Origin: Cohnella faecalis
GTDB taxonomy: Bacteria; Bacillota; Bacilli; Paenibacillales; Paenibacillaceae
Direction: 5' to 3'
Assembly (NCBI RefSeq): GCF_003570905.1
Contig: NZ_QXJM01000023.1
Span: forward strand, 1-64,000
Length of the DNA stretch: 64,000 nt
Below the pieces are notes generated by a model. The model was not told the DNA's origin and did no database searches. It saw nothing but the letters and a program-made list of their open reading frames with translations. Numbering within the stretch: the stretch's first letter is position 1; every line of letters begins with the position of its first letter. Below are positions 1 through 64,000 of the stretch, piece after piece. The translations under genes were made by a program, and so were the position numbers.

Positions 1-1090
1 AACGGATAGTATGTCCATTCGTTGCCGTATTTGCCGCTGTCCAGAAGCTGCTTCACTTTGTTGGCGCGATTTTTCATAACGTGAACTTCTCTTCCTTCTG
101 CTTCGCGAACTCCGGCGATTTCAACGCGGCGGAGGACGATACGTCTGCGAAGGATGAGGTCCGCTGGAGATGGTGGCGCGAATAATTCCGAGCGTTTTTT
201 GCTCCAGTGCGGACAGAGACGCTTCGGACAAGCCGCCGTAAGTGATGAAGCCGACGCGGAAGCCCCATACGTATTCTTCCTTGGTCGCTCCGTCGACCTT
301 GATCGGCAGAATGCGCTCGTGCAAGCCGCACAGCTGTCCGAACAGCGACTCCTGCAAAGAATCTTCGAAGAAAAGGCCGAAGTAAGCGTCGTCGGTAACG
401 GCCACGACGTTGATGCCGGCGTCCGCCGCATCTTTGAGAGGCGCGATAGCGCGTCCTTCTTCCGCCCCCGGCGTGTAGCCGGTCGGGTTGTTCGGGAAGT
501 TGAGCACGACGATCGCTTTGCCGCGCTCCTTCTGGGCGAGCAGAGCGTCCCGAAGTCCGGCCGCGTTGAACTTGTTGTCGCCGTCGTAGAGCGGAAATTC
601 CACGATGCGGGCGCCGCGGCGAATGCCGAACGTCAGCTCGTAGTTTTCCGTTTTTGTCGGGAATAATAACGGCGTCGCCCGCTTCCGCGAACAGATCGGC
701 CACGATGCTGAGGCCGTGCGTCAAAGCGTTCGTGACGATGGGCAGGCTGATCGCTTTGTCTGCGATCGTCGGATTTTCCAGCAGCATCTTGTCGCGCCAT
801 ACGGTGCGAAGCTCCGGCTTGCCCGCCGGAGGAGCGTATTCGTAAATGTCCTTAGGTTCATACGCGGACAAAGTATCTTGAATGACGGACAGATGCATCG
901 GTTGACCGTTCTCCAGAGCGATGCCGATGGTCGCGTTATACGTTTTGGCCTTCTGCTTCGCTTCGGCGGATTGGCTTAGAATCCCCAGTTTTGGCATATA
1001 AATCGCTTTTCCGAGCGTGGAAAGCATCTCGGCTGCACGGGGATTTTCCTTGGCGAGCGTCTCGTTCAACTGCTGGGCGAGGGGGTTCAT
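1..1090 (-). CDS. PLP-dependent aminotransferase (aromatic/aspartate class I-II), frame-broken and running off the left edge
   Basis: Fold-type I aminotransferase, expected to be cytoplasmic and to transfer an amino group between an amino acid and a 2-oxo acid; the substrate cannot be told. Visible are the substrate/PLP signatures NFPNNPTGYTPG and DDAYFGLFFED, and a probable Schiff-base lysine in DGATKEEYVWGFRVGF. The frame changes near 650 (after GDAVIIPDKN, resuming at YELTFGIRRGAR), near 130 and near 78, so the product is split over at least three frames; these are small indels, probably sequence errors. The start at 1090 is chosen because GGAAGG lies a few bases upstream; an in-frame ATG at 1117 has no such site. 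A TATAAT-like -10 on the minus strand sits at 1155-1160. The C terminus is outside the window. Confidence 0.75.
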
Positions 1091-1227
1091 ACGTTCCATC
1101 CTTCCAAAATCGTTCATTCTCGCGTCCGATTGGGCTCACGAGTCATTAGGTGATATTATACACCAACCGAGAGGCGACCGTCATCGAAAATGGCTCGTTT
1201 TGAGAGGAATTTTGCAAATGGGAGCGA

Positions 1228-1854
1228 TCAGGTGCTCCGATCGATTTCCGGCGCATGCTCCCGCACTCTGTTCGCGGTGTCCGCATCTCCCGGACGATCG
1301 CGATTCGCCAAGCCGTGCAGCACTTGCTCCCGCCGTTTGGCGCTAAGGTTTTGGCCGAATTTGAATTTGCCGGTCATTTTCGCCGCGTCCAGCCGCAGGA
1401 CGGATACGCCGCGCAAGGAAGACGTATATTTGGGGTCTGCCGCGTCGATCGGGGCATGTCCGCCTTCCGGCTGCATGTTGGCCATCAGCGCGCCGAGAGC
1501 CGCCGCTTTCTCCGCCGCATCCTCGACCTGCTCGACGGTTCCGCGAATGCGAACCGAGCGGAAAAAGACGGTTGCCGGGCAAGCCAGATAAGGATCGGAA
1601 AAATGGGAGGGAATGAACGCGTGCGCCTCGTAAGCGACGAATTCCGCGCGGGGATCGGCGGCGAGTCCGTTCATTTTTTCCCCCTGCTTGCTTCCGTGAA
1701 AATAGACCGCGTCGTCCAAATAAACGTAATTGAGAGGCACCGCCCTCGGCCATCCGTCTTCTCCTCCGATGAACGTCAGCACCCCGTCATTTTTCTCTCT
1801 CAGAAAAGCTTCGCATTCCGCTTTCTCCGATACTTCGAACTCTTGTCTGCGCAT
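1228..1854 (-). CDS. Pyridoxamine 5'-phosphate oxidase (PPOX) family flavoprotein, NimA-like
   Basis: About 208 residues from the Met of MRRQEFEV; longer in-frame starts at 1866 and 1902 lie in the divergent promoter region. The protein has the split-barrel FMN-binding pattern of the PPOX/NimA group: DGVLTFIGGEDGWPRAVPLNYVY followed by VYFHGSKQGEKM and, later, ATVFFRSVRIRGTVEQVED. Members bind FMN (some bind haem) and their substrates are usually unknown. It is divergent from a MocR-type PLP-sensing regulator whose start is about 120 bp away. That pairing suggests the regulator controls this gene and that both relate to vitamin B6 or a similar small molecule, but the sequence does not prove it. 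The C-terminal tail after KMTGKFKFGQNLS is basic and not informative. Confidence 0.75.
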   Translation of the reverse strand: MRRQEFEVSEKAECEAFLREKNDGVLTFIGGEDGWPRAVPLNYVYLDDAVYFHGSKQGEKMNGLAADPRAEFVAYEAHAFIPSHFSDPYLACPATVFFRSVRIRGTVEQVEDAAEKAAALGALMANMQPEGGHAPIDAADPKYTSSLRGVSVLRLDAAKMTGKFKFGQNLSAKRREQVLHGLANRDRPGDADTANRVREHAPEIDRST

Positions 1855-1901
1855 GTTCGCGCCCATCCGTATTGGTATTGAAATCGAGTGTAATCCTTTC
1901 A

Positions 1902-1930
1902 TTGACAGGCGAAAAGATCCAATTTACATT
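1902..1930 (+). promoter_or_regulatory. Sigma-A promoter for the MocR regulator
   Basis: TTGACA at 1902-1907, a 17-bp spacer and TACATT at 1925-1930, about 45 bp before the TTG start at 1975. The -35 box is a perfect consensus match. Confidence 0.6.
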
Positions 1931-1950
1931 AAAATGACTGGTCCAATTAG
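1916..1950. promoter_or_regulatory. Candidate MocR operator: two direct repeats in the divergent gap
   Basis: GATCCAATTTA (1916-1926) and GGTCCAATTAG (1940-1950) share TCCAATT and lie 24 bp apart in the same orientation. One overlaps the -10 region of the regulator promoter. Direct repeats spaced by about two helical turns are the usual operator layout for MocR/PdxR/GabR proteins. The assignment is inference from position and layout. Confidence 0.4.
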
Positions 1951-1974
1951 ACGGTTACATAAGGGGGAGGCGCT

Positions 1975-3486
1975 TTGCTTCCGATTGATTACTCGGGACA
2001 GCTGGCCCGATTCGGCATTAAGCATGTCGCTTTGTATGAAGCGATCCGCGAAGCTATCGCCGACGGAACGCTCGCTCCCGGCGAACGGCTGCCGTCGACC
2101 CGGACGTTCGCTGCCGAATACGGTTTGTCGCGTGGCAGCGTCAGCTTGGCTTACGATATGCTGGCTTCGGGAGGCTACTTGCGCGCGGGAATCGGACAAG
2201 GTACGTTCGTGGCGGGCAGCCCGGGCACGAAGCGCCCGGACAATAACCGTTGCGAAGACGGAGATAGAGCGGCGCCGGCCGCTCCGCGCTTGTCGTCGTG
2301 GGGGAAACGAATTGCGGCTATGTACGAGGAGGAACGACTGACCGAACGGGGTGCGAACGAGGCTGGGAGTGCCGACATTCGCGTGTCGTTCGTTCCCCAA
2401 GGCATCGGCTCGCGGTGGTTCCCTTGGGCGGAATGGCGAGCGGTAACGGCCGCGCGGTGGAAGAAGCTCGGCGCGAGCGGGGAGGACGGTTCCTCCGATC
2501 CGGCCGGGAGCATGGGGCTGCGCCGCTCCATCGCGGACCGGTTAAGGCGCGAACGGGGCATAACGTGCGATCCCGGTGATATCGTGCTAACTAGCGGCTC
2601 CATGCAGGCGATTGCCCTTGTGAGCCAAATTCTTCTCGAAGAAGGCACGAACGCTGTCGTAGAAAATCCGGGCTATTCGGGCATCCGGCGAGCCGTGAGA
2701 ATGTCGGGAGCGCGGTGCGTGGAAGGGAACGTCGACGAATGCGGCATTGTTCCTGAGGATTGGGACGCGGACCTGTTGTTCGTCACCCGACGCGGCAGTT
2801 TCCGACGGGCGCCGTCCTAACCTACGATCGCAGACTTTCGCTGCTGTCCTGGGCGTCCCGGCGCGGCGCATGGATCGTGGAAGACGACTTTGACAGCGAT
2901 TTTCGGTGGGGCGGCCGTCCCGTTGAGCCGCTCAAAGCTCTGGACACGGAAGAGAGAGTCGTCTATATCGGAACGTTCTCCCGTTCGATGCGCAGGGAGG
3001 TGCGGATCGGTTACGGTCGTGCCGTCGAAGCAGCTGCGGGAACCGATGCTCGCGGCCAAGAAGCTGTACGATCCTTATCCGGTTGGAGTTGCCGAGCAGG
3101 AGGCTTTGGCCGACTGGATGGCCGATGGAGGCTACGACCGTTACATGAAGAGGCTGAGGCGTTCGTACGGGCGGCTGGAAAGCATGCTCCGCCAACGGCT
3201 GGAAGCCGATCTTCCGGGACTGTTCCGAATCGCGCCTTCCGATGCGGGCCTTCATTTGTACGCGATTTGGCTCAGAGATTCGGAGAGTTACGGCGAGTTC
3301 AAGAGGGAATGCCGCTTAAGAGGTGTTGCATGGAAGGACGGAACGGGCTATGATGCCCATAGCGGAAGCTCTTCGACCGCAGGAGCTCCAGCGGCGCTGT
3401 TCGGCTTCTCTCATCTGGAAGAGAGAGAGATCGAGGAAGGAATCTCCGTCATGCGAGAAGCGGCGGAAACGATTCGGGAGGGATAA
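1975..3486 (+). CDS. MocR/PdxR-type transcriptional regulator (GntR DNA-binding domain fused to aminotransferase-like domain), two frame breaks
   Basis: The N-terminal winged helix is clear: ALYEAIREAIADGTLAPGER, LPSTRTFAAEYGLSRGSV, and QGTFVAG at residues about 18-80. It is followed by a fold-type I aminotransferase-like domain (DIVLTSGSMQAIALVSQILL, VENPGYSG, WIVEDDFDSDFRW). The start is TTG at 1975 with AAGGGGGAGG just upstream. The frame breaks near 2793, where restoring one C in CCC gives LLFVTPTRQFPTGAVLTYD, and again near 3015; the third segment runs to the stop at 3486. Such proteins bind PLP and regulate B6, GABA or related genes. The usual PLP lysine in the GTFSK motif reads as arginine (codon 2982-2984), so PLP binding may be altered or that base may be wrong. 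It is divergent from the PPOX gene. Confidence 0.8.
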
Positions 3487-3489
3487 CGG

Positions 3490-4276
3490 ATGCTGGAAGC
3501 GTCGCCTTCGGCTTTCTTGCTGAAGCCCGCGTTTGCGAAAATCGTCTGCGAACCGGGATGGAAATGGCAAAAACGGGAAAAGCCGTTAGCTAACTACGAC
3601 TTGTTTTACGTTTGGAGCGGAGAAGGAGAGGTCATTCTGAACGATGTGCCCTATGCAGTGGGCAAGGGCAGCTGCTTTTTGTTTTCGTCCGGGAGACCAT
3701 ACGAGCGCCACTCACAATCCTCAAAAGCCGCTAGTGCTTACTTACATTCATTTCGACATCGCGGAGCCGGTCTCCATGGTGCCGGAGCCATATCGGGCGC
3801 TCGGCGATACGTTCGATTTCGAGCAGCTGCTGGCGCGGTATGTCCGGCTGTTTCTCGTGCGCACCTTCGCGGCAGAGGAAGAGGCGAGGCTGATTCTGAA
3901 GCAGCTCGTCATTCACCTGCTTCGTCACGACCGAGAAGAGCCGGTGGAAAAAAAGGCGAGCAACCAATTGACCGAGAGCATCCACGAGATCGCCAACTAT
4001 ATTCAGCAGCATCCGGGAGTTCCGCACAGGGTGGACGATTTGGCTGCGCGCGCCGGGCTGTCGTCCAGGTATTTTTCGATCAAGTTCAAGGAGCTGATCG
4101 GAATGTCGGTGCAAACCTTCCTGATCCGCAGCCGTATCGACCGCGCACACCACCTGCTCATCCATGCGGGCATGAACGTGACGGAAGTGGCGGACGCGCT
4201 CGGCTACAGGGACATCTTTTTCTTCAGCCGCCAGTTCAAGCAATATACGGGAAAGAGTCCTTCGGAAATCCGTTAA
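3490..4276 (+). CDS. AraC family transcriptional regulator, one frame break
   Basis: It starts a few bases after the MocR stop, so the two may be cotranscribed. Residues 1 to about 65 form a cupin-like AraC sensor domain (YDLFYVWSGEGEVILNDVPY, VGKGSCFLF). The frame then changes near 3685 and continues as FRPGD and later PLVLTYIHFDIAEP. The C-terminal ~100 residues hold two helix-turn-helix motifs: VDDLAARAGLSSRYFSIKFK and NVTEVADALGYRDIFFFSRQ, ending in the family signature FKQYTGKSPSEIR. It probably senses a sugar or other small ligand. No transport or catabolic genes are adjacent, so the target is unknown. The break is a small indel and the intact gene would be about 262 residues, normal for the family. 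Confidence 0.8.
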
Positions 4277-4342
4277 GGGGGCGAAGGGATAGCCAGGCCC
4301 CCAGTTAAGTTAAGAAGGTTGCCAAGCAGCCGGCAAAAGGGT

Positions 4343-4376
4343 GATTCCTGTACGTAACAGGAGTCCTCTTTTTTTA
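4343..4376 (+). terminator. Intrinsic terminator of the MocR-AraC unit
   Basis: Stem 4343-4351 pairs with 4357-4365 (9 bp, one G-T), loop ACGTA, then a T-rich run 4369-4375. Confidence 0.8.
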
Positions 4377-4404
4377 TTCTCATAAAGCTAGGGCTCTACC
4401 TCAA

Positions 4405-4656
4405 AATCAGTGCTTGGCGTGATTTGTACTATTTTTCACACAAGTTGCCCCCAAATCTGCTCCACTCGATGCATGTTGTACGAAAAATCACACAAAATCG
4501 TGGATGGCATCCAAAAAAGCGAAAAGTTGTACGATCTTTCATATAAAACACCTGTCATCGCCTGAAAAAAGACCGTTCCTTGTATGAAAAATCGTACAAA
4601 ACGGCCTTCCACTCTTACGCGCTCCAGCCAACATCATCATGGGTCAAGCACTGATT
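4405..4656. repeat. Interspersed array of four ~22-bp imperfect palindromes with ~52-bp period, flanked by 12-bp inverted repeats
   Basis: Copies start at 4424, 4476, 4527 and 4580 (steps of 52, 51, 53). The consensus is close to TTGTACGAAAAATCGTACAA, an inverted repeat with an A-rich centre; copies differ at several positions. The ~30-bp stretches between copies are not obviously alike. The array is enclosed by AATCAGTGCTTG (4405-4416) and its exact reverse complement (4645-4656). Further out, the 8-bp direct repeat AAGCTAGG occurs at 4385-4392 and 4670-4677. The block lies after the terminator at 4343-4376 and before the promoter at 4698. The rest of the 4277-4880 gap holds no gene that I can see. 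Confidence 0.75.
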
Positions 4657-4697
4657 CCGGTTTTGGGCCAAGCTAGGATTGCTTTTTTAATTCCGAC

Positions 4698-4726
4698 TTG
4701 ACATATGTGAATTATGGATTTAATAT
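4698..4726 (+). promoter_or_regulatory. Strong sigma-A promoter upstream of the MarR remnant
   Basis: TTGACA (4698-4703), 17-bp spacer, TAATAT (4721-4726), in an AT-rich stretch. Confidence 0.75.
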
Positions 4727-4742
4727 TAGCTCACAGTATTAC

Positions 4743-4763
4743 AACGCTCATTAAATGAGCGTT
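4743..4763. promoter_or_regulatory. 21-bp palindromic operator candidate
   Basis: AACGCTCATT, one central A, then AATGAGCGTT: perfect 10-bp arms. It begins 17 bp after the -10 box, near the predicted transcription start, the position expected for a MarR-type autorepressor site. Confidence 0.55.
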
Positions 4764-4880
4764 AAAATAATTTCATATGCCGATTGGACCGCCAAAGGCC
4801 GCAACGCACTCCTGATAGGGGAGGAAGTTGGGGTCTTTTTTGTCGATTAAGGGGTCGGGCGCCAAGAAGGAAAGGAGCGT

Positions 4881-5240
4881 ATGGTGGACAACGAGTGGTC
4901 ACGACTTGAAGAGATCGACTGGCTTTTTCGCCGAATGGTCAGAAAGTTCGTTAAGGAACGCGACAAAATCGCGATTGAAGGGGTGGCGTTGCCGGCATGC
5001 TCGTGCTGAGCAAGATTGTGCGAGACGGAGAACAGAAGCTGGGCGATCTGGCGGAACAGCTTGATCTGACCTCGGGAGCGGATCACCCGCATTGTGCGAT
5101 AAGCTGGAGGAAAAAGGGTTCGCGACGCGACGCCGAATGGCGGAGGATCGAAGAACGGTGCTGCTCGATATTAGGAAAAGGGCGCAGCTTGTTGGCATCC
5201 TGTCTGGGAAACACATGCTTCGCGGAAAAAGGGATCGGAG
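4881..5240 (+). pseudogene. MarR family regulator, broken by several indels
   Basis: Reading across frames gives a MarR-like N terminus (WSRLEEIDWLFRRMVRKFVK), helix material GMLVLSKIVRDGEQKLGDLA and EQLDLTSGAITR, and the wing DKLEEKGFATRRRMAEDRRT with VLLDI. At least four single-base changes separate these pieces: near 4994, about 5078, 5097 and 5170. AAGGAG lies just before ATG 4881 (GTG 4884 would be better spaced). The last segment resembles a MarR C terminus (KGRSLLAS) but runs into the end of a convergent chemoreceptor fragment. Indels are denser here than elsewhere in the window, so this may be real decay and not only sequence error. The promoter at 4698 and palindrome at 4743 still look intact. 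Confidence 0.6.
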
Positions 5241-5619
5241 TAGAAATACGTGGTGATGAGTATGCCTTGCAAGCCTGAAAAGAGAATCGGACGGTAATTC
5301 ATGTAGCGTCATGACGGCGAGGTTCATGTACACGAGAAAATAAGTGCCGGGAACGGGATCGGTGTCTCCGTTAATGAGCAGAAAGGTGACAACCGAGATA
5401 ATGGTCGCACGACGTACATGACGTACCCGCTGCCGATTTCCTTGTACGCCATGATTGTCGCGATCGCGCAGGTGACGGCTCCGACGACGGCAACGTCATA
5501 ATAATGTTGAAGCTTGCTCCGATCATCAGGTCGGACGCGATGCCGAGCGCGAGCATCGCCCACAAAATGCGGGCAAACAATTTGTTACGCTTGACGAGGA
5601 CGGCGGTTGATTCGTTCAT
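5195..5619 (-). pseudogene. N-terminal membrane part of a methyl-accepting chemotaxis-like sensor, frame-broken and truncated
   Basis: From ATG 5619 the minus strand encodes KRNKLFARILWAMLALGIAS. In shifted frames it continues VAVVGAVTCAIATIMAYKEI, GSGYVMYVV, VTFLLINGDTDPVPGTYFLV, YMNLAVMTL and NYRPILFSGLQGILITTYFY. This is a multi-helix membrane region like the N terminus of some Paenibacillaceae chemoreceptors; no HAMP or signalling domain follows, because the convergent MarR remnant begins there. A partial sigma-D-like -10 (ACCGATAA on the minus strand, + 5675-5682) lies upstream but without a matching -35. It could be a pseudogene left by a deletion joining two genes, or a misassembled junction. 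The family assignment is from recalled resemblance only. Confidence 0.45.
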
Positions 5620-5718
5620 AGTTCGTCATTAGTCCACCTTTCGGCGTTAGGGATATTTTCTTTATCATATATGATTATCGGTAAGTTGACGATAAAAAAA
5701 GAGACCGTTTTACTCGGA

Positions 5719-5747
5719 TTGGGGCAAAAGTCAAGTTGTGGTATGCT
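5719..5747 (+). promoter_or_regulatory. Putative sigma-A promoter for the helicase gene
   Basis: TTGGGG (5719-5724), 17-bp spacer, TATGCT (5742-5747), 31 bp before the TTG start at 5779. Confidence 0.45.
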
Positions 5748-5778
5748 TTAGGCATCAAAACGAGAGGGAGCCGGTGCT

Positions 5779-8700
5779 TTGACGACGTTGAAGAGCCTGT
5801 CGTTTCATCCCGTTGTAAGCGAATGGTTCTCGGAATCGTTCGGAGAACCGACGGACGTTCAGCTTCAAGCCTGGAGTGCGGCCATGGACGGACGGCATAC
5901 GCTCATTGCCGCACCGACGGGGTCGGGCAAGACGCTCGCCGCGCTTCTTCCGTGTCTGGACAAGCTTGTACGGGCGAAGCTGGAGAAGTCCGATGAAGCG
6001 GGAGCTGCCGCAGGATGGCATCCGGGCGTTCGAATTTTATATATTACGCCTCTTAGAGCTCTAAACAACGACATTCTCCACCATGTTGCCCGCTTTACCG
6101 AAGAGCTGGACGGCAGGGCGGCGAGAAGCGGCCGGCCTTGGCCGGGCGTTCGCTGCGCCGTGCGGACGGGCGACACGAGCTCCGCCGCTCGCGCTTCGAT
6201 GCTGAAGCGGCCGCCGGACGTGCTCGTGACGACCCCCGAGTCGTTGTATATTTTGCTGACGTCGCAAAAAGGGAGCGCCATGCTCGGCACCGTCCGGCAT
6301 GTAATCGTCGATGAAATTCACGACATGGCTGCGGATAAGCGCGGCTCCCATCTCACGCTGTCGCTCGAGAGGCTCGAATGGGTGTGCAGGCGGCCTGTTC
6401 AAAGAATCGGCGTGTCTGCGACGCAAAAGCCCTTGGAACGAGTCGCCCGATTTCTGGGAGGCTGGGAGCCTTCCGGCGAGCGGGGAGGCACGGAACACCC
6501 GCTCGGTTATTTTCCGCGTGCGGTAACCGTTGTCGAGAGCGCGATGGAAAAGGCGCTGAGCGTATCCGTAACGATGCCCGACCCGAGCAGAGTCGCATCG
6601 TCCCGCGAGCAAGTGTGGCTCCCGCTGCTTGACCGAATCGTGGAGCTTATGGAGGGATGCCGTTCCGTTCTGTTGTTCGTAGGCAGCCGCAGGCTTTGCG
6701 AGCGGCTTTGCTTGCGGCTGAACGATCATGTCGGCTACGAGATGTCCCGCACCCATCACGGCAGCATGTCCCGGGAAAGACGGCTGGAGGTCGAACGGCT
6801 GCTGAAAGCCGGAGAGCTGCGCTGCATTGTCGCCACCTCGTCGCTGGAGCTCGGCATCGATGTCGGACACGTCGATCTCGTCATTCAGATCGATTCCCCG
6901 ATTTCGGCCGCTTCCGGCATTCAGCGAATCGGCCGCGCCGGTCACGCGGTCGGGGAAACGAGCCGAGGCGTTATTTTGTCGCGGCAAAAAGGAAACTTGC
7001 CGGAAATCGCCGTGCTAAGCCGGCAAATCGCCGCGCGGGATATCGAGGAAATACGCGTCCCTCGCCAGGCGATGGACGTGCTCTCCAGCAAATCGTGGCG
7101 ATGGCGGCAATGAACGATTGGAGCCTTGCCGAGCTGTATGGTCTGATTGTGCGGAGCGACAGCTATTTCGACTTGCCTCGCGAAAGGCTGGAAGAGCTTC
7201 TGCAAGTGCTGTCCGGCTTTTATCCGTTTGCGCGCCCGCTGCTCGAATGGGATCGAGAGGATGGGACGGTCCGCAGGAAAGGCGGCGCTTCCGCGATGGC
7301 TGCGATCGTGGGCGCGGGTACGATTCCGCAAAGCGGCGGCTATCCGGTACATCATCTTGACAGCCGAGTCCACCTCGGAGAGCTCGACGAAGAGTTTATT
7401 CAGGAGAGCCGGGTTGGCGATGTGTTCCAGCTTGGGACGAGCTCATGGATAATTCGCGACATCCGAAAGGACCGCGTCTACGTCAGCGAAGCGGCGAACC
7501 GGTTCAGCGAGGTTCCTTTTTGGCGCAATGAATCGGGATCGCGTTCTTATGAATTGGGCGCAAGGATCGGCGCATTTTTACGGGAAATGACGGATCGGCT
7601 GGCGTCCGGCCATTCGGTGACGGAGGATAATACCCGCTCTGTCGAAGAGGAGATCATGAGCTTTCTTGCGGAACGGTACGGGATGGACGCCGACTCCGCG
7701 GATCTGCTCATCGGGACGATCCGTTCGCAGAGTCAAGCCAGCGAGCTGCCGACGGACCGTCGCATCGTAATCGAGACGTACAAGGACTTGACGAACCAGA
7801 CGCACGTTATCGTGCTGAATCATTTTGGCCGCCGGGTCAATCGGGCTTGGCAGCTTGCGATCGAGCGCCAGTTCGAGCAGCTGCTGCCGTACCGGATGTA
7901 TGGGAACGCCAAGGACGACGGCATCGAATTCGTGCTGCCGGAATGGGATGCGTCGTGGCTGCGGACGATCAGCCAGGTGACGCCTTCGAACGTGGAGAGT
8001 CTGCTGACGGAGGCGATCGCAGGTTCCCCGTTTCTCGCGGTCGCGTTCCGACGAATCGCCGAGACGGCGCTGCTCCTTTCTCGCAGCTTTACTCGAACTC
8101 CTCTCTGGCAGCAGCGCCTTCGAAGCGAAGAGCTGCTGCGCGACGCGATGCCGTACGCGGAACGGTTCCCCTATTTGCGGGAAGCGATGAAGGTATGTCT
8201 GTACGAATATTTGGACTGCGATCGTCTCAAGCGAGTGCTGGAAAACATTCGCGACGGCGAGATAGAGGTCGTCGTGCGGGAAACCGGACATCCTTCTCCG
8301 TTCGCATCCAAATTTTTGGCGGATTACGTGAATATGCGGATTTACGAGGGAGACGGCATCGACGAAACGCTCAAGCTTCAATTGATGAGCGTCAGCAAGG
8401 AGCTGGCACAGCAGCTTTTCGGGGCCGACTCCGCCCGGAGCGCCGTGCCGTCGACGATCGTCGACGAGGAAAGCCGCCGGCTCGCCGAGCCGGATAGGGC
8501 GCTTGAGCGCGCGGAAGATTTGGTGCCGCTGCTGAAAGGTCGTGGCGACATGACCGCAGCCGAAATAAGCAAGCTGGCGGGAGCCGGCGCTCTGGAATGG
8601 CTGGAGCTTATGCATGAACGAGGCCGCCTCACTCCTCTCGATATTGCGGGAGATGGCGAGCTTCGCTGGATTTGCGCCGATGAAAGAGAGCTTTACGAGC

Positions 8701-10212
8701 ATTTTCCGAGTTCGGCGGACTCCGTATCGTTCATCGTCGGCCGCTACGCGGACAATCGTCTCTCTTTTACCGAACCTGAGCTGTGCGAACGTTATCCGGT
8801 CTTAACCTTGGCCGAGGCCACTCGGATAGCCAACGAGCTGATTTCGCAGGATCGGCTGCAAAGATCGCCTCACGCCGCCGACGATCAAGAGCGCATCTGG
8901 ACGAGCTCGAAGGTAGCATCGCGGTTGATTCGGCTCTCCGTCGGACAAGCCCGGCGGCAGACCGAGCCGGTCGATCCGGTACGATGGTGCGGCCATATCG
9001 CTCTGTTGCAGCACGCGCTGCAAGGCAGCCAGCAGCAAGGCTATGACGGACTGCGCACGGTTATCGCTGCGCTGCAGGGGTTGTTCGCACCATTGTCCCA
9101 GTGGGAGACGATTCTGTTTCCTTCCGTTTATCCGCCTATCGCAAAGAGGATCTGGACTTGCTGTGCGGTTCCGGAGAAGTGATCTGGATCGGTCGCAAGG
9201 AAGATGGCGACAAGGAAGGGAAAGTCGCCTTTTTCCTGGCGGAGTCCAAGGAACTGCTCGCTCCGTTCATTCAAGCGATTCATAAGGCGGATACTCCGAC
9301 CAAGCATCCGGGCTTGCTGCGCAAGCTGAAGGAAGAGGGAGCGAGCTTCCTCACCAAGCTTAGCAGGGAAGAAGGCAAGCCTCCTTCCGAGGTTCTGGCC
9401 GATTTGCTCGATCTCGTATGGGAAGGAAGAGCGTCCAACGATCAATTCGCGCCTCTTCGTCTCTCGTTGCATGCCAAAGGCGGCAAGAGCTCCTCGAAAT
9501 TCGGGTCGGGCTTCGGAAGATGGTACTGGATCGGCGAGCTTGACGAGCCGTCGTTCCATCCGGATCCGGTGGAGGAAAGCAAGAGGACGTACTTGGCCGG
9601 TCGGCCGTTCAATGGGCGGGCCATCTTATGAAAAGCTTCGGCATGATCAATAAAGAGCTCGTCAAGCTGACTCCGTTCTCATGGGATGCGATATACCCCG
9701 TTCTCATCAGGCTGGAGGAGTGGGGGACATTAACCCGAGGCGCCTATTTGCGCGGAGAAGCGTCCCTTCAATTCTCGACGAAGGAATCGGCGGATTCGAT
9801 GCGGCAGCCGCTGCCGGAACTTGGGCAGGTGGCGCTTACCGTCTTGAGCTCGGTCGATCCTGCGAATCCCTATGGATTGGCAGCCGACTGGCCTCATTCC
9901 GCACACAAGGAAAAGTATTCGAGAAAACCAGGCAACTATTTGGTTTTGTACGGCGGACGATGGCTTTACTGGATCGAAAATAACGGAAAAAGGATTTTTC
10001 GGGCAGCCGCCGACGATGCGGAGAATGCCGAAGACTCGGGAGCGGCATTATTGAAAAATGTGCTCTACGTCATGCTTCGCAGGCAAAAAAAGGCCAAAAT
10101 CGTCATCGACGAATGGAACGGTTCTCCCGTGCTTGAGACCGATACAGGGAATCGGCTGCTAGAGCTTGGCGCCGAACGCGACATGAAATCGCTCGTTTTC
10201 TGGGCCCATTGA
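5779..10212 (+). CDS. lhr: Lhr-type ATP-dependent DNA helicase (DEAD/DEAH superfamily 2), about 1,475 residues, three frame breaks
   Basis: Large helicase-related protein, a 3'-5' SF2 helicase implicated in DNA repair. Seen in order: Q-like motif EPTDVQLQAW, Walker A APTGSGKT (residues 45-52), motif Ia ITPLRALNND, TTPESLYILL, Walker B DEIH (178-181), motif III SATQKP, then domain 2 with CIVATSSLELGIDVGHVDLV and QRIGRAGHAVGE. After that come a winged-helix region (KSWRWRQ/MNDWSLAELYGLIV) and the long Lhr C-terminal domains, ending VIDEWNGSPVLETDTGNRLL. The start is TTG 5779 with GAGGGAG upstream. Frames change near 7090, 9123 and 9600; each is repaired by one base (for example one C in TTCC near 9123), so the gene is probably intact. 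Total length fits full-length bacterial Lhr. It stands alone between a decayed region and the FMN riboswitch. Confidence 0.85.
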
Positions 10213-10226
10213 TTCGACGGTCGGAA

Positions 10227-10255
10227 TTGCAATTTTCCTCGTCGGGTGGTAAACT
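10227..10255 (+). promoter_or_regulatory. Promoter of the riboflavin operon
   Basis: TTGCAA (10227-10232), 17-bp spacer, TAAACT (10250-10255). Transcription would begin about 10 bp before the FMN riboswitch. Confidence 0.55.
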
Positions 10256-10272
10256 AACTTTCAATTAGCAGC

Positions 10273-10451
10273 TTACCTTCGGGGCGGGGTGTAATTCCCC
10301 ACCGGCGGTGATCGGCGCGGCGCGGACGACAATCGTTCGCGTGCCGCCGTCAGTCCGTGACCCGTCTGTCTCCTTCGATCGAATCGCGGAGACGGCGGTG
10401 GACCCGGTGCAATTCCGGGACCGACAGTGACAGTCTGGATGGGAGAAGGAA
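10273..10451 (+). promoter_or_regulatory. FMN riboswitch (RFN element)
   Basis: The conserved RFN blocks are all present: an opening near TACCTTCGGGGCGGGG, then TAATTCCCCACCGGCGGT, AGTCCGTGACCCG, GGTGGACCCGGTGCAATTCC, GGGACCGACAGTGACAGTCT, and closing GGATGGGAGAAGG. One variable arm (about 10315-10350) is a long GC-rich hairpin. It binds FMN and lowers expression of the downstream rib genes. The expression platform follows after ~200 nt, ending in the terminator at 10657. I see no gene between 10213 and 10732. Confidence 0.95.
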
Positions 10452-10656
10452 GCGCAGCGCGGCCTTGCCGCGTCACGTACGCATCTTGGCGCATACCCTA
10501 GACGAGAAGTAGAACGCTTTGATTTGTTCTTTTTTTCACAACGTCGGATTGCGCCCAGGACTCGGCTGTTCGGTCGATTTACGACTAGACTCCGGTTCTG
10601 TTAGCGATGCCGTTCGTGCCGCGAATGTAGAGGCTTTTTTATCGCTGTGCCTACAT

Positions 10657-10698
10657 GTCCCGTTAGCGTCTTGCGCTTGCGGGGACTTTTTGTTGTTT
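10657..10698 (+). terminator. Riboswitch-controlled terminator before ribD
   Basis: GTCCCGTTAGCG (10657-10668) pairs with CGCTTGC and GGGGAC (10674-10686) with one mismatch and a bulge, followed by TTTTTGTTGTTTT. It lies 35-75 nt before the ribD start. A second possible stem pairs ATGTAG..GGC (10625-10634) with GCCTACAT (10649-10656), directly abutting the terminator; which pairing acts as antiterminator is not resolved. Confidence 0.7.
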
Positions 10699-10732
10699 TC
10701 CGAAGAGTCGATAAGAAGGAAGGAGGCGAAGC

Positions 10733-11860
10733 ATGGAACTGCTAAACGATGAGTATTACATGCGTCTCGCCTTGCAGTTGGCGAATGGGGCTTCCGGTCA
10801 AACCGGCGTCAACCCCGTCGTCGGGTGCGTCGTCGTCAAAGACGGCCGCATTCTAGGCATGGGGGCGCATCTGAAAAGAGGTGAGGCGCATGCCGAAGTC
10901 CATGCGCTTAATATGGCAGGCAAGGATGCCGAAGGCGCGACAGCCTATGTGACGCTTGAGCCGTGCAGCCATCACGGCAGGACGCCGCCTTGCTGCGACA
11001 GGCTTATCGCCGAGAAGGTGGCAAGAGTCGTCGTGGCGACGACGGACCCGAATCGTCTCGTGGCCGGTCAAGGAATCGAGCGTCTTCGGGCGAACGGCAT
11101 CGAGGTGACCGTAGGGCTGCTGCAAGACGAAGCGCGGCTCCAGAACGAGAAGTTCAACCACCACATCGTGACGGGGCTGCCGTTCGTTACGCTCAAGACG
11201 GCGCTGACGCTGGACGGGCGGATTGCAACTCGGACCGGCCACAGCCGATGGATTACCGGTCCCGAGGCGAGAGAAGCGGTTCATACGCTGCGCCATCGCA
11301 ATCAAGGAATTATGGTCGGGATTGGCACGGTGCTTGCCGACGATCCGGAGCTGACGACGAGACTGACGGTTCCGGGCGTTCATCCCGTTCGGATTGTCGT
11401 CGATTCATCGTTGCGCATTCCGCCAGGCGCCCGTGTTCTGAACGATGCGTCGCCGACGATTCTATTGACGACTGAGCGCGCGGATCCCGCGAAGGAACGC
11501 GCTTGCATTCAAAACCCGGGCGTCACCGTCATTCGCTGCGGCGACGGACCGTCCGTCGACTTGAAGCTGGCTGTCAGCGAGCTTGGGAAGAGAGAGATCG
11601 GCTCCATCCTTCTCGAAGGAGGAGGCGCTTTGAACGGCGCAATGCTTCAAGCCGGGCTCGTAAACAAGCTTATGCTGTTCTATGCCGCCAAAATCGTCGG
11701 AGGGGAAGGCTCTCCGTCCGCATTCGCATTCGAGGGTCCCGCCGAGATGTCTTCGGCGCTTGAGCTTGAGCGGATAGCGATTGAAAGATACGGCGACGAC
11801 TGGTGCGTAACGGGTTATCCCAAGCCGTCTGCGAATAAAGCGACGGATGACGGGATATGA
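10733..11860 (+). CDS. ribD: Bifunctional diaminohydroxyphosphoribosylaminopyrimidine deaminase / 5-amino-6-(5-phosphoribosylamino)uracil reductase
   Basis: Catalyses the second and third steps of riboflavin synthesis: deamination of the pyrimidine ring, then NADPH-dependent reduction of the ribose. The 375 residues hold an N-terminal cytidine-deaminase-like domain with zinc ligands His53 (HAEVHAL), Cys78 and Cys87 (PCSHHGRTPPC). The reductase domain from about 147 onward begins FVTLKTALTLDGRIAT and contains RHRNQGIMVGIGTVLADDP and a substrate loop EGGGALNGAML. AAGGAAGGAGG precedes the ATG. First gene of the ribD-ribE-ribBA-ribH operon, under the FMN riboswitch. Confidence 0.97.
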   Translation: MELLNDEYYMRLALQLANGASGQTGVNPVVGCVVVKDGRILGMGAHLKRGEAHAEVHALNMAGKDAEGATAYVTLEPCSHHGRTPPCCDRLIAEKVARVVVATTDPNRLVAGQGIERLRANGIEVTVGLLQDEARLQNEKFNHHIVTGLPFVTLKTALTLDGRIATRTGHSRWITGPEAREAVHTLRHRNQGIMVGIGTVLADDPELTTRLTVPGVHPVRIVVDSSLRIPPGARVLNDASPTILLTTERADPAKERACIQNPGVTVIRCGDGPSVDLKLAVSELGKREIGSILLEGGGALNGAMLQAGLVNKLMLFYAAKIVGGEGSPSAFAFEGPAEMSSALELERIAIERYGDDWCVTGYPKPSANKATDDGI

Positions 11861-11886
11861 ACTCGTTTCAAGGGAGCTGATCATGG

Positions 11887-12558
11887 ATGTTTACCGGATT
11901 GATTGAAGAAATAGGGACGCTGCGCTCTGTGCAGAGACGGGGCGAAGCGATGATCGTTACCGTTGCCGCTTCGAAGGTGCTGGAGGGCGTGAAGCTGGGA
12001 GACAGCATTTCGGTCAACGGCGTGTGCCTTACCGTTGTCGGCTTTGACGGCTCGACGTTTTCGGCCGATGTGATGCCCGAGACGTTCCGCCATACGAATT
12101 TGCAGGAATTGAAGCCGGGCAGCCCTCTTAATTTGGAGCGGGCCATGATGGCTGGAGGAAGATTCGGCGGACATATCGTTCAGGGGCACGTCGACGGAAC
12201 CGGCACGATCGTCTCGCGGAAGGCGGAGTCGAACGCGGTTTACTTCGAGGTCGAGCCGAACCGGGCCGAGCTGTTCCGCACGATCGTCCCGCAAGGCTCG
12301 GTTACGCTGGACGGCATTAGCCTGACCGTCGCTTCCGTCGAGAGCGAGAAGGGCACGTTCACCGTCTCCGTCATTCCGGTCACCCTTAAGGACACCGTCC
12401 TCCAGTTCAAGTCGGCGGGTGCTTCCGTCAATATCGAATGCGATATTTTGGGAAAGTACGTCGATCATTGGCTTACCTTAAGAGAATCGCCGCGGGCGGC
12501 GGCCCGCGCAGGCGGATTAACGGCGGCGGTATTGCGCGATAACGGCTTTATACTTTAA
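11887..12558 (+). CDS. ribE: Riboflavin synthase, alpha chain
   Basis: Last enzyme of the pathway: dismutation of two 6,7-dimethyl-8-ribityllumazine molecules to riboflavin and the aminouracil intermediate. 223 residues with the two repeated lumazine-binding halves: MFTGLIEEIGTL, GDSISVNGVCLTVVGFD and GGHIVQGHVDGTG in the first; FEVEPNRAELFRTIVPQGSV, LDGISLTVA and IPVTLKDTVL in the second. Typical length for RibE. AGGGAG lies 10 bp before the ATG; an ATG at 11883 is out of frame. It follows ribD by 26 bp and precedes ribBA by 30 bp. Confidence 0.96.
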   Translation: MFTGLIEEIGTLRSVQRRGEAMIVTVAASKVLEGVKLGDSISVNGVCLTVVGFDGSTFSADVMPETFRHTNLQELKPGSPLNLERAMMAGGRFGGHIVQGHVDGTGTIVSRKAESNAVYFEVEPNRAELFRTIVPQGSVTLDGISLTVASVESEKGTFTVSVIPVTLKDTVLQFKSAGASVNIECDILGKYVDHWLTLRESPRAAARAGGLTAAVLRDNGFIL

Positions 12559-12588
12559 CGGGTCCAGAAAGAACGGGGAGTGATAGAG

Positions 12589-13848
12589 ATGAAAACCATC
12601 ACATTCGATTCGATCGAAGATGCGATAAAAGATTTAATGTTAGGGAAGGCGGTCGTCGTCGTCGATGACGAAGATCGGGAAAATGAAGGCGATCTGATCG
12701 CCCTTGCGGAGAAAGCGACTCCCGAAGTGATCAACTTCATGATTACGGAAGCGAGAGGTCTCGTGTGCGTTCCGATTATGCCGGAACGCGCGGAAGAGCT
12801 TGACCTTCCGCCGATGGTCGGTCACAATACGGATTATCATGGCACGGCGTTCACCATCTCGGTCGACCACGTATCGACAACGACGGGGATATCCGCTCCC
12901 GAGAGAGCGGCTACCGTCAGAGCGCTGATCGATCCGAGCGTCAAAGCGGTCGATTTTCGCAGGCCGGGACATATTTTCCCGCTAATTGCGAAGAATGGCG
13001 GCGTTCTTCGGAGAGCGGGCCATACGGAAGCGGCCGTCGATCTGGCGCGCATGTGCGGCTCGGCTCCCGGAGCGGTCATTTGCGAAGTAATCAAGGAAGA
13101 CGGAACGATGGCGCGTCTTCCCGATCTGGCGGAATTCAGCCGGAAGCACGATTTGAAGCTGATCACGATCGAAGCTCTCATTCGTTACCGGAACGAAACC
13201 GAAAATCTCGTTCATCGCGAAGTAGAAGTGCGGATGCCGACCGATTACGGCACGTTCAGCGCAATCGCTTATACGAACGACGTCGATTCGAAGGAACATA
13301 TCGCGATGGTGAAAGGGACGATCGACGGCAGCAAGCCTGTTCTCGTGCGCGTCCATTCGGAGTGCATGACGGGAGACGTCTTCCATTCCCATCGCTGCGA
13401 TTGCGGTCCCCAGCTTGAAGCCGCGCTGCGGCAGATCGACGAAGCCGGGGCGGGAGTTCTTCTCTATATGAGACAAGAAGGCCGAGGCATCGGCTTGATC
13501 AATAAGCTGCGGGCCTACCAGCTGCAGGAGCAGGGGTTGGATACGGTCGAGGCGAATAAGAAATTGGGCTTCCCGGCCGATTTGCGCGATTACGGCATCG
13601 GAGCCCAAATATTGAAAGATATCGGCGTTCGCGACATTCGTCTTCTGACGAACAACCCGCGTAAAATCAAGGGCTTGGAAGGCTACGGCCTGAACGTCGT
13701 GGAGCGGGTGCCGCTGCAAATGGAAGAGAACGAGGACAACACGGGCTACTTGCATACCAAAAAGAAAAAGCTCGGGCATTTGCTCTCTTTCGCGGATGAC
13801 GGGCTGGACGAGTACGAGCAGGGCGAATATCCGGAATACAATATCTAA
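12589..13848 (+). CDS. ribBA: Bifunctional 3,4-dihydroxy-2-butanone-4-phosphate synthase / GTP cyclohydrolase II
   Basis: Supplies both riboflavin precursors: the four-carbon unit from ribulose 5-phosphate and the pyrimidine from GTP. The N-terminal DHBP synthase half has [31 protein letters not shown] and [11 protein letters not shown]. The C-terminal GTP cyclohydrolase II half has a zinc site in [18 protein letters not shown], then [20 protein letters not shown] and [22 protein letters not shown] at 12580 is in frame, but GGGGAG (12575-12580) is correctly spaced only for ATG 12589, giving 419 residues. Third gene of the rib operon. Confidence 0.96.
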
Positions 13849-13889
13849 AATAGCGCACTAGCGAACGATAAATCGAGAGGATGATTGAA

Positions 13890-14360
13890 ATGGCAGTTAT
13901 TTACGAAGGACATTTGGTATCCAAAGGGTTAAAATACGGCATCGTCGTCGGGCGGTTCAACGAATTCATCTCTTCCCGCTTGCTGAGCGGAGCGCTTGAC
14001 GCGCTGAAGCGGCACGGAGCGGAAGAGGATGAGGTTGAAGTCGCTTGGGTACCCGGCGCTTTCGAAATTCCTCTCATCGCCCAGAAGATGGCCGAGAGCG
14101 GCAAGTACGACGCCGTTATTACGCTTGGCGCCGTTATTCGCGGCTCGACGCCGCACTTTGACTTCGTCTGCAACGAGACGGCCAAAGGCGTAGCCGCTAT
14201 CGGATTGAAGACGGGCGTTCCGACGATTTTCGGCGTGCTGACGACCGACAGCATCGAGCAAGCCGTCGAACGCGCCGGCACGAAAGCGGGCAACAAAGGC
14301 TGGGAAGCGGCGGCATCGGCCATCGAGATGGCCAACCTGTCCCGCCAGTTGAAAGGCTGA
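13890..14360 (+). CDS. ribH: 6,7-dimethyl-8-ribityllumazine synthase
   Basis: Condenses the aminouracil with dihydroxybutanone phosphate to lumazine, the substrate of RibE; the family forms 60-subunit capsids. About 156 residues with [55 protein letters not shown] with the catalytic histidine, and [19 protein letters not shown]. Start 13890 is preferred over ATG 13881 because AGAGG (13876-13880) sits 9 bp before it and directly touches the other. Last gene of the riboflavin operon; B. subtilis ribT is not seen after it. Confidence 0.96.
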
Positions 14361-14451
14361 TTCCGGATAACGGATTTCGGCAACGGACGCGTTCCGCGCC
14401 GCTGACGGCAATCGATCAAGCGCATTAGCCAAGGAAAGGTGAGACGTCGGC

Positions 14452-15246
14452 GTGAAGGTTCTGTATAAGCTGGAGACGTTCGAGGGTCCCCTCGATTTGT
14501 TGCTTCATTTGATCGACAAAGCGGAAATCGACATTCAAGACATCTCGATCAACGAGATTACGGATCAATATATGGCTTACCTCGGCGCCATGCAGGAGCT
14601 GGAGCTCGATATTACGAGCGAGTTTCTCGTCATGGCGGCGACGCTGCTCTCGATGAAGAGCCGCCAGCTTCTTCCGAAGCCTCCGGCGACGGACGAGCCT
14701 TGGCTGACGATGGACGACGATGACGGTCTCGATCCGCGCGAGGAGCTGATCCGCAAGCTGATCGAATACCGCAAAATCAAATCGGTAGCGACGCAGCTTC
14801 GCGATCACGAATGGGAGCGCAGCCAGGTGTTTACGCGAGAGCCTGTCGATTTGTCCCCGTTCGCCGTGCGCAAGCCGACGAACCCGGTCGAGGGGTTGCA
14901 TGTCGACGATCTCGTGCGCGCTTTCCAGAAGGCGCTGCGGCGGGCCGCCGGACGGAATCGGATATCGACGATTCGCAGAGATGAAATTTCCGTCAAGGAC
15001 CGGATACGCGACGTCGTCGAGACGTTGAAGCTTCGGGCGAAGGACGGCAAAATGCTGTTTTCTCAGCTATTGGGCGACGAAACGGACCGGCAGGAAATTG
15101 TCGTAACGTTTCTCGCCTTGCTGGAGCTCATGAAGCGCCGCTGGGTGACCTGCAATCAGAACACGATTCGCGACGAAATCGTCGTGTCGTGGACGGGGAG
15201 AGAGGAGGACGAAAATGGATTACTCGACGCTGAAATCAGTTATTGA
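14452..15246 (+). CDS. scpA: Segregation and condensation protein A
   Basis: Kleisin subunit of the SMC-ScpA-ScpB condensin that organises and segregates the chromosome. 264 residues: N-terminal Smc-neck-binding part (YKLETFEGPLDLLLHLIDKA, ISINEITDQYMAYL), a charged middle and a C-terminal winged helix (KDGKMLFSQLLG, VVTFLALLELMKRRWV). GTG start with AAGGTGAG about 10 bp upstream. Its 3' end overlaps scpB by 32 bp, indicating translational coupling. Confidence 0.95.
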   Translation: MKVLYKLETFEGPLDLLLHLIDKAEIDIQDISINEITDQYMAYLGAMQELELDITSEFLVMAATLLSMKSRQLLPKPPATDEPWLTMDDDDGLDPREELIRKLIEYRKIKSVATQLRDHEWERSQVFTREPVDLSPFAVRKPTNPVEGLHVDDLVRAFQKALRRAAGRNRISTIRRDEISVKDRIRDVVETLKLRAKDGKMLFSQLLGDETDRQEIVVTFLALLELMKRRWVTCNQNTIRDEIVVSWTGREEDENGLLDAEISY

Positions 15247-15832
15247 AGGCTTGCTGTTCGTATCCGGCGACGAGGGGCTGAGCTCCAAGGGGATCGCCGA
15301 AGTCGTGGAGATGAATCCGGAAGTCGTGCGGGATGTCATTATCGATCTCCAGCAAGATTTTGTACGCGACAATCGAGGGGTTCGGGTTTCGGAAGTGGCG
15401 GGCGGCTTCCGGTTGACGACAGTAGTCGAGCACGCGCCCTATTTCGAGAAGCTCGCGTATTCGCCCTCCCGTTCGTCCTTGTCGCAGGCGGCGCTTGAGA
15501 CGCTGTCCATCGTGGCGTATCGGCAGCCGATCACTCGCGTCGAAATCGAAGAAATTCGCGGCGTGAAGTGCGAGAGACCGCTGCACTCGCTCGTCAACAA
15601 GGATCTGATCGAAGAGGTCGGCCGCGCGGATGCGCTGGGCCGTCCGATCTTATACGGGACGACGAAATCGTTCCTCGACTATTTCGGACTGGCCGGGCTG
15701 AACCAGCTTCCCGATCCGGTCATTCCGGAAGGCGATGACGAGCTTGAGGAGCGAACGAAGCTGCTGTTCGAACGAATCGAAGGGCGTCAGCTTTCCATGG
15801 AGGACATGGAGCGCGAATTGGAAACGAATTGA
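15215..15832 (+). CDS. scpB: Segregation and condensation protein B
   Basis: Condensin accessory subunit forming a dimer that binds ScpA. 205 residues made of two winged-helix domains: LKSVIEGLLFVSGDEGLSS and GVRVSEVAGGFRLTT in the first; SLSQAALETLSIVAYRQPIT, RVEIEEIRGVKCERPLHSLV, GRPILYGTTKSFLDYFGL in the second. GAGGAGG precedes the ATG, which lies inside scpA. Normal length for the family. Confidence 0.95.
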   Translation: MDYSTLKSVIEGLLFVSGDEGLSSKGIAEVVEMNPEVVRDVIIDLQQDFVRDNRGVRVSEVAGGFRLTTVVEHAPYFEKLAYSPSRSSLSQAALETLSIVAYRQPITRVEIEEIRGVKCERPLHSLVNKDLIEEVGRADALGRPILYGTTKSFLDYFGLAGLNQLPDPVIPEGDDELEERTKLLFERIEGRQLSMEDMERELETN

Positions 15833-15900
15833 ATCGATGGCACGAGCATGAACGTGTTCCAGAAGGTCATACTACTTCCGTGATGAAAGGCGGGAGGAGT

Positions 15901-16590
15901 ATGGCCTTTTGGTTGTGGACGGCAATTGCCGCCGTCTTGCTGGCGTTCTCGCTGGCGGCGATGTCCCGAATACGGGTACGCGTCCGATACTCGCGGAGCG
16001 GAGAGCTCGATCAATTGATCGTCATCGTTCGGGCGTTGTACGGACTCGTACATTACCGGTTGAACGTTCCGGCCATACTGCTGTCCGGCTGGAGCGTCGT
16101 TTATCCCCAAAGCTCGACAAGCGCGAATCCGGTTCGAAAATCAAATAAAAAAGCTAAGCGAAGAGTCCGGTTCCAGACTCTTCGCCGATATTGGGCGGCG
16201 TATCGCATTATTATGCTGTCGACCCGGCAGTTCAGGCGCTGGCTGAGACATACGCTCAAAAAAGTGGAATGCACGAGGTGGCGCTTCGATATTCGGGTCG
16301 GAACCGGCGATGCCGCATTAACGGCAGCGACGGCAGGCTTATGCTGGACTGTCCTGGGTTGCGCGACAGCCGTGACCGGCCACTACTTGTCTTTGCGCAC
16401 CAAGCCGAACGGGAGCGTCGTGCCGAACTTTTCCCGTTCGGAATTTTCGGTCGTGTGGGAAGCGGATTTTCGGATAAAAGCCGGAACGGCGCTGGCTGCA
16501 GGCATTTCGCTGCTGTTCAGGACAGCGAAGCTTCGCAAATCGATGAAAGCATGGCAGAGCTGGCTCTCCGGTCCGGAACGGATTTCATGA
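15901..16590 (+). CDS. ytfI: DUF2953 membrane protein, YtfI-like
   Basis: A single N-terminal membrane helix (WLWTAIAAVLLAFSLAAM) leads into a soluble part beginning RIRVRVRYSRSGELDQLIVI, the start of the DUF2953 pattern, then a basic linker and a second hydrophobic stretch near TAATAGLCWTVLGCATAVTG. No enzyme motif is visible. The function is unknown; its partner in B. subtilis, ytfJ, follows 100 bp downstream here, as there. The start is uncertain: ATG 15901 has AAAGG 10 bp upstream but GGAGGAG almost touching it; ATG 15883 and 15829 are also in frame. Confidence 0.7.
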   Translation: MAFWLWTAIAAVLLAFSLAAMSRIRVRVRYSRSGELDQLIVIVRALYGLVHYRLNVPAILLSGWSVVYPQSSTSANPVRKSNKKAKRRVRFQTLRRYWAAYRIIMLSTRQFRRWLRHTLKKVECTRWRFDIRVGTGDAALTAATAGLCWTVLGCATAVTGHYLSLRTKPNGSVVPNFSRSEFSVVWEADFRIKAGTALAAGISLLFRTAKLRKSMKAWQSWLSGPERIS

Positions 16591-16698
16591 TTCGGCTGCG
16601 GCAGACGACTGGACAATGATGGCGGTCGCCAACGTTATAAATGGCCGCATATCGGTGCATTCTAACCAGTGAGTTCAAGTCAGGAGGAGGATCCATCT

Positions 16699-17199
16699 AT
16701 GTCCGAGCATCCGATCAAAGGGTTAATGCAAACCGCAATGGAAAACATCAAGGACATGGTCGACGTTAATACGATCGTCGGCGAACCGGTGCAAACGCCG
16801 GACGGAAGCGTCATTATGCCGATATCCAAGGTAGGCTTCGGATTCGCGGCGGGCGGCAGCGAGTTTCAGCCGATGGACGAGAACGGCGGAGGCAGCGCTC
16901 AGCACCAGAGCAAAAGCGGGGATGGCAACGACTCGCACCACGCGTCCGTGCAGCTTCCTTTTGGAGGAGGCAGCGGGGGCGGCGTCTCGATTACGCCTAT
17001 TGCGTTCCTCGTCGTCGGCACACAAGGGGTGAAGGTCGTGCCTCTGGACAACCAGACCCACATTCTGGAGAAGCTGATCGATGCGGCTCCGCATTGGGTC
17101 GATAAAATGAAGGGGATTTTCCAGCGCGGAGCCGAAGCGGATTCCTCGGAATCGACTCTCCCGGCTGCGACGCATTCCTCGGACAACAACGTGATGTAG
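16699..17199 (+). CDS. ytfJ: GerW family sporulation protein (YtfJ)
   Basis: Forespore-expressed protein of the YtfJ/GerW family, linked in Bacillus to germination with L-alanine. 166 residues: an N-terminal region HPIKGLMQTAMENIKDMVD and VGEPVQTPDGSVIMPISKVG with GFGFAAGGSEF, a Gly/Ser/His-rich middle, then the conserved SITPIAFLVVGTQGVKVVPL. ATG 16699 is chosen because AGGAGGAGG lies just upstream; a longer in-frame start at 16669 precedes that site. A strong terminator follows. Confidence 0.9.
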   Translation: MSEHPIKGLMQTAMENIKDMVDVNTIVGEPVQTPDGSVIMPISKVGFGFAAGGSEFQPMDENGGGSAQHQSKSGDGNDSHHASVQLPFGGGSGGGVSITPIAFLVVGTQGVKVVPLDNQTHILEKLIDAAPHWVDKMKGIFQRGAEADSSESTLPAATHSSDNNVM

Positions 17200-17208
17200 C
17201 GCTCGATT

Positions 17209-17231
17209 CCGGCCTTCGAGGCCGGTTTTTT
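17209..17231 (+). terminator. Intrinsic terminator after ytfJ
   Basis: CCGGCCT (17209-17215), loop TCG, AGGCCGG (17219-17225), then TTTTTT. Confidence 0.85.
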
Positions 17232-17259
17232 CATACATGGGGACATGCTCACATAAAGT
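17231..17259 (+). promoter_or_regulatory. Possible sigma-E (sporulation) promoter before dacB
   Basis: TCATACA (17231-17237), 14-bp spacer, CATAAAGT (17252-17259); the mother-cell sigma-E consensus is close to TCATATT and CATACAAT. dacB-spmAB is a sigma-E operon in B. subtilis. The -10 match is only partial. Confidence 0.4.
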
Positions 17260-17288
17260 AATAGAAGAAGCCGGGTAGGAGGTCAATC

Positions 17289-18476
17289 ATGAGAACCGTT
17301 CGTATTAGCCGGGTCATTGCGGCGGCGCTTTCGGCGTTCGTTCTGACCGGCACGATTTTGTCCACGGCGGCGCATGCCGAACCGGCCAACGCGCCGCAAG
17401 CCCCGGAAAATCACGCCAGAGGAGCGGCGCTCGTGGACGTCGAATCCGGCCGGGTGCTCTACAGCAAACGGGGAGACAGCCGAATGCTCATTGCCAGCTT
17501 GACGAAAATTATGACGGCCATCGTCGCGATCGAACACGGAAAGCTGGCCGACAAAGTGACGGTCAGCACCCGGGCGGCGGGCAAGGAAGGGTCGTCGATT
17601 TATTTGAAGGCCGGCGAAAAGATGACGCTGCAAAATATGCTGTACGGTCTAATGCTTAGATCGGGCAACGATGCCGCCGTAGCCGTCGCAGAGCATGTAG
17701 GCGGGTCGTTGGACGGCTTCGTCTATATGATGAATAAAAAAGCGGAGGAGCTCGGATTGTCCAACAGCCATTTTGCCAATCCGTCGGGCCTCGATCAAGA
17801 GGGGCATTTTTCGTCTGCCGTCGATTTGGCCAAGCTGACCGCTTATGCGCTTCATAACCCGGTATTCAGGGAAATCGTAAAAACTCGCGTGAAATCGGCT
17901 CCGAATCCGCACGAGGATTGGGACTACAAATGGGTCAACAAAAATAAGATGCTAACCATGTACGAAGGAGCGGACGGCGTCAAAACCGGCTATACGAAGC
18001 AATCGCTGCGGACGCTTGTCAGCTCGGCAACCCGCAACGGGCAGCAGCTCGTCGCGGTAACTCTGAATGACGGGGACGATTGGGCCGACCACCGAAGATT
18101 GCTCGATTACGGATTTCTGTATTATCCGCTTGCGCAGGTCGTTGCCAAAGGCCAGCCGGTCAACGATCATCCTTATGCTGTCGACGGTGATTTTCGTTAT
18201 CCGTTCGCCAAAGGGGAAAGGGAAAGGCTGCGAATAAAGCTTGTTCCTTTCGATAGAGCTTCGGCCGACTATTTGCTCGGAAAGAAAGGGCGGCTTCGGC
18301 TTATGCTGGACGGACGAGAAATCGGCAGCGTCGATTTGACCGGCAGGGCATTGGCCGACGAGGAAACGGGGGAAACGCCGACGGACGCTGTTGTCCATTC
18401 GGCTTCGGCAGGTCGGAGAACGTTCTATAGCGCGCTGCAGGAATGTGCCGGGTGGTTGTTTTTTGGCCGTACTTGA
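17289..18476 (+). CDS. dacB: D-alanyl-D-alanine carboxypeptidase (penicillin-binding protein 5*, spore cortex)
   Basis: Serine peptidase that trims the terminal D-Ala from peptidoglycan stem peptides and limits cross-linking of the spore cortex. 395 residues: signal peptide ending AHA at residue 30; catalytic SLTK with Ser70 and Lys73; SGN at 125-127; KTG at 232-234; then the C-terminal beta domain of the DacF/DacB type. The C terminus lacks the strong amphipathic anchor of DacA but ends in a hydrophobic CAGWLFFG. AGGAGG precedes the ATG. It is followed directly by spmA and spmB, the same order as the B. subtilis cortex operon, which supports the dacB assignment over dacF. Confidence 0.92.
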   Translation: MRTVRISRVIAAALSAFVLTGTILSTAAHAEPANAPQAPENHARGAALVDVESGRVLYSKRGDSRMLIASLTKIMTAIVAIEHGKLADKVTVSTRAAGKEGSSIYLKAGEKMTLQNMLYGLMLRSGNDAAVAVAEHVGGSLDGFVYMMNKKAEELGLSNSHFANPSGLDQEGHFSSAVDLAKLTAYALHNPVFREIVKTRVKSAPNPHEDWDYKWVNKNKMLTMYEGADGVKTGYTKQSLRTLVSSATRNGQQLVAVTLNDGDDWADHRRLLDYGFLYYPLAQVVAKGQPVNDHPYAVDGDFRYPFAKGERERLRIKLVPFDRASADYLLGKKGRLRLMLDGREIGSVDLTGRALADEETGETPTDAVVHSASAGRRTFYSALQECAGWLFFGRT

Positions 18477-18494
18477 ACGGTAGGGGGGCTTGGG

Positions 18495-19190
18495 ATGGTC
18501 AATTGGATTTGGCTCGGAATGATCGTCGTCAGCGTCGTATTTGCCGCCGTTACCGGGCGAATGAACGAAGTGGCGGAAGCAGCGTTCGGGGGTGCGCAAA
18601 CCGGGGTGACGGTGTGCCTCGGACTTGTGAGCATTCTCGTATTTTGGATGGGGCTTATGCGCATCGCGGAGGATGCCGGACTCGTCCGCAAGCTTTCCGC
18701 ATTGCTCGCGCCGATCGTGCGTCGGTTGTTTCCCGACGTTCCGAAGGATCATCCCGCCATGGGCTACATCTTGTCGAATATGAGCGCGAATTTGCTCGGG
18801 CTGGGCAACGCGGCTACACCGATGGGCATTCGGGCGATGCAGGAGTTGCAGAAGCTGAATTCGCAGCCGCATATCGCGACTCCGGCTATGTGCACTCTGC
18901 TGGCGCTTAACACGGCAAGCATTACCATTGTTCCAACGACTATCATTGCAATCCGGATGAACATGGGCTCTGCGCATCCGGCAGATATCGTCGCGCCTAC
19001 GCTTCTGGCGACGGCCATATCGACGGCGGCGGCGCTGCTCGCGGACCGCTGGTATCGCAGGAAGAGCGGGGCTCCGCCCATTGCGCGGAACAAAGCCGGC
19101 AGCAAGAGGCGGCCGCCGAAAGGTCCGCTGTCCGGCGCATCTCTTTCACCATCCGGCGTTCCGCCCGCCGACAAGGCGATCGGGGGGTGA
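18495..19190 (+). CDS. spmA: Spore maturation protein A
   Basis: Integral membrane protein needed for spore core dehydration and heat resistance. 231 residues with the nucleoside-recognition/gate fold: WLGMIVVSVVFAAVTGRMNE, LGLVSILVFWMGLMRIAEDA, LSNMSANLLGLGNAATPMGI, ALNTASITIVPTTIIAIRMN. The C-terminal ~45 residues are basic and proline-rich and look like an extension. AGGGGGG precedes the ATG; the gene follows dacB by 18 bp and precedes spmB by 6 bp. Confidence 0.95.
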   Translation: MVNWIWLGMIVVSVVFAAVTGRMNEVAEAAFGGAQTGVTVCLGLVSILVFWMGLMRIAEDAGLVRKLSALLAPIVRRLFPDVPKDHPAMGYILSNMSANLLGLGNAATPMGIRAMQELQKLNSQPHIATPAMCTLLALNTASITIVPTTIIAIRMNMGSAHPADIVAPTLLATAISTAAALLADRWYRRKSGAPPIARNKAGSKRRPPKGPLSGASLSPSGVPPADKAIGG

Positions 19191-19196
19191 TGCGAT

Positions 19197-19730
19197 ATGG
19201 TTTCCTTCATTCAAACCTTGTCGGCGTGGACGATTCCGATGCTCATCGCCTTCATTCCTCTATATGCCGCTTTCCGCAAAGTGCCCGTCTACGAGACGTT
19301 CATCGACGGAGCCAAAGACGGCTTCCAGACGGCCGTCGGCATTATTCCTCCGCTCGTCGGCATGATGACGGCGATCGGCATGTTCCGCGCTTCGGGCGCT
19401 ATGGATGCGCTGCTTGGCTGGGTGCGGCCGCTGACGGAGAGCATAGGGATTCCGAGCGACGTCCTGCCGCTTGCGCTGCTTCGTCCGATTTCGGGCGCCG
19501 GGTCTTTGGCGTTCGTGACGGACTTGATCAAAGAACAAGGCCCTGACTCGTTCGTGGCGAAAGTCGCCTCGACGATTCAGGGCAGCACGGATACGACCTT
19601 ATACGTTCTTACCGTTTATTTCGGCGCGGTCGGCATTCGGAACGCCCGGTATGCGCTGAAGGTTGGGTTGTTCTCGGATGTTGTCGGCTTTTTCGCCGCC
19701 GTAGCCGTCTGCTGGCTGCTGTTCGGGTAA
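19197..19730 (+). CDS. spmB: Spore maturation protein B
   Basis: Partner of SpmA in spore core dehydration. 177 residues of hydrophobic protein: AWTIPMLIAFIPLYAAFRKV, YETFIDGAKDGFQTAVGIIP, PLVGMMTAIGMFRASGAMDA, PISGAGSLAFVTDLIKEQGP, STIQGSTDTTLYVLTVYFGA. Normal length. GGGGGG lies a few bases before the ATG, overlapping the spmA end, so the two are probably translated together. A convergent nickel/cobalt permease gene ends 34 bp downstream. Confidence 0.95.
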   Translation: MVSFIQTLSAWTIPMLIAFIPLYAAFRKVPVYETFIDGAKDGFQTAVGIIPPLVGMMTAIGMFRASGAMDALLGWVRPLTESIGIPSDVLPLALLRPISGAGSLAFVTDLIKEQGPDSFVAKVASTIQGSTDTTLYVLTVYFGAVGIRNARYALKVGLFSDVVGFFAAVAVCWLLFG

Positions 19731-19764
19731 TTGTGGAATGCGGCCCAAGCTCGACGCCGACTCG

Positions 19765-20784
19765 TTAAGCGCCGTAGCGCTGCTCCACCTTCATCACCTT
19801 CCATACCGTCAACGAGACAATCCACGAGAGTAAAAACAGACCCGCAAGCACATAACCCAAATATTCGAAGTCGAGTTGACCGAACCAAACGAAGACGGGA
19901 GAGGTAAGCTCGAATTTTTCGGACGCGATCTGGACGAGCTCGACTACGCCGATAACAAGCGCCGCAATAATAGATATGGTTGTGACGGTCGTATTGTAGT
20001 AAAGCTTGCGGAGCGGCGTGTTGAACGCCCATCGGTACGCTCCCGTCATGAACATGCCGTCGGCTGTGTCCAGCAAGCTCATACCGGCTGCGAACAGAAT
20101 CGGCAGCGACAGAATGCCGAAGAAGGATACGGAGCCTTGCGCCGCGACGGCCGAGATGGCCAGGAGGCCGATTTCGGTGGCGGTGTCGAAGCCGAGTCCG
20201 AACAGGAAGCCGAGCGGATAGACGTGCCAGCTGCGATTGACAAAGCGAAATAGCGGACGCAGCAAGCGCGCGAACAAGCCTCTCGATTCCAGCAGACGCT
20301 CCAGCTCTTCGTTATCGTATTCGCCGTGGCGCATTTTGCGAAACAGCTTAACAAGGCTGATCAGAATAATCAAGTTCAGAATGCCGATCAGCACAAGGAA
20401 GGAACCCGACACCGTCATGCCGATGACGCCGCCGATTTCTTGCATTTGAGGCATCCGGTCCTGCAGCCAATGAATCGATAGAGCGATTGCCAGCACCATC
20501 AGAAAGACAACGCTGGAATGTCCCAACGAGAAGTAGAAGCCTACGCCATGCGGGCTTCTTTTTTGTTGGACGAGCTTGCGGACCGTGTTGTCGATAGCGG
20601 CGATATGATCGGCGTCGAAGGCGTGGCGGAGGCCGAGCGTATAAGCGAGCAGCCCCATGCTCCAAAAGGCGACGTTTTCCCGGGTGACGGAGTATAGACC
20701 GATGAAGCCGACAATGTGCAGAAGAATGACGACGATAAAATAGGATTGCCAGGATTTGCGGGACGCGAGCAATGCTTTGAGCAT
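19765..20784 (-). CDS. NiCoT family nickel/cobalt permease (HoxN/NixA type)
   Basis: Secondary transporter importing Ni2+ and/or Co2+. 339 residues from ATG 20784, with GGAGG 9 bp upstream; an in-frame ATG at 20883 would add a poorly hydrophobic 33-residue tail across the leader. The metal-binding helix signature is clear: LGLRHAFDADHIAAIDN with His54, Asp59 and His60. The other family signatures are FYFSLGHSSVVFLM, FLFGLGFDTATEIGLL and AGMSLLDTADGMFM, with about eight membrane helices. In B. subtilis and relatives spmB is normally followed by rluB; here this gene is inserted between them on the other strand with its own promoter. Ni versus Co cannot be told from the sequence. Confidence 0.92.
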   Translation of the reverse strand: MLKALLASRKSWQSYFIVVILLHIVGFIGLYSVTRENVAFWSMGLLAYTLGLRHAFDADHIAAIDNTVRKLVQQKRSPHGVGFYFSLGHSSVVFLMVLAIALSIHWLQDRMPQMQEIGGVIGMTVSGSFLVLIGILNLIILISLVKLFRKMRHGEYDNEELERLLESRGLFARLLRPLFRFVNRSWHVYPLGFLFGLGFDTATEIGLLAISAVAAQGSVSFFGILSLPILFAAGMSLLDTADGMFMTGAYRWAFNTPLRKLYYNTTVTTISIIAALVIGVVELVQIASEKFELTSPVFVWFGQLDFEYLGYVLAGLFLLSWIVSLTVWKVMKVEQRYGA

Positions 20785-20816
20785 GGAATCAATCCTCCGA
20801 ACGATGATGATGGGGA

Positions 20817-20842
20817 GAGGGAGGCGCGATTGCGCCTCCCTC
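20817..20842 (-). promoter_or_regulatory. Stable hairpin in the permease leader
   Basis: Perfect 11-bp inverted repeat GAGGGAGGCGC / GCGCCTCCCTC with loop GATT, no T-run; it ends about 20 bp before the SD site of the NiCoT gene. It could affect mRNA stability or translation. I do not recognise a known riboswitch in this leader. Confidence 0.45.
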
Positions 20843-20943
20843 CGTCTCGATGCTTCCCGGACAAGAGACGAATGGTGCGGCATAGGTGAAACCCACCATT
20901 TTTGTTAAGTAACCTCTCTCGACCGCTGTTGCTTTTAACCAAA

Positions 20944-20971
20944 ATTGTAGCACATGTCACTCGTATGTAAA
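20944..20971 (-). promoter_or_regulatory. Promoter of the nickel/cobalt permease with overlapping direct repeats
   Basis: On the minus strand, TTTACA (20971-20966) and TACAAT (20949-20944) with a 16-bp spacer. The hexamer ATGTCA occurs at 20954-20959 and again at 20978-20983 on the plus strand, 24 bp apart across the promoter, a possible metalloregulator site. Confidence 0.5.
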
Positions 20972-21058
20972 GATATATGTCATGTATTTTTCGACCGAAC
21001 GACTTATCTTGTACAATGGCGGAAGAAAACGGTATGATGGAGGATGAGGTGAGCTTCC

Positions 21059-21811
21059 GTGGAAAGATTGCAAAAAATATTGGCTAACGCAGGCGTCGCA
21101 TCCCGGCGCAAATGCGAGGAATTAATTGCGGCGGGCAAAGTGACGGTGAACGACAAAGTTGTGAGCGAGCTCGGCGCCAAAGCCGATCCGGCCTCCGATG
21201 TCATCGCCGTGAACGGCAAGCCGATCAAGCAGGAGAAAAAGCTTTACATACTGTTCAACAAGCCGAAGGGCGTCATTACGAGCGCGACCGACCCGAAAGG
21301 CCGGACGGTCGTGACCGACTTTATGAGGGAAGTCAAGGAACGCGTCTATCCGGTCGGACGTCTCGACTACGATACAGAAGGGCTTCTTCTATTGACGAAC
21401 GACGGAGATTTGGCTCACATTCTGACCCATCCGAAGCACCATGTACCGAAGACTTACTTGGCGACGGTGGAAAGGGTTCCTCACGGCAGCAAGCTGGAGA
21501 AGCTCCAGAAGGGCGTGAAGCTGGACGACGGAATGACGGCTCCGGCGGAAGCTGAATATCACGATATCGATCCCGAAGGCAAATACGCCACGATCTCGAT
21601 TACAATCCGCGAAGGACGGAACCGCCAAGTGCGCCGGATGTTCGAGGCGATTGGCCATCCCGTCACCCGTCTGAAGCGGGTATCGTTCGGCGGCATCGCT
21701 CTTGGAAGCTTGCAGCGAGGCAAGCACCGCAGCTTGACGGCGGAGGAGATTCAGAAGCTGAGAGATGCGGCCGACGGAGCTTCCCGCGAAGAAACCAACA
21801 TATCGGAGTGA
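21059..21811 (+). CDS. rluB: 23S rRNA pseudouridine synthase B
   Basis: RsuA/RluB family enzyme that isomerises uridine to pseudouridine in 23S rRNA (position 2605 in E. coli). 250 residues: an N-terminal S4 RNA-binding domain (MERLQKILANAGVASRRKCE, LIAAGKVTVNDKVV) then the catalytic domain with PVGRLDYDTEGLLLLTNDGD containing the catalytic Asp, LTHPKHHVPKTYLA and IREGRNRQVRRMFEAIGHPV. GTG start with AGGTGA upstream; a TACAAT -10 lies at 21012-21017. rluB before resA is the B. subtilis order. Confidence 0.94.
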   Translation: MERLQKILANAGVASRRKCEELIAAGKVTVNDKVVSELGAKADPASDVIAVNGKPIKQEKKLYILFNKPKGVITSATDPKGRTVVTDFMREVKERVYPVGRLDYDTEGLLLLTNDGDLAHILTHPKHHVPKTYLATVERVPHGSKLEKLQKGVKLDDGMTAPAEAEYHDIDPEGKYATISITIREGRNRQVRRMFEAIGHPVTRLKRVSFGGIALGSLQRGKHRSLTAEEIQKLRDAADGASREETNISE

Positions 21812-21935
21812 ACGTCGCCGCAGTTTTGGGCGAGTGGACACATAATGTTCAAAACCGGAGGCTGGGGCGCACTGCCCTTGGCCCCGGTATTTTCGTTATA
21901 ATGAAACTATCGTTTTTATGGTGGTGAAACAATAA

Positions 21936-22466
21936 ATGAAGCGGCATCGCAAAAAGCTGCAGTATTTCATACTCATCGCAGTCATCGTCATTGGCGGATA
22001 TGCGATTGGCAGCTCGCTTTTTTCGAAAGCGGATATTTTGAAAATCGGGGACAAGCCGCCGGAGTTCAAGCTTCTCGATCTTTCGGGACAAGTCCACTCG
22101 CTGGAGGAGTATAAAGGCAAGCCTCTCATCCTGAATTTTTGGGGAACGTTCTGCCCGCCGTGCCGCGACGAAATGCCGGCCCTTCAGGAAGTGTACGACA
22201 GCTGGAAAGACAAGGGCGTGCAATTGGTCGGCATCAACTTGAGCGAAAACCGGTTGAATGTCGATTCCTTCATTCAGATGGTCGGGACGAATTTCCCGAT
22301 TTTGCTCGATAAGGATCGCATGACTGAGAAAGCTTACGGTCTGAAGCAATATCCGACGACATTTTTTATCGATGCCAAAGGAAAGATAAGGGATATTCGT
22401 ATTGGCGGGCCTTTGGCTGCCGATGATATCGAAGCCGAGATCGCGAAGCTGCTCGAAGCGAAGTAA
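21936..22466 (+). CDS. resA: Thiol-disulfide oxidoreductase ResA (cytochrome c maturation)
   Basis: Membrane-anchored thioredoxin-like protein that reduces the haem-binding cysteines of apocytochrome c outside the membrane. 176 residues: N-terminal anchor FILIAVIVIGGYAIGSSLF, then a thioredoxin fold with the CPPC active site (Cys73, Cys76) in NFWGTFCPPCRDEM, and KQYPTTFFIDAKGKI with the cis-proline. First gene of the resABCDE cluster, 39 bp before resB. Confidence 0.94.
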   Translation: MKRHRKKLQYFILIAVIVIGGYAIGSSLFSKADILKIGDKPPEFKLLDLSGQVHSLEEYKGKPLILNFWGTFCPPCRDEMPALQEVYDSWKDKGVQLVGINLSENRLNVDSFIQMVGTNFPILLDKDRMTEKAYGLKQYPTTFFIDAKGKIRDIRIGGPLAADDIEAEIAKLLEAK

Positions 22467-22505
22467 TCGAAACGAAATAAAGAAGGGCAAGGAGGCTCGC
22501 GACAG

Positions 22506-24193
22506 TTGTTTCAGAATACAAAATGCGAATGCGGGCATCAGAATCATGCGGGAACGGTACTGTGCGAATCGTGCGGCAAGCCTCTCATGGAGGATGTCGA
22601 ATCGGAAGCGCCGCTGGAAATGCGTTATGACGGCGTGGCGCGCAGGTCGCAGAAGGAAAATCCGGGCTTGGTCGACCGTGTATGGAATTTCTTCTCCTCG
22701 GTTAAGATCGCCGTCTACTTAATAGTTATAACGTTGATCGGAGCGATGCTCGGAACGGTGTATCCGCAAGCGTCCACCTTTCTCGGAATCCGGGACGATC
22801 CTGCGGAAATCGCCCAGTATTACAAGGATACATACGGTACCTCGGGCGTTATCTACCATGCTCTCGGGTTGTCGAGAACGTACGAATCGTGGTGGTTCAT
22901 CGGTCTTCTCGTCATGATCGGAACATCTCTGATCATATGCAGCCTCGACCGCGTCCTCCCGTTGTACAAGGCGCTTTCCAAGCAGCAGGTTCGCAAGCAC
23001 CACCAGTTCATCTCTCGCCAGCACGTCGTTTTTGCGGGAGATATGACAGCGGAGCCGCAGCAATGGACGGAAGACTTCGCGAAGCAGTTGAAACGGAAGC
23101 GCTATCGGGTATGGCAGGACGGAACCGCCCTGCTGGCGGAAAAAAACAGATTCAGCCGCTGGGGCCGTACATTAACCATATTGGTCTGATCGTGTTCTTG
23201 CTCGCGGTGCTGGCGCGCGGAATTCCCGGCTGGCACATGGACCAGTACGTATGGTTGTACGAGGGCGAGACAAAGCCGATCCCCCACTCGAATTACTACA
23301 TCAAGAGCAACAAGTTCGTGGTGGATTACTACAAGGACGAAGAGCTGGGCCCGGCTATGAAAGGCAAGAAGGTCGTCAAGCTTTACGAGACGAAGGCAGA
23401 GCTGTACGAATGCACCGAAGGGTGCGGCGACGCCACGCAAACGCCGGTTCTGAAGAAGGTTCACGAGCACGACATTCGGGTCAACTCCCCGCTTTCCTAT
23501 AAGGGCTTGAGCCTGTATCAGAACAATTACAGCGAGAACGTAAGGCTTCTTTCCGTCAAACCGCTTCTGACCGATTCGAAGACGGGGGAATCTTTCGGAC
23601 CTTTCGAGCTGCCGACGTCCAATCCGCCTTCCACTTACGAAGCAGGGCCATACAAGCTTAAGCTGAACGGATATTATCCGGATTTCAAGCTGGACGAGCA
23701 AGGGCGTCCGATGACGAATTCCCGCGATCCGAACAATCCGGCGTTTATATTCGCGATCACGGGACCCGGATTGCCCGAGCTGGGGGAAACGTACATTTAC
23801 TTTCCGATGCCGGCCGCGAACGACAAAGCTTTGCAGGATCAAATCAATCAAAGCTTCGCCAAGCAAGGCCTCAACTCGGGGCGCTTCGGCTTTAAAGTAG
23901 GCAAGATGGAGAACGTCTCCTTGTCCCAATATTCGACCTTTCTGAACATTCGGGTCGACCGCGCCATGCCTTACGTATGGACGGGAGCGGGCATTTCGAT
24001 GATCGGTCTCATTATGGGCTTTTACTGGCAGCATCGCCGGATATGGCTGCGTATCGACGACGGCAGGCTGACGCTCGGAGCTCACACGAACAAGAATACG
24101 TACGGTCTTCGTTCGGACATTGCCCAGGCTCTTGGAAAAACGGGCATCGAGGTTTCGGCGAAACAGCTGGATAACAGGAGGAATACACGTTGA
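22506..24193 (+). CDS. resB: Cytochrome c biogenesis protein ResB, one frame break
   Basis: Membrane component of the System II haem-export/ligation complex with ResC. It opens with a zinc-ribbon-like segment (Cys7, Cys9, Cys20, Cys23) that I do not associate with B. subtilis ResB. Membrane helices IAVYLIVITLIGAMLGTVYP and WWFIGLLVMIGTSLIICSL follow, then the large extracytoplasmic domain and a last helix VWTGAGISMIGLIMGFYW. The frame breaks at 23161-23164: one G restored to GGGG gives RFSRWGPYINHIGLIVFLL, so the gene is likely intact (about 562 residues). TTG start with AAGGAGG 10 bp upstream. Its stop overlaps the resC start. Confidence 0.9.
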
Positions 24194-25454
24194 ATCAATG
24201 GTTGGATTTCAGCAGCAACGCTTTTATTTTCGCTTTCGCGCTCTATTGCTTTGCCTTCATCGCATACGCTATCGCAGTTGCAGGCAAACGCTGGAGCAAT
24301 CGCGATCCCGAGAAGCATAAGGCTCGGTGGGGTAAAATCGGATTCGGATTGACTTTGGCCGGTTGGTTAGGCCATCTGGCTTTTTTCGTAACGAGGTGGA
24401 TCGGATCTGGTCATATCCCGACCAGCAACATGTACGAGTTTATGACATTCCTCGGCATGGCTATCGTGTTCGCTTTTATTATCGTTTTCCTGATTTACCG
24501 CAACCCGTTTCTCGGAGCGTTCACATTGCCGCTCGTTATTATTATTATCGCGTACGCATCGGTGTTTCCGTCCGAGGTTCAACCGCTAATTCCGGCGTTG
24601 AACTCGGTTTGGCTCAAAATCCACGTGACGATGGCCGCTACGGCGGAAGCGTTCTTTGCGGTCGGTTTCGCAGCGGCGTTGATCCAGCTCATTCGCGTCG
24701 TCGATTTCACTCGCACGGATAAGGTCGGCAAGCGTGCCCGCCGTTGGACGGAATTCGCGCTCGTCGTTATTATTGTTATCGTAGGCTTCCTCGTCGCCGT
24801 ATTCGGCTTCCGCTCCGCGGGCTACTTGTCCGAATTCAAACAGACGACGGTAAGCGTCGATGATGCCGGCAAGGAGACGACGACGGTTAAGGAAGTCAAG
24901 TACGGGCTTCCGCCTATCTTTAAGCCTTACAACAGCGAAGCTGTCAAAGTACAGCCTTTCCTTGGAATGAAAGAGCCTTTGCTCGAGACTCCTTCCTGGA
25001 TGAACGGAATCAACGCCGGAAGAAAGCTGAACACGGTCGCTTGGTCGATCATTACGGGTGTTCTGCTTTACGGATTGTTGAGGCTGATCGCCCGCAAACA
25101 GCTGGCGGCAGTTATCTCGCCCCATCTGGACGATATCGATCCGGAGGATCTCGACGAAATCAGCTATCGCGCCATCGCCATCGGCTTTCCTCTCTTTACG
25201 CTGGGGCGCTTATCTTCGCCATGATTTGGGCGCAAATCGCCTGGTCCAGATTTTGGGGCTGGGATCCGAAGGAAGTCTGGGCGCTCATCACTTGGCTTTA
25301 CTACAGCGCGTACTTGCATCTGCGGCTGTCGCGCGGCTGGCAAGGCACCCGTTCCGCATGGCTGGCCGTTATCGGCTTCCTGGTCGTTATGTTTACGTTG
25401 GTAGGCGTTAATCTGGTCATCGCCGGTCTGCATTCCTATGCCGGCGTATCCTAA
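24190..25454 (+). CDS. resC: Cytochrome c biogenesis protein ResC (CcsA), one frame break
   Basis: Haem-handling membrane protein that pairs with ResB to attach haem to cytochrome c. Multiple membrane helices, a histidine after helix 2 ([13 protein letters not shown]), and near the end the tryptophan-rich haem motif [20 protein letters not shown] with following [10 protein letters not shown]. The frame changes at 25202-25205: adding one G to GGGG restores [20 protein letters not shown], so this is probably a base-count error (about 421 residues). The TTG start overlaps the resB stop (TTGA), with AGGAGG 8 bp upstream. Confidence 0.9.
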
Positions 25455-25478
25455 ATACAGACGAAGGGGGATTACGGT

Positions 25479-26192
25479 ATGAGTACGGGTAACCGCATTT
25501 TGGTCGTGGACGACGAGGAACGGATTCGCCGTTTGCTTCGGATGTATTTGGAAAAAGAAGGGTATGTCATCGAGGAAGCGGAGGAGGGAGAAACGGCTCT
25601 CAACATGGCATTGCAGGGAGATTACGATTTAATCGTGCTTGATCTTATGCTGCCCGGCATGGACGGCATGGAAGTGTGCTCCCGCATACGCCAGCAAAAG
25701 ACGACTCCCGTGCTCATGCTGACCGCCAAGGGCGAAGAAGTGAACCGCGTTCAAGGCTTTGAGGTAGGAGCGGACGACTATGTCGTCAAGCCGTTCAGCC
25801 CAAGGGAAGTCATCTTCCGCATCAAGGCCATTTTGCGCCGTTCGTCGGCGACTGCCTTTTTGTCCAAGGAAACGCATTCGAGCAGCAATATCGTATTTCC
25901 TCATCTCATCATCGAGCACGATGCCCATCGAGTTACGGCAGGAGGCTTCGAGGTGAACCTTACTCCGAAGGAGTACGAGCTGCTTCATTATTTAGCCAGT
26001 TCTCCCGACAAGGTGTTTTCCCGCGAGGACTTGCTGAAGGATGTATGGAACTATGACTTTTTCGGCGATTTGCGCACGGTAGATACTCATGTCAAAAGGC
26101 TTCGGGAGAAGCTGAATCGGGTTTCCTCGGATGCTGCTTCGATGATTACGACGGTGTGGGGAGTCGGATACAAGCTTGAGGTGGCGAAGTAA
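25479..26192 (+). CDS. resD: Response regulator ResD (OmpR/PhoB family)
   Basis: DNA-binding response regulator for aerobic/anaerobic respiration. 237 residues: receiver domain with Asp10, Asp11 and phospho-acceptor Asp55 (DLIVLDLMLPGMDG), Lys in VVKPFSPREV, then a winged helix (LTPKEYELLHYLASSPDKVF, VDTHVKRLREKL, ITTVWGVGYKLEV). ResD controls cytochrome c biogenesis and terminal oxidase genes, consistent with its place after resABC. ATG with AAGGGGG upstream; 3 bp separate it from resE. Confidence 0.94.
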   Translation: MSTGNRILVVDDEERIRRLLRMYLEKEGYVIEEAEEGETALNMALQGDYDLIVLDLMLPGMDGMEVCSRIRQQKTTPVLMLTAKGEEVNRVQGFEVGADDYVVKPFSPREVIFRIKAILRRSSATAFLSKETHSSSNIVFPHLIIEHDAHRVTAGGFEVNLTPKEYELLHYLASSPDKVFSREDLLKDVWNYDFFGDLRTVDTHVKRLREKLNRVSSDAASMITTVWGVGYKLEVAK

Positions 26193-26195
26193 GCG

Positions 26196-27650
26196 ATGGC
26201 GATTTGGAGAACTGTCGTCGGCAAGCTATGGCTGACGATCATACTGCTCGTTGCTGTCGTTATATCGTCGATCGGTCTATTTTCATTGAAGTACATTGAC
26301 TTGACGTTTTCCGATCCGAACAAAGTTAAGCATCTGTTCATTTATGTCGGAATAATCGGGTTTACGCTAACGACGGTATTCGCTTTCTTCTTGCTTACGA
26401 AGATTACGCAGCCGCTGCGCGAAATGAAGGAAGCGGCCGATCGCGTCTCGCACGGCGAATACTCGACTCGCGTAACGATTCGCAGCTCCGACGAAATCGG
26501 CGAGCTGGCCAATACGTTCAATCAGATGGCATCGGAACTGGAGACGCTCATTCGTGCGCTGCAGCACGAGCGCAGACATTTGAGCAGCGTACTCAACAGC
26601 ATGAACGACGCCGTCGTATCTTTCGACGCGGAAGGCGGCATCATGCTGACGAATCCGCAAGGACGACATTTGATGGAAGAGTGGGCCGAGGTGGAGTGGG
26701 GAGACGATGAGGAGGATTCCGGCTTCACGGGAAGCGTTCCGGGCCCGTTGCTGGAAACGTTCCGCAGCGTTATCTCCGGCCGCAAGGAGCTGACGGCCAA
26801 AATCCACGTGCAGAGCGGAGTATGGTCGATCGTTATGACGCCGCTTGCTTCGACGGACTCTGTCCGGGGCGCTGTGGCCGTTCTTCGAGACGTAACGGAG
26901 GAGTTCCGTGTCGAGAAGCTGCGCAAAGATTTCGTCGCCAACGTATCCCACGAAATCCGCACGCCGTTATCGATGGTACAAGGCTACAGCGAGGCGCTGC
27001 TCGACGATATCGCGGGCTCTCCCGAGGAACGTCGGGAGCTTGTCCAGGTCATTCACGACGAGTCGCTGCGGATGGGCAGGCTGGTTAAGGATTTGCTCGA
27101 TTTGGCAAGGATGGAAGCCGGTCATCTCGAGATGACGTTCCAATCGGTCGATGTATCGGCGCTAATCGGACGGGTGTACCGGAAGTTCGCCGTACTTGCG
27201 AAAGATAGAGGAATTTCGCTTACGAAGAACGAGTCGGAAATTCCGCTTGTATTGGAAACCGCCGATGCCGATCGTCTGGAGCAGGTGCTGACGAATTTGC
27301 TGGACAATGCGCTTCGTCATACTCCGGCGGGTTCGGGTATTCAGATGCAGACGAAGAAGGTGGAGTCGCCGCGCGGCGATTCGATCGTCTTGACCGTCTC
27401 GGACGAAGGACAGGGAATTCCCGCCGCCGATCTTCCTTATATTTTCGAACGCTTCTACAAGGCGGATAAGGCACGAAAAAGAGAGAACGGCGGGGGCGGC
27501 ACCGGACTCGGGCTGGCCATCGTCAAAAACCTCGTCGAAGCGCACGGCGGCAAAATCAAAGCTGCCAGCGATCTGGGCAAAGGCACCGTATTTACGATTA
27601 CACTGCCCGTTAAGAGAAGAAGCGCCGGCGGCCGCTCTCGAAAGAGCTGA
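26196..27650 (+). CDS. resE: Sensor histidine kinase ResE
   Basis: Partner kinase of ResD, 484 residues. Two membrane helices (about 10-30 and 48-67) enclose only ~16 extracytoplasmic residues, whereas B. subtilis ResE has a much larger outer loop. Next come HAMP (LTKITQPLREMKEAADRVSH), a PAS domain (HLSSVLNSMNDAVVSFDAEG), HisKA with His252 (FVANVSHEIRTPLSMVQGYS) and HATPase_c (NLLDNALRHTPAGSG, DEGQGIP, IFERFYKADKARK, GGTGLGLAIVKNLVEAHGG). The short loop suggests sensing through the PAS or membrane part. A terminator follows. Confidence 0.92.
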   Translation: MAIWRTVVGKLWLTIILLVAVVISSIGLFSLKYIDLTFSDPNKVKHLFIYVGIIGFTLTTVFAFFLLTKITQPLREMKEAADRVSHGEYSTRVTIRSSDEIGELANTFNQMASELETLIRALQHERRHLSSVLNSMNDAVVSFDAEGGIMLTNPQGRHLMEEWAEVEWGDDEEDSGFTGSVPGPLLETFRSVISGRKELTAKIHVQSGVWSIVMTPLASTDSVRGAVAVLRDVTEEFRVEKLRKDFVANVSHEIRTPLSMVQGYSEALLDDIAGSPEERRELVQVIHDESLRMGRLVKDLLDLARMEAGHLEMTFQSVDVSALIGRVYRKFAVLAKDRGISLTKNESEIPLVLETADADRLEQVLTNLLDNALRHTPAGSGIQMQTKKVESPRGDSIVLTVSDEGQGIPAADLPYIFERFYKADKARKRENGGGGTGLGLAIVKNLVEAHGGKIKAASDLGKGTVFTITLPVKRRSAGGRSRKS

Positions 27651-27677
27651 GGCCGCTTTGGCGGAACTGTATTTGCA

Positions 27678-27706
27678 AAGCCCGGAGGCTCAGCCGCCGG
27701 GCTTTT
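27678..27706 (+). terminator. Terminator of the res cluster
   Basis: GCCCGG (27680-27685) pairs with CCGGGC (27697-27702), with an inner GGCT/AGCC stem, then TTTT. Confidence 0.75.
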
Positions 27707-27750
27707 GTGCGGAAAAGCGCCGTTGTGCGGCCCTCATTGAGTGGTTGGCG

Positions 27751-28824
27751 CCAAGAGAGGTACCCAGTACCATACATTCGGCGAACGGCGGTTATGGAGC
27801 GCCAAGTGAGGTACCCAGTACCATACATTCGGCGAACGGCGGTTATGGAGCGCCAAGAGAGGTACCCAGTACCATACATTCGGCGAACGGTGGTTATGGA
27901 GCGCCAAGAGAGGTACCCAGTACCATGCATTTGGCGAACGGCGGTTATGGAGCGCCAAGAGAGGTACTCAGTACCATACATTCGGCGAACGGCGGTTATG
28001 GAGCGCCAAGTGAGGTGCCCAGTACCATACATTCGGCGAACGGCTGTTATGGAGCGCAAAGAGAGGTACCCAGTACCATACATTCGGCGAACGACGGGCA
28101 TGATGAGTCAAGAGAGGTACCCAGTACCATGCATTCGGCGAACGGCGGTTATGGAGCGCCAAGAGAGGTACCCAGTACCATACATTCGGCGAACGGCTGT
28201 TATGGAGCGCAAAGAGAGGTACCCAGTACCATACATTCGGCGAACGACGGGCATGATGGGTCAAGAGAGGTACCCAGTACCATGCATTTGGCGAACGGCG
28301 GTTATGGAGCGCAAAGAGAGGTACCCAGTACCATGCATTCGGCGAACGACGGGCATGATGCGCCATGAGAGGTACCCAGTACCATACATTCGTCAAACGG
28401 CGGTTATGGAGCGCAAAGAGAGGTACCCAGTACCATACATTCGTCGAACGACGGGCATGATGCGCCAAGAGAGGTACCCAGTACCATACATTCGTCAAAC
28501 GACGGTCATGGAGCGCCAAGAGAGGTACCCAGTACCATACATTCGGCGAACAGCGGGCATGATGGGTCAAGAGAGGTACCCAGTACCATGCATTCGGCGA
28601 ACGGCGGGCATGATGCGTCATGAGAGGTACCCAGTACCATGCATTCGGCGAACGGCGGTTATGGAGCGCAAAGAGAGGTACCCAGTACCATACATTCGTC
28701 AAACGACGGTCATGGAGCGCCAAGAGAGGTACCCAGTACCATACATTCGTCGAACGGCGGGCATGATGCGTCATGAGAGGTACCCAGTACCATACATTCG
28801 GCGAACGGCGCATATTGAGCGCAA
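27751..28824. repeat. Tandem array: 21 copies of a 51-bp unit
   Basis: Copies begin at about 27751 and every 51 bp to about 28771. Each has a nearly fixed half containing GGTACCCAGTACC, an inverted repeat of GGTAC/GTACC around CCA, then a variable half. The variable half comes in two main blocks: one with GGCGGTTATGGAGCG, the other with GACGGGCATGATG. They are interspersed along the array, which suggests recombination between units. Because 51 is a multiple of three, long open frames exist on both strands (17-residue periodic peptides), but they lack ribosome sites and substitutions are not synonymous-biased in either forward frame I compared, so I do not call a gene. The array lies between the resE terminator and the serA terminator; the whole gap 27651-28885 has no other content. 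Confidence 0.95.
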
Positions 28825-28834
28825 AGAGTGACGC

Positions 28835-28869
28835 AAAAAGCCTGAAGGTCAGCGACCTTCAGGCTTTTT
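28835..28869. terminator. Bidirectional terminator between the 51-bp array and serA
   Basis: Perfect 16-bp stem: AAAAAGCCTGAAGGTC (28835-28850), loop AGC, and its exact complement (28854-28869). A-run on one side and T-run on the other allow use from both strands. Confidence 0.92.
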
Positions 28870-28885
28870 CTTAAACCTGCATCGA

Positions 28886-30478
28886 TTAATAGAGGTGAAT
28901 TTCCTTGGCGTTGTTCAGGTCCGGAAGAGCCGCGAGTTGCGTCAATACTTCCTTCGGAACGCCTTTGTCGACTCCAAGCACCATGATAGCCGCTCCGGCA
29001 ACTTGCTTACGTCCGACTTGCATCGTAGCGATGTTGACGTCGTTGCCGCCAAGAAGCGTGCCGACGCGTCCGATAATGCCCGGTTTGTCGTGATGGGAAA
29101 TAAGGAGCAAATGACCTTGCGGCTCGACGTCGACCGGGAACTTGTCCACTTGAGTAATGCGAGGACCGAAGCCGTTAAGCAGCGTGCCGGCGACGAAACG
29201 CTCTTCTTTGTCCGTACGGAGCGTTACGCTGACTTGGTTGGTGAACCCTTTGGAAGCGGTCGATTTTGTAACGACAATGTTTACGCCGCGCGTTTTGGCC
29301 AAGTGCATTGCGTTGACCGCGTTCACTTGATCCGAGCCGAGGTGATGGGCGAGAACGCCTTGCACGACGTAGCGGGTAAGCGGCTGAGTATCGACGTCAG
29401 CCAAGTCGCCTGCGTAACCGACGACAATTTCCTTGACCGGTCCTTCAGCGATTTGAGCGGCGAACGAACCGAGCTTCTTGCCGAGCGTGAAGTACGGCTC
29501 GAGCTTGGACAGAACATCGGCAGGAACCGGCGGCATGTTGACCGCGTTTTTGAACGGCTCGTTGCGCAAAATGTGAAGCAATTGCTCGGAAACGTCGATC
29601 GCCACATTTTCCTGGGCTTCAATCGTTGAAGCGCCAAGATGAGGGGTTACGATAATTTTAGGATGCTTCAGGAACGGGTGATCCGCTGCTGGCGGCTCTT
29701 CCTCGAATACGTCGAACGCGGCTCCGGCGACGATGCCCGCATCGATCGCTTCGACAAGAGCGTTCTCGTCGATAATGCCGCCCCGTGCGCAGTTGACGAT
29801 CCGAACGCCTTTTTTAATGCGGCCGAATTGCTCTTTGCCGATCATGTGGCGAGTTTCCGGAGTGAGCGGGGTATGGACGGTGATGAAATCGGCATCGCGA
29901 ATGATGTCTTCAACGGAAGCTAATCTTACGCCGAGCTTTTCCGCCCGTTCTTCCGTCAAGAACGGGTCATAGCCGTATACTTCCATGCCGAACGCTTTGG
30001 CGCGCGCGGCAACCTCGCTGCCGATACGGCCCATTCCGAGAACGCCGAGCACTTTGTTGCGAAGCTCGACTCCAACGAACGATTTGCGGTCCCAAACTCC
30101 GCCGACCGTTTTCAAATACGCTTGAGGAATGTGGCGGGCAACCGCCATCATCATAGCGAACGTGTGCTCGCATGTAGTGATCGTATTGCCGTCCGGAGCG
30201 TTGATGACGATGATGCCGCGCTTGGTAGCGGCATCCAGATCGATATTGTCGACACCGACGCCTGCGCGTCCGATGACTTTCAACTGCGTGCCGGCCGTCA
30301 TGATCCGTTCGGTAACGCGAGTTTGGCTGCGAACGAGAAGAGCGTCGTATTCGCCGATAATGGCGACAAGCTCGTCTTCGCTGAGGCCCGTTTTCTTATC
30401 GATCGTAATGTCGTTCGCTTCGACGAGCAGAGAAATGCCCAGATCGCTGATCGGGTCCGATACTAACACTTTAAACAT
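28886..30478 (-). CDS. serA: D-3-phosphoglycerate dehydrogenase
   Basis: Oxidises 3-phosphoglycerate to 3-phosphohydroxypyruvate, the first step of serine synthesis. 530 residues from MFKVLVSDPI; a longer in-frame start at 30514 is rejected because GGGGGA sits just before 30478 and the longer start falls in the leader hairpin. Domain order: substrate/NAD domain with GMGRIG (148-153), NCARGGIIDE and TPHLGAST; the intervening ASB domain; a C-terminal ACT domain (HLLLISHHDKPGIIGRVGTL), the usual site of serine feedback. This is the long (type I) form. A conditional-looking terminator lies in its leader. Confidence 0.96.
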   Translation of the reverse strand: MFKVLVSDPISDLGISLLVEANDITIDKKTGLSEDELVAIIGEYDALLVRSQTRVTERIMTAGTQLKVIGRAGVGVDNIDLDAATKRGIIVINAPDGNTITTCEHTFAMMMAVARHIPQAYLKTVGGVWDRKSFVGVELRNKVLGVLGMGRIGSEVAARAKAFGMEVYGYDPFLTEERAEKLGVRLASVEDIIRDADFITVHTPLTPETRHMIGKEQFGRIKKGVRIVNCARGGIIDENALVEAIDAGIVAGAAFDVFEEEPPAADHPFLKHPKIIVTPHLGASTIEAQENVAIDVSEQLLHILRNEPFKNAVNMPPVPADVLSKLEPYFTLGKKLGSFAAQIAEGPVKEIVVGYAGDLADVDTQPLTRYVVQGVLAHHLGSDQVNAVNAMHLAKTRGVNIVVTKSTASKGFTNQVSVTLRTDKEERFVAGTLLNGFGPRITQVDKFPVDVEPQGHLLLISHHDKPGIIGRVGTLLGGNDVNIATMQVGRKQVAGAAIMVLGVDKGVPKEVLTQLAALPDLNNAKEIHLY

Positions 30479-30499
30479 GGTGATCCCCCTTCGGCATAT

Positions 30500-30558
30500 A
30501 AAAAACACCCTCAAGCTCCGCTTCCGCTCACGAGCGGGCTAACGGCGCATGGAGGGTG
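30500..30558 (-). promoter_or_regulatory. Attenuator-like terminator in the serA leader
   Basis: Read on the minus strand, CACCCTC (30558-30552) pairs with GAGGGTG (30512-30506), with an inner CCGCTC/GAGCGG hairpin, followed by TTTTTT (30505-30500). It ends about 21 nt before the serA ATG and downstream of the likely promoter, so it would stop serA transcription unless relieved. No T-box consensus or known riboswitch core is seen in the ~45 nt upstream. Confidence 0.6.
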
Positions 30559-30606
30559 ACTTGCGCATCGATCGATCGTTTCGCCTGTTTCGTTAACCTT
30601 TACTAT

Positions 30607-30634
30607 TTTATAGCAACGGGTCTGCCAATTGCAA
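30607..30634 (-). promoter_or_regulatory. Putative serA promoter
   Basis: Minus strand TTGCAA (30634-30629), 16-bp spacer, TATAAA (30612-30607). It would give a leader of roughly 120 nt containing the attenuator. Confidence 0.5.
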
Positions 30635-30680
30635 TGGTAAAGCGACAAAATGTCCGACGGAAGGCCGAAAGGCGCGAATG

Positions 30681-31604
30681 TTATTTGTCGGGCGAGAAGA
30701 AAGGCAGCAACGGCAGCAACGGCTCGTCATATAGCCGCGACTTCAATCCCAGAAAATCTCCGCTGCGAACGGCATCGGTGCCGTTAAGCAGCTCGGCGAT
30801 GGAGCCGACAGTCTTAAGCTTCAGCTTCTCGGCTTGCCCGCTGCGAATAACCTGATCGATCCGCGCGGTCAAATCGTGAGGCAAATAAGGCGAATAGACG
30901 CGTCCGGCGAACAAATAATCGGCGACAACCTTATTCTTGATAATTAGCGGCAGCTTATTCCACTGGGCGAGCGCAATCGATTTGGGTGCCGTATATTCGG
31001 ACGGGATGTCCAGATTAACGGTCGCCCCCCATTTGAGCATTGCGCTGTAATAGCGATCCTGGCCCGTGAGCGCCTGGAGCTGAGCTTCCTTATAGAAGGT
31101 ATTTTTGTCCAGCGAATCCATCAAGTCGGCGACCGTGCCCTCGTTGGAGGTTGAGACAAGGGAGGAGAAGCCGTCTTCGAACAGCTTCAAGCTTTTCAAG
31201 TAATTGGTCTGGGCGTCCATCAGCAGAGGCGAAGATGGGGCGACGTACGCTTTGCGGACGGCCTCGTATTTCTTTTTGGCGTTCTTCGCCAATGTCTTAA
31301 GCGAACCGGATCGGTCGATCGTCGAATCGTTAAGCCAGAGGGTTCGTTCTTCGAACCAGGCGTTTTGAAATTCACGATACGGCAAAAATACGGTATGATA
31401 GAAAGAAACCAAATCCTGCTGCTGGTACGCGTTCGGCAAGGGGGACGCCGTTGCGGACTTCGGCTCGGCCTCCGCCGCGTATTTGGATTCGGTCTTTTCG
31501 TTGCCGACTTTCACCCCGTAAAAGAAAGCACCGATAGCAATGATAAGCATGAGCAGGAACGTTAGCGAAAAATAGAGTTCGGATCGTTTCAAACGCTTCT
31601 CCAT
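30681..31604 (-). CDS. Hypothetical single-pass membrane protein
   Basis: 307 residues. One N-terminal helix (LYFSLTFLLMLIIAIGAFFY) follows a basic segment, so the bulk is outside the membrane. The outer part is mostly helical and charged (for example LKTLAKNAKKKYEAVRKAYV and LLMDAQTNYLKSLKLFEDGF), with no catalytic motif I recognise. It lies between serA (same strand, about 200 bp downstream) and a divergent CPBP protease gene. It may be a Paenibacillaceae envelope protein; no function can be assigned. Confidence 0.75.
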   Translation of the reverse strand: MEKRLKRSELYFSLTFLLMLIIAIGAFFYGVKVGNEKTESKYAAEAEPKSATASPLPNAYQQQDLVSFYHTVFLPYREFQNAWFEERTLWLNDSTIDRSGSLKTLAKNAKKKYEAVRKAYVAPSSPLLMDAQTNYLKSLKLFEDGFSSLVSTSNEGTVADLMDSLDKNTFYKEAQLQALTGQDRYYSAMLKWGATVNLDIPSEYTAPKSIALAQWNKLPLIIKNKVVADYLFAGRVYSPYLPHDLTARIDQVIRSGQAEKLKLKTVGSIAELLNGTDAVRSGDFLGLKSRLYDEPLLPLLPFFSPDK

Positions 31605-31711
31605 GGCGACTCCTTCGACGGACGAATTTTTGTTTTTTGAGGCTGGGCAGATTTCAGTATAGAAAAAAAATCAAAGCTTGAATATAAGAAAATGACAAAC
31701 ACCGAGGTATC

Positions 31712-32308
31712 ATGAAAAAATTCGACATTCGCAAGATTAAGCTCCGCCAAGTGACGGTAGACGAATTGAATGATAAGATGCTGCTCGTCAATTTGTATAT
31801 GACCCAAGCCATTACCCTTATTATCGGCTTTGCATGGATGTTTTTTCAGAGCAGAAATCCGTTCGCGCTATTTAAGTGGCCCGGAAGCTGGAACTTCGCA
31901 CTTTGGGGGGCGGGGTTGGCCGCACTCGTATTAATCGTCGATCTGATCCTGTCCAGATGGATACCGGAGGAAGCTTCCGACGACGGCGGCGTTAACGAAA
32001 GAATATTCAAAAATCGTCCTTTTTGGCATATTGTCGTTCTATCGGCTATCGTCAGCATTTGCGAGGAATCGCTTTTTCGCGGCGCTATCCAGCAAGCCAT
32101 CGGTCCTTATTGGACCAGCATCGTGTTCGCGGCTATCCACGTTCGGTATTTGCGCCACTGGATTCCGACGGGACTTGTTTTTTCGATCAGTTACGGCCTA
32201 GGCTGGATTCAAGTGCAGACGGGGACGATTTGGGCGCCGATCGCGGCCCATTTCCTTATTGATTTCATTATGGGATGCATTATTCGTTACCGGAGGGAGC
32301 AGGAATGA
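31712..32308 (+). CDS. CPBP family intramembrane glutamic endopeptidase
   Basis: Membrane-embedded protease-like protein (Abi/CAAX-processing, Rce1-related). 198 residues with about five helices and the three conserved motifs: EESLFRG with Glu118, Glu119 and Arg123; FAAIHVRY; and a C-terminal AAHFLIDFIMG. Homologues act on membrane or exported peptides; a substrate is not suggested by the sequence. The stop overlaps the start of the next small gene (ATGA), so the two are coupled. Start ATG 31712 has GAGGT 5-9 bp upstream. Confidence 0.85.
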   Translation: MKKFDIRKIKLRQVTVDELNDKMLLVNLYMTQAITLIIGFAWMFFQSRNPFALFKWPGSWNFALWGAGLAALVLIVDLILSRWIPEEASDDGGVNERIFKNRPFWHIVVLSAIVSICEESLFRGAIQQAIGPYWTSIVFAAIHVRYLRHWIPTGLVFSISYGLGWIQVQTGTIWAPIAAHFLIDFIMGCIIRYRREQE

Positions 32309-32601
32309 ACGACCGAGAACCCGGTTCCGCCTGGGAGCGTTATCGATATGCGAAAAAAAACGCGCTCGAGCAAGCCGAGGAACCGCAGGGAGAACCGATG
32401 ACGCTGGACGAGCTAGAGGCCGCAATCGCGCAAACCGCCGCTTCGTCCGGCATCCCGGAGACGGGGATGCCGCCGCGTTCGGTCGTCCATCCTTCCAAAC
32501 GCGGGCAAGGAACGAAGCTTTTTTACCGGCTATTGCTGTTTTTGTTTATTTTGCTTGTAGGCGGGCTGCTCTGGTGGGGAAACAAGCATTACGGCGCTTA
32601 A
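32305..32601 (+). CDS. Small hypothetical membrane protein
   Basis: 98 residues, translationally coupled to the CPBP protease (4-bp overlap), with GGAGCAGGA before the ATG. The first ~70 residues are charged and polar (WERYRYAKKNALEQAEEPQG, TLDELEAAIAQTAAS); residues 74-92 form one membrane helix (LFYRLLLFLFILLVGGLLWW). The coupling suggests it assists or is processed by the protease; this is inference. No family recognised. Confidence 0.7.
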   Translation: MNDREPGSAWERYRYAKKNALEQAEEPQGEPMTLDELEAAIAQTAASSGIPETGMPPRSVVHPSKRGQGTKLFYRLLLFLFILLVGGLLWWGNKHYGA

Positions 32602-32685
32602 TAAAACAGCGGCTCGAATTGCACTGATAATTACCCGAAAATTGGACAGTTCGAATCGAGCGAATCCGGACTTCTGAAAAAAAGA

Positions 32686-32723
32686 GCCTCCAATCCCGCC
32701 TTTACAGCGGTTTTGGAGGCTTA
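32686..32723. terminator. Terminator between convergent genes
   Basis: GCCTCCAA (32686-32693) and TTGGAGGC (32713-32720), A-run before (32677-32683) and T-rich after; may serve both strands. Confidence 0.7.
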
Positions 32724-32784
32724 TTTGCGTAAATTCGGGGACGGGTCATTGCGCTCTGTCTACTTGCGGCAGCTCCTTCATCCG

Positions 32785-33669
32785 TCATTCCATCTTGACA
32801 TCTATAGCGGCCGGATCAACGAAGGAGTAGCCTTTGGCCTCCAACTCCGTTAACAACCGATCGAGGCCCTTCGCGGTCCACGGCAGCTCATGCATGAGAA
32901 TGTTGCTTCCGTTGCGCAGCTGTTCCAAGACGTTGTCGACGATAGCCTGGGGCCGTTTGTCTTCCTTGATTTTGGCCATGTCCCAATCGAGCGAGCCGTT
33001 CGACCAGGTCATGAACAGCAGGCCGTTCTCCTTAGCGATAGCGTGAACGTCGGAATTGGCCGACGCATGCGGAGGGCGGAAGAAAACCGGCGTCTTCCCC
33101 GTTATTTCTCGAACGAGCTTCTGAACGTCTTCGATTTGCTTACGAATCTTGTCCGGTTTTTCTTTCCCGAGCTTGATGTGATCCCAGGAATGATTGCCGA
33201 TCGTCTGCCCCCGCTCGTCGATTTCCTTCAGCAGCTCGGGCTTCGCCTTCGCCCGGTAGCCGTTGACGAAAAAAATCGCCTTGGCTTGATGCTTGTCTAA
33301 CGCATCGAGCAGCGGATCGAGAGTTTCCTTATCCTTGGGGCCGTCGTCAAAGGTGAGGAGGACGACCTTGGCATTCGTCTTTGCTTTGTCGATCGGGACG
33401 ATCGAATAGACTTTGTTCATTTTGTAAACGAGCGCGGGCTGCGCCTCCGAGGGAGACGAGCTCGGCGATTCGGAAGCCGGAGCGGACGGCTCGGCGGAGA
33501 CGGTTGAGCCGGGGCTCGGACCGGGCTCGGCGCTTGTTGAGGGCGTCGCGGAAGGGCTTGCGGCGCTGCTGGGGCTCGCTGCCGGGGCATTCGCGTTATC
33601 GCCCTGGCTACAAGCGGCCAAAGCGAGCGCCAGAGCGGCCGCGGAGACGGCTAAAAGTGTTCGGGTCAT
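32785..33669 (-). CDS. Polysaccharide deacetylase lipoprotein (NodB domain)
   Basis: Exported carbohydrate esterase family 4 protein. 294 residues from ATG 33669 (GGAGGG upstream): lipoprotein signal with lipobox LAAC (Cys20), a ~55-residue Ser/Pro/Ala linker, then the NodB domain with TFDDGPK (Asp108, Asp109), the metal-binding GNHSWDHIKL, RPPHASANSD and a catalytic-histidine motif ILMHELPWTA. It probably removes N- or O-acetyl groups from peptidoglycan or another wall glycan. RPPHA replaces the commoner RPPYG-type motif, a modest deviation. Confidence 0.9.
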   Translation of the reverse strand: MTRTLLAVSAAALALALAACSQGDNANAPAASPSSAASPSATPSTSAEPGPSPGSTVSAEPSAPASESPSSSPSEAQPALVYKMNKVYSIVPIDKAKTNAKVVLLTFDDGPKDKETLDPLLDALDKHQAKAIFFVNGYRAKAKPELLKEIDERGQTIGNHSWDHIKLGKEKPDKIRKQIEDVQKLVREITGKTPVFFRPPHASANSDVHAIAKENGLLFMTWSNGSLDWDMAKIKEDKRPQAIVDNVLEQLRNGSNILMHELPWTAKGLDRLLTELEAKGYSFVDPAAIDVKME

Positions 33670-33849
33670 GGTGGCGGATCCCTCCGGACATAGTCGTATT
33701 TTGCATGACACCGATTGTACCATATCGCAGGATGGCGGGCATGCGACCTCTTCCTTATTTTGAGGGAGCATGAGCGGCGCTCGGAGGGTCACACTAACGG
33801 TGTCGGCATCTATCATACAAAGCGGAAAATCCGAACGGGAGGCGGCACC

Positions 33850-34191
33850 ATGAAATTGGGATCGTTCATTATGGGAGGACTTGCGGGAGCTGCGCTTGCG
33901 GTAGTGGTGAAGCGGAGTCCGATGCTATCCGCCGCGTGCGCGGGCATTGGCCGAAGCTTATCGGAGCGCATGAGCGGGATGAAGGAAAAAGCGATGAACA
34001 AAACGTTCGACATGAGCTTCTCGGGAGGCTTCAAACGGTGGAAGGGAGAAGAGGACGAAGCCAAACGCTCTTCTCATTCCGAAACGTCTTCCTTCGATTT
34101 GGAGGAAATTTCCCGGCTGGCCTCCAAGGACTCATCCGTGAAGAGCGAAATCAACGAGATTTTGGACCAAAACGGGCAGCATCATATTTAA
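33850..34191 (+). CDS. Small hypothetical protein, YtxH-like in layout
   Basis: 113 residues; ATG 33850 has GGGAGGCGG upstream, while the longer in-frame start at 33715 lies in the divergent leader. A short hydrophobic N terminus (LGSFIMGGLAGAALAVVV) precedes a basic then acidic helical region (SERMSGMKEKAMNKTFDM, FDLEEISRLASKDSSVKSEI). The layout recalls small membrane-attached YtxH-type proteins, but no diagnostic motif is present. Followed by a good terminator. Confidence 0.65.
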   Translation: MKLGSFIMGGLAGAALAVVVKRSPMLSAACAGIGRSLSERMSGMKEKAMNKTFDMSFSGGFKRWKGEEDEAKRSSHSETSSFDLEEISRLASKDSSVKSEINEILDQNGQHHI

Positions 34192-34215
34192 CGAAAATGC
34201 AATCGGGCAGCGTAC

Positions 34216-34260
34216 GACGCCGTTCTTCTCGTGCAGAGAAGAAACGGCGCCGTTTTTTTT
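34216..34260 (+). terminator. Intrinsic terminator
   Basis: CGCCGTTCTTCTC (34218-34230) pairs with GAGAAGAAACGGCG (34236-34249) with one bulged A; T-run 34253-34260. Confidence 0.85.
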
Positions 34261-34393
34261 GCTTGAAGGGGGATTTCACTAGTGCAATTCGAAAGGAGAA
34301 ATGATAACATGTTGTCAAAGCAAAATTCGATTCACACATTATATGCGAGTTCATACGCTGTTAACACCCATCGTGCAGAAGGAGGGTCCTGTC

Positions 34394-34999
34394 ATGAGGA
34401 TGGAGCGTCTGAGTACAGACAAAATTCGAATTTTCCTCACGTTCGACGATTTGACGGAACGCGGGATCCAAAAAGAGGATATGTGGCGCGAAATTCCGAA
34501 GGTACACGAGCTGTTCAGCGAGATGATGGATCAAGCGTACAACGAGCTAGGGTTCGACGCTTCCGGTCCGCTGGCTGTTGAAGTGTTCGCCATGCCGGCT
34601 CAAGGGATGGTCGTCATCGTCACGAGAGGCAAGCTGGAACGCGATGCGGAACGGGCGACGGAAGACGAAGAGCAGGAAGAAGAAGTATATGAAATGGAAG
34701 TCACGCTGGAGCAAAGCGAAGCCATCATATATCGTTTCCGGGATATTGAAGACGCCATCGGAGCCGCGAAGACGCTCATTGGACAGCTTACTGGGGAAGG
34801 ACGCATGTACCGGTACCAGGATCAGTGGATATTGTGCTTCGATCCCGCCGGTCTGGAAGCCGCAGGCTATCATGCGCTGATCGCCGTTCTTGCCGAATAC
34901 GGCGAAGCGACGTCGGTGACGCCGGCCGTTCTGGAGGAGTACGGACAAATTATTATCGCATCCGATGCGGTAAAGGTGCTCGCCGAGCATTTCTCCTGA
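34394..34999 (+). CDS. mecA: MecA-family adaptor protein (ClpC adaptor, competence regulator)
   Basis: Adaptor that delivers substrates such as ComK to ClpCP. 201 residues: an N-terminal substrate-binding domain (MRMERLSTDKIRIFLTFDD, ERGIQKEDMWREIPKVHELF, MMDQAYNELGFDASGPLAVE), an acidic linker (ATEDEEQEEEVYEME) and a C-terminal ClpC-binding domain (YRFRDIEDAIGAAKTL, YRYQDQWILCFDP). GGAGG 8 bp before ATG 34394 fixes the start; an upstream in-frame codon at 34301 lacks a site. Slightly shorter than B. subtilis MecA. Confidence 0.92.
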   Translation: MRMERLSTDKIRIFLTFDDLTERGIQKEDMWREIPKVHELFSEMMDQAYNELGFDASGPLAVEVFAMPAQGMVVIVTRGKLERDAERATEDEEQEEEVYEMEVTLEQSEAIIYRFRDIEDAIGAAKTLIGQLTGEGRMYRYQDQWILCFDPAGLEAAGYHALIAVLAEYGEATSVTPAVLEEYGQIIIASDAVKVLAEHFS

Positions 35000-35029
35000 T
35001 AGACGCTTCGAACGGCGAACGCAACCAAG

Positions 35030-35077
35030 GAACATTTTGCGAGAAGAAGCTATTCTTTTCGTGAAATGTTCTTTTTT
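35030..35077 (+). terminator. Terminator after mecA
   Basis: GAACATTT (35030-35037) and AAATGTTC (35064-35071) with further inner pairing, then TTTTTT. Confidence 0.85.
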
Positions 35078-35139
35078 GTTGCGTGTCGTTAAGGTGCCGT
35101 CCATGTATAATGGAAGGATGAAAGGAGGGAAACGCAATC

Positions 35140-35835
35140 GTGCTGATTTTGTCAGTACTGGCCGCGGCCATCGCCCCGGGTATTGCGCTGCTCGCCTATT
35201 TTTACTGGAAAGACCGCTATGATTCCGAACCGCTGCCGATGGTCGCCAAGCTTTTTTTGATGGGCGCCCTCATCGTGCTTCCGGTCATGATCCTTCAGCG
35301 CAGTCTGACGCTGGGACTAGGAGAATCGCCGTTCGTCTTCTCCTTCGTCATATCGGCGGGAGTCGAAGAGTTTTTCAAGTGGTTCGTTCTCTATCACATT
35401 ATTTATAACCATACCGAATTCGACGAGCCTTACGACGGAATCGTCTACGCGACGGCGGTCTCTCTAGGGTTCGCCACTCTCGAAAACGTACTCTACGTAT
35501 TTGTGCAGCCGGCAACGTTCGGCACGCTTCTCATACGAGCCTTGCTCCCCGTATCGGGCCATGCCTTGTTCGGAGTGTTCATGGGCTATTCGCTTGGCAA
35601 AGCGAAGTTCTCCACCGGCAGAGCCGTTACTCTGCATCTGTGGCTCGCTTTCTTGCTACCGCTCGTCTGGCACGGTTTGTACGATTGGCTCATGCTTATC
35701 GTGCCCTCTACCTGGGGATGGATTTTCGTGCCGTTCATGTTTTTGCTATGGCTGCGCGGCATTCGTTACGTCAACCGGGCTAACGCGGTATCCCCCTTCC
35801 GTTGGCTGAAGAGGGACGAAGAGATTAAATCATAG
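35140..35835 (+). CDS. prsW: PrsW family intramembrane metalloprotease
   Basis: Multi-pass membrane protease; in B. subtilis PrsW makes the site-1 cut of anti-sigma factor RsiW. 231 residues with the conserved EEFFK motif (Glu76, Glu77, Lys80), FDEPYDGIVYATAVSLGFAT, LPVSGHALFGVFMGY and LVWHGLYDWLM. GTG start with GGAGGG about 12 bp upstream; a TATAAT -10 lies at 35106-35111 without a clear -35. In Bacillus it is followed by sleB-ypeB; here sleB is missing. Confidence 0.92.
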   Translation: MLILSVLAAAIAPGIALLAYFYWKDRYDSEPLPMVAKLFLMGALIVLPVMILQRSLTLGLGESPFVFSFVISAGVEEFFKWFVLYHIIYNHTEFDEPYDGIVYATAVSLGFATLENVLYVFVQPATFGTLLIRALLPVSGHALFGVFMGYSLGKAKFSTGRAVTLHLWLAFLLPLVWHGLYDWLMLIVPSTWGWIFVPFMFLLWLRGIRYVNRANAVSPFRWLKRDEEIKS

Positions 35836-35888
35836 TTTTTCTGACTATACTGGCTGCTAGGAAAGCCGGTATGGAAGGGGAAGAGCGA

Positions 35889-36047
35889 ATGTCGACCTAT
35901 CGGGTGAAGGTGACGATTCGCTGCAACCGGTGCGGCGAGAAATTCGTGCTGAGAGGGCGGAAGGAAAGAGGCCAAATCGACACCGGATTCAAGCAGTGCC
36001 TATGCAGCAATACCGACGATTTCGAATTTGAAGAGCAAGCGCTGTGA
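35889..36047 (+). CDS. 52-residue zinc-ribbon-like protein
   Basis: Short frame starting MSTYRVKVTIRCNRCGEKF with Cys pairs CNRC and CLC near the two ends of the domain (residues 13, 16, 39, 41), consistent with a small metal-binding fold. AGGGGA lies about 8 bp before the ATG. It occupies the place where sleB normally stands between prsW and ypeB. No family name recognised. Coding is supported by the ribosome site, the Cys spacing and an acidic C terminus typical of a folded small protein. Confidence 0.65.
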   Translation: MSTYRVKVTIRCNRCGEKFVLRGRKERGQIDTGFKQCLCSNTDDFEFEEQAL

Positions 36048-36077
36048 CGAAAGGGGAATTCCTTTCCTGCCACGCAT

Positions 36078-36143
36078 AAAGCCGATACCTTCTTCCCACA
36101 CTAACGCCGAACGCATGTCTGGGAAAGAAAGGGGTCGGTTTTT
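36078..36143 (+). promoter_or_regulatory. Long hairpin enclosing the ypeB ribosome-binding site
   Basis: The segment from 36078 (AAAGCCGATACCTTCTTCCCA) pairs imperfectly with TGGGAAAGAAAGGGGTCGGT ending at 36140, followed by TTTT and then the ypeB ATG at 36144. The AAAGGGG ribosome site is inside the 3' arm. It could act as a terminator or hide the site. Confidence 0.5.
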
Positions 36144-37498
36144 ATGTATTACCGGTTAAGCGCGGTGCTCTTCCCGATCGCCGCCATCCTGTTCGTCGGA
36201 TCGATTATTTGGGGGTATCAGGAGCATCAGGAGAAGAACGCCATATTGATCAAGGCGGAGAACCAGTATCAAAGAGCTTTTCACGATTTGGCTCACCATA
36301 TGAATTCTTTGCGCGACGAGCTCGGACAGACGATGGCGGTATCGGCCGCTTCGCAAGGGATGCAGCGCAAAGGGCTCGTTAAAGTGTGGAGACTGACCAG
36401 CCAGGCGCAGAACGAAATCAACCAGCTGCCGCTGGCTCTTCTTCCGTTCAACAAAGCCGAGCAATTTCTGTCCCGCATTTCCAGCTTCGCTTATCGGACG
36501 AGCGTAAGGGATTTGACGAAGCAGCCGCTCACGCAGGACGAGATGAAGATGCTCAAATCGTTGTACGCCAAATCCGGAGAAGTAACGACGGATCTGGGCA
36601 AAATCCAGGATGCCGTCCTCTCGGACCGGCTACGTTGGATGGACGTCGAAGTTGCGATGGCGAGCGAGAACGGCCCTAACGACAACACGATTATCGACGG
36701 CTTCAAGGCGGTAGACAAAAAAATCGGCGAATACCCGGAAAACGATTGGGGACCTTCCGCCATGTCGACGCAGCGAATCCGTTCCTCGAAAGAGCTGACC
36801 GGACAAGATATGTCCCCGGAACAAATCAAGCTGAAGGCGCGGCAATTCATCGGCATGCAGGCCGCTTCCGCCTCCGACGTCAAAGTGACGGAAGCCGGAG
36901 CCAAAACAGAGCTTCCCGCCTATTCGGTAGCCGTAAAAGGAGCGGGCGGCGAGAACGTACAGATGGATTTCACACGAAAGGGCGGACATCTGCTCTGGTA
37001 TATGAACCCCCGTACAGTCAAAGTCCGCAGGCTTAATTTCGATACGGCGCGCAACAAGGCGTCGCAGTTTCTCGTGAGGCACGATTTCAAGGAAATGGTG
37101 CCCGTCACTTACGACGAATACGATCATGTGGCTGTTTTTACGTTCGTCGGCTCGAAGGAAGGCGTCCGAATCTACCCTGACAAAGTAACGGTTCGGGTCG
37201 CGCTGGACAACGGGGAAGTCGTAGGCCTTCAAGCTTCCGATCACGTATTCGCTAAAAAATTGCTTACACCGGAAAAGCGAAGGTGACGAAAGAGCAGGCG
37301 CAGCAGGGGCTGAATCCGGATTTCCGCGTGCAAGATTATTCTCTCGCGGTTATCGAGGACGACTTGCAGCAAAGCGTTCTCTGCCACGAGTTCATCGGCA
37401 AAATCAACGGCAGCCGCTATCGGATTTACATGAACGCGGAAACGGGGATCGAGGAGTCGATCGAGCAAATTCCGGAAAACGCGAAAGCCGTCGGTTAA
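36144..37498 (+). CDS. ypeB: Germination protein YpeB, one frame break
   Basis: Spore-membrane protein that stabilises the cortex-lytic enzyme SleB in Bacillus. N-terminal membrane helix (LFPIAAILFVGSIIWGY), a long helical domain (WRLTSQAQNEINQLPLALLP), then PepSY-like repeats (LKARQFIG..., GGHLLWYMNP, FDTARNKASQFLVRHDFKEM). The frame breaks at the A6 run 37253-37258; one added A gives AKKIAYTGKAKVTKEQAQQG and the rest IYMNAETGIEESIEQI to the stop at 37498. The repaired length, about 451, is normal for YpeB, so an error is likely. No sleB is adjacent, which is unusual. Confidence 0.88.
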
Positions 37499-37585
37499 TC
37501 CATCTATTTGTCGAACCAGAGTCATGGTATAATGAGCGGACAAGAGGAAAATTGTTCCCCATTTACCGGCTGGAGGGTTCCATAG

Positions 37586-38239
37586 ATGCTCCCGAAGATT
37601 AACCAAATGTTGTTTTTACAAGCGTTGCCGGACAGCGAGGGCATCGAATCGGTCACGTTTCGTTCCCGTGTGGCCGACCAGGACGAAAGAACCATTTTCA
37701 TCGAGATTCCCCTGGACGAGAAAAGCCGTCGGTACCATCGTTGCCATGTCGGCGAGCCGTTCCGCGTTTACTTTTTCACGCAAGAAGGGGTCAAACATAT
37801 TTTTGAAACCGAAGTAACCGGCGTCCGGAAGGATACCGTTAGCATGGTCGCCATTCGCAAGCCGGCCTTGGAGGACATTTCGCGCGACCAACGACGCAGC
37901 TTTCTGCGCGTCGAGGCGGCGCTGGAGCTTGCCGTCCGGTTCGACGACAAGCTCCGGTTCGTCGCGATCACCGACGACGTGGGCGGCGGCGGGCTGTCGT
38001 TCCGCTGCGATCGGAAATGGCCGATTGTGAACGGCGCCGTATTGTCCTGCTGGCTGCTCGTTCCTTACAAGGGCGGCACGATCGCCCATGCCAAGTTCGA
38101 GGGAGAGATCGTCCGGGTGTTGCCGGTCGAGCCGGACAAGCATTTGGTCATGATGAGATTCTCGGATATCCAAGACTCGGATCAGCAAAAAATTATTCGA
38201 TACTGCTTCGAACGGCAGCTGGACAATCGCAAGGAATAG
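37586..38239 (+). CDS. ypfA: PilZ-domain c-di-GMP receptor, YpfA/MotI-like
   Basis: YcgR-like flagellar brake: N-terminal YcgR domain (VTFRSRVADQDERTIFIEIP, GEPFRVYFFTQEGVKHIFET) and C-terminal PilZ domain. The RxxxR motif is present (Arg104, Arg108 in RRSFLR). The second motif, normally DxSxxG, reads DVGGGG at 131-136, so Ser is replaced by Gly; ligand affinity may differ. 217 residues. It follows ypeB and precedes a YpfB-like gene and cmk, the B. subtilis order. Confidence 0.85.
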   Translation: MLPKINQMLFLQALPDSEGIESVTFRSRVADQDERTIFIEIPLDEKSRRYHRCHVGEPFRVYFFTQEGVKHIFETEVTGVRKDTVSMVAIRKPALEDISRDQRRSFLRVEAALELAVRFDDKLRFVAITDDVGGGGLSFRCDRKWPIVNGAVLSCWLLVPYKGGTIAHAKFEGEIVRVLPVEPDKHLVMMRFSDIQDSDQQKIIRYCFERQLDNRKE

Positions 38240-38245
38240 CGCCGT

Positions 38246-38497
38246 TTGCCGGGAGAAGCTTATCGCCCGGAGGAATCTGTCCTGACTCGGCGAAAAGCTG
38301 GCTATCAGCAAACGACGCGCGACTTCGCCGAATGGTCGGATCGTGCGGAAAAAAGGATCGTTAAGGTCGTCGTCGTCCTGCTCGTCGCGCTCGTCGTTTC
38401 CCAGACGGCGATCCGAATTCCCGCAGTCCGCTCATGGCTTACATTGACGGACAAGTGGGAAGGCATCCCTTTTCAAAAGGAAACCCCTTCGACTTAG
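38246..38497 (+). CDS. Small membrane protein, YpfB/DUF5359-like
   Basis: 83 residues from TTG 38246 with AAGGA 10 bp upstream; shorter starts cannot be excluded. A polar N terminus (TTRDFAEWSDRAEKRIVK) precedes one hydrophobic helix (VVVVLLVALVVSQTAIRIP) and a short tail. Position between ypfA and cmk suggests YpfB, whose function is unknown. The terminator stem overlaps its stop codon. Confidence 0.6.
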   Translation: MPGEAYRPEESVLTRRKAGYQQTTRDFAEWSDRAEKRIVKVVVVLLVALVVSQTAIRIPAVRSWLTLTDKWEGIPFQKETPST

Positions 38498-38511
38498 AAG
38501 GGGTTGTTTTT
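38482..38511 (+). terminator. Terminator overlapping the ypfB-like stop
   Basis: AACCCCTTC (38482-38490) and GAAGGGGTT (38497-38505), loop GACTTA, then GTTTTT. Confidence 0.85.
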
Positions 38512-38539
38512 GCATACTCGTGTTCTTGTGTGGTATAAT
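38510..38539 (+). promoter_or_regulatory. cmk promoter
   Basis: TTGCAT (38510-38515), 18-bp spacer, TATAAT (38534-38539), starting inside the preceding terminator T-run. Confidence 0.6.
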
Positions 38540-38643
38540 TTGCTCGTTCGCAGAAGGCCGATTCCGCTTGATTACACGTATAAGCCAGCCGATGTGCGAC
38601 ACGACAACTTCGTTACTGCTCGTAGGAGGCCTATCATTTTCTC

Positions 38644-39347
38644 ATGAATGCGAACACCGCGCAACGGATCAACATCGCGATCGACGGACCTGCGGGAGCG
38701 GGCAAGAGTACGGTTGCCCGAATGGTCGCCCGCGACCTGCACTACATATATGTGGATACAGGCGCCATGTACCGAGCGGCGACTTTGAAGGCCATCGAGG
38801 AAGGATTGTCGGCCGAGCAGCAGGAGCTCGTTTCGCAGCTGGCCGAATCGATGGATATCCGGCTTATCCGGGGACGGAAGGCCAGAAGGTGATTGTGGAT
38901 GGGGAAGACGTAACCGACCGTCTTCGTTCGTTGGAAGTGAACCGATTGGTTTCGCATATCGCGAAAATCGAGCGCGTCAGAACGCGCATGGCATCGCTGC
39001 AACGGCGGATGGCGCTGGAGAAAGGCGTCGTCATGGACGGCCGCGATATCGGTACCCACGTTCTGCCGGACGCGGAGCTGAAAGTGTTTCTTACGGCTTC
39101 GCCGAGGGAACGGGCGCTTCGCCGTTTCCGTGAAATGGGCGATAATCCCGGCGTTACGCTTGATCAGCTCGAGCTCGAAATCGGAGAGCGGGATCGGATC
39201 GACAGGGAACGGGAAATTGCACCGCTTCTTCAAGCCGAGGACGCTCGTCTTGTCGACTCAACCGGCAAATCGGCCGAACAAGTCGCCGACGAAATCGTGC
39301 ATTGGGGACTTGCCTCTTTAAGAACCATTTCGGCGGAGGAGAAGTAA
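38644..39347 (+). CDS. cmk: Cytidylate kinase, one frame break
   Basis: Phosphorylates CMP and dCMP. N terminus [20 protein letters not shown] (P-loop), [19 protein letters not shown]; after the break [40 protein letters not shown] and [17 protein letters not shown]. The break is near 38870: restoring one C in ATCCGGGG gives [20 protein letters not shown], so the gene should be intact (about 234 residues). ATG 38644 is 14 bp from AGGAGG, longer than usual. plsC follows by 3 bp. Confidence 0.92.
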
Positions 39348-39350
39348 ACT

Positions 39351-39938
39351 ATGCTGTATCGGTTTTCCAGGGCTATCGTACGTATCGTCTACACGCTTTT
39401 CTTCCGGTTGGAAGCCAGAGGCGTCGAGAATATTCCGAAGAACGGTCCCGTAATTCTATGTTGCAATCATAAGAGTCTTCAGGACCCATTTACGCTAGGC
39501 GCCTGGGTTCCCCGCAAGGTTCATTACATGGCAAAGGAAGAATTGTTCCGCGTACCGGTCGTAGGCACGGTTATTCGGGCATGGGGCGCTTTTCCGGTTA
39601 AGCGCGGAGGAGTCAGCAAGGAAGCCATTCGCACGGCTATCGATTTGCTCAAGGAAGGCCATGTGATGGGAATTTTCCCGGAAGGGACCCGCAACAAGAC
39701 GTTGGGAGCCGGCAAGAAAGGCGCCGTAACGATGGCGATCCGTTCGGGCGCCGCGGTCGTTCCGGTCGCGCTGGTCGGAGAATACAAGCTCTTTCGCAGA
39801 GTGATCGCCGTTTACGGAGCACCAATCGATATGAAGCCGTTCGCGGACGCGGGCACTTCCGAAAGCGCGGAGCAAGCGACGGCGACGATTATGGAGCGAA
39901 TTGGTGAAATGCTGCAGACGCAACGTCCTTCGGCTTAA
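39351..39938 (+). CDS. plsC: 1-acyl-sn-glycerol-3-phosphate acyltransferase
   Basis: Adds the second acyl chain in phosphatidic acid synthesis at the membrane. 195 residues with the HX4D motif (His40, Asp45 in CCNHKSLQDPFTLG), AWGAFPVKRGG, FPEGTRNKTLG and VVPVALVGEY. GGAGGAGAAG lies just before the ATG. Directly after cmk, as in many Bacilli. Confidence 0.93.
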   Translation: MLYRFSRAIVRIVYTLFFRLEARGVENIPKNGPVILCCNHKSLQDPFTLGAWVPRKVHYMAKEELFRVPVVGTVIRAWGAFPVKRGGVSKEAIRTAIDLLKEGHVMGIFPEGTRNKTLGAGKKGAVTMAIRSGAAVVPVALVGEYKLFRRVIAVYGAPIDMKPFADAGTSESAEQATATIMERIGEMLQTQRPSA

Positions 39939-40077
39939 TACCAGCGGGCCATGCATGATTACCGCCGATTCATTTCATACTATAGGCATAATTTGGCGCA
40001 ATCGGATTTCTTAAGCAGATTTAAATGCCGCACAGCGGGTTTAAATAAAGTTGGGGTAGAATTGAGGAGGTATTTTC

Positions 40078-41289
40078 ATGTCTGAAGAAATCAATGTTCA
40101 GGAAGCGGCGGCCGAGTCGGTCAGCCAAGAAGCGCTCGACAATCTCGTGACCTTGAAAAAAGGGGACACCGTGAAAGGTACGGTCGTCAAAATCGAGGAA
40201 AACCAGGCATTCGTCAGCCTTGGATATAAATACGATGGAGTCATTCCTCTCCGTGAGCTGTCGTCCGTTAACCTGGAGAATGCTTCCGATGCCGTTCAAA
40301 TCGGCCAAGAAGTCGAACTCAAAGTCGTCAGCATCGACGACGAAAAAGAAAAGCTGGTGCTTTCCAAACGTCAAATCGACAGCACCCGCGCTTGGGATCA
40401 GCTTCAAGAGAAATTCGACAACGGTGAAGCGTTCGAAGTTACGATCGCCGACGTGGTCAAGGGCGGCTTGGTCGCTGACGTAGGCGTACGCGGCTTCATT
40501 CCGGCTTCGATGGTCGAGCGTCACTTCGTCGAAGATTTCTCCGGCTACAAAGGCCGTGCGCTTAAAGTAAAAGTGAAAGAAATCGACCGCGAGAACAACA
40601 AGGTCATCTTGTCGGCCAAAGACGTTCTCGAAGCCGAATACGAATCGAAAAAACAAGACATTATGGCCGCTCTTCAGCCTGGCCAAGTGATCGAAGGCAC
40701 CGTGCAGCGCCTGACTCCATTCGGAGCGTTCGTTGATATCGGCGGCATCGACGGTCTTGTGCACGTATCCGAAATCGCTTGGCAGCACGTCGCGCATCCG
40801 CAAGACGTCGTGTCCGAAGGCCAAAGCGTAACGGTTAAAGTATTGAAGGTCGATCCTTCCATCGGCAAAATTTCGCTCAGCATTAAAGCGGCTCAGCCGG
40901 GTCCTTGGGAATCGGCTTCCGGCCAATTCCAAATCGGAGAAATCGTAACGGGCGTCGTCAAACGTCTCGTGAGCTTCGGCGCATTCGTCGAAATCGCTCC
41001 TGGAGTTGAAGGACTCGTTCACATTTCCCAAATCGCTCATCGCCACATCGCAACTCCGCATGAGGTGCTGAAAGAAGGACAGGAAGTGAAAGCGAAGGTT
41101 CTCGACTTCAATCCGGCCGAGAAGCGCGTTTCCTTGTCGATCAAAGAAACCGAAGACGCTCCTGCCGGCCAAGAACGCGCTCCTCGCGCTCCACGGGCTC
41201 CGAAGGAAGAGTCGAATCTCCCGGCTCCTGAGAGCATGAGCTTCACGCTCGGAGAGAAATTCGGCGACAAGCTGAGCAAGTTCAAGTAA
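40078..41289 (+). CDS. ypfD: S1-domain protein (30S ribosomal protein S1 homologue, YpfD type)
   Basis: 403 residues with four S1 RNA-binding domains: KKGDTVKGTVVKIEENQAFV; EAFEVTIADVVKGGLVADVG with GFIPASMVERHFVED; PGQVIEGTVQRLTPFGAFVD with GLVHVSEIAWQHVAHP; GEIVTGVVKRLVSFGAFVEI with GLVHISQIAHRHIATP. Like other low-GC Gram-positive S1 homologues it has four rather than six domains. A short acidic N terminus precedes them. GAGGAGG precedes the ATG. It binds mRNA or ribosomes; its essentiality varies in the family. Confidence 0.93.
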   Translation: MSEEINVQEAAAESVSQEALDNLVTLKKGDTVKGTVVKIEENQAFVSLGYKYDGVIPLRELSSVNLENASDAVQIGQEVELKVVSIDDEKEKLVLSKRQIDSTRAWDQLQEKFDNGEAFEVTIADVVKGGLVADVGVRGFIPASMVERHFVEDFSGYKGRALKVKVKEIDRENNKVILSAKDVLEAEYESKKQDIMAALQPGQVIEGTVQRLTPFGAFVDIGGIDGLVHVSEIAWQHVAHPQDVVSEGQSVTVKVLKVDPSIGKISLSIKAAQPGPWESASGQFQIGEIVTGVVKRLVSFGAFVEIAPGVEGLVHISQIAHRHIATPHEVLKEGQEVKAKVLDFNPAEKRVSLSIKETEDAPAGQERAPRAPRAPKEESNLPAPESMSFTLGEKFGDKLSKFK

Positions 41290-41318
41290 GATAACGTTCG
41301 GGCAACCGAATCCGATTA

Positions 41319-41368
41319 GAGTCTGGCTGCATCTCCGCTTCCACGGAGACTGCGGCCGGACTCTTTTT
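41319..41368 (+). terminator. Terminator after the S1-domain gene
   Basis: GAGTCTGGC (41319-41327) and GCCGGACTC (41355-41363) with an inner TCTCCG/CGGAGA stem; TTTTT follows. Confidence 0.85.
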
Positions 41369-41405
41369 CATTGCCGGTAAAAGAGGGTGTGCGCAAAAGT
41401 TGCAG

Positions 41406-41433
41406 TTGACAAACTTTTTTGCTCGTATACAAT
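41406..41433 (+). promoter_or_regulatory. mntH promoter
   Basis: TTGACA (41406-41411), 16-bp spacer, TACAAT (41428-41433), leaving a leader of about 130 nt. I see no clear MntR box or yybP-ykoY riboswitch in it. Confidence 0.65.
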
Positions 41434-41570
41434 AATGATAGAGTCACATTTTTCTAGACACTTGCATAGAAATAATAGTGAACGAATTTTTTTTTCGTTT
41501 TAAAGTTGGCTCCATGCAAAATTATTTGATAACTCCAATGCTAAGACACATATGGAAAGAGGTGTACCCG

Positions 41571-42929
41571 ATGTCCGATAATGCAACTCCTTTAAATACG
41601 AATACGGATCGGGGATGGCGCAATACGAGGACGCAATCGTCGATGCCGGAAGTGTACCGCAGCATGAAAATACCGAAAAGCGGCTCGACTTTCCGTAAGT
41701 TTCTCGCTTTTGCGGGTCCCGGATATCTCGTTGCGGTCGGCTATATGGATCCCGGCAACTGGGCGACCGACTTGGCCGGCGGCTCCAAATTCGGTTATAC
41801 GCTGCTATCTGTCATTCTGCTATCGAACCTTATGGCCATCGTTCTTCAAGCGCTGGCAGGGAAGCTGGGTATCGTAACGGGTCGAGACTTGGCACAGGCA
41901 TGCCGCGACCATTACAGCAAACCGGTATCGATGGCTTTATGGTTTCTATGCGAGCTTGCTATTGCGGCTTGCGATTTGGCGGAAGTGATCGGAACCGCTA
42001 TCGCGCTTAATCTCTTATTCGGCATACCGCTCTTATACGGCGTCATACTAACCGCATTAGACGTTCTCGTTATACTGCTGCTGCAAAACAAAGGGTTCCG
42101 CTTCATCGAAGCAATGGTCATTACATTGATCGGAACGGTCGGCGTCTGTTTCCTGATCGAAATCATCATGTCAAACCCGGTCTTCGGTGACGTGATGAAG
42201 GGCTTCGTCCCGAGCGGCGAGATCGTCAGCAATCCGGAGATGCTGTACATTGCAATCGGTATTCTCGGAGCGACGGTTATGCCCCATAATTTATATTTGC
42301 ACTCTTCCATCGTTCAGACTCGTGAGTTCGATCAGACGGAGATCGGCAAACGCCAAGCGATCCGTTTTGCGACAGCCGATTCGACGATTGCCTTGTTCTT
42401 CGCGCTATTTATTAACGCTGCAATTCTCATTGTCGCCGCCTCCGCCTTTCATACGTCGGGCTATACCGAAATCGCGGAAATCGGCGAGGCCTATCACCTG
42501 CTTGCGCCGATGCTCGGTTCTACGATGGCGAGTATTTTGTTCGGGGTAGCTCTTCTGGCTGCCGGCCAAAACTCGACGCTTACCGGAACGATGGCAGGCC
42601 AGATCGTCATGGAAGGCTTCTTGAACATTCGGCTTGCTCCGTGGCTGCGCCGGCTTATTACGCGGATGATCGCCATTATTCCCGCCGTTATCGTCACGGC
42701 GATTGCCGGCGAAAAAGGAACGACCGATTTGCTCATTCTAAGCCAAGTCATCCTGTCGCTGCAGCTGTCTTTTGCCGTCATTCCTCTCGTTAAATTCACA
42801 AGCGACAAGAAGAAGATGGGTGTATTCGCCAATCCTCCATGGCTTCGAGCGCTTTCGTGGGCAGTGGCCGTCATCATCGCGGGGCTTAACATTTATTTGC
42901 TCTACCAGACATTCAACGGATGGCTCTAA
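41571..42929 (+). CDS. mntH: NRAMP family Mn2+/divalent metal transporter
   Basis: Proton-coupled importer of Mn2+ (also Fe2+). 452 residues from ATG 41571 (AAAGAGGT upstream); the open frame extends back to 41478 without a ribosome site. Metal-site motifs are present: [20 protein letters not shown] in helix 1 and [20 protein letters not shown] in helix 6; ~11 membrane helices. A serine- and threonine-rich N-terminal tail of ~40 residues precedes helix 1. Mono-cistronic with its own promoter and terminator. Confidence 0.94.
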
Positions 42930-42964
42930 TAGCTCTGTTCGGTCTATATAACAGCTTCGTAAGG

Positions 42965-43003
42965 ACACCTTTCCATCCCATTGAGGATCGAAAGGTGTTT
43001 TCT
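42965..43003 (+). terminator. Terminator after mntH
   Basis: ACACCTTTC (42965-42973) and GAAAGGTGT (42990-42998), then TTTTC. Confidence 0.8.
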
Positions 43004-43047
43004 TGTTGAACCGGCACATACTATCGGAAGGAGGGGGAGGTGGAAGG

Positions 43048-43665
43048 ATGCCGCCGTTGTATGGGGCCGGATTTTTGTGGATTGCCGCCTCCGTGTTGTG
43101 GTGGAGCGGCTGGAGGGAGGAGTCCGAGGACAGACTGCCTGATCGGGCAGCTGCCGTCTTCTTGGCGGGATGGCCGCTGACGGCATGGTGGAGCCGTCAA
43201 GTTGAGCCGGGAGTAACGATAAACGGAGCCTTCGCATGGGCCGGCATCGCGATGCTCGTTTTACTGTGGCGTCTTTCGTCCGGCCGCAGGTGGACGGCTG
43301 TTGCCGCCGGGATGATGATCGGCTGCCTATTCGTCCTGTTGGAGAAGTGGCCGGCATTTGAACGAAACGGCTTCGATCCTTCCGAGCCGTGGCCGCTGGC
43401 TTTGTTGGGCGGGGTATTGCTCGGCTTTTTGCTGCGAACGGCTTCCGAGCAGATCGTCGCTTTAACCGCCGCGCTGATCTTGGCTGAGGGATTCGCCGCG
43501 CTTCCGCTTCGCGAATCGGGGTATGCGATTATCGGCAACGCGGAATGGATGGAACGCTGGTGGATTGCCTTGCTCTCGGCAAGGCTATGGTCGTGGCTGG
43601 CGGCAGCATTCGTTCGTTGGTTTTGGAATCCTTCATGGAATAAGGATGGAGGGCGAACGTCGTAA
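43048..43665 (+). CDS. YphA-like membrane protein
   Basis: 205 residues from ATG 43048 (GGGAGG 7 bp upstream; a TTG at 43003 is in frame but weaker). Five to six hydrophobic helices rich in Trp: FLWIAASVLWWSGW, RAAAVFLAGWPLTAWWS, WAGIAMLVLLWRL, LALLGGVLLGFLLRTAS, WWIALLSARLWSWLAAAFV. No catalytic motif. It stands just upstream of der, like yphA in B. subtilis; the name rests on position and type only. Confidence 0.65.
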   Translation: MPPLYGAGFLWIAASVLWWSGWREESEDRLPDRAAAVFLAGWPLTAWWSRQVEPGVTINGAFAWAGIAMLVLLWRLSSGRRWTAVAAGMMIGCLFVLLEKWPAFERNGFDPSEPWPLALLGGVLLGFLLRTASEQIVALTAALILAEGFAALPLRESGYAIIGNAEWMERWWIALLSARLWSWLAAAFVRWFWNPSWNKDGGRTS

Positions 43666-43850
43666 GAAAGGGAGCGGTCAAGACGGATAAAAGGCGTTGT
43701 CGCAAGCTTATTGGCAGGGAGAGCGCATGAATTCGCTGTTCTTTCGACGGAAACTCCGGCTTATCGACGGTATTAACCGTTAGCCAAGCCGTACAATTTT
43801 TGTTATGATGGAGCTTGCGAGTGTTTGGAAGATGATGAAGGAGTGAAAAT

Positions 43851-45173
43851 ATGGCACGACCCGTAATTGCCATCGTGGGGCGCCCGAACGTCGGAAAATC
43901 GACGATATTCAATCGGATTATCGGCGATCGATTGGCTATCGTAGAAGACAAACCCGGCGTAACCCGTGATCGGATCTACGGCACAGGCGAATGGAATGGA
44001 CGCTCTTTTAGCGTTATCGATACCGGCGGAATCGAGATCGATGGAGAAGACGAACTGCTGAGGTTAGTCCGCATTCAGGCGGAGCTGGCCATCGAAGAAG
44101 CGGACGTAATCGTATTCATGGTCGACGCCAAAGCGGGAATCACAAATGCGGACGAAGAAGTAACCCGAATGTTGTTCCGTTCCGGCAAGCCTGTCGTAGT
44201 AGCCGTTAACAAAGTAGACAATCTCCAACGTATGGACGACATTTACGAATTTTACGGACTTGGCTTCGGAGATCCCGTTGCGATATCCGGCGCTCACGGC
44301 ACAGGGATCGGCGATTTGCTCGATGCCGCCGTGTTCAAGCTTCCGGAGAAGGAAGACCAAACGTACGACGAGGACGTTATCAAGGTAGCGGTAATCGGCC
44401 GGCCGAACGTCGGCAAGTCTTCCCTCGTCAATGCCATTCTAGGCGAAGAGCGCGTCATCGTCAGCAATGTCGCAGGCACGACGCGGGATGCGATTGATAC
44501 CCCCTTCGAGAAGGACGGCCAGCGTTATGTGTTGATCGACACGGCCGGCATGCGCAAGCGCGGCAAAGTGTACGAGACGACCGAAAAATATAGCGTCATG
44601 CGCTCGATGAAGGCGATTGAGAGAGCGGATGTCGTTCTCGTCGTTATTAACGGCGAAGAGGGCATTATCGATCAGGATAAGCACATTGCCGGATACGCGC
44701 ACGAGAACGGCAAAGCTTCCGTCTTTGTCGTTAACAAATGGGATGCCGTCGAGAAAGACGATAAGACGATGCAGCATTTCTCGAACTCGATTCGAGATCA
44801 TTTTATGTTCATGCACTATGCTCCGATCGTTTTCCTTTCGGCCATGACGAAGAGCCGGTTAAGCAAGCTGCTGCCGGTTGTTAATCATGTCGCCGAGCAA
44901 CACGCGCTTCGGGTGCCGACTCATCTGCTCAACGATATAATCGCGGATGCAGTCGCCGTTACGCCGCCGCCGACGGACAAAGGCCGTAGGCTGCGCGTCA
45001 ATTACGCCACGCAAGTATCGGTCAAGCCGCCGACGATTCTCATTTTCGTCAACGATCCGGAGCTTATGCACTTTTCATACGAACGCTACCTTGAAAACAA
45101 AATTCGCGCTTCCTTCGATTTCGAAGGGACGCCGCTTAGGCTGTTTACTAGACGGAAGTCGGATCAAGAATAG
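43851..45173 (+). CDS. der: Ribosome biogenesis GTPase Der (EngA)
   Basis: Tandem GTPase needed for 50S subunit assembly. 440 residues: G domain 1 with GRPNVGKST (10-18), DTGG and NKVD; G domain 2 with GRPNVGKSS (about 183), [20 protein letters not shown] and NKWD; then the KH-like C-terminal domain ([20 protein letters not shown]). ATG with GAAGGAG upstream. It heads a der-plsY-gpsA run with very short gaps. Confidence 0.96.
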
Positions 45174-45184
45174 GAGAGACCGGT

Positions 45185-45802
45185 TTGTTCAACACCATTA
45201 TTGCGATCGCAATCGGCTATTTGTTAGGCTCCGTATCGTTCAGCATATTGATTGCCCGATATTTGCGCAAAATAGATATACGCCAGCATGGAAGCGGCAA
45301 CGCCGGAGCAACCAATACGTTGAGAGTGCTTGGCAAAGGTCCGGCGATTGGAGTTTTCCTGCTTGATATCGCCAAAGGCGTAGGTGCCGTACTCATCGGC
45401 TTTGCGCTTGGCGACAATTCCGCATGGGTGGCCGTAGCTGGCGGCTTGGCTTCTATCGCGGGTCACAATTGGCCGGTCTTTTTCCGGTTCAAGGGCGGCA
45501 AAGGCATTGCGACGACGGTAGGCGTCATGCTTATGCTGTCGTTCTTGCCGACGCTGCTGGCGGGCATCGCTGCGATCGTTATTATCGTTTTGACACGCTA
45601 CGTTTCGCTTGGCTCGATGGTGTTCGCAGTGCTGCTGCCGATTCTCTACGCGGCGTTCGGCGAGTCTTCGGCGTACATATGGGCAGGAGTGGCCGTTGCG
45701 CTGCTAGCCGTACTGCGCCATCGCAAAAATATCGTCAAGCTGATGAACGGAACGGAAAACAAACTTGGCGGGAACAAAAAAGGTGAACAGCATGGAGTAT
45801 GA
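45185..45802 (+). CDS. plsY: Glycerol-3-phosphate acyltransferase PlsY
   Basis: Membrane enzyme that transfers an acyl group from acyl-phosphate to glycerol 3-phosphate, the first step of phospholipid synthesis. 205 residues with the three cytoplasmic motifs: IRQHGSGNAGATNTLRVLG, SIAGHNWPVFFRFKGGKGIA and AVLRHRKNIVKLMNGTENKL. TTG start with GGAGAG upstream. The end overlaps the gpsA start by 11 bp. Confidence 0.94.
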   Translation: MFNTIIAIAIGYLLGSVSFSILIARYLRKIDIRQHGSGNAGATNTLRVLGKGPAIGVFLLDIAKGVGAVLIGFALGDNSAWVAVAGGLASIAGHNWPVFFRFKGGKGIATTVGVMLMLSFLPTLLAGIAAIVIIVLTRYVSLGSMVFAVLLPILYAAFGESSAYIWAGVAVALLAVLRHRKNIVKLMNGTENKLGGNKKGEQHGV

Positions 45803-46859
45803 AGGCAAGCATGTAGCCGTATTGGTGGCGGGAAGCTGGGGTACGGCGCTGGCACGCGTTCTCATCGACAACGGCCATTCGGTTAAGCTGTGGACGCGTA
45901 ATGCCGCTCAGGCCGAAGAAATCAATCGCGACAAACGCAATAGCAAGTTTCTGCCCGACGCGCAGCTTCCCGAAGGAATGACGGCCACCACGGATATGGC
46001 CGAAGCATTGGACGGAGCGACTATGGTATTGTTCGTAGCTCCTTCAAGCGCCATGAGAGAGGTCGCCCGGCAAGCTGTGAACCATATTGGGGCAGAGACG
46101 CTTATCGTTCACGCGACCAAAGGCTTCGAGAGCGAATCGCTCAAAAGAATGACCACGGTGCTGGCCGAGGAGCTTGGGCGCGCGGAAGACACGATCGTCG
46201 TATTGTCCGGCCCGAGCCATGCGGAAGAAGTCGTCAATAGGCAGCCGACGACTGTCGTCGTTGCCGCTCGCGATATCCGTTCCGCCGAAGCGGCGCAAGA
46301 TTATTTCATGAACGAAGGCTATTTCCGCGTCTATACGAATCCGGACGTTATCGGAGTGGAGACGGCGGGCGCCATCAAGAACATTATCGCTCTCGGAGCG
46401 GGCTTGTCCGACGGACTGGGCTTCGGCGATAATGCCAAAGCGGCGCTTATTACGCGCGGCTTGGCGGAAATTTCACGGCTCGGCGGAGCAATGGGCGCCA
46501 ATGCGCTGACCTATGCGGGCCTTGCCGGAGTCGGAGATCTTATCGTGACATGCACGAGCCGTCACAGCCGCAATTGGCGAGCCGGTTCCATGCTTGCGCA
46601 AGGACTGCCTTTGGACGAAGTGCTGCTGCGGATGGGCATGGTAGTGGAAGGCGTAAGGACAACGAAAGCGGCGCACGATCTGGCCGCAAGGCATGACGTT
46701 GTAATGCCGATTACGGAGCAGTTGTTCGCGGTTCTGTTCGAAGGAAAATCGCCGGCCCGCGCAGTCGAGGAATTAATGGGCCGCGTTCGCACGCACGAAA
46801 TCGAAGAAACGGCCGTCTCCTCCGTCGAATCGGGGCGCGACTCCAAATCGTCGAACTGA
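45792..46859 (+). CDS. gpsA: NAD(P)H-dependent glycerol-3-phosphate dehydrogenase
   Basis: Makes sn-glycerol 3-phosphate from dihydroxyacetone phosphate, the substrate of PlsY next door. 355 residues from ATG 45792 (AAAGGTGA upstream, inside plsY). Conserved SGPSHAEEV, NPDVIGVETAGAIKNIIAL with the catalytic Lys, GLSDGLGFGDNAKAALITRG and GLAGVGDLIVTCTSRHSRN. In the nucleotide-binding loop the first glycine of GAGSWG is replaced: it reads VAGSWGTALA (Val12). The C terminus is normal. Confidence 0.93.
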   Translation: MEYEGKHVAVLVAGSWGTALARVLIDNGHSVKLWTRNAAQAEEINRDKRNSKFLPDAQLPEGMTATTDMAEALDGATMVLFVAPSSAMREVARQAVNHIGAETLIVHATKGFESESLKRMTTVLAEELGRAEDTIVVLSGPSHAEEVVNRQPTTVVVAARDIRSAEAAQDYFMNEGYFRVYTNPDVIGVETAGAIKNIIALGAGLSDGLGFGDNAKAALITRGLAEISRLGGAMGANALTYAGLAGVGDLIVTCTSRHSRNWRAGSMLAQGLPLDEVLLRMGMVVEGVRTTKAAHDLAARHDVVMPITEQLFAVLFEGKSPARAVEELMGRVRTHEIEETAVSSVESGRDSKSSN

Positions 46860-46941
46860 AGGGCGGGAGCCTACAGCCTGCCCGCACGCTTCCTGTTTCC
46901 TCCTCATACGATACAGTGTGGAAATTCGGAGGAGGGGAAGC

Positions 46942-47217
46942 ATGGACAAAAAACTTTCGAAGGACGTTCTCGGCGCCGTGAACAAAAAAACGGGCAAAAC
47001 GATTTCCGAAAGCTCCATCAAAAAAATTGCCGGATCCGTCACGCCGAATACTTTGCAGAGCGAAACGCAAATCCGTCAGCTCGTCAAGCAAGTGTCGCAA
47101 ATGGCGGGCGTTCCGGTATCCGAAGATACGGTGAAGGAAATCGTCAGCGCGGTAAAAAAAAGCGGAATGAATATGAACAACTTGGAAGGTATCATGAAAA
47201 TGATGTTGAAAAAGTAG
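46942..47217 (+). CDS. Stage VI sporulation protein F-like
   Basis: 91 residues from ATG 46942 with CGGAGGAGGGG just upstream. Basic, helical protein: SKDVLGAVNKKTGKTISESS, IKKIAGSVTPNTLQSETQIR, QLVKQVSQMAGVPVSEDTVK and IVSAVKKSGMNMNNLEGIMK. This pattern matches my recollection of the SpoVIF family (coat assembly in the mother cell), not confirmed by search. Followed by a terminator. Confidence 0.7.
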   Translation: MDKKLSKDVLGAVNKKTGKTISESSIKKIAGSVTPNTLQSETQIRQLVKQVSQMAGVPVSEDTVKEIVSAVKKSGMNMNNLEGIMKMMLKK

Positions 47218-47234
47218 CGTTCCGCGCACTCGCG

Positions 47235-47267
47235 ACCGGCTCCTTTCGAGGGGCCGGTTTTCTTTTT
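47235..47267 (+). terminator. Intrinsic terminator
   Basis: ACCGGCTCC (47235-47243) and GGGGCCGGT (47250-47258), then TTTCTTTTT. Confidence 0.85.
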
Positions 47268-47278
47268 ATAGAAGGTTT

Positions 47279-47308
47279 TTGTCAATCGGTGTCTGCAAAT
47301 GGTATAAT
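47279..47308 (+). promoter_or_regulatory. Sigma-A promoter for the yphE-like/ferredoxin run
   Basis: TTGTCA (47279-47284), 18-bp spacer, TATAAT (47303-47308). Confidence 0.6.
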
Positions 47309-47349
47309 ATTGACCGCTTTGAGCTTAGTGTGGACGGAGGAATCGAGTC

Positions 47350-47529
47350 GTGGATCCGATGGAAAAAATGTGGGTTTCATTTCTGGGAATCGGGCTGATG
47401 GTCATTGCGGCCGTTATCATTTCGTTCGCGAGACTGAAGACGAGAGGCTGGGTTAAGCTCGTCTTGTCTTCGATCGCATTCGTCATGCTGCTGTTCGGAT
47501 TTGTGTATGGCATGTTCGCCATCATCTAG
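47350..47529 (+). CDS. DUF2768/YphE-like small membrane protein
   Basis: 59 residues from GTG 47350 with CGGAGG 9 bp upstream (ATG 47359 is also in frame). Two hydrophobic helices, WVSFLGIGLMVIAAVIISFA and LVLSSIAFVMLLFGFVYGMF, joined by a short basic loop RLKTRGWVK. Position between gpsA and the spoIVA region matches B. subtilis yphE. Function unknown. Confidence 0.7.
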   Translation: MDPMEKMWVSFLGIGLMVIAAVIISFARLKTRGWVKLVLSSIAFVMLLFGFVYGMFAII

Positions 47530-47553
47530 GATAGGAGAGGGGGCCGCTGCCTC

Positions 47554-47847
47554 TTGATTACGCTTACGGGTCGAACTCGCACTAAATCGTTGGAGCCGAT
47601 GATAGGGCAAAGCTTGCTCGCTCATGCTTTGAAGGCCGAGGTCGATTTCGGCTTCAATTGCTCGCGAGGCACGTGCGCCCGTTGCCGGTGCCGGGTGGAA
47701 GAAGGAATGGAGCTGCTCGCGGAACCGAACGATGCCGAATGGGACAGACTGGGACCGGAGGAGCTGGAAGAGGGCTACCGGCTTGGCTGTCAGGCGATTG
47801 TCGCAAAGGAAGGCATATTGAAAGCGGTAAACCGGACTTATTTTTAA
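47554..47847 (+). CDS. 2Fe-2S ferredoxin-like protein (first of two)
   Basis: 97 residues with a plant-type [2Fe-2S] pattern: Cys36, Cys41 and Cys44 in NCSRGTCARC (Cys46 follows) and a distal Cys79 in YRLGCQAI. Beta-grasp layout (SLLAHALKAEVDFGF). TTG start with GAGAGGGGG upstream. It opens a three-gene mini-cluster with a nucleotidyltransferase-like protein and a second ferredoxin; an electron-transfer partner is not encoded nearby. Confidence 0.85.
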   Translation: MITLTGRTRTKSLEPMIGQSLLAHALKAEVDFGFNCSRGTCARCRCRVEEGMELLAEPNDAEWDRLGPEELEEGYRLGCQAIVAKEGILKAVNRTYF

Positions 47848-47877
47848 CGAAGAAGCAATGGATGGGAAGTGACGCTC

Positions 47878-48468
47878 ATGAAGGGCGGTTACTCTGGCGC
47901 GGCGCTTGCGGCGCTTGCGGATCGGCTTGAGAGCTGCGGGGCGCATTGGGTTGTCGGAGGAAGCACGGGACTTTCGATTCGGGGAGCGGAATTGGACCGG
48001 GCCCCTCGGGATCTCGATATTTATACGGATGAAAATCAAATCCCTATTATGCATGCGAAGCTTATGGAGCTTGCGATGGATATGCCGACTTTGAGCGAGA
48101 CGGAGCTGTATCGGTCCGTCCTTGCGCACTACAACGCCGAAGGCACGGTTGTGGAGCTGGTTGGCGGCTTTCGGGTAACCGCGCTGTCGTCTTCTTATCG
48201 TACCGACGTGTCGGCGATCCTCTATCCCCAAGGCGACTCTGTCCAGATCGACGGCCGCGAAGTAAGACTCGTACCGCTGGGACACGAGCTCTTGTTCAAT
48301 CTGCTCAGGGAACGGGAAGACCGGGCGGAAGCCGCGGGCAGCTTGATGCGCCTGGAACCGGAAAAGCATTTTCCTGTACTTGAGAAGCTGCTCGCGGCGA
48401 ATTCGATTTCGCCCGAAGTGGCTGCGAAAGCTCGTCGATACGCCGGCGGTCGGGAGGACGGCCGGTGA
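47878..48468 (+). CDS. Nucleotidyltransferase-superfamily-like protein
   Basis: 196 residues from ATG 47878 (GGAAG 8 bp upstream; GTG 47869 also in frame). It has the GGS...DxD arrangement of minimal nucleotidyltransferases: WVVGGSTGLSIRG (27-36) and RDLDIYTDENQIP with Asp45 and Asp47, then a later VELVGGFRVTAL. Substrate unknown; proteins of this kind modify nucleic acids, antibiotics or proteins, or are antitoxin partners. It is 4-bp-overlapped with the second ferredoxin gene, so it belongs to the same transcript. Confidence 0.65.
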   Translation: MKGGYSGAALAALADRLESCGAHWVVGGSTGLSIRGAELDRAPRDLDIYTDENQIPIMHAKLMELAMDMPTLSETELYRSVLAHYNAEGTVVELVGGFRVTALSSSYRTDVSAILYPQGDSVQIDGREVRLVPLGHELLFNLLREREDRAEAAGSLMRLEPEKHFPVLEKLLAANSISPEVAAKARRYAGGREDGR

Positions 48469-48818
48469 GCGCGCTCGTGACGGTCACATTTTTGCCTGAC
48501 GGCCGTTCGATTCAGGTGCGGCCGGGTACGACTCTGCTGGACGCTTCGAGACGAGCTCGCGTTTCGATTCGAACGAGATGCGGCGGTGTTGCCGGCTGTC
48601 TGATGTGCAAAGTGACGGTTGCCGCCGAATACGAGTCGTCGTTGAACGCGCCCCCGGCTCCGGAAGCTCGGAAGCTCGATACGCTGCTGGACGAAGGCGT
48701 TCGGTTGTCCTGTCAAGCGCGTGTGAAGGCGAATGTCGTCGTAACCGTGCCGGAAGACCCTCTTAAAGCCGCTATTCGTAAAAAATTGGCGGAGCAGCAA
48801 GCGGAGGAGGAATGGTAG
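48465..48818 (+). CDS. 2Fe-2S ferredoxin-like protein (second of two)
   Basis: 117 residues, GTG start overlapping the previous stop. Cys39, Cys45 and Cys48 in TRCGGVAGCLMC and Cys83 in RLSCQAR fit a [2Fe-2S] site, with CX5CX2C instead of the CX4CX2C of its neighbour. The C-terminal tail (AIRKKLAEQQAEEEW) is charged. The two ferredoxins are clearly diverged rather than recent copies. Confidence 0.82.
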   Translation: MSALVTVTFLPDGRSIQVRPGTTLLDASRRARVSIRTRCGGVAGCLMCKVTVAAEYESSLNAPPAPEARKLDTLLDEGVRLSCQARVKANVVVTVPEDPLKAAIRKKLAEQQAEEEW

Positions 48819-48846
48819 ATTGATCGCAATTACGGGAGGAAAGACG

Positions 48847-49572
48847 ATGTCGATTTTTACTCGATTCGGCAGCGCGGCGCTGATAGCTTTTCTGATGCTG
48901 ATCTTATCGGGCTGCTTGTACCCGGATGAGCAGCGCGCAGGAGCGAACGCTTCCGCCCGCGAAGCGGTATTGACCGTGCAAGACGCTGTCGACCGTTACA
49001 AGGCGAGCACCGAAGTGCTTCCGATTGTGAACGCAGACGCCGATGTTCCGATTTACGAGAAATTCAAGCTTGATTTTGGCAAATTGCAACGAACGGGTTA
49101 TCTCGCGAGCATTCCCGGCATCGCTTTTGAGAACGGCGGTACGGTTGTATTTATCGTCATTGACGAAGAGACGAAGCCGCAGGTCAAGCTCATGGACGTC
49201 GTCGTCTTCCAGGCGGTCGACGGCGTGCAAAGCCGCGTGAACGAATATCGGAAAAAGCACCAAGGCGATAATCCGGCCGGAGAGGAAGCCTATCCCGGGT
49301 TCCGTACGATCGACTTCGGAAAGCTTGGCGGCAGCGAGCCCAAAATTCGCAGCATGTATTCGGGACAAACCCTTAGCCTGCTCGTGAACGACAAAGGAAT
49401 CGTGTACGTCGATTACGGAATCGACATCTCGGCGGCATTGAAAAAGACGGACGCCGCTCCGGGGGCGGAGGAGGACTTGCGCCGCCGGCTAGTCGACGCA
49501 TCGTACTACGTGCCGGTCAAGTCGCCTGTGTACCGATGGGTAGGGGAAGCCCCGCAGGCGGTCGAATCCTGA
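48847..49572 (+). CDS. YphF-like lipoprotein
   Basis: 241 residues from ATG 48847 (GGGAGG upstream; a TTG at 48820 is in frame but the signal peptide then starts late). Lipobox LSGC with Cys23. The outer part has LTVQDAVDRYKASTEVLPIV, RTGYLASIPGIAFENGGTVV and IRSMYSGQTLSLLVNDKGIV; no catalytic motif. B. subtilis yphF lies in the same place before spoIVA. Function unknown. Confidence 0.75.
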   Translation: MSIFTRFGSAALIAFLMLILSGCLYPDEQRAGANASAREAVLTVQDAVDRYKASTEVLPIVNADADVPIYEKFKLDFGKLQRTGYLASIPGIAFENGGTVVFIVIDEETKPQVKLMDVVVFQAVDGVQSRVNEYRKKHQGDNPAGEEAYPGFRTIDFGKLGGSEPKIRSMYSGQTLSLLVNDKGIVYVDYGIDISAALKKTDAAPGAEEDLRRRLVDASYYVPVKSPVYRWVGEAPQAVES

Positions 49573-49600
49573 GCGAAATAATCCATTCGATGAGATTCAA

Positions 49601-49634
49601 GGAGATTGTCCCTTAGGGGACGGTCTCCTTTTTT
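49601..49634 (+). terminator. Terminator after the YphF-like gene
   Basis: GGAGATTGTCCC (49601-49612), loop TTAG, GGGACGGTCTCC (49617-49628), then TTTTTT. Confidence 0.9.
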
Positions 49635-49668
49635 ATTGTGTGAATACGCAAAGAAGGGCAAGCCGTAG

Positions 49669-49697
49669 TTGACAAAACAAGTTGTCAGGAATATAGT
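49669..49697 (+). promoter_or_regulatory. Promoter and overlapping palindromic operator of the MarR-MFS unit
   Basis: TTGACA (49669-49674), 17-bp spacer, TATAGT (49692-49697). The inverted repeat TGACAA / TTGTCA (49670-49687, 6-bp spacer) covers the -35 box, and another TGACAA lies downstream of the -10 (49703-49708). The arrangement suggests autorepression by the MarR protein. Confidence 0.65.
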
Positions 49698-49735
49698 TGT
49701 TATGACAATCAAATGAAAAGGGGCGTAATAGAGCG

Positions 49736-50176
49736 ATGAATCGATCCGGTTTGGACGACTCGATCGGATTTCGGCTAGGAATTACGTATCGGAAGCTCTC
49801 GCATCTGTTCAATCAGCGTCTCAAGTCATATGAACTGACTCCGGAGCAATGGGCGGTGCTGGTACGCGCTGCGGAAACGGACGGCTCGATGCAGAAGGAT
49901 ATCGCCGAACGGGCAGGCAAAGACCGGCCGACGACGACACGAATTATTGACGCTTTAGAAGCGAAGGGCTTTATCGTCAAGCGTGCGGGCGATCATGACA
50001 GGCGATCTTTTCTGGTCTTCGCGACCGAGAAGGGGAAACGAACGGTCAAGGAGGTCGAGCCGCTCGAGAGCAGGACGATGGACGAAGCGATGGAAGGAAT
50101 TTCTCCATCGGACCGGACGCTGCTCTTCGAGCTGCTCGAACAGATTAACGTCAATGCGGACAAGCTTTCGCAATAA
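49736..50176 (+). CDS. MarR family transcriptional regulator
   Basis: 146 residues with the MarR winged helix: FRLGITYRKLSHLFNQRLKS, LTPEQWAVLVRAAETDGSMQ, RPTTTRIIDALEAKGFIVKR and the wing GDHDRRSFLVFATEKGK. It is followed 21 bp later by an MFS drug-type exporter, a common repressor-efflux pair responding to toxic small molecules. Inverted repeats across its own promoter support autorepression. Confidence 0.9.
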   Translation: MNRSGLDDSIGFRLGITYRKLSHLFNQRLKSYELTPEQWAVLVRAAETDGSMQKDIAERAGKDRPTTTRIIDALEAKGFIVKRAGDHDRRSFLVFATEKGKRTVKEVEPLESRTMDEAMEGISPSDRTLLFELLEQINVNADKLSQ

Positions 50177-50197
50177 GGCTGGAGGACTGACTACATC

Positions 50198-51387
50198 ATG
50201 ATTGAACAGAAGAATCAAGCGCTTTGGACCCGGTCGTTTGTCATACTGACGCTGGGTAACTTTTTGTTGTTTTTGGGATTGCAATTGCTCATCGCACCGT
50301 TTCCTACTTACGTGAAGGAGCATTTCGGTTCGGGCGAGATGGTCGTCAGTCTGGTGACCAGCTTGTTCGCCGCTTCGGCTATCGTCGCCCGGTTCGTTAC
50401 GGCGGCGTTGATGCGACGCTTTTCGAGGAACGCAATCCTGATTGCGGGAATCGCAATTGCGGCCGTATCGACAGGTCTATACTCGTTCGCGGAATCGATA
50501 CCTAGGCTCCTGCTGCTAAGGGCCGGGTTCGGCTTCGGCTTTGGGATGTCGAGCACTGTGCTGCCGACGATGGTGACGCAGATCATACCGGGAAAAAGAA
50601 TCGGAGAAGGAATCGGCTACTTTGGCTTATCGACCAGCCTTGCGATGTCGCTAGGTCCGATGATCGGGATTCAAGTGCTCGAGGTTAACGGATTCGCCTC
50701 TCTCACTGCGCTGGGCGCGGGCGCCATCGCGTTCATTTTGCCGCTTATGTTCGGAAGCCGCAGCATTCCCGTCCAGCCTATCGCTGCAAGCAAAGAACGT
50801 TCTTCCGCTACGAAAGGGCCGTTCCTAAGCAAAGTGTGGCTGCCCGCTCTTCTGAATACGCTATTGGCCGTTACTTATGGGGGTTGCTCGGATTTCTTGC
50901 TTTGTACGGGGAGGAAATTCACGTTGATCACGTTGGGTTATTTTTCTTGTTCAACGTAGCTTCGGTACTGATCGTACGGCCCCTCTCGGGACGATTGTTC
51001 GACCGGAAGGGACCTGCGGCGGTGCTGCTGCCCGCAGCCTTGTTTTCCGTGGCGGGCTTGCTCATTCTCTCCTACGCTCACTCGCTCGGCATGCTCATTT
51101 TGTCGGCGCTTCTGTACGGCGCGGGCTTCGGGGCGATCCAGCCGACGACGCAAGCATGGATGATCAGAGCCGCCGGACCGGAAAAACATAGCGCATCGAA
51201 CAGCTTATATTACAATACGACGGATATCGGCGTTGCCTTCGGATCGATGCTGCTCGCCGAGGTGGCGTCAGCCGTCGATTATGCGTTCATGTATCGGTTC
51301 GCCTCCGGGATCATGGTGCTATTCGTTGTCCTTCAATTCGTCGATTTGGCGAAGGGGCGGAGTAAGCGAAACGCCGCGGCGGCTTAA
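50198..51387 (+). CDS. MFS transporter (drug-efflux type), one frame break
   Basis: Twelve-helix major facilitator. First half: FVILTLGNFLLFLGLQLLIA, FAASAIVARFVTAALMRRFS (motif A-like), AGFGFGFGMSSTVLPTMVTQ. Second half: VGLFFLFNVASVLIVRPLSG, RLFDRKGPAAVLLPAALFSV, GAGFGAIQPTTQAWMIRAAG. The frame breaks in GGGGG near 50880: one G more gives TYGGLLGFLALYG, so the gene is probably intact (about 396 residues). Substrate unknown. Confidence 0.88.
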
Positions 51388-51425
51388 CGGCGGTCTTGTT
51401 TTAGACAGGCTAGCTAAGGATGAAC

Positions 51426-51465
51426 AACGGCTTTGTCGTCTTTCGGAGACGGCGAAGCCGTTTTT
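51426..51465 (+). terminator. Terminator after the MFS gene
   Basis: AACGGCTTTGTCGTC (51426-51440) pairs with GACGGCGAAGCCGTT (51448-51462), then TTT; the GAAGCCGTTTTT end recurs at about 51563-51575. Confidence 0.8.
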
Positions 51466-51473
51466 ACTTGGAA

Positions 51474-51518
51474 TATCAGATAAGTATAAGTTTTCGATCT
51501 TCTTATATTTATCTGATA
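51474..51518. repeat. 17-bp inverted repeat between the MFS gene and spoIVA
   Basis: TATCAGATAAGTATAAG (51474-51490) and its near-perfect complement (51502-51518, one mismatch) around an 11-bp loop. AT-rich, without a T-run. It sits between two copies of the motif GAAGCCGTTTTT(A/G)CTTG. No gene is visible in 51388-51778. Confidence 0.7.
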
Positions 51519-51667
51519 CCGACGCAAAGCTACTTCGACGTTCAAGGAACGCCGAAGCCGTTTTTGCTTGTTCAATCATGTTTTGCGCAGCGGCTTCATA
51601 TGATCATGGAGGATATAGGCAGGAAGCCGATTTTGTTCGCCTTCAGGTTAAACATTTTGGCTGCGGC

Positions 51668-51696
51668 GTCATAAACCGGACAAACGCACATACAAT
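51668..51696 (+). promoter_or_regulatory. Sigma-E promoter of spoIVA
   Basis: TCATAAA within 51668-51675, 13-bp spacer, CATACAAT (51689-51696), the consensus -10 of the mother-cell sigma-E. spoIVA is sigma-E dependent in B. subtilis. Confidence 0.7.
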
Positions 51697-51778
51697 GTTA
51701 CCAGTCCAAGTTCGTGTACGAGTTCCGTCGCGCTGGCGGGTCACGAAGGTTTCGCGATTACGATGGGAGGGAATCTCA

Positions 51779-53257
51779 GTGGAAAAAGTAGACATTTTCA
51801 AAGATATTGCCGAGCGCACGGGAGGCGATATCTACCTTGGGGTCGTCGGCGCCGTCCGCACGGGCAAATCGACCTTTATCAAGCGGTTCATGGAAACGGT
51901 CGTGCTGCCCAATATCGCGCACGAAGCTGATCGGATCCGGGCGATCGACGAGCTGCCGCAAAGCGCAGCCGGTCGTACGATCATGACGACGGAACCGAAA
52001 TTCGTACCGAATAACGCGGTTCAGCTAAAAGTGGCCGAAGGCCTCGAAGTCAATGTGAGGCTCGTCGACTGCGTCGGATATACGGTTGAAGGGGCCAAAG
52101 GGTTCGAAGACGAAGGCGGCCCGCGCATGATTACGACGCCTTGGTTCGAAGAACCGATTCCGTTCCAGGAAGCTGCCGAGATCGGCACGCGCAAAGTTAT
52201 TCAGGAGCATTCGACGCTCGGCGTTGTCGTGACAACAGACGGTTCTATCGCGGAAATCCCGCGCAGCGCATACATCGAAGCGGAAGAAAGAGTCATTAAC
52301 GAGCTGAAGGAAGTAGGCAAGCCGTTCGTCCTCATCGTCAACTCGGCGCGTCCGAAGAGCGAGGAAGCCCAGACACTTCGCAGCGAGTTGGCGGCCAAAT
52401 ACGATATTCCCGTCCTCACGCTTTCCGCTGCGACGATGGGCGAGGAAGAAGTGACGGGCGTTCTGCGAGAGGTGCTCTACGAGTTCCCCGTACACGAAGT
52501 AAACGTCAATCTTCCGAGCTGGGTTATGGTATTGAACGAAAATCACTGGCTGCGCTCCGCTTACGAAAATTCCGTTCGCGAGACGGTCAAGGATATTCGC
52601 CGTCTCCGCGACGTCGATCGGATCGTAGCCCAATTCACGGAATACGACTTCGTAGCCCGTGCGGGGCTAAGCGGAATGAATATGGGGCAAGGCGTCGCAG
52701 AGATCGATCTGTTCGCGCCGGATGAGCTGTACGACAAAATATTGACCGAGGTCGTAGGCACCGAAATTCGCGGCAAAGACCATTTGTTACAGCTGATGCA
52801 GGATTTTGCCCATGCGAAGAGGGAGTATGACCGGTTCGCGGAAGCGCTCGAGATGGTCAAAACGACGGGCTACGGAATCGCGGCTCCGACGCTCGCCGAG
52901 ATGGTGCTCGACGAGCCGGAGCTTATCCGCCAAGGCTCCCGCTTCGGCGTTCGCCTGAAAGCGACCGCTCCATCGATTCATATGATCCGCGTCGATGTCG
53001 AATCCGAATTCGCTCCGATCATCGGAACGGAGAAGCAGAGCGAAGAGCTCGTCCGTTATCTGATGCAGGATTTCGAGAAAAATCCGATCAAAATTTGGGA
53101 TTCCGACATTTTCGGCCGTTCGCTCCATTCGATCGTCCGGGAAGGAATCCAGGGCAAAATCGCGATGATGCCGGACAATGCGCGCTATAAGCTGCAAGAA
53201 ACGCTCGGCCGCATTATTAACGAAGGCTCTGGCGGCTTGATAGCTATTATTCTTTAG
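51779..53257 (+). CDS. spoIVA: Stage IV sporulation protein A (spore coat base ATPase)
   Basis: Polymerises by ATP hydrolysis on the forespore surface and is the platform for the spore coat. 492 residues, the usual length. N-terminal TRAFAC-type domain with Walker A GAVRTGKS (24-31), TTEPKFVPNNAVQ and DCVGYTVEGAKGFED; then the conserved middle and C terminus ending EGSGGLIAIIL. GTG 51779 has GGGAGG 8 bp upstream; the open frame extends far upstream but only as chance reading. Its own sigma-E promoter precedes it. Confidence 0.97.
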   Translation: MEKVDIFKDIAERTGGDIYLGVVGAVRTGKSTFIKRFMETVVLPNIAHEADRIRAIDELPQSAAGRTIMTTEPKFVPNNAVQLKVAEGLEVNVRLVDCVGYTVEGAKGFEDEGGPRMITTPWFEEPIPFQEAAEIGTRKVIQEHSTLGVVVTTDGSIAEIPRSAYIEAEERVINELKEVGKPFVLIVNSARPKSEEAQTLRSELAAKYDIPVLTLSAATMGEEEVTGVLREVLYEFPVHEVNVNLPSWVMVLNENHWLRSAYENSVRETVKDIRRLRDVDRIVAQFTEYDFVARAGLSGMNMGQGVAEIDLFAPDELYDKILTEVVGTEIRGKDHLLQLMQDFAHAKREYDRFAEALEMVKTTGYGIAAPTLAEMVLDEPELIRQGSRFGVRLKATAPSIHMIRVDVESEFAPIIGTEKQSEELVRYLMQDFEKNPIKIWDSDIFGRSLHSIVREGIQGKIAMMPDNARYKLQETLGRIINEGSGGLIAIIL

Positions 53258-53271
53258 ACTAATTGGAAAAG

Positions 53272-53313
53272 AACCGATGCGGCCGCCGGGACGGTAACCG
53301 CATCGGTTTTTTT
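53272..53313 (+). terminator. Terminator after spoIVA
   Basis: AACCGATGCGG (53272-53282) and CCGCATCGGTT (53298-53308), then TTTTTTT. Confidence 0.92.
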
Positions 53314-53394
53314 GTCATTTTCGATCACCATAACTCCGCCGGCTGTCCGATCCGAGCGGCGTTCCTTGTCCGGGTGCCAACGCTTGTGCGATTT

Positions 53395-53790
53395 TGTGAG
53401 AGCGGGCCGAAATAAGGCGCTCACAGTTACTATGGCGGGGGAATGGAGGGGATCGAGCCGAAATAAGGCACTCACAGTTACTATGGCGGGGGAATGTGTG
53501 GGAGCGGGCCGAAATAAGGTACTCACAGTTACTATGGCGGGGGAATGTGTGGGAGCGGGCCGAAATAAGACACTCACAGTTACTATGGCGGGGGAATGGA
53601 GGGGATCGGGCCGAAATAAGGCACTCACAGTTGCTATGGCGGGGGAATGTGTGGGAGCGGGCCGAAATAAGACACTCACAGTTACTATGGTGGGGAATGG
53701 AGGGGGACGAGCCGAAATAAGGCACTCACAGTTACTATGGCGGGGGGAATGGAGGGGAGCGAGCTGGAATAAGGCACTCACAGTTACATG
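53395..53790. repeat. Tandem array: 8 copies of a 51-bp unit
   Basis: The GCCGAAATAAG start of each unit falls at about 53406, 53457, 53508, 53559, 53610, 53661, 53711 and 53763 (steps 51, 51, 51, 51, 51, 50, 52). The unit core is AAGGCACTCACAGTTACTAT, followed by GGCGGGGGAATG and one of two linkers, GTGTGGGAGC or GAGGGGATC, used irregularly. Unrelated in sequence to the 27.7-kb array but equal in period. It lies after the spoIVA terminator and before the promoter at 53944; the remaining gap to 54014 has no gene I can support. Confidence 0.92.
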
Positions 53791-53943
53791 CGCAATTTTG
53801 GTCGAATAAGGGGGATACTGGATAACGTGAGTAGAAATTGTGACGATCGCAGCGATAACCTTGTGTTTTGGGCCGTATTCTCCTACAATTCATATCGTTC
53901 GACATTCATTCGACAAATTTCGCGCAGTATTCTTTTAAACCGA

Positions 53944-53972
53944 TTGACATAGTCGGAATTAGAGATTATCAT
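53944..53972 (+). promoter_or_regulatory. Promoter of the sugar ABC transporter
   Basis: TTGACA (53944-53949), 17-bp spacer, TATCAT (53967-53972). Confidence 0.6.
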
Positions 53973-54014
53973 ATGCATATCTTACTAGAGATAAGTAATG
54001 GGAGGCAGAGAAAG

Positions 54015-55148
54015 ATGAAGACGTGGAGAAGATCAAGCCTGGGCTTGGCACTGGTCATTGCGATCGTACTGGTGCTCTCGGCTTGCGGCAAAAAAGAAAA
54101 CAACGACGGAGCTTCGAGCTCCCCTTCGGCTTCGCCAACGGCATCGCAAGCCGCTTCGCCGGAAGCGAGCGCAGATTCGAAAATCGAAGCGCTCAAAGGC
54201 AAAAAAATCGCAGTCGTCATGCAGTTCAACCAAGGCACGTTGTCCGCTCAATATTTGGAGGGCGTCAAGTCGCAAGTCGAAAAATTCGGCGGCAAATTGA
54301 CTGTACTCGCATCGGAGAACGACCTGAACAAAATGGTAACCAACCTCGATAACGCCATTAACCAAAAATTCGACGGTATTTTGCTCGACCACGGCAACGC
54401 AGATGCGTTGACGGCAGGCGTCAACAAAGCGTTGGCGGCAGGCATCCCGGTCGTCGCGTTCGATTCCGGACTGTCTATCGAAGGCGTAACGAGCATCGCC
54501 CAGAACGATCAGCTGCTTGCCGACAAATCCCTTGAAGCGCTTGCGAAAGACGCGGGCGGCAAAGGCAACATTGTCAAAGTATGGGTAGCCGGATTCCCTC
54601 CGATGGAAAGCCGTCAAATCACCTACAAAGCGTTCCAAGCTAAATATCCGGAAATTAAAGAAATTGCCCAGTTCGGCGACGCTAGCAAAGCTCAGCTCGA
54701 TGCGCAAACGCAAATGGAAGCCGTGTTGAAAAAGTACCCGGAAAAAGGCAGCATCACCGCCGTCTGGGCAGCATGGGACGAATTCGCCAAAGGCGTAACG
54801 AACGCTATCAAGCAAGCGGGACGTACGGAAATCAAAGTGTACGGCATCGATTTGAACGACGAGGATCTGGCGCTCATTCAAGATCCTGAGAGCCCTTGGG
54901 TCGCATCGGCCGGCGCTGACTTTACGTCGATCGGACAAGTCCAAGTCCGTTACCTGTACCAAAAGCTGTACGGCGACAAAGCGGAAGCTTCGGTTCAAAT
55001 CGAGCCTGCCTTCGTTAGCCGCGAATTGCTTCCAACCGATAAGAAAGTGACCGTCGCCGATCTCGGCGAGTACGTTCCCGGATGGGGCAAAAGCGAGCAA
55101 GGCGTAACCGATTATTTGACTCAGCTTGAGCAATCTGTAGGCAAGTAA
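54015..55148 (+). CDS. Sugar ABC transporter substrate-binding lipoprotein (RbsB-like)
   Basis: Extracellular solute receptor of the periplasmic-binding type 1/4 fold. 377 residues from ATG 54015 (GGGAGG 9 bp upstream; the frame opens earlier at 53868 without a site). Lipobox LSAC with Cys24, a Ser/Pro/Ala linker, then KKIAVVMQFNQGTLSAQYLE, LDNAINQKFDGILLDHGNAD, ALAAGIPVVAFDSGL and WAAWDEFAKGVTNAIKQAG. Ligand probably a pentose or related sugar, not decidable. First gene of a three-gene operon. Confidence 0.9.
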   Translation: MKTWRRSSLGLALVIAIVLVLSACGKKENNDGASSSPSASPTASQAASPEASADSKIEALKGKKIAVVMQFNQGTLSAQYLEGVKSQVEKFGGKLTVLASENDLNKMVTNLDNAINQKFDGILLDHGNADALTAGVNKALAAGIPVVAFDSGLSIEGVTSIAQNDQLLADKSLEALAKDAGGKGNIVKVWVAGFPPMESRQITYKAFQAKYPEIKEIAQFGDASKAQLDAQTQMEAVLKKYPEKGSITAVWAAWDEFAKGVTNAIKQAGRTEIKVYGIDLNDEDLALIQDPESPWVASAGADFTSIGQVQVRYLYQKLYGDKAEASVQIEPAFVSRELLPTDKKVTVADLGEYVPGWGKSEQGVTDYLTQLEQSVGK

Positions 55149-55164
55149 TAACAGCAAGAAAGGT

Positions 55165-55189
55165 ACGGCGCGGTAGTTAACCGCGCCGT
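55165..55189 (+). promoter_or_regulatory. Intercistronic hairpin after the binding-protein gene
   Basis: Perfect 10-bp stem ACGGCGCGGT / ACCGCGCCGT with loop AGTTA and only a weak T stretch. Such hairpins often protect the binding-protein mRNA or reduce read-through, giving more receptor than ATPase. Confidence 0.6.
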
Positions 55190-55264
55190 TTCCTGCTGTT
55201 CGCGATTCGGAAGAAATGCAATCGAATCGCGGCGGGACCGTTCACAAAGGAAGGAGGCGGGGCA

Positions 55265-56788
55265 ATGTCATCGGAAGTTCGCGTTCACGAGCTTCGAATG
55301 AGCGGCATTAACAAGTCGTTCGCAGGGGTGCCCGCGCTTAAGGACGTCGATTTTGCCGTTCGCGGCGGCGAAATTCATGCGCTGCTCGGAGCTAACGGCG
55401 CAGGGAAAAGCACATTGATGAAAATATTGTCCGGCGCTTACGAGTGCGACAGCGGAGATATCGAGTTGAACGGAAGGCGGCTGGACATTCGATCGCCCGC
55501 CGACGCGAAGAAAGCGGGCATCCACTGCGTCTATCAGGAGGTGGATACGTCGCTCGTATCCCATCTTAGCGTAGCTGAAAATATTATGCTTGACCGGCTG
55601 GCTTCCTCGGACGGATCGGGCTGGATAAGGTGGCGCGCTCTGTACAAGGATGCGGAGCAGGTGCTCGCCAGGCTGGGGCTGCAGCTTCCGGTTCGCAAAA
55701 AAGCGGCCGACCTGACGTTGGCGGAGAAGCAGTTGATCCTCATCGCACGGCTGTTCGTGCAGGATGCGAAAATCGTTATTTTGGACGAGCCGACCGCTCC
55801 GCTCAGCCTGGAAGAGGCAAACCGGCTGTTCAAGCTTATGCAAGGCTTGAAGGAAGCCGGTATCGGCATTATTTTCATCTCGCACCGGCTGCCCGAGGTA
55901 TTCCGGATTTGCGAGCGGGTGACGGTCATGCGCGATGGACAAAGGGTCATGACGGAAAATGCCGAATCGACGAATGTCGGCGAGGTTGTGCGCACGATGC
56001 TGGGCAAAAGCTTCGAGGATGAATATCCGAAGCTGGAAGCCGAAATCGGAGATACGCTGGCGGAAATTCAAGGGCTGGCTGCCGGTCACCGGGTTCGGGG
56101 CGTCGACCTGCGGGTTCGCAGCGGCGAAATCGTCGCCGTGGTCGGTCTTGTTGGAGCGGGGAAAACCGAGCTTTCCCGGCTTCTGTTCGGCGCCGACGCG
56201 CCGGAGGAGGGAAGCGTCAGGCTGAACGGCGAGCTTGTGAAGCCGCGAAGCCCGGCGGACGCCGTCGAATCCGGGATCGTCCTCGTTCCCGAGGAGCGCA
56301 GGAAGGAAGGCATTCTCGTGCAGCATTCGGTGCTTCACAATCTGAGCTTGCCGATCCTTCAAACTCTCAGCCGTTTCGGCTTTTTGTCGGGCGTCAAAGA
56401 GAAGCGGAATGCGCAGCAAATCATCGAAGAGCTGGGGATTAAAGCGTCTTCTCCTCAGCTCGAAACCGCCTTCTTAAGCGGTGGCAACCAACAGAAGGTA
56501 GCCATCGGCAAATGGACGAAGACGGACGCGAAGCTGTTCGTGTTCGACGAGCCGACCAAAGGCGTGGACATCGGCGCCAAACGCGATATTTTCCGCATTA
56601 TCGGACAGCTCGCGCAGCAAGGCAAGGGGATTTTGTATTTAACGTGCGAATTCGCGGAAGCGCTCGGACTCGCCGACCGGATTCTTGTTATGTGCGACGG
56701 GCGGATCGTGAAGGAATTCGCGCGCGGCGAGGCGACGCAAGAGGATTTGCTTTATTACGCTAGCGCGGGGCGGGAGGAACCGGCATGA
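55265..56788 (+). CDS. Sugar ABC transporter ATP-binding protein (RbsA/MglA-like, two ATPase domains)
   Basis: 507 residues. Domain 1: Walker A GANGAGKST (42-50), QEVDTSLVSHLSVAENIMLD, an altered signature LTLAEKQL, Walker B IVILDEPTAPL. Domain 2: Walker A GLVGAGKTE, LVPEERRKEGILVQHSVLHN, signature LSGGNQQKVAIGKW, FVFDEPTKGVDIGAKRDIFR. The degenerate second Walker A (KTE) and altered first signature are usual in this subfamily. AAGGAGGCGGGG precedes the ATG; the stop overlaps the permease start. Confidence 0.93.
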   Translation: MSSEVRVHELRMSGINKSFAGVPALKDVDFAVRGGEIHALLGANGAGKSTLMKILSGAYECDSGDIELNGRRLDIRSPADAKKAGIHCVYQEVDTSLVSHLSVAENIMLDRLASSDGSGWIRWRALYKDAEQVLARLGLQLPVRKKAADLTLAEKQLILIARLFVQDAKIVILDEPTAPLSLEEANRLFKLMQGLKEAGIGIIFISHRLPEVFRICERVTVMRDGQRVMTENAESTNVGEVVRTMLGKSFEDEYPKLEAEIGDTLAEIQGLAAGHRVRGVDLRVRSGEIVAVVGLVGAGKTELSRLLFGADAPEEGSVRLNGELVKPRSPADAVESGIVLVPEERRKEGILVQHSVLHNLSLPILQTLSRFGFLSGVKEKRNAQQIIEELGIKASSPQLETAFLSGGNQQKVAIGKWTKTDAKLFVFDEPTKGVDIGAKRDIFRIIGQLAQQGKGILYLTCEFAEALGLADRILVMCDGRIVKEFARGEATQEDLLYYASAGREEPA

Positions 56789-57771
56789 ACAACCGGCTGA
56801 TGCAGTTTTCATTCAAATACGGGGCTCTCATTTTTATTGGCCTCGTTCTGTTGTTTTTTTCGCTATACAACGAATATTTTTTCACCTACAACAATTTAAC
56901 CGATATTTTGCGCTCCATCTCGATCGTAACCTTTGTCGCAATCGGCGTCACGATTTCGCTGACAGTCGACGGCTTCGATCTGTCGGTCGGCTCGACGGTT
57001 TCGCTCGCGGCCGTCGTGTCGGCTACGATGATGGTCTGGTTCGAGATGCCCTTGGTCGTCGTCATTGTCGTGCCCATTCTGTTCGGCGCCCTCGTAGGCT
57101 TGCTGAACGCCTTCCTGATCGTCAAGGTGCGGATTCCCGATCTGCTGGCGACGCTTGCCGTCATGTACATCGTCAGCGGCGTGCACAAAACGTACACAAA
57201 GGGCTACTCCATCTACAGCAACATGAACATGCAGGATGGTACGAAAGCGCCCGGCATCATGACGCCGGAGTTTTTATGGATCGGGCAGGGGAAGCTGCTG
57301 GGCGTTCCGTTCCCCGTCATTCTGATGCTCGTAGCGGTAATTGGCGCGCATCTTTTCTTCAAGTACACTCGCTGGGGCCGGCAGATGATTATGACAGGCG
57401 GCAACGAAGAGGCGGCGCGGCTGTCGGGCCTGCGCGTCAAGCGCGTTCGCACGCTCGCTTACGTCGCTTCCGGCGTATTCGCATCGATCGGCGGCATTCT
57501 GTTCGCGGCGCGTGTCGGCAACGGCCAGGTCGACGCCGGAGCGCCCTTGCTCATGGATGCGGTAGCGGCCGTGTTCGTAGGGTTTTCGGTATTCGGCGCG
57601 GGCAGGCCTAACATCATCGGCACCTTTTTCGGAGCGATCCTGATTGGGGTTCTCGTTAACGGGATGACCATGCTTAATGTCGAGTACTTCAAGACGGATA
57701 TCGTCAAAGGAGTCGTGCTCGTGCTCGCCCTGGCCGTTACTTTCATTCACAAAGACCGACATAAAGCTTGA
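56785..57771 (+). CDS. Sugar ABC transporter permease (RbsC-like)
   Basis: 328 residues with about 8-10 membrane helices of the BPD_transp_2 type: SIVTFVAIGVTISLTVDGFD, LSVGSTVSLAAVVSATMM, NAFLIVKVRIPDLLATLAVM, FGAGRPNIIGTFFGAILIGV. The loop ARLSGLRVKRVRTLAYVASG is the ATPase-contact region. It starts inside the end of the ATPase gene (4-bp overlap). Only one permease is present, so it would work as a homodimer. Confidence 0.92.
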   Translation: MNNRLMQFSFKYGALIFIGLVLLFFSLYNEYFFTYNNLTDILRSISIVTFVAIGVTISLTVDGFDLSVGSTVSLAAVVSATMMVWFEMPLVVVIVVPILFGALVGLLNAFLIVKVRIPDLLATLAVMYIVSGVHKTYTKGYSIYSNMNMQDGTKAPGIMTPEFLWIGQGKLLGVPFPVILMLVAVIGAHLFFKYTRWGRQMIMTGGNEEAARLSGLRVKRVRTLAYVASGVFASIGGILFAARVGNGQVDAGAPLLMDAVAAVFVGFSVFGAGRPNIIGTFFGAILIGVLVNGMTMLNVEYFKTDIVKGVVLVLALAVTFIHKDRHKA

Positions 57772-57786
57772 AAGTTCAAGCCCCGC

Positions 57787-57816
57787 TTGAAACTGCGAGC
57801 CCGGTCTGTGTATAAT
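57787..57816 (+). promoter_or_regulatory. hbs promoter
   Basis: TTGAAA (57787-57792), 18-bp spacer, TATAAT (57811-57816). A palindrome GCTTGAA / TTCAAGC (57768-57783) just after the permease stop precedes it. Confidence 0.6.
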
Positions 57817-57876
57817 TTCTGATGAAACGGATAAACAGTTAACGAGCGAGTTTTTCGTTCCGGGAGGTGAATTGCC

Positions 57877-58149
57877 ATGAACAAAACCGAATTGATCGCC
57901 AAAGTGGCCGAGTTGACCGATCTGTCCAAGAAGGACGCAACGCAAGCGGTAGACGCCGTGTTCGACGTTATCTCCGAAGCGCTGCAGAGCGGCGACAAGG
58001 TTCAGCTCGTCGGCTTCGGTAACTTCGAAGTTCGCGAACGTTCCGCCCGCAAAGGCCGTAACCCGCAAACCGGAGTCGAAATCGAAATTCCGGCCGGTAA
58101 AATCCCAGCTTTCAAGCCGGGCAAACAACTGAAAGAAGGCATCAAATAA
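57877..58149 (+). CDS. hbs: HU family DNA-binding protein
   Basis: Nucleoid-associated histone-like protein. 90 residues, normal length: [40 protein letters not shown] and the DNA-binding arm [25 protein letters not shown] precedes the ATG. In B. subtilis hbs follows spoIVA directly; here the sugar ABC operon lies between. Confidence 0.97.
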
Positions 58150-58175
58150 TCGACTGATTATCGCTTTCTTTTTTG
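58146..58175 (+). terminator. Probable terminator of hbs
   Basis: Short AT-rich stem ATAATC / GATTAT around GACT, overlapping the stop codon, then CTTTCTTTTTT. Confidence 0.5.
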
Positions 58176-58187
58176 TAATGGAAAAGG

Positions 58188-58217
58188 TTGCATAGCTGGA
58201 ATGGCCTGTGCTATAAT
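58188..58217 (+). promoter_or_regulatory. Promoter of tRNA-Pro
   Basis: TTGCAT (58188-58193), 18-bp spacer, TATAAT (58212-58217), 18 bp before the tRNA. Confidence 0.65.
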
Positions 58218-58234
58218 CGCTCTCGTATTTACGT

Positions 58235-58311
58235 CGGGACGTGGCGCAGCCAGGTAGCGCGCACCCTTGGGGTGGGTGAGGTCGAGAGTTCGAATCTCTC
58301 CGTTCCGACCA
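58235..58311 (+). tRNA. tRNA-Pro (anticodon GGG)
   Basis: 77-nt cloverleaf with encoded CCA. Acceptor CGGGACG pairs with CGTTCCG; D stem GCGC/GCGC; anticodon stem CACCC/GGGTG with loop TTGGGGT, anticodon GGG; T stem GAGAG/CTCTC with loop TTCGAAT. Reads CCC/CCT codons. Stands alone between hbs and mtrB with its own promoter and terminator. Confidence 0.97.
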
Positions 58312-58325
58312 TTACATAACCGCTG

Positions 58326-58367
58326 AACTGCTTTTCCGACGGGTTTCCCGCGGGGAAGCAGTTTTTG
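58326..58367 (+). terminator. Terminator after tRNA-Pro
   Basis: AACTGCTT (58326-58333) and AAGCAGTT (58356-58363), T-run to 58366. Confidence 0.8.
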
Positions 58368-58428
58368 TTTGACATCGATATCCTTTTTCCTTCATCATGA
58401 GAAAAAAGAGGAGGCTGACGGAGCCGTT

Positions 58429-58653
58429 ATGGAAGAAAAGACGCAAGCGGAGTATGTCGTCATCAAGGCGAAAGACAACGGGGTGCAGGTGATCGGATTG
58501 ACTCGGGGCCAGGATACGAAGTTTCATCATACCGAGAAGCTTGATCGCGGGGAAGTGCTGATCGCCCAATTCACAGACCATACGTCGGCCATCAAGATTC
58601 GCGGCAAGGCGACGGTACTGACCAAGTACGGTACTGTAGATACCGACGTGTAA
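58429..58653 (+). CDS. mtrB: Trp RNA-binding attenuation protein (TRAP)
   Basis: 74 residues. Forms an 11-mer ring that, with bound tryptophan, wraps the trp leader RNA and causes termination. The conserved core is clear: [40 protein letters not shown] and [20 protein letters not shown] 58429 is chosen because the family begins there; ribosome sites are weak (GAGGAGG 13 bp and CGGAG 5 bp upstream). folE (mtrA), its usual partner in B. subtilis, is not adjacent. Confidence 0.95.
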
Positions 58654-58799
58654 GGAGCGGGAGCTTCGCGCGGAGGCGGCCGACCGGCACATCGAATTCC
58701 GGCTTGGCAACGAACAAAGCGTAATGCAGGCATAGCCTGCCTTTTTCTTTTGTACAATGGGAAGGAGGACATCCGTCCCGGCGAAAGGGGAAGGCTGAC

Positions 58800-59339
58800 A
58801 TGGCCCATTGGCTGCGTTTTGGAGGGCTGCTTGCGACCGGCTTCGCCGTCGTTCTGCTGCTCGGACGGCTGCCGGCGATCGAGAGGAGCCCGCCCTCGCA
58901 TCGCCAGTCGCTGGAGGTGTTCACTCCGGTGCAGGTGAAAACATTAACGGGGGAAAATTTGGTCGACGCGATGATCGGTCTGCCTTTGAGGGAGCGGTTG
59001 TCGCGCGTCGGCTGGGACCATTCGATTTTGACGGTCGATCTTTCGGTCGAACAGCCGTTGGCCGCTCCCAGGGACGTGTGGAGGGATACGGCGCGTTTGA
59101 TCCGCTTCTCTTTTTTCGATGTGCAAGGAGTCCGGCAGCTTCTCGTTCGGGTGTATTCGGTGGACGGCGGGCAGCGAACGCTGCTGTTCTCGGCCGAAAC
59201 GAGGCCCGGCGACTGGACGGAGGAGCGGCTGGCGTCGCTGCGAACGCCAATCGGCTATCCGGATGACGAATTTCGAGCGGGCATTCATCTTGTTATTTAT
59301 CCGCAAGGAGAGCTCTGGCTTCGAAATTTTGCAAATTGA
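58800..59339 (+). CDS. Hypothetical exported or membrane-anchored protein
   Basis: 179 residues. One N-terminal hydrophobic helix (FGGLLATGFAVVLLLGRLPA), then a soluble part: EVFTPVQVKTLTGENLVDAM, SILTVDLSVEQPLAAPRDVW, LIRFSFFDVQGVRQLLVRVY, ending IHLVIYPQGELWLRNFAN. The strand-rich pattern suggests a small beta-sheet domain. No family recognised; placed between mtrB and hepS. Confidence 0.7.
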   Translation: MAHWLRFGGLLATGFAVVLLLGRLPAIERSPPSHRQSLEVFTPVQVKTLTGENLVDAMIGLPLRERLSRVGWDHSILTVDLSVEQPLAAPRDVWRDTARLIRFSFFDVQGVRQLLVRVYSVDGGQRTLLFSAETRPGDWTEERLASLRTPIGYPDDEFRAGIHLVIYPQGELWLRNFAN

Positions 59340-59441
59340 TGAACTTAGAGCGTGTCTTATGCGGGCTTAACCGGGTTATGTTATAATATACGAATGAGCG
59401 AGCGCCGCTGCGGCGCCAGGTACCAAGTTCGGAGGCTTGAG

Positions 59442-60319
59442 ATGACACGAAATCGCATTGCGCAACTGGCCCAAAAATATATGTACCACGATATGATCGG
59501 CAAACATACGGAGTTGCCGGATTTCCCCGAGGCTCGGATCCGGCTGCTCTATTCGGTTCTGGGCCATCAACCTGCGGCATCGCTTAACAAAGAGCTGATG
59601 GCTCTCGTCGCTTCTCTGGTGCAAATGGGGCTCGACACCCATGACACGGTTCGGAACGAGAACGCGCCGTCAGGCGAGAAAAGCGGAATTCTATCCATGC
59701 GGGCCCAGCAATTGAAAGTGTTGGCCGGCGATTTTTTTAGCGCGCGTTTTTACCAGTTGCTGTCTCAAGCGGGGCAAATCGACGCGGTACGCCGCATGAG
59801 TGAAGCAGTGTGCGAAGTGAACCGCGTGAAGATGATTTTTTATACGAAAATGAAGCAGTTAAAGCTGAACGCCGAAGAGTACGTGCAACTGAGCTCCGAA
59901 ATTCGCTCCGGCTTGTTTGTTGCGTTTACCGCCTTTATGCAGGGACTCTGCGAGAGACTGTGGCCCGAAATCGTGGAACGGTTCAGCCGCTGCGAAGTGC
60001 TTCTTAAGGAAATTCGCCAAGTGGAGCAAACGTCCGATCTGGAAAGCAGCTGGGGCGTCTGGCACATCATGCAAGAAGGCTCGGAGGAAGATCGGCTCGC
60101 TCTTGCTCAGCGGCAGGAGGACAGCAGCTTCATTCGTCATTTGCTTGACAAGTATCACGTCCCGAGAAGCTCGGCGGGCTGTTGAGGCAGTCGGCCCAGC
60201 AGCTTCAAGGGCTGTTGCAGCGGGTACAATCGGATAAGCTTCTGCGCGACGTGCAGCCGCTTATCGAACCATTCATTACGGCGGCGGGACTTCAGCCGGC
60301 TTTGAAAGAGTTGGGGTGA
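59442..60319 (+). CDS. hepS: Heptaprenyl diphosphate synthase component I, one frame break
   Basis: Small regulatory subunit that pairs with HepT to make the C35 side chain of menaquinone-7. From ATG 59442: MTRNRIAQLAQKYMYHDMIG, RIRLLYSVLGHQPAASL, ILSMRAQQLKVLAGDFFSAR FYQLLSQAGQ. The frame ends early at 60185; adding one G near 60178 gives SSAGLLRQSAQQLQGLLQ and continues to a stop at 60319, the usual family length (about 292). hepS-menG-...-hepT order supports the call. Confidence 0.88.
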
Positions 60320-60326
60320 GGACACC

Positions 60327-61046
60327 ATGATCGACGCGAATTCCAAGGACCATGTCCATTCCGTATTCGAGAGCATTGCTCCCAAATACGATTTGATGAA
60401 CGATATTTTGAGCTTCCGCAGACATAAGGCATGGCGCGCATTCACGATGCGCAAGATGAACGTTCAGCCCGGGCAGAAGTCGCTCGACCTCTGCTGCGGC
60501 ACGTGCGATTGGACGATTTCTCTCGCCCGCGCCAGCGTGAACGGAGAGACGGTCGGGCTCGATTTCAGCCGCAATATGCTTGATATCGGGCAAGCGAAGG
60601 TGGACAAGCTAGGGCTGGCAAAGCAGATTACTCTCGTTCAAGGCAATGCGATGGAGCTTCCGTTCGCCGACAACACGTTCGATTACGTGACGATCGGCTT
60701 TGGACTCCGCAACGTGCCGGACATCGTTCAGGTGCTTAAGGAAATGAAGCGGGTAGTGAAGCCGGGCGGCAAGGTTGTCTGTCTCGAGCTTTCTAAGCCG
60801 ACCTGGCAGCCGTTCAAGGGCATTTATTATTTTTACTTCGAAAAACTTCTTCCCCTGATGGGCAAATGGTTCGTTCGCAAATACGAACAATACCGATGGC
60901 TGCCGGAGTCGCTCGCCGTATTTCCGGATCTTCAGGCGCTGGCCGAGCTGTTTCGAACGGTCGGTCTTCGCGGCGTCAAGGCGTACCCGTTGTTTTTCGG
61001 CGTAGCCGCGCTGCATATCGGGACGAAGGGAACTGACGGGGAATGA
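60327..61046 (+). CDS. menG: Demethylmenaquinone methyltransferase
   Basis: SAM-dependent C-methyltransferase making menaquinone from demethylmenaquinone. 239 residues: HVHSVFESIAPKYDLMNDIL, SAM site LDLCCGTCDWTISLA, LDFSRNMLDIGQAKVDKLGL, VTIGFGLRNVPDIVQVLKEM, LELSKPTWQPFKGIYYFYFE. GAGGACACC precedes the ATG. Overlaps the UbiA-like gene by 4 bp. Confidence 0.95.
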   Translation: MIDANSKDHVHSVFESIAPKYDLMNDILSFRRHKAWRAFTMRKMNVQPGQKSLDLCCGTCDWTISLARASVNGETVGLDFSRNMLDIGQAKVDKLGLAKQITLVQGNAMELPFADNTFDYVTIGFGLRNVPDIVQVLKEMKRVVKPGGKVVCLELSKPTWQPFKGIYYFYFEKLLPLMGKWFVRKYEQYRWLPESLAVFPDLQALAELFRTVGLRGVKAYPLFFGVAALHIGTKGTDGE

Positions 61047-61918
61047 TTCATAAGCTGCGAGTCATACTGGAAATGATTAAATTCGAGCATACGATTTTCG
61101 CTTTGCCATTCGCTTACGTGGGAGCGATTCTCGGTGCCGTTACGATGGAACGACGGCTGCCGGAATGGTCCGAATGCGGGTGGATTTTGCTGGCGATGGT
61201 CGGCGCGAGAAGCGCGGCAATGGGACTTAATCGCGTCATTGACAAGGCTATCGACGCTCGCAATCCGCGAACCGCGACTAGAGCGCTTCCCGCAGGTCTG
61301 CTCAAATCCGCGGAAGTGCTGCTGTTTATCGTCGTATCGTTCGTATTGCTGTTCTGGGCGGCGTCCCAGCTTAATACTCTCGCCGTCAAGCTATTGCCCG
61401 TTGCGGTATTCATGACCGTTATTTATTCTTATACGAAAAGATTCACCTGGCTTTGCCATGTCGTGCTCGGATTGACGATCGGTCTGGCTCCTCTGGGGGG
61501 CTGGGTGGCGGTTACCGGAGAAGTGACGTGGACGTCCATCATTTTGTATTTGACCGTCGCGCTTTGGACGGCCGGCTTCGACATTATCTATGCTTGCCAA
61601 GACATCGATTTCGACCGCAAGGAAGGGCTTCATTCCATTCCATCCCGATTCGGGATTGCCGGAGGCTTATCCATCGCCCGCATGATGCATGCATTGACGG
61701 CGCTTGGATTTGCCTTGCTTCTTGTATTGACCGATTTAAGCTGGTGGTATTTTGCCGGCATCGTCATTTCCGGCGCTCTTCTTCTCTATGAGCATCGTCT
61801 TGTCAAGCCGAACGATCTATCCAAGCTGAATGCCGCCTTCTTTACGATGAACGGCATTTTGAGCGCCGTCGTATTCGCGTTTACTTTCATCGATCTCGTT
61901 CTGGTGAAGGCGTGGTAA
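61043..61918 (+). CDS. UbiA-family prenyltransferase, probable MqnP of the futalosine pathway
   Basis: Integral membrane prenyltransferase attaching the polyprenyl chain to the aromatic nucleus. 291 residues; first Asp-rich motif MGLNRVIDKAIDARNPRTAT (Asn63, Asp67, Asp71), second DIDFDRKEGLHSIPSRFG. It resembles 4-hydroxybenzoate-type UbiA more than MenA, and the presence of mqnA and UbiX here fits the late futalosine route (MqnP). ubiX starts inside its 3' end. Confidence 0.85.
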   Translation: MIHKLRVILEMIKFEHTIFALPFAYVGAILGAVTMERRLPEWSECGWILLAMVGARSAAMGLNRVIDKAIDARNPRTATRALPAGLLKSAEVLLFIVVSFVLLFWAASQLNTLAVKLLPVAVFMTVIYSYTKRFTWLCHVVLGLTIGLAPLGGWVAVTGEVTWTSIILYLTVALWTAGFDIIYACQDIDFDRKEGLHSIPSRFGIAGGLSIARMMHALTALGFALLLVLTDLSWWYFAGIVISGALLLYEHRLVKPNDLSKLNAAFFTMNGILSAVVFAFTFIDLVLVKAW

Positions 61919-62535
61919 CCGGAGCGCCTGACAGGCGCTGGGTCGTCGGCATTACGGGAGCGAGCGGAGCGGCATACGGCATCAAGCTGTGCCGGGAACT
62001 GCTCGCCGGAGGGTACGTTATTCATCTTGTCGTGACGGATGCCGGTTGGCGGGTGTTCAAGGAAGAGCTCGGGTGGGATGCTTCAAGGCGGATGGAAACT
62101 TTGCGCCATGCTTTCGGCGACGAACCGTTCGAGGAAGGACGTCTGATCTATCATCCGCTTAACGATATCGGGGCGAGCATCGCCAGCGGTTCGTTCCGCT
62201 GCGAAGGGATGGTCGTCGTTCCATGCTCGATGGGGACGTTATCCTCCATCGCTCACGGAGCTTCGACGAACCTGCTTACCCGCGCGGCGGACGTTATGCT
62301 TAAGGAAGGCCGCCCGTTGCTGCTGGTCCCTAGGGAGACGCCTCTTCATGCGATTCATCTTGAGAACATGCTAGCTCTTGCGCGCTTGGGGGTGCGGATC
62401 ATACCGGCTATGCCGGCTTTTTATTACGGGCCCCAGACTTTGGACGACGCTGTCGCTTTTATGGTCGGCAAAGTGATGGACAGCATGAGCGTACCGCACA
62501 ATTTGTATAGAAGATGGGGAGAAAGTCATGAGTAG
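61912..62535 (+). CDS. ubiX: UbiX-like flavin prenyltransferase
   Basis: Makes prenylated FMN for UbiD-type decarboxylases. 207 residues: VVGITGASGAAYGIKLCREL, HPLNDIGASIASGSFRCEGM, VVVPCSMGTLSSIAHGASTN, LLTRAADVMLKEGRPLLLVP, RETPLHAIHLENMLALARLG, IPAMPAFYYGPQTLDD. GTG start overlapping the previous gene; overlaps mqnA by 8 bp. A UbiD-like partner (MqnL) is not in the window. Confidence 0.92.
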   Translation: MVTGAPDRRWVVGITGASGAAYGIKLCRELLAGGYVIHLVVTDAGWRVFKEELGWDASRRMETLRHAFGDEPFEEGRLIYHPLNDIGASIASGSFRCEGMVVVPCSMGTLSSIAHGASTNLLTRAADVMLKEGRPLLLVPRETPLHAIHLENMLALARLGVRIIPAMPAFYYGPQTLDDAVAFMVGKVMDSMSVPHNLYRRWGESHE

Positions 62536-63409
62536 CAAGCTTCATCGGCCGATCCGCATCGGCCGTATCGATTACACGAACGTATGGCCCGTCTTTCATC
62601 ATTTCGACGAATCCGCCCTCGCATGCGAAGCGGAGATTGTCCGGGAGATGCCTGCGGCTCTCAATCGCAAGCTGCGGGCGGGAGAAATCGACGTGGCGGC
62701 CATCTCATCGTTCGCTTACGGCCAGTCGTCGGATCGCTATTATTTGCTGCCCGATCTGTCCGTAAGCGCGCTTGGGCGCGTCCAATCGATTCTGCTGTTC
62801 TTGAAATCTCCGTTGGAGAAAGCCATCCACGGTAAAATCGCCTTGACGACGACGTCCGCAACGTCCGTCAACTTGCTCAAAATCATTATGGAGAAATTTT
62901 ACGGCGGCAAGCCGGTTTACGAGGATGCGGAACCATCGCTCGATCGGATGCTCGAACATGCGGATGCGGCGCTATTGATCGGCGACCACGCCATTCGCGC
63001 CTCTTGGGAAAAGCGAGGCTATCGGGTGCTCGACCTCGGGGAAGTGTGGAACGTATGGACCGGTCATTGGATGACGTTCGCCCTGTGGGCGGTAAGGCGG
63101 GAAACCGCAGATAGCCGTCCGGACGCGGTGCGCAGCATCTATGAAGCGCTGCTTGCAAGCAAGCATGCGTCCGAGAGCGATAGGGAGCCGATTATTCGGA
63201 AGGCGATCAACCAAATAGGAGGTACGCGATCCTATTGGGAAGGCTACTTCTCTAATTTGCACCACGGCTTCGCAAAGGAGCAGCAAGCGGGTCTTGCGCT
63301 ATATTTTCAATATGCACGGGAGCTTGGGTTAATGGACGGCCAGCCGTCCTTGACGGAGTGGCCGGAAGCCAAGGCCGCTTATTCCCGGAAATCGCAGGTG
63401 AACTTATGA
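62528..63409 (+). CDS. mqnA: Chorismate dehydratase (menaquinone futalosine pathway)
   Basis: MqnA dehydrates chorismate to 3-enolpyruvylbenzoate, the entry to the futalosine route. 293 residues with RIGRIDYTNVWPVFHHFDE, GEIDVAAISSFAYGQ, LTTTSATSVNLLKIIMEKFY, DAALLIGDHAIRASWEKRGY and VWNVWTGHWMTFALWAV. Its stop overlaps hepT (ATGA), completing a tightly packed hepS-menG-ubiA-ubiX-mqnA-hepT operon. Confidence 0.94.
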   Translation: MSSKLHRPIRIGRIDYTNVWPVFHHFDESALACEAEIVREMPAALNRKLRAGEIDVAAISSFAYGQSSDRYYLLPDLSVSALGRVQSILLFLKSPLEKAIHGKIALTTTSATSVNLLKIIMEKFYGGKPVYEDAEPSLDRMLEHADAALLIGDHAIRASWEKRGYRVLDLGEVWNVWTGHWMTFALWAVRRETADSRPDAVRSIYEALLASKHASESDREPIIRKAINQIGGTRSYWEGYFSNLHHGFAKEQQAGLALYFQYARELGLMDGQPSLTEWPEAKAAYSRKSQVNL

Positions 63410-64000
63410 AGCTGATGCAGTTGTACGCCTCGCTGAAATCGGATTTGCAGGCGATTGAAGACGATATGTCGCGGACGGTTACGTCCGATATGCCGACACT
63501 TAGCGAAGCGTCCCAGCATTTGATGAAAGCGGGGGGGAAGCGGCTTCGCCCCGTATTCGTGCTGTTGTCCGGCAAATTCGGCCGCTACTCTCTCGACACA
63601 GTCAAAAAGGTAGCCGTTCCGTTGGAGCTCATCCATATGGCTACTCTCGTTCATGACGACGTCATCGACGATGCCGAAACCCGACGCGGGCAGCTCACGG
63701 TCAAGTCCAAGTGGGACAATCGGATCGCGATGTACACGGGCGATTTCATCTACGCGAAAGCGCTGACGGTAGTGAGCGAGCTGGGCAATCCGCGAATTCA
63801 TCAGGTTTTGTCCAATGCCATTGTCCAAATGTGCATCGGCGAAATGGAGCAGGTTCGCGATTTTTTCGAGACCGACCAAAGCATTCGCAACTATTTGCTG
63901 CGTATTCGCCGCAAGACGGCGCTGCTCATCGCGATCAGCTGCCAGTTGGGTGCATTGGCGACCGATGCTCCCAAGCGCCACAGCGACGCACTCTACCGAT
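63406..64000 (+). CDS. hepT: Heptaprenyl diphosphate synthase component II (5' part)
   Basis: Catalytic trans-prenyltransferase subunit, runs off the right edge after ~198 codons. KAGGKRLRPVFVLLSGKFGR, then the first Asp-rich motif in TLVHDDVIDDAETRRG (Asp84, Asp85, Asp88), YTGDFIYAKALTVVSELGNP and GEMEQVRDFFETDQ. Works with HepS. ATG overlaps the mqnA stop. Confidence 0.93.
   Translation, partial: MKLMQLYASLKSDLQAIEDDMSRTVTSDMPTLSEASQHLMKAGGKRLRPVFVLLSGKFGRYSLDTVKKVAVPLELIHMATLVHDDVIDDAETRRGQLTVKSKWDNRIAMYTGDFIYAKALTVVSELGNPRIHQVLSNAIVQMCIGEMEQVRDFFETDQSIRNYLLRIRRKTALLIAISCQLGALATDAPKRHSDALYR

Follow-up and report, generated by a model that had tools for sequence, protein, structure and literature searches.

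The 64,000-nucleotide stretch of Cohnella faecalis DNA analysed here, termed the window, holds three intergenic arrays with a period of about 51–52 bp, as the sequence-only reading had reported. Array 2 (27748 to 28828, forward strand) is a run of 21 direct 51-bp copies without insertions or deletions, measured by Tandem Repeats Finder (TRF) as 21.2 copies of 51. It sits in a convergent gap between a sensor kinase gene (26196 to 27650, forward strand; HisKA, HATPase_c and HAMP domains), which we take from synteny to be resE-like, and the D-3-phosphoglycerate dehydrogenase gene serA (28886 to 30478, reverse strand; PGDH_inter and ACT domains). The core of the unit, GAGGTACCCAGTACCAT, is almost invariant across the copies, with a variability of at most 0.05 bar the second base (0.10), and the remainder of the unit varies (up to 0.43). 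Array 3 (53400 to 53787, forward strand; 7.6 copies of 51 by TRF) has about eight direct copies, mostly of 51 bp, with spoIVA to its left (51779 to 53257, forward strand; three SpoIVA domains) and a periplasmic sugar-binding protein gene to its right (54015 to 55148, forward strand; Peripla_BP_4). Both are members of dispersed 51-bp families in the window genome, termed family A (array 2; matches in 2 of 60 genomes, its own included) and family B (array 3; 3 of 60, again with its own). A relationship in sequence between A and B was considered and rejected, as the likeness score of the two units (27–28) equals the shuffle level (means of 26–28), and the description of the arrays as mutually different therefore stands.

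Array 1 (4424 to 4601, no strand assigned), which TRF misses at a score of 50 and a palindrome search finds, consists of four 20-bp palindromes starting at 4424, 4476, 4527 and 4580, giving steps of 52, 51 and 53. Each copy has 1–3 mismatches to TTGTACGAAAAATCGTACAA, the consensus being TTGTAYGA-N4-TCRTACAA, and the spacers between them are unrelated in sequence. With up to five mismatches allowed, the palindrome has four matches in the window compared with one in one shuffled window. The earlier description as three repeat arrays is wrong in part, since in array 1 only the palindrome recurs, at a fixed pitch, and arrays 2 and 3 belong to dispersed families. The copy numbers of 21, 8 and 4 for arrays 2, 3 and 1 all reach the published satellite minimum of four repeats. 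The palindrome defines family C, which has a second copy of the array 1 region in the assembly (steps 52, 52 and 53) and only steps of 52 at four other loci; over five loci, 8 of 10 steps are exactly 52. Apart from one spacer common to loci L063 and L065, the family C spacers are unrelated. Two distant loci have in common, in opposite orientation, a 112-bp piece that comprises two spacer-plus-core units (106 of 112 positions identical), and on one side it stops where a hairpin stops.

The sequence-only reading also placed each array between flanking transcription signals and hence predicted little transcription of any of them. Computed scans list a terminator-like hairpin upstream of array 1 (4343 to 4365, forward strand) and promoter-like sites downstream of array 1 (TTGACA-17-TAATAT, 4698 to 4726, forward strand) and array 3 (TTGACA-17-TATCAT, 53944 to 53972, forward strand), though shuffles give about as many sites of this kind. 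The terminator-like hairpins behind resE upstream of array 2 (27680 to 27706, forward strand), downstream of array 2 (two-way, 28835 to 28869, no strand assigned) and behind spoIVA upstream of array 3 (53272 to 53313, forward strand) were read from the sequence; the first two are absent from the scan list and the scan gives only the inner part of the third (53296–53308).

Arrays 2 and 3 are non-coding. A 374-codon open frame runs across array 2 and 51 is divisible by three, which would suit coding repeats of 17 residues, but the coding score per codon, from a gene model with the arrays masked out of its training set, falls below zero in every one of the six frames of both arrays, compared with 0.17–0.24 for four real genes. 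The variability of array 2 is even over the three codon positions (0.073, 0.070 and 0.078) and pitches of 50 and 52 exist elsewhere. With no conserved, well-scoring frame in either array the coding reading was ruled out, its residual probability being negligible.

The period recurs across the genome and the genus. In a TRF census of arrays with at least 2.4 copies and a period of at least 20, period 49–53 arrays number 32 in the sampled Cohnella DNA (1.74 Mb) and 1 in non-Cohnella DNA (1.53 Mb), in place of the even genome-wide spread of periods that the sequence-only reading had named as evidence against its proposal. The 32 Cohnella arrays have periods of 50–53, two of them at 50. The window contributes 2 of 2 arrays at 51 and a 400-kb sample of the window genome 11 of 23 at 51–52. 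All 5 arrays at named Cohnella loci have periods of 50–51, as do 14 of the 23 in other Cohnella stretches with periods of 51–53. The same census gave no arrays at non-Cohnella resE loci (1.15 Mb) and 1 of 9 arrays in the period range in other genera (0.38 Mb). Among window-genome arrays listed at loci selected because they resemble family A or B, 56 of 57 have a period of 51 and one of 52. Families A, B and C were found by search in this genome, and four more by eye. The claim that the period is held with the sequence left free is supported for both the window genome and the sampled genus, and a constant period with unrelated sequences means that something fixes the spacing and not the sequence. 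Length kept with sequence lost is hard to explain by slippage or common mobile elements.

The hairpin families of two further species show how far pitch and sequence come apart. In Cohnella cholangitidis one hairpin occurs in the 33 arrays read, with 141 of 171 steps at exactly 51 and 12 outside 50–52, and a mean spacer identity between arrays of 0.31. Among the steps measured in these hairpin families, those of 61 and 62 bp, longer by one turn, occur too seldom to be informative. When exact cores are listed without regard to pitch (0–2.93 Mb), 52 of 61 steps below 80 bp are 51, and the core pattern has 200 occurrences compared with 4 for the reversed pattern. Locus L335 has four hairpins with three unrelated 28-nt spacers, and at L328 a 153-bp unit containing three unrelated 28-nt spacers is repeated. 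Cohnella panacarvi has a similar hairpin in 5 arrays with 53 of 57 steps at exactly 50 (spacer identity 0.36), and its genome also carries a 51-bp array of different sequence. Some hairpins of different species have a TAA/TTA foot in common (by eye). None of three arrays compared is common to Cohnella mopanensis and C. cholangitidis; one C. cholangitidis array corresponds to a short junction in C. mopanensis, which is compatible with either insertion or deletion. The pitch held in C. cholangitidis and C. panacarvi despite differing spacers shows it to be constrained apart from the sequence. Cohnella chromosomes hold many intergenic arrays with a short core every 50–52 bp, often but not always a 20–26-bp palindrome, and the pitch is a property of the core family (50, 51 or 52) that is kept even between unrelated spacers.

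In the tidy tandem arrays the constant length could come from copying itself, and the direct repeats of families A and B would suit an inherited period, in which unequal crossing-over and slow fixation of insertions and deletions kept the length of one old tandem array while its sequence drifted. The shared TAA/TTA foot and the related spacers in some C. cholangitidis arrays (maximum identity 0.85) point the same way, but the equal length of unrelated spacers inside one array and the pitch held by family C without tandem repetition make this origin improbable. These results set pitch apart from tandem copying, and unrelated spacers at equal pitch argue against copying as the cause of the constant length. 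A different form of copying, by an enzyme that adds a core or spacer-plus-core unit at a fixed distance with evening-out later, is unlikely too, though less so. CRISPR integrases, which add fixed-length units, offer an analogue. Such a copying ruler would account for the equal-length unrelated spacers of L335, L328 and family C and for the 112-bp piece with one end at a hairpin end, and a trans-acting enzyme would allow pitches one base apart in two species with a near-identical hairpin core. Against it, segments of three spacers gave no exact hit when searched against the viral_contigs set, C. panacarvi holds a 51-bp array of other sequence alongside its 50-bp family, and no candidate enzyme was found, with the window genome, C. 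cholangitidis and C. panacarvi all lacking the RAYT domain.

Of 32 Cohnella units, 10 have a significant palindrome (p ≤ 0.05), compared with 0 of 6 units of other periods; an earlier run with loops of up to 8 gave 8 of 29 and 0 of 6. Families A and B, the main families of the window genome, fail this test (p 0.6–0.9), leaving 22 of the 32 units not passing. One third of the Cohnella units form hairpins, as do two thirds (16 of 24) of the Bacillus units taken from PMC8161180. This would fit a role of the arrays as transcribed chains of RNA hairpins, serving as sponges, terminators or small RNAs, and so would the position of the arrays after gene ends and the transcription of related Bacillus coagulans repeats (PMC8625621). 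The constant pitch has no obvious reason under such an RNA function, families A and B have no significant hairpin, and terminator-like hairpins precede arrays 2 and 3, so an RNA role has only a small probability.

Arrays lie behind gene ends and favour convergent gaps, with 24 convergent and 1 divergent among 59 classified (insertion sequences masked), compared with 30 and 36 among 255 gaps. By eye the arrays have no common gene neighbours but transposases and common paralogues. Three insertion sequences have 16 of 18 full copies inside arrays, which thereby mark their settling places in Cohnella genomes. Being extragenic, often palindromic, near gene ends and hit by insertion sequences, the cores could be pictured as REP-like palindromes that a Y1 transposase mobilises. 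The units are direct and not alternating, however, and a search for the RAYT domain (PF01797) gave matches in 12 of 37 Cohnella genomes and none in 25, the window genome, C. cholangitidis and C. panacarvi among them. Since some genomes with arrays lack the transposase, RAYT was rejected as the mover of the cores, and a REP/RAYT origin as a whole is very improbable.

The reading favoured over the copying ruler, which we hold tentatively and at somewhat less than an even chance, is that a putative protein assembling core to core at a spacing of about five helical turns keeps the pitch by selection. The protein would bind each core, either as a dimer or with the core extruded as a hairpin, and assembly from one core to the next would require a repeat of about five turns, which selection would maintain. 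Arrays would grow and be evened out, probably by unequal exchange, into tidy tandem arrays such as 2 and 3, and sets without evening-out would resemble array 1. The arrays mostly follow genes and avoid divergent promoters, which would fit a nucleoid-organising or insulating element, and insertion sequences would take the arrays as landing sites. A search for the RAYT domain yielded no binding protein. A 51-bp unit spans 4.86 turns of 10.5 bp each, so the phasing is only rough. The differing cores would require several proteins or one reading structure, and for the tidy repeats of families A and B copying alone would also suffice. A more speculative and rather improbable extension is a five-turn ruler blind to sequence, in which core families of the same pitch label the origin and terminus sides in a macrodomain-like manner and are read by a putative structure-sensitive nucleoid protein. 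The sets with unrelated spacers make the pitch question testable, with a fixed core and varied pitch, and the palindromic core could serve as bait in a binding or copying test. Overall the earlier interpretation, either a phased protein-binding or nucleoid-organising array with a selected period or a copying mechanism that prefers one unit length, is partly supported.

Among known systems, CRISPR arrays have short palindromic repeats parted by unrelated spacers of equal length, a feature shared by array 1, L335 and L328. The Cohnella arrays differ in their pitch of 50–52, in their tens of loci per genome and in spacers that are mostly alike within an array. REP-type repeats are reportedly targeted by the insertion sequences ISPpu9, IS1397 and ISKpn1. 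REP/BIME elements and REPINs, as described in PMC2817692 and PMC3116915, resemble the Cohnella arrays as extragenic palindromes that are insertion-sequence targets and in part form tandem clusters. In contrast, arrays 2 and 3 have a direct, non-alternating orientation, the pitch is 50–52 and the three genomes named above have no RAYT domain; the arrays lie near gene ends as REP elements do, but families A and B fail the palindrome test.

The closest relatives are the 52-nt satellites of Firmicutes, and the class that the sequence-only reading had put forward as a candidate for something undescribed is already known. Subirana and Messeguer (2021; PMC8161180), extending a 2020 J Bacteriol paper, report constant 51–53-nt satellites of variable sequence in Bacillus, with mention of Paenibacillus, and propose either a protein that depends on repeats of one size or a role for small RNAs. 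Both groups have a period of 51–53, species-specific sequence and several families per genome, and both are non-coding, for Cohnella on the evidence of arrays 2 and 3. The satellites carry short signals, often with the reverse in the same repeat, are conserved only in part from strain to strain and are likened there to CRISPR. In Cohnella the array 1 motif is palindromic, and the units of families A and B fail the palindrome test. The main text of PMC8161180 makes no use of palindrom-, hairpin, insertion sequence, transpos-, Cohnella, spacer or convergent. Judged against the same text, Cohnella differs in a modal period of 51, with 50 and 52 by family, and adds sets with unrelated spacers, insertion-sequence targeting and the bias to convergent gaps. 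What is new relative to PMC8161180, within the part compared, is a pitch held without sequence repetition, a pitch specific to each family and the targeting by insertion sequences, together with a hint of regional core families.

The three arrays are located at 4424-4601 (array 1), 27748-28828 (array 2) and 53400-53787 (array 3), with TRF returning arrays 2 and 3 as 21.2 and 7.6 copies, respectively, of a 51-bp unit. Array 1 is not returned as a tandem repeat by TRF on the window and consists of four imperfect copies of the 20-bp palindrome TTGTAYGA-N4-TCRTACAA, placed at 4424, 4476, 4527 and 4580 and separated by spacers with nothing in common by eye. The TRF output and palindrome positions confirm the coordinates, copy numbers and steps of the sequence-only reading. 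Across the 21 copies of array 2 the core GAGGTACCCAGTACCAT has a per-position variation of at most 0.05, except at the second base (0.10), and positions outside the core vary by up to 0.43. The coding score is negative in six of six frames for arrays 2 and 3, and a codon-position pattern looked for in array 2 was not found. The window also contains an FMN riboswitch (10271-10454) and a tRNA gene (58235-58308), both from Rfam.

Array 2 is one member of a dispersed family, termed family A, with 67 matches at E<=10 in the 6.43-Mb, 65-contig draft of the C. faecalis genome (40 of 52 candidate places scored), and a 51-bp array is present in all 30 family A loci fetched. Family B, of which array 3 is a member, has 66 matches (all 28 candidates scored), and its likeness to family A is no greater than that of shuffles. 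The arrays listed from the family loci and a sample have a period of 51 in 56 cases and 52 in one (n = 57), a list biased by picking loci for likeness to A and B and including one array in a collagen-like coding gene, arrays split by insertion sequences and counted twice, and two arrays from redundant contigs. An unbiased, systematic 400-kb sample holds 23 arrays (period >=20, >=2.4 copies), 10 with period 51 and one with period 52, which by eye comprise several further sequence families. In a collagen-like coding gene (locus L088, 6244-8568) 18- and 87-bp repeats produce a spurious 51-bp row, and locus L072 (G000:C57) contains, at ~1927-2752, a CRISPR-like array whose repeat is GTCGCACCTCGTGCAGGTGCGTGGATTGAAAT and whose period is 65-66. 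Three locus pairs on different contigs show 99.35-99.68% identity, differing by 0-4 mismatches and 10-14 gap openings, and the draft therefore looks partly redundant, with some error in single-base steps. Around array 1, ~2.3 kb is present twice (window ~2900-5200, L061, and G000:C33:1428059-1430358, L062) with 0 mismatches and 13 gap openings, a duplication that is probably assembly redundancy.

The pitch, measured from core to core, is constrained apart from sequence. In Cohnella cholangitidis the core of the hairpin TARCGGCAC-N3-GTGCCGYTA has 200 matches compared with 4 for the reversed pattern, and in 33 arrays read with up to 2 mismatches per core the steps are exactly 51 bp in 141 of 171 cases and 50-52 in 159, with a mean spacer identity between arrays of 0.31. 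Because these arrays were partly found through likeness to one 51-bp array, a second count was made from exact cores listed blind to pitch (98 places, 0-2.93 Mb), in which 52 of the 61 steps below 80 bp are 51 and 6 further steps are 102. A hairpin of the same core pattern in C. panacarvi (74 matches versus 3 reversed) has steps of exactly 50 bp in 53/57 cases over five arrays, again with differing spacers (0.36). Among the scanned loci of the C. faecalis genome, five carry the array 1 palindrome (the window, L063, L065, L067 and L070), with steps of exactly 52 in 8 of 10, both exceptions being in the window, and with spacers that differ apart from one common to L063 and L065. These two loci share a 112-bp piece with two palindromes in reversed orientation (L063 1369-1479, L065 1499-1610; 106/112 identical) that on one side stops at the hairpin end. 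The shared piece, together with fixed steps across differing spacers, means that unit copies do travel and that the pitch needs no tandem copying. Locus L335 has three mutually unrelated spacers of 28 nt each, L328 has three unrelated spacers then repeated as a 153-bp unit, and L298 has two spacers in alternation; from the latter two loci we infer that the mixing of spacers preceded multiplication. The likeliest cause of the pitch, in our view, is selection through a putative protein assembling at five-turn spacing, followed in likelihood by a ruler acting in the copying of units.

Of 32 Cohnella units hand-picked from TRF outputs, among which A and B each appear twice, 10 have a palindrome significant at p<=0.05 (6 at 0.01); none of 6 units with other periods does. 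Neither family A nor family B passes the test. The Bacillus units of Table 1 of PMC8161180 pass in 16 of 24 cases at 0.05 and 11 of 24 at 0.01.

The ResE-like protein of C. faecalis has its best named matches in Cohnella species, with up to 77% identity. In the resE neighborhoods of named Cohnella (25 loci, 531 kb) the period is 50 or 51 in 5/5 arrays, from five species and with different sequences by eye; a sixth, in C. caldifontis, was excluded as its 1.9 copies fall below the cut. The resE-serA gap that holds array 2 contains a 50-bp array in Cohnella sp. CFH 77786 (L141 12870-13135), and by eye the two sequences are unrelated. Across 40 stretches (741 kb) of other Cohnella genomes, taken without an array-by-array coding filter, 14 of 23 arrays have a period of 51-53, and in 20 stretches (0.38 Mb) of other genera 1 of 9 arrays falls within range. 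None of 55 loci from outside Cohnella (1.15 Mb, a single ~21-kb neighborhood each) has an array above the cut, a result that holds for those loci only, since PMC8161180 describes such repeats as particularly abundant in Paenibacillus. A 51-bp array with 5.8 copies is present outside the genus at L262 18167-18459 (G040, which belongs to a different family of the order), where a GCGGGC-GCCCGC hairpin falls short of significance (p 0.23).

Around resE, C. mopanensis and C. cholangitidis share 83.8% identity across 16 kb, and the C. mopanensis array at this locus is absent from C. cholangitidis. Over 200 kb each species has one pitch-51 hairpin array, neither common to both, and C. mopanensis has also a short repeat with a TRF period of 34 or 50. 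The main hairpin core of C. cholangitidis is missing from one 1.80-Mb arc, which runs from 5.56 Mb through zero to 0.954 Mb. When the 38 listed loci were placed at random, 4 of 20000 trials left a gap as large. Between 0 and 2.93 Mb the list includes every exact core; beyond this it combines a likeness search (40 of 49 candidates scored) with 381 kb read in the arc, in which no exact core is present. The arrays read there carry other hairpins of pitch 51 or 52, two being variants of the same theme. A turn in GC skew, taken mostly from small pieces and with exceptions, falls at 2.70-3.00 Mb, which makes the core-free arc the probable site of the terminus. A stricter pattern is confined to 1.24-4.09 Mb in C. 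panacarvi, where the skew turn is noisy and falls at ~2.1-3.0 Mb. There is thus a hint of a regional distribution of core families, and the intermixing of A and B on a 1.8-Mb contig of C. faecalis counts against a general rule.

Gene context was assigned with a home-made gene caller, masking arrays and insertion sequences and dropping redundant contigs. The 59 classified arrays comprise 34 in tandem, 24 in convergent and 1 in divergent gaps (C. faecalis 18, 12 and 1; C. cholangitidis 15, 10 and 0; C. panacarvi 1, 2 and 0), with 21 further arrays reaching an edge, 2 overlapping a called gene and 4 loci having no TRF array. Compared with 255 background gaps from the C. faecalis genome only (sample and window; 189 tandem, 30 convergent, 36 divergent), convergent gaps are in excess (Fisher, p 1e-6) and divergent gaps in deficit (p 0.006).

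The arrays also harbor insertion sequences. In C. faecalis an IS3-type element (rve, HTH_21) has six full copies, every one of them within a family A array, one further 98-bp piece being left out. For a Mutator-type element (Transposase_mut), presumably IS256-like, 7 of 9 full copies are in 51-bp arrays that belong to at least two families (six observed in sequence, the seventh, on contig C44, deduced from coordinates; one 147-bp piece left out) and two, L373 and L375, are outside such arrays. Arrays account for 1.6% of the C. faecalis sample and for 8.4% of the non-coding DNA in it; 13 of 15 copies within arrays is far more than chance would give (p 1e-12 relative to the non-coding share). 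An IS66-type element of C. cholangitidis has 3/3 matches in hairpin arrays, and array L318 is interrupted by another element of IS3 type.

Fixed-pitch arrays are real and widespread in Cohnella as sampled. The sequence-only reading had regarded them as perhaps undescribed; the class is described but unexplained. Non-coding satellites of 51-53 nt and variable sequence are reported from ~30% of the Bacillus species covered by a study of 176 genomes (PMC8161180). In the main text of that paper, to which the comparison is confined, same-pitch sets of unrelated spacers, family-specific pitch, insertion-sequence targeting and convergent bias were not found. Arrays 2 and 3 are members of the class as presented there, for which a protein polymerizing on DNA in the nucleoid, or else small RNAs, has been proposed (PMC8161180), and of which the satellites of B. 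coagulans are reported to be transcribed (PMC8625621).
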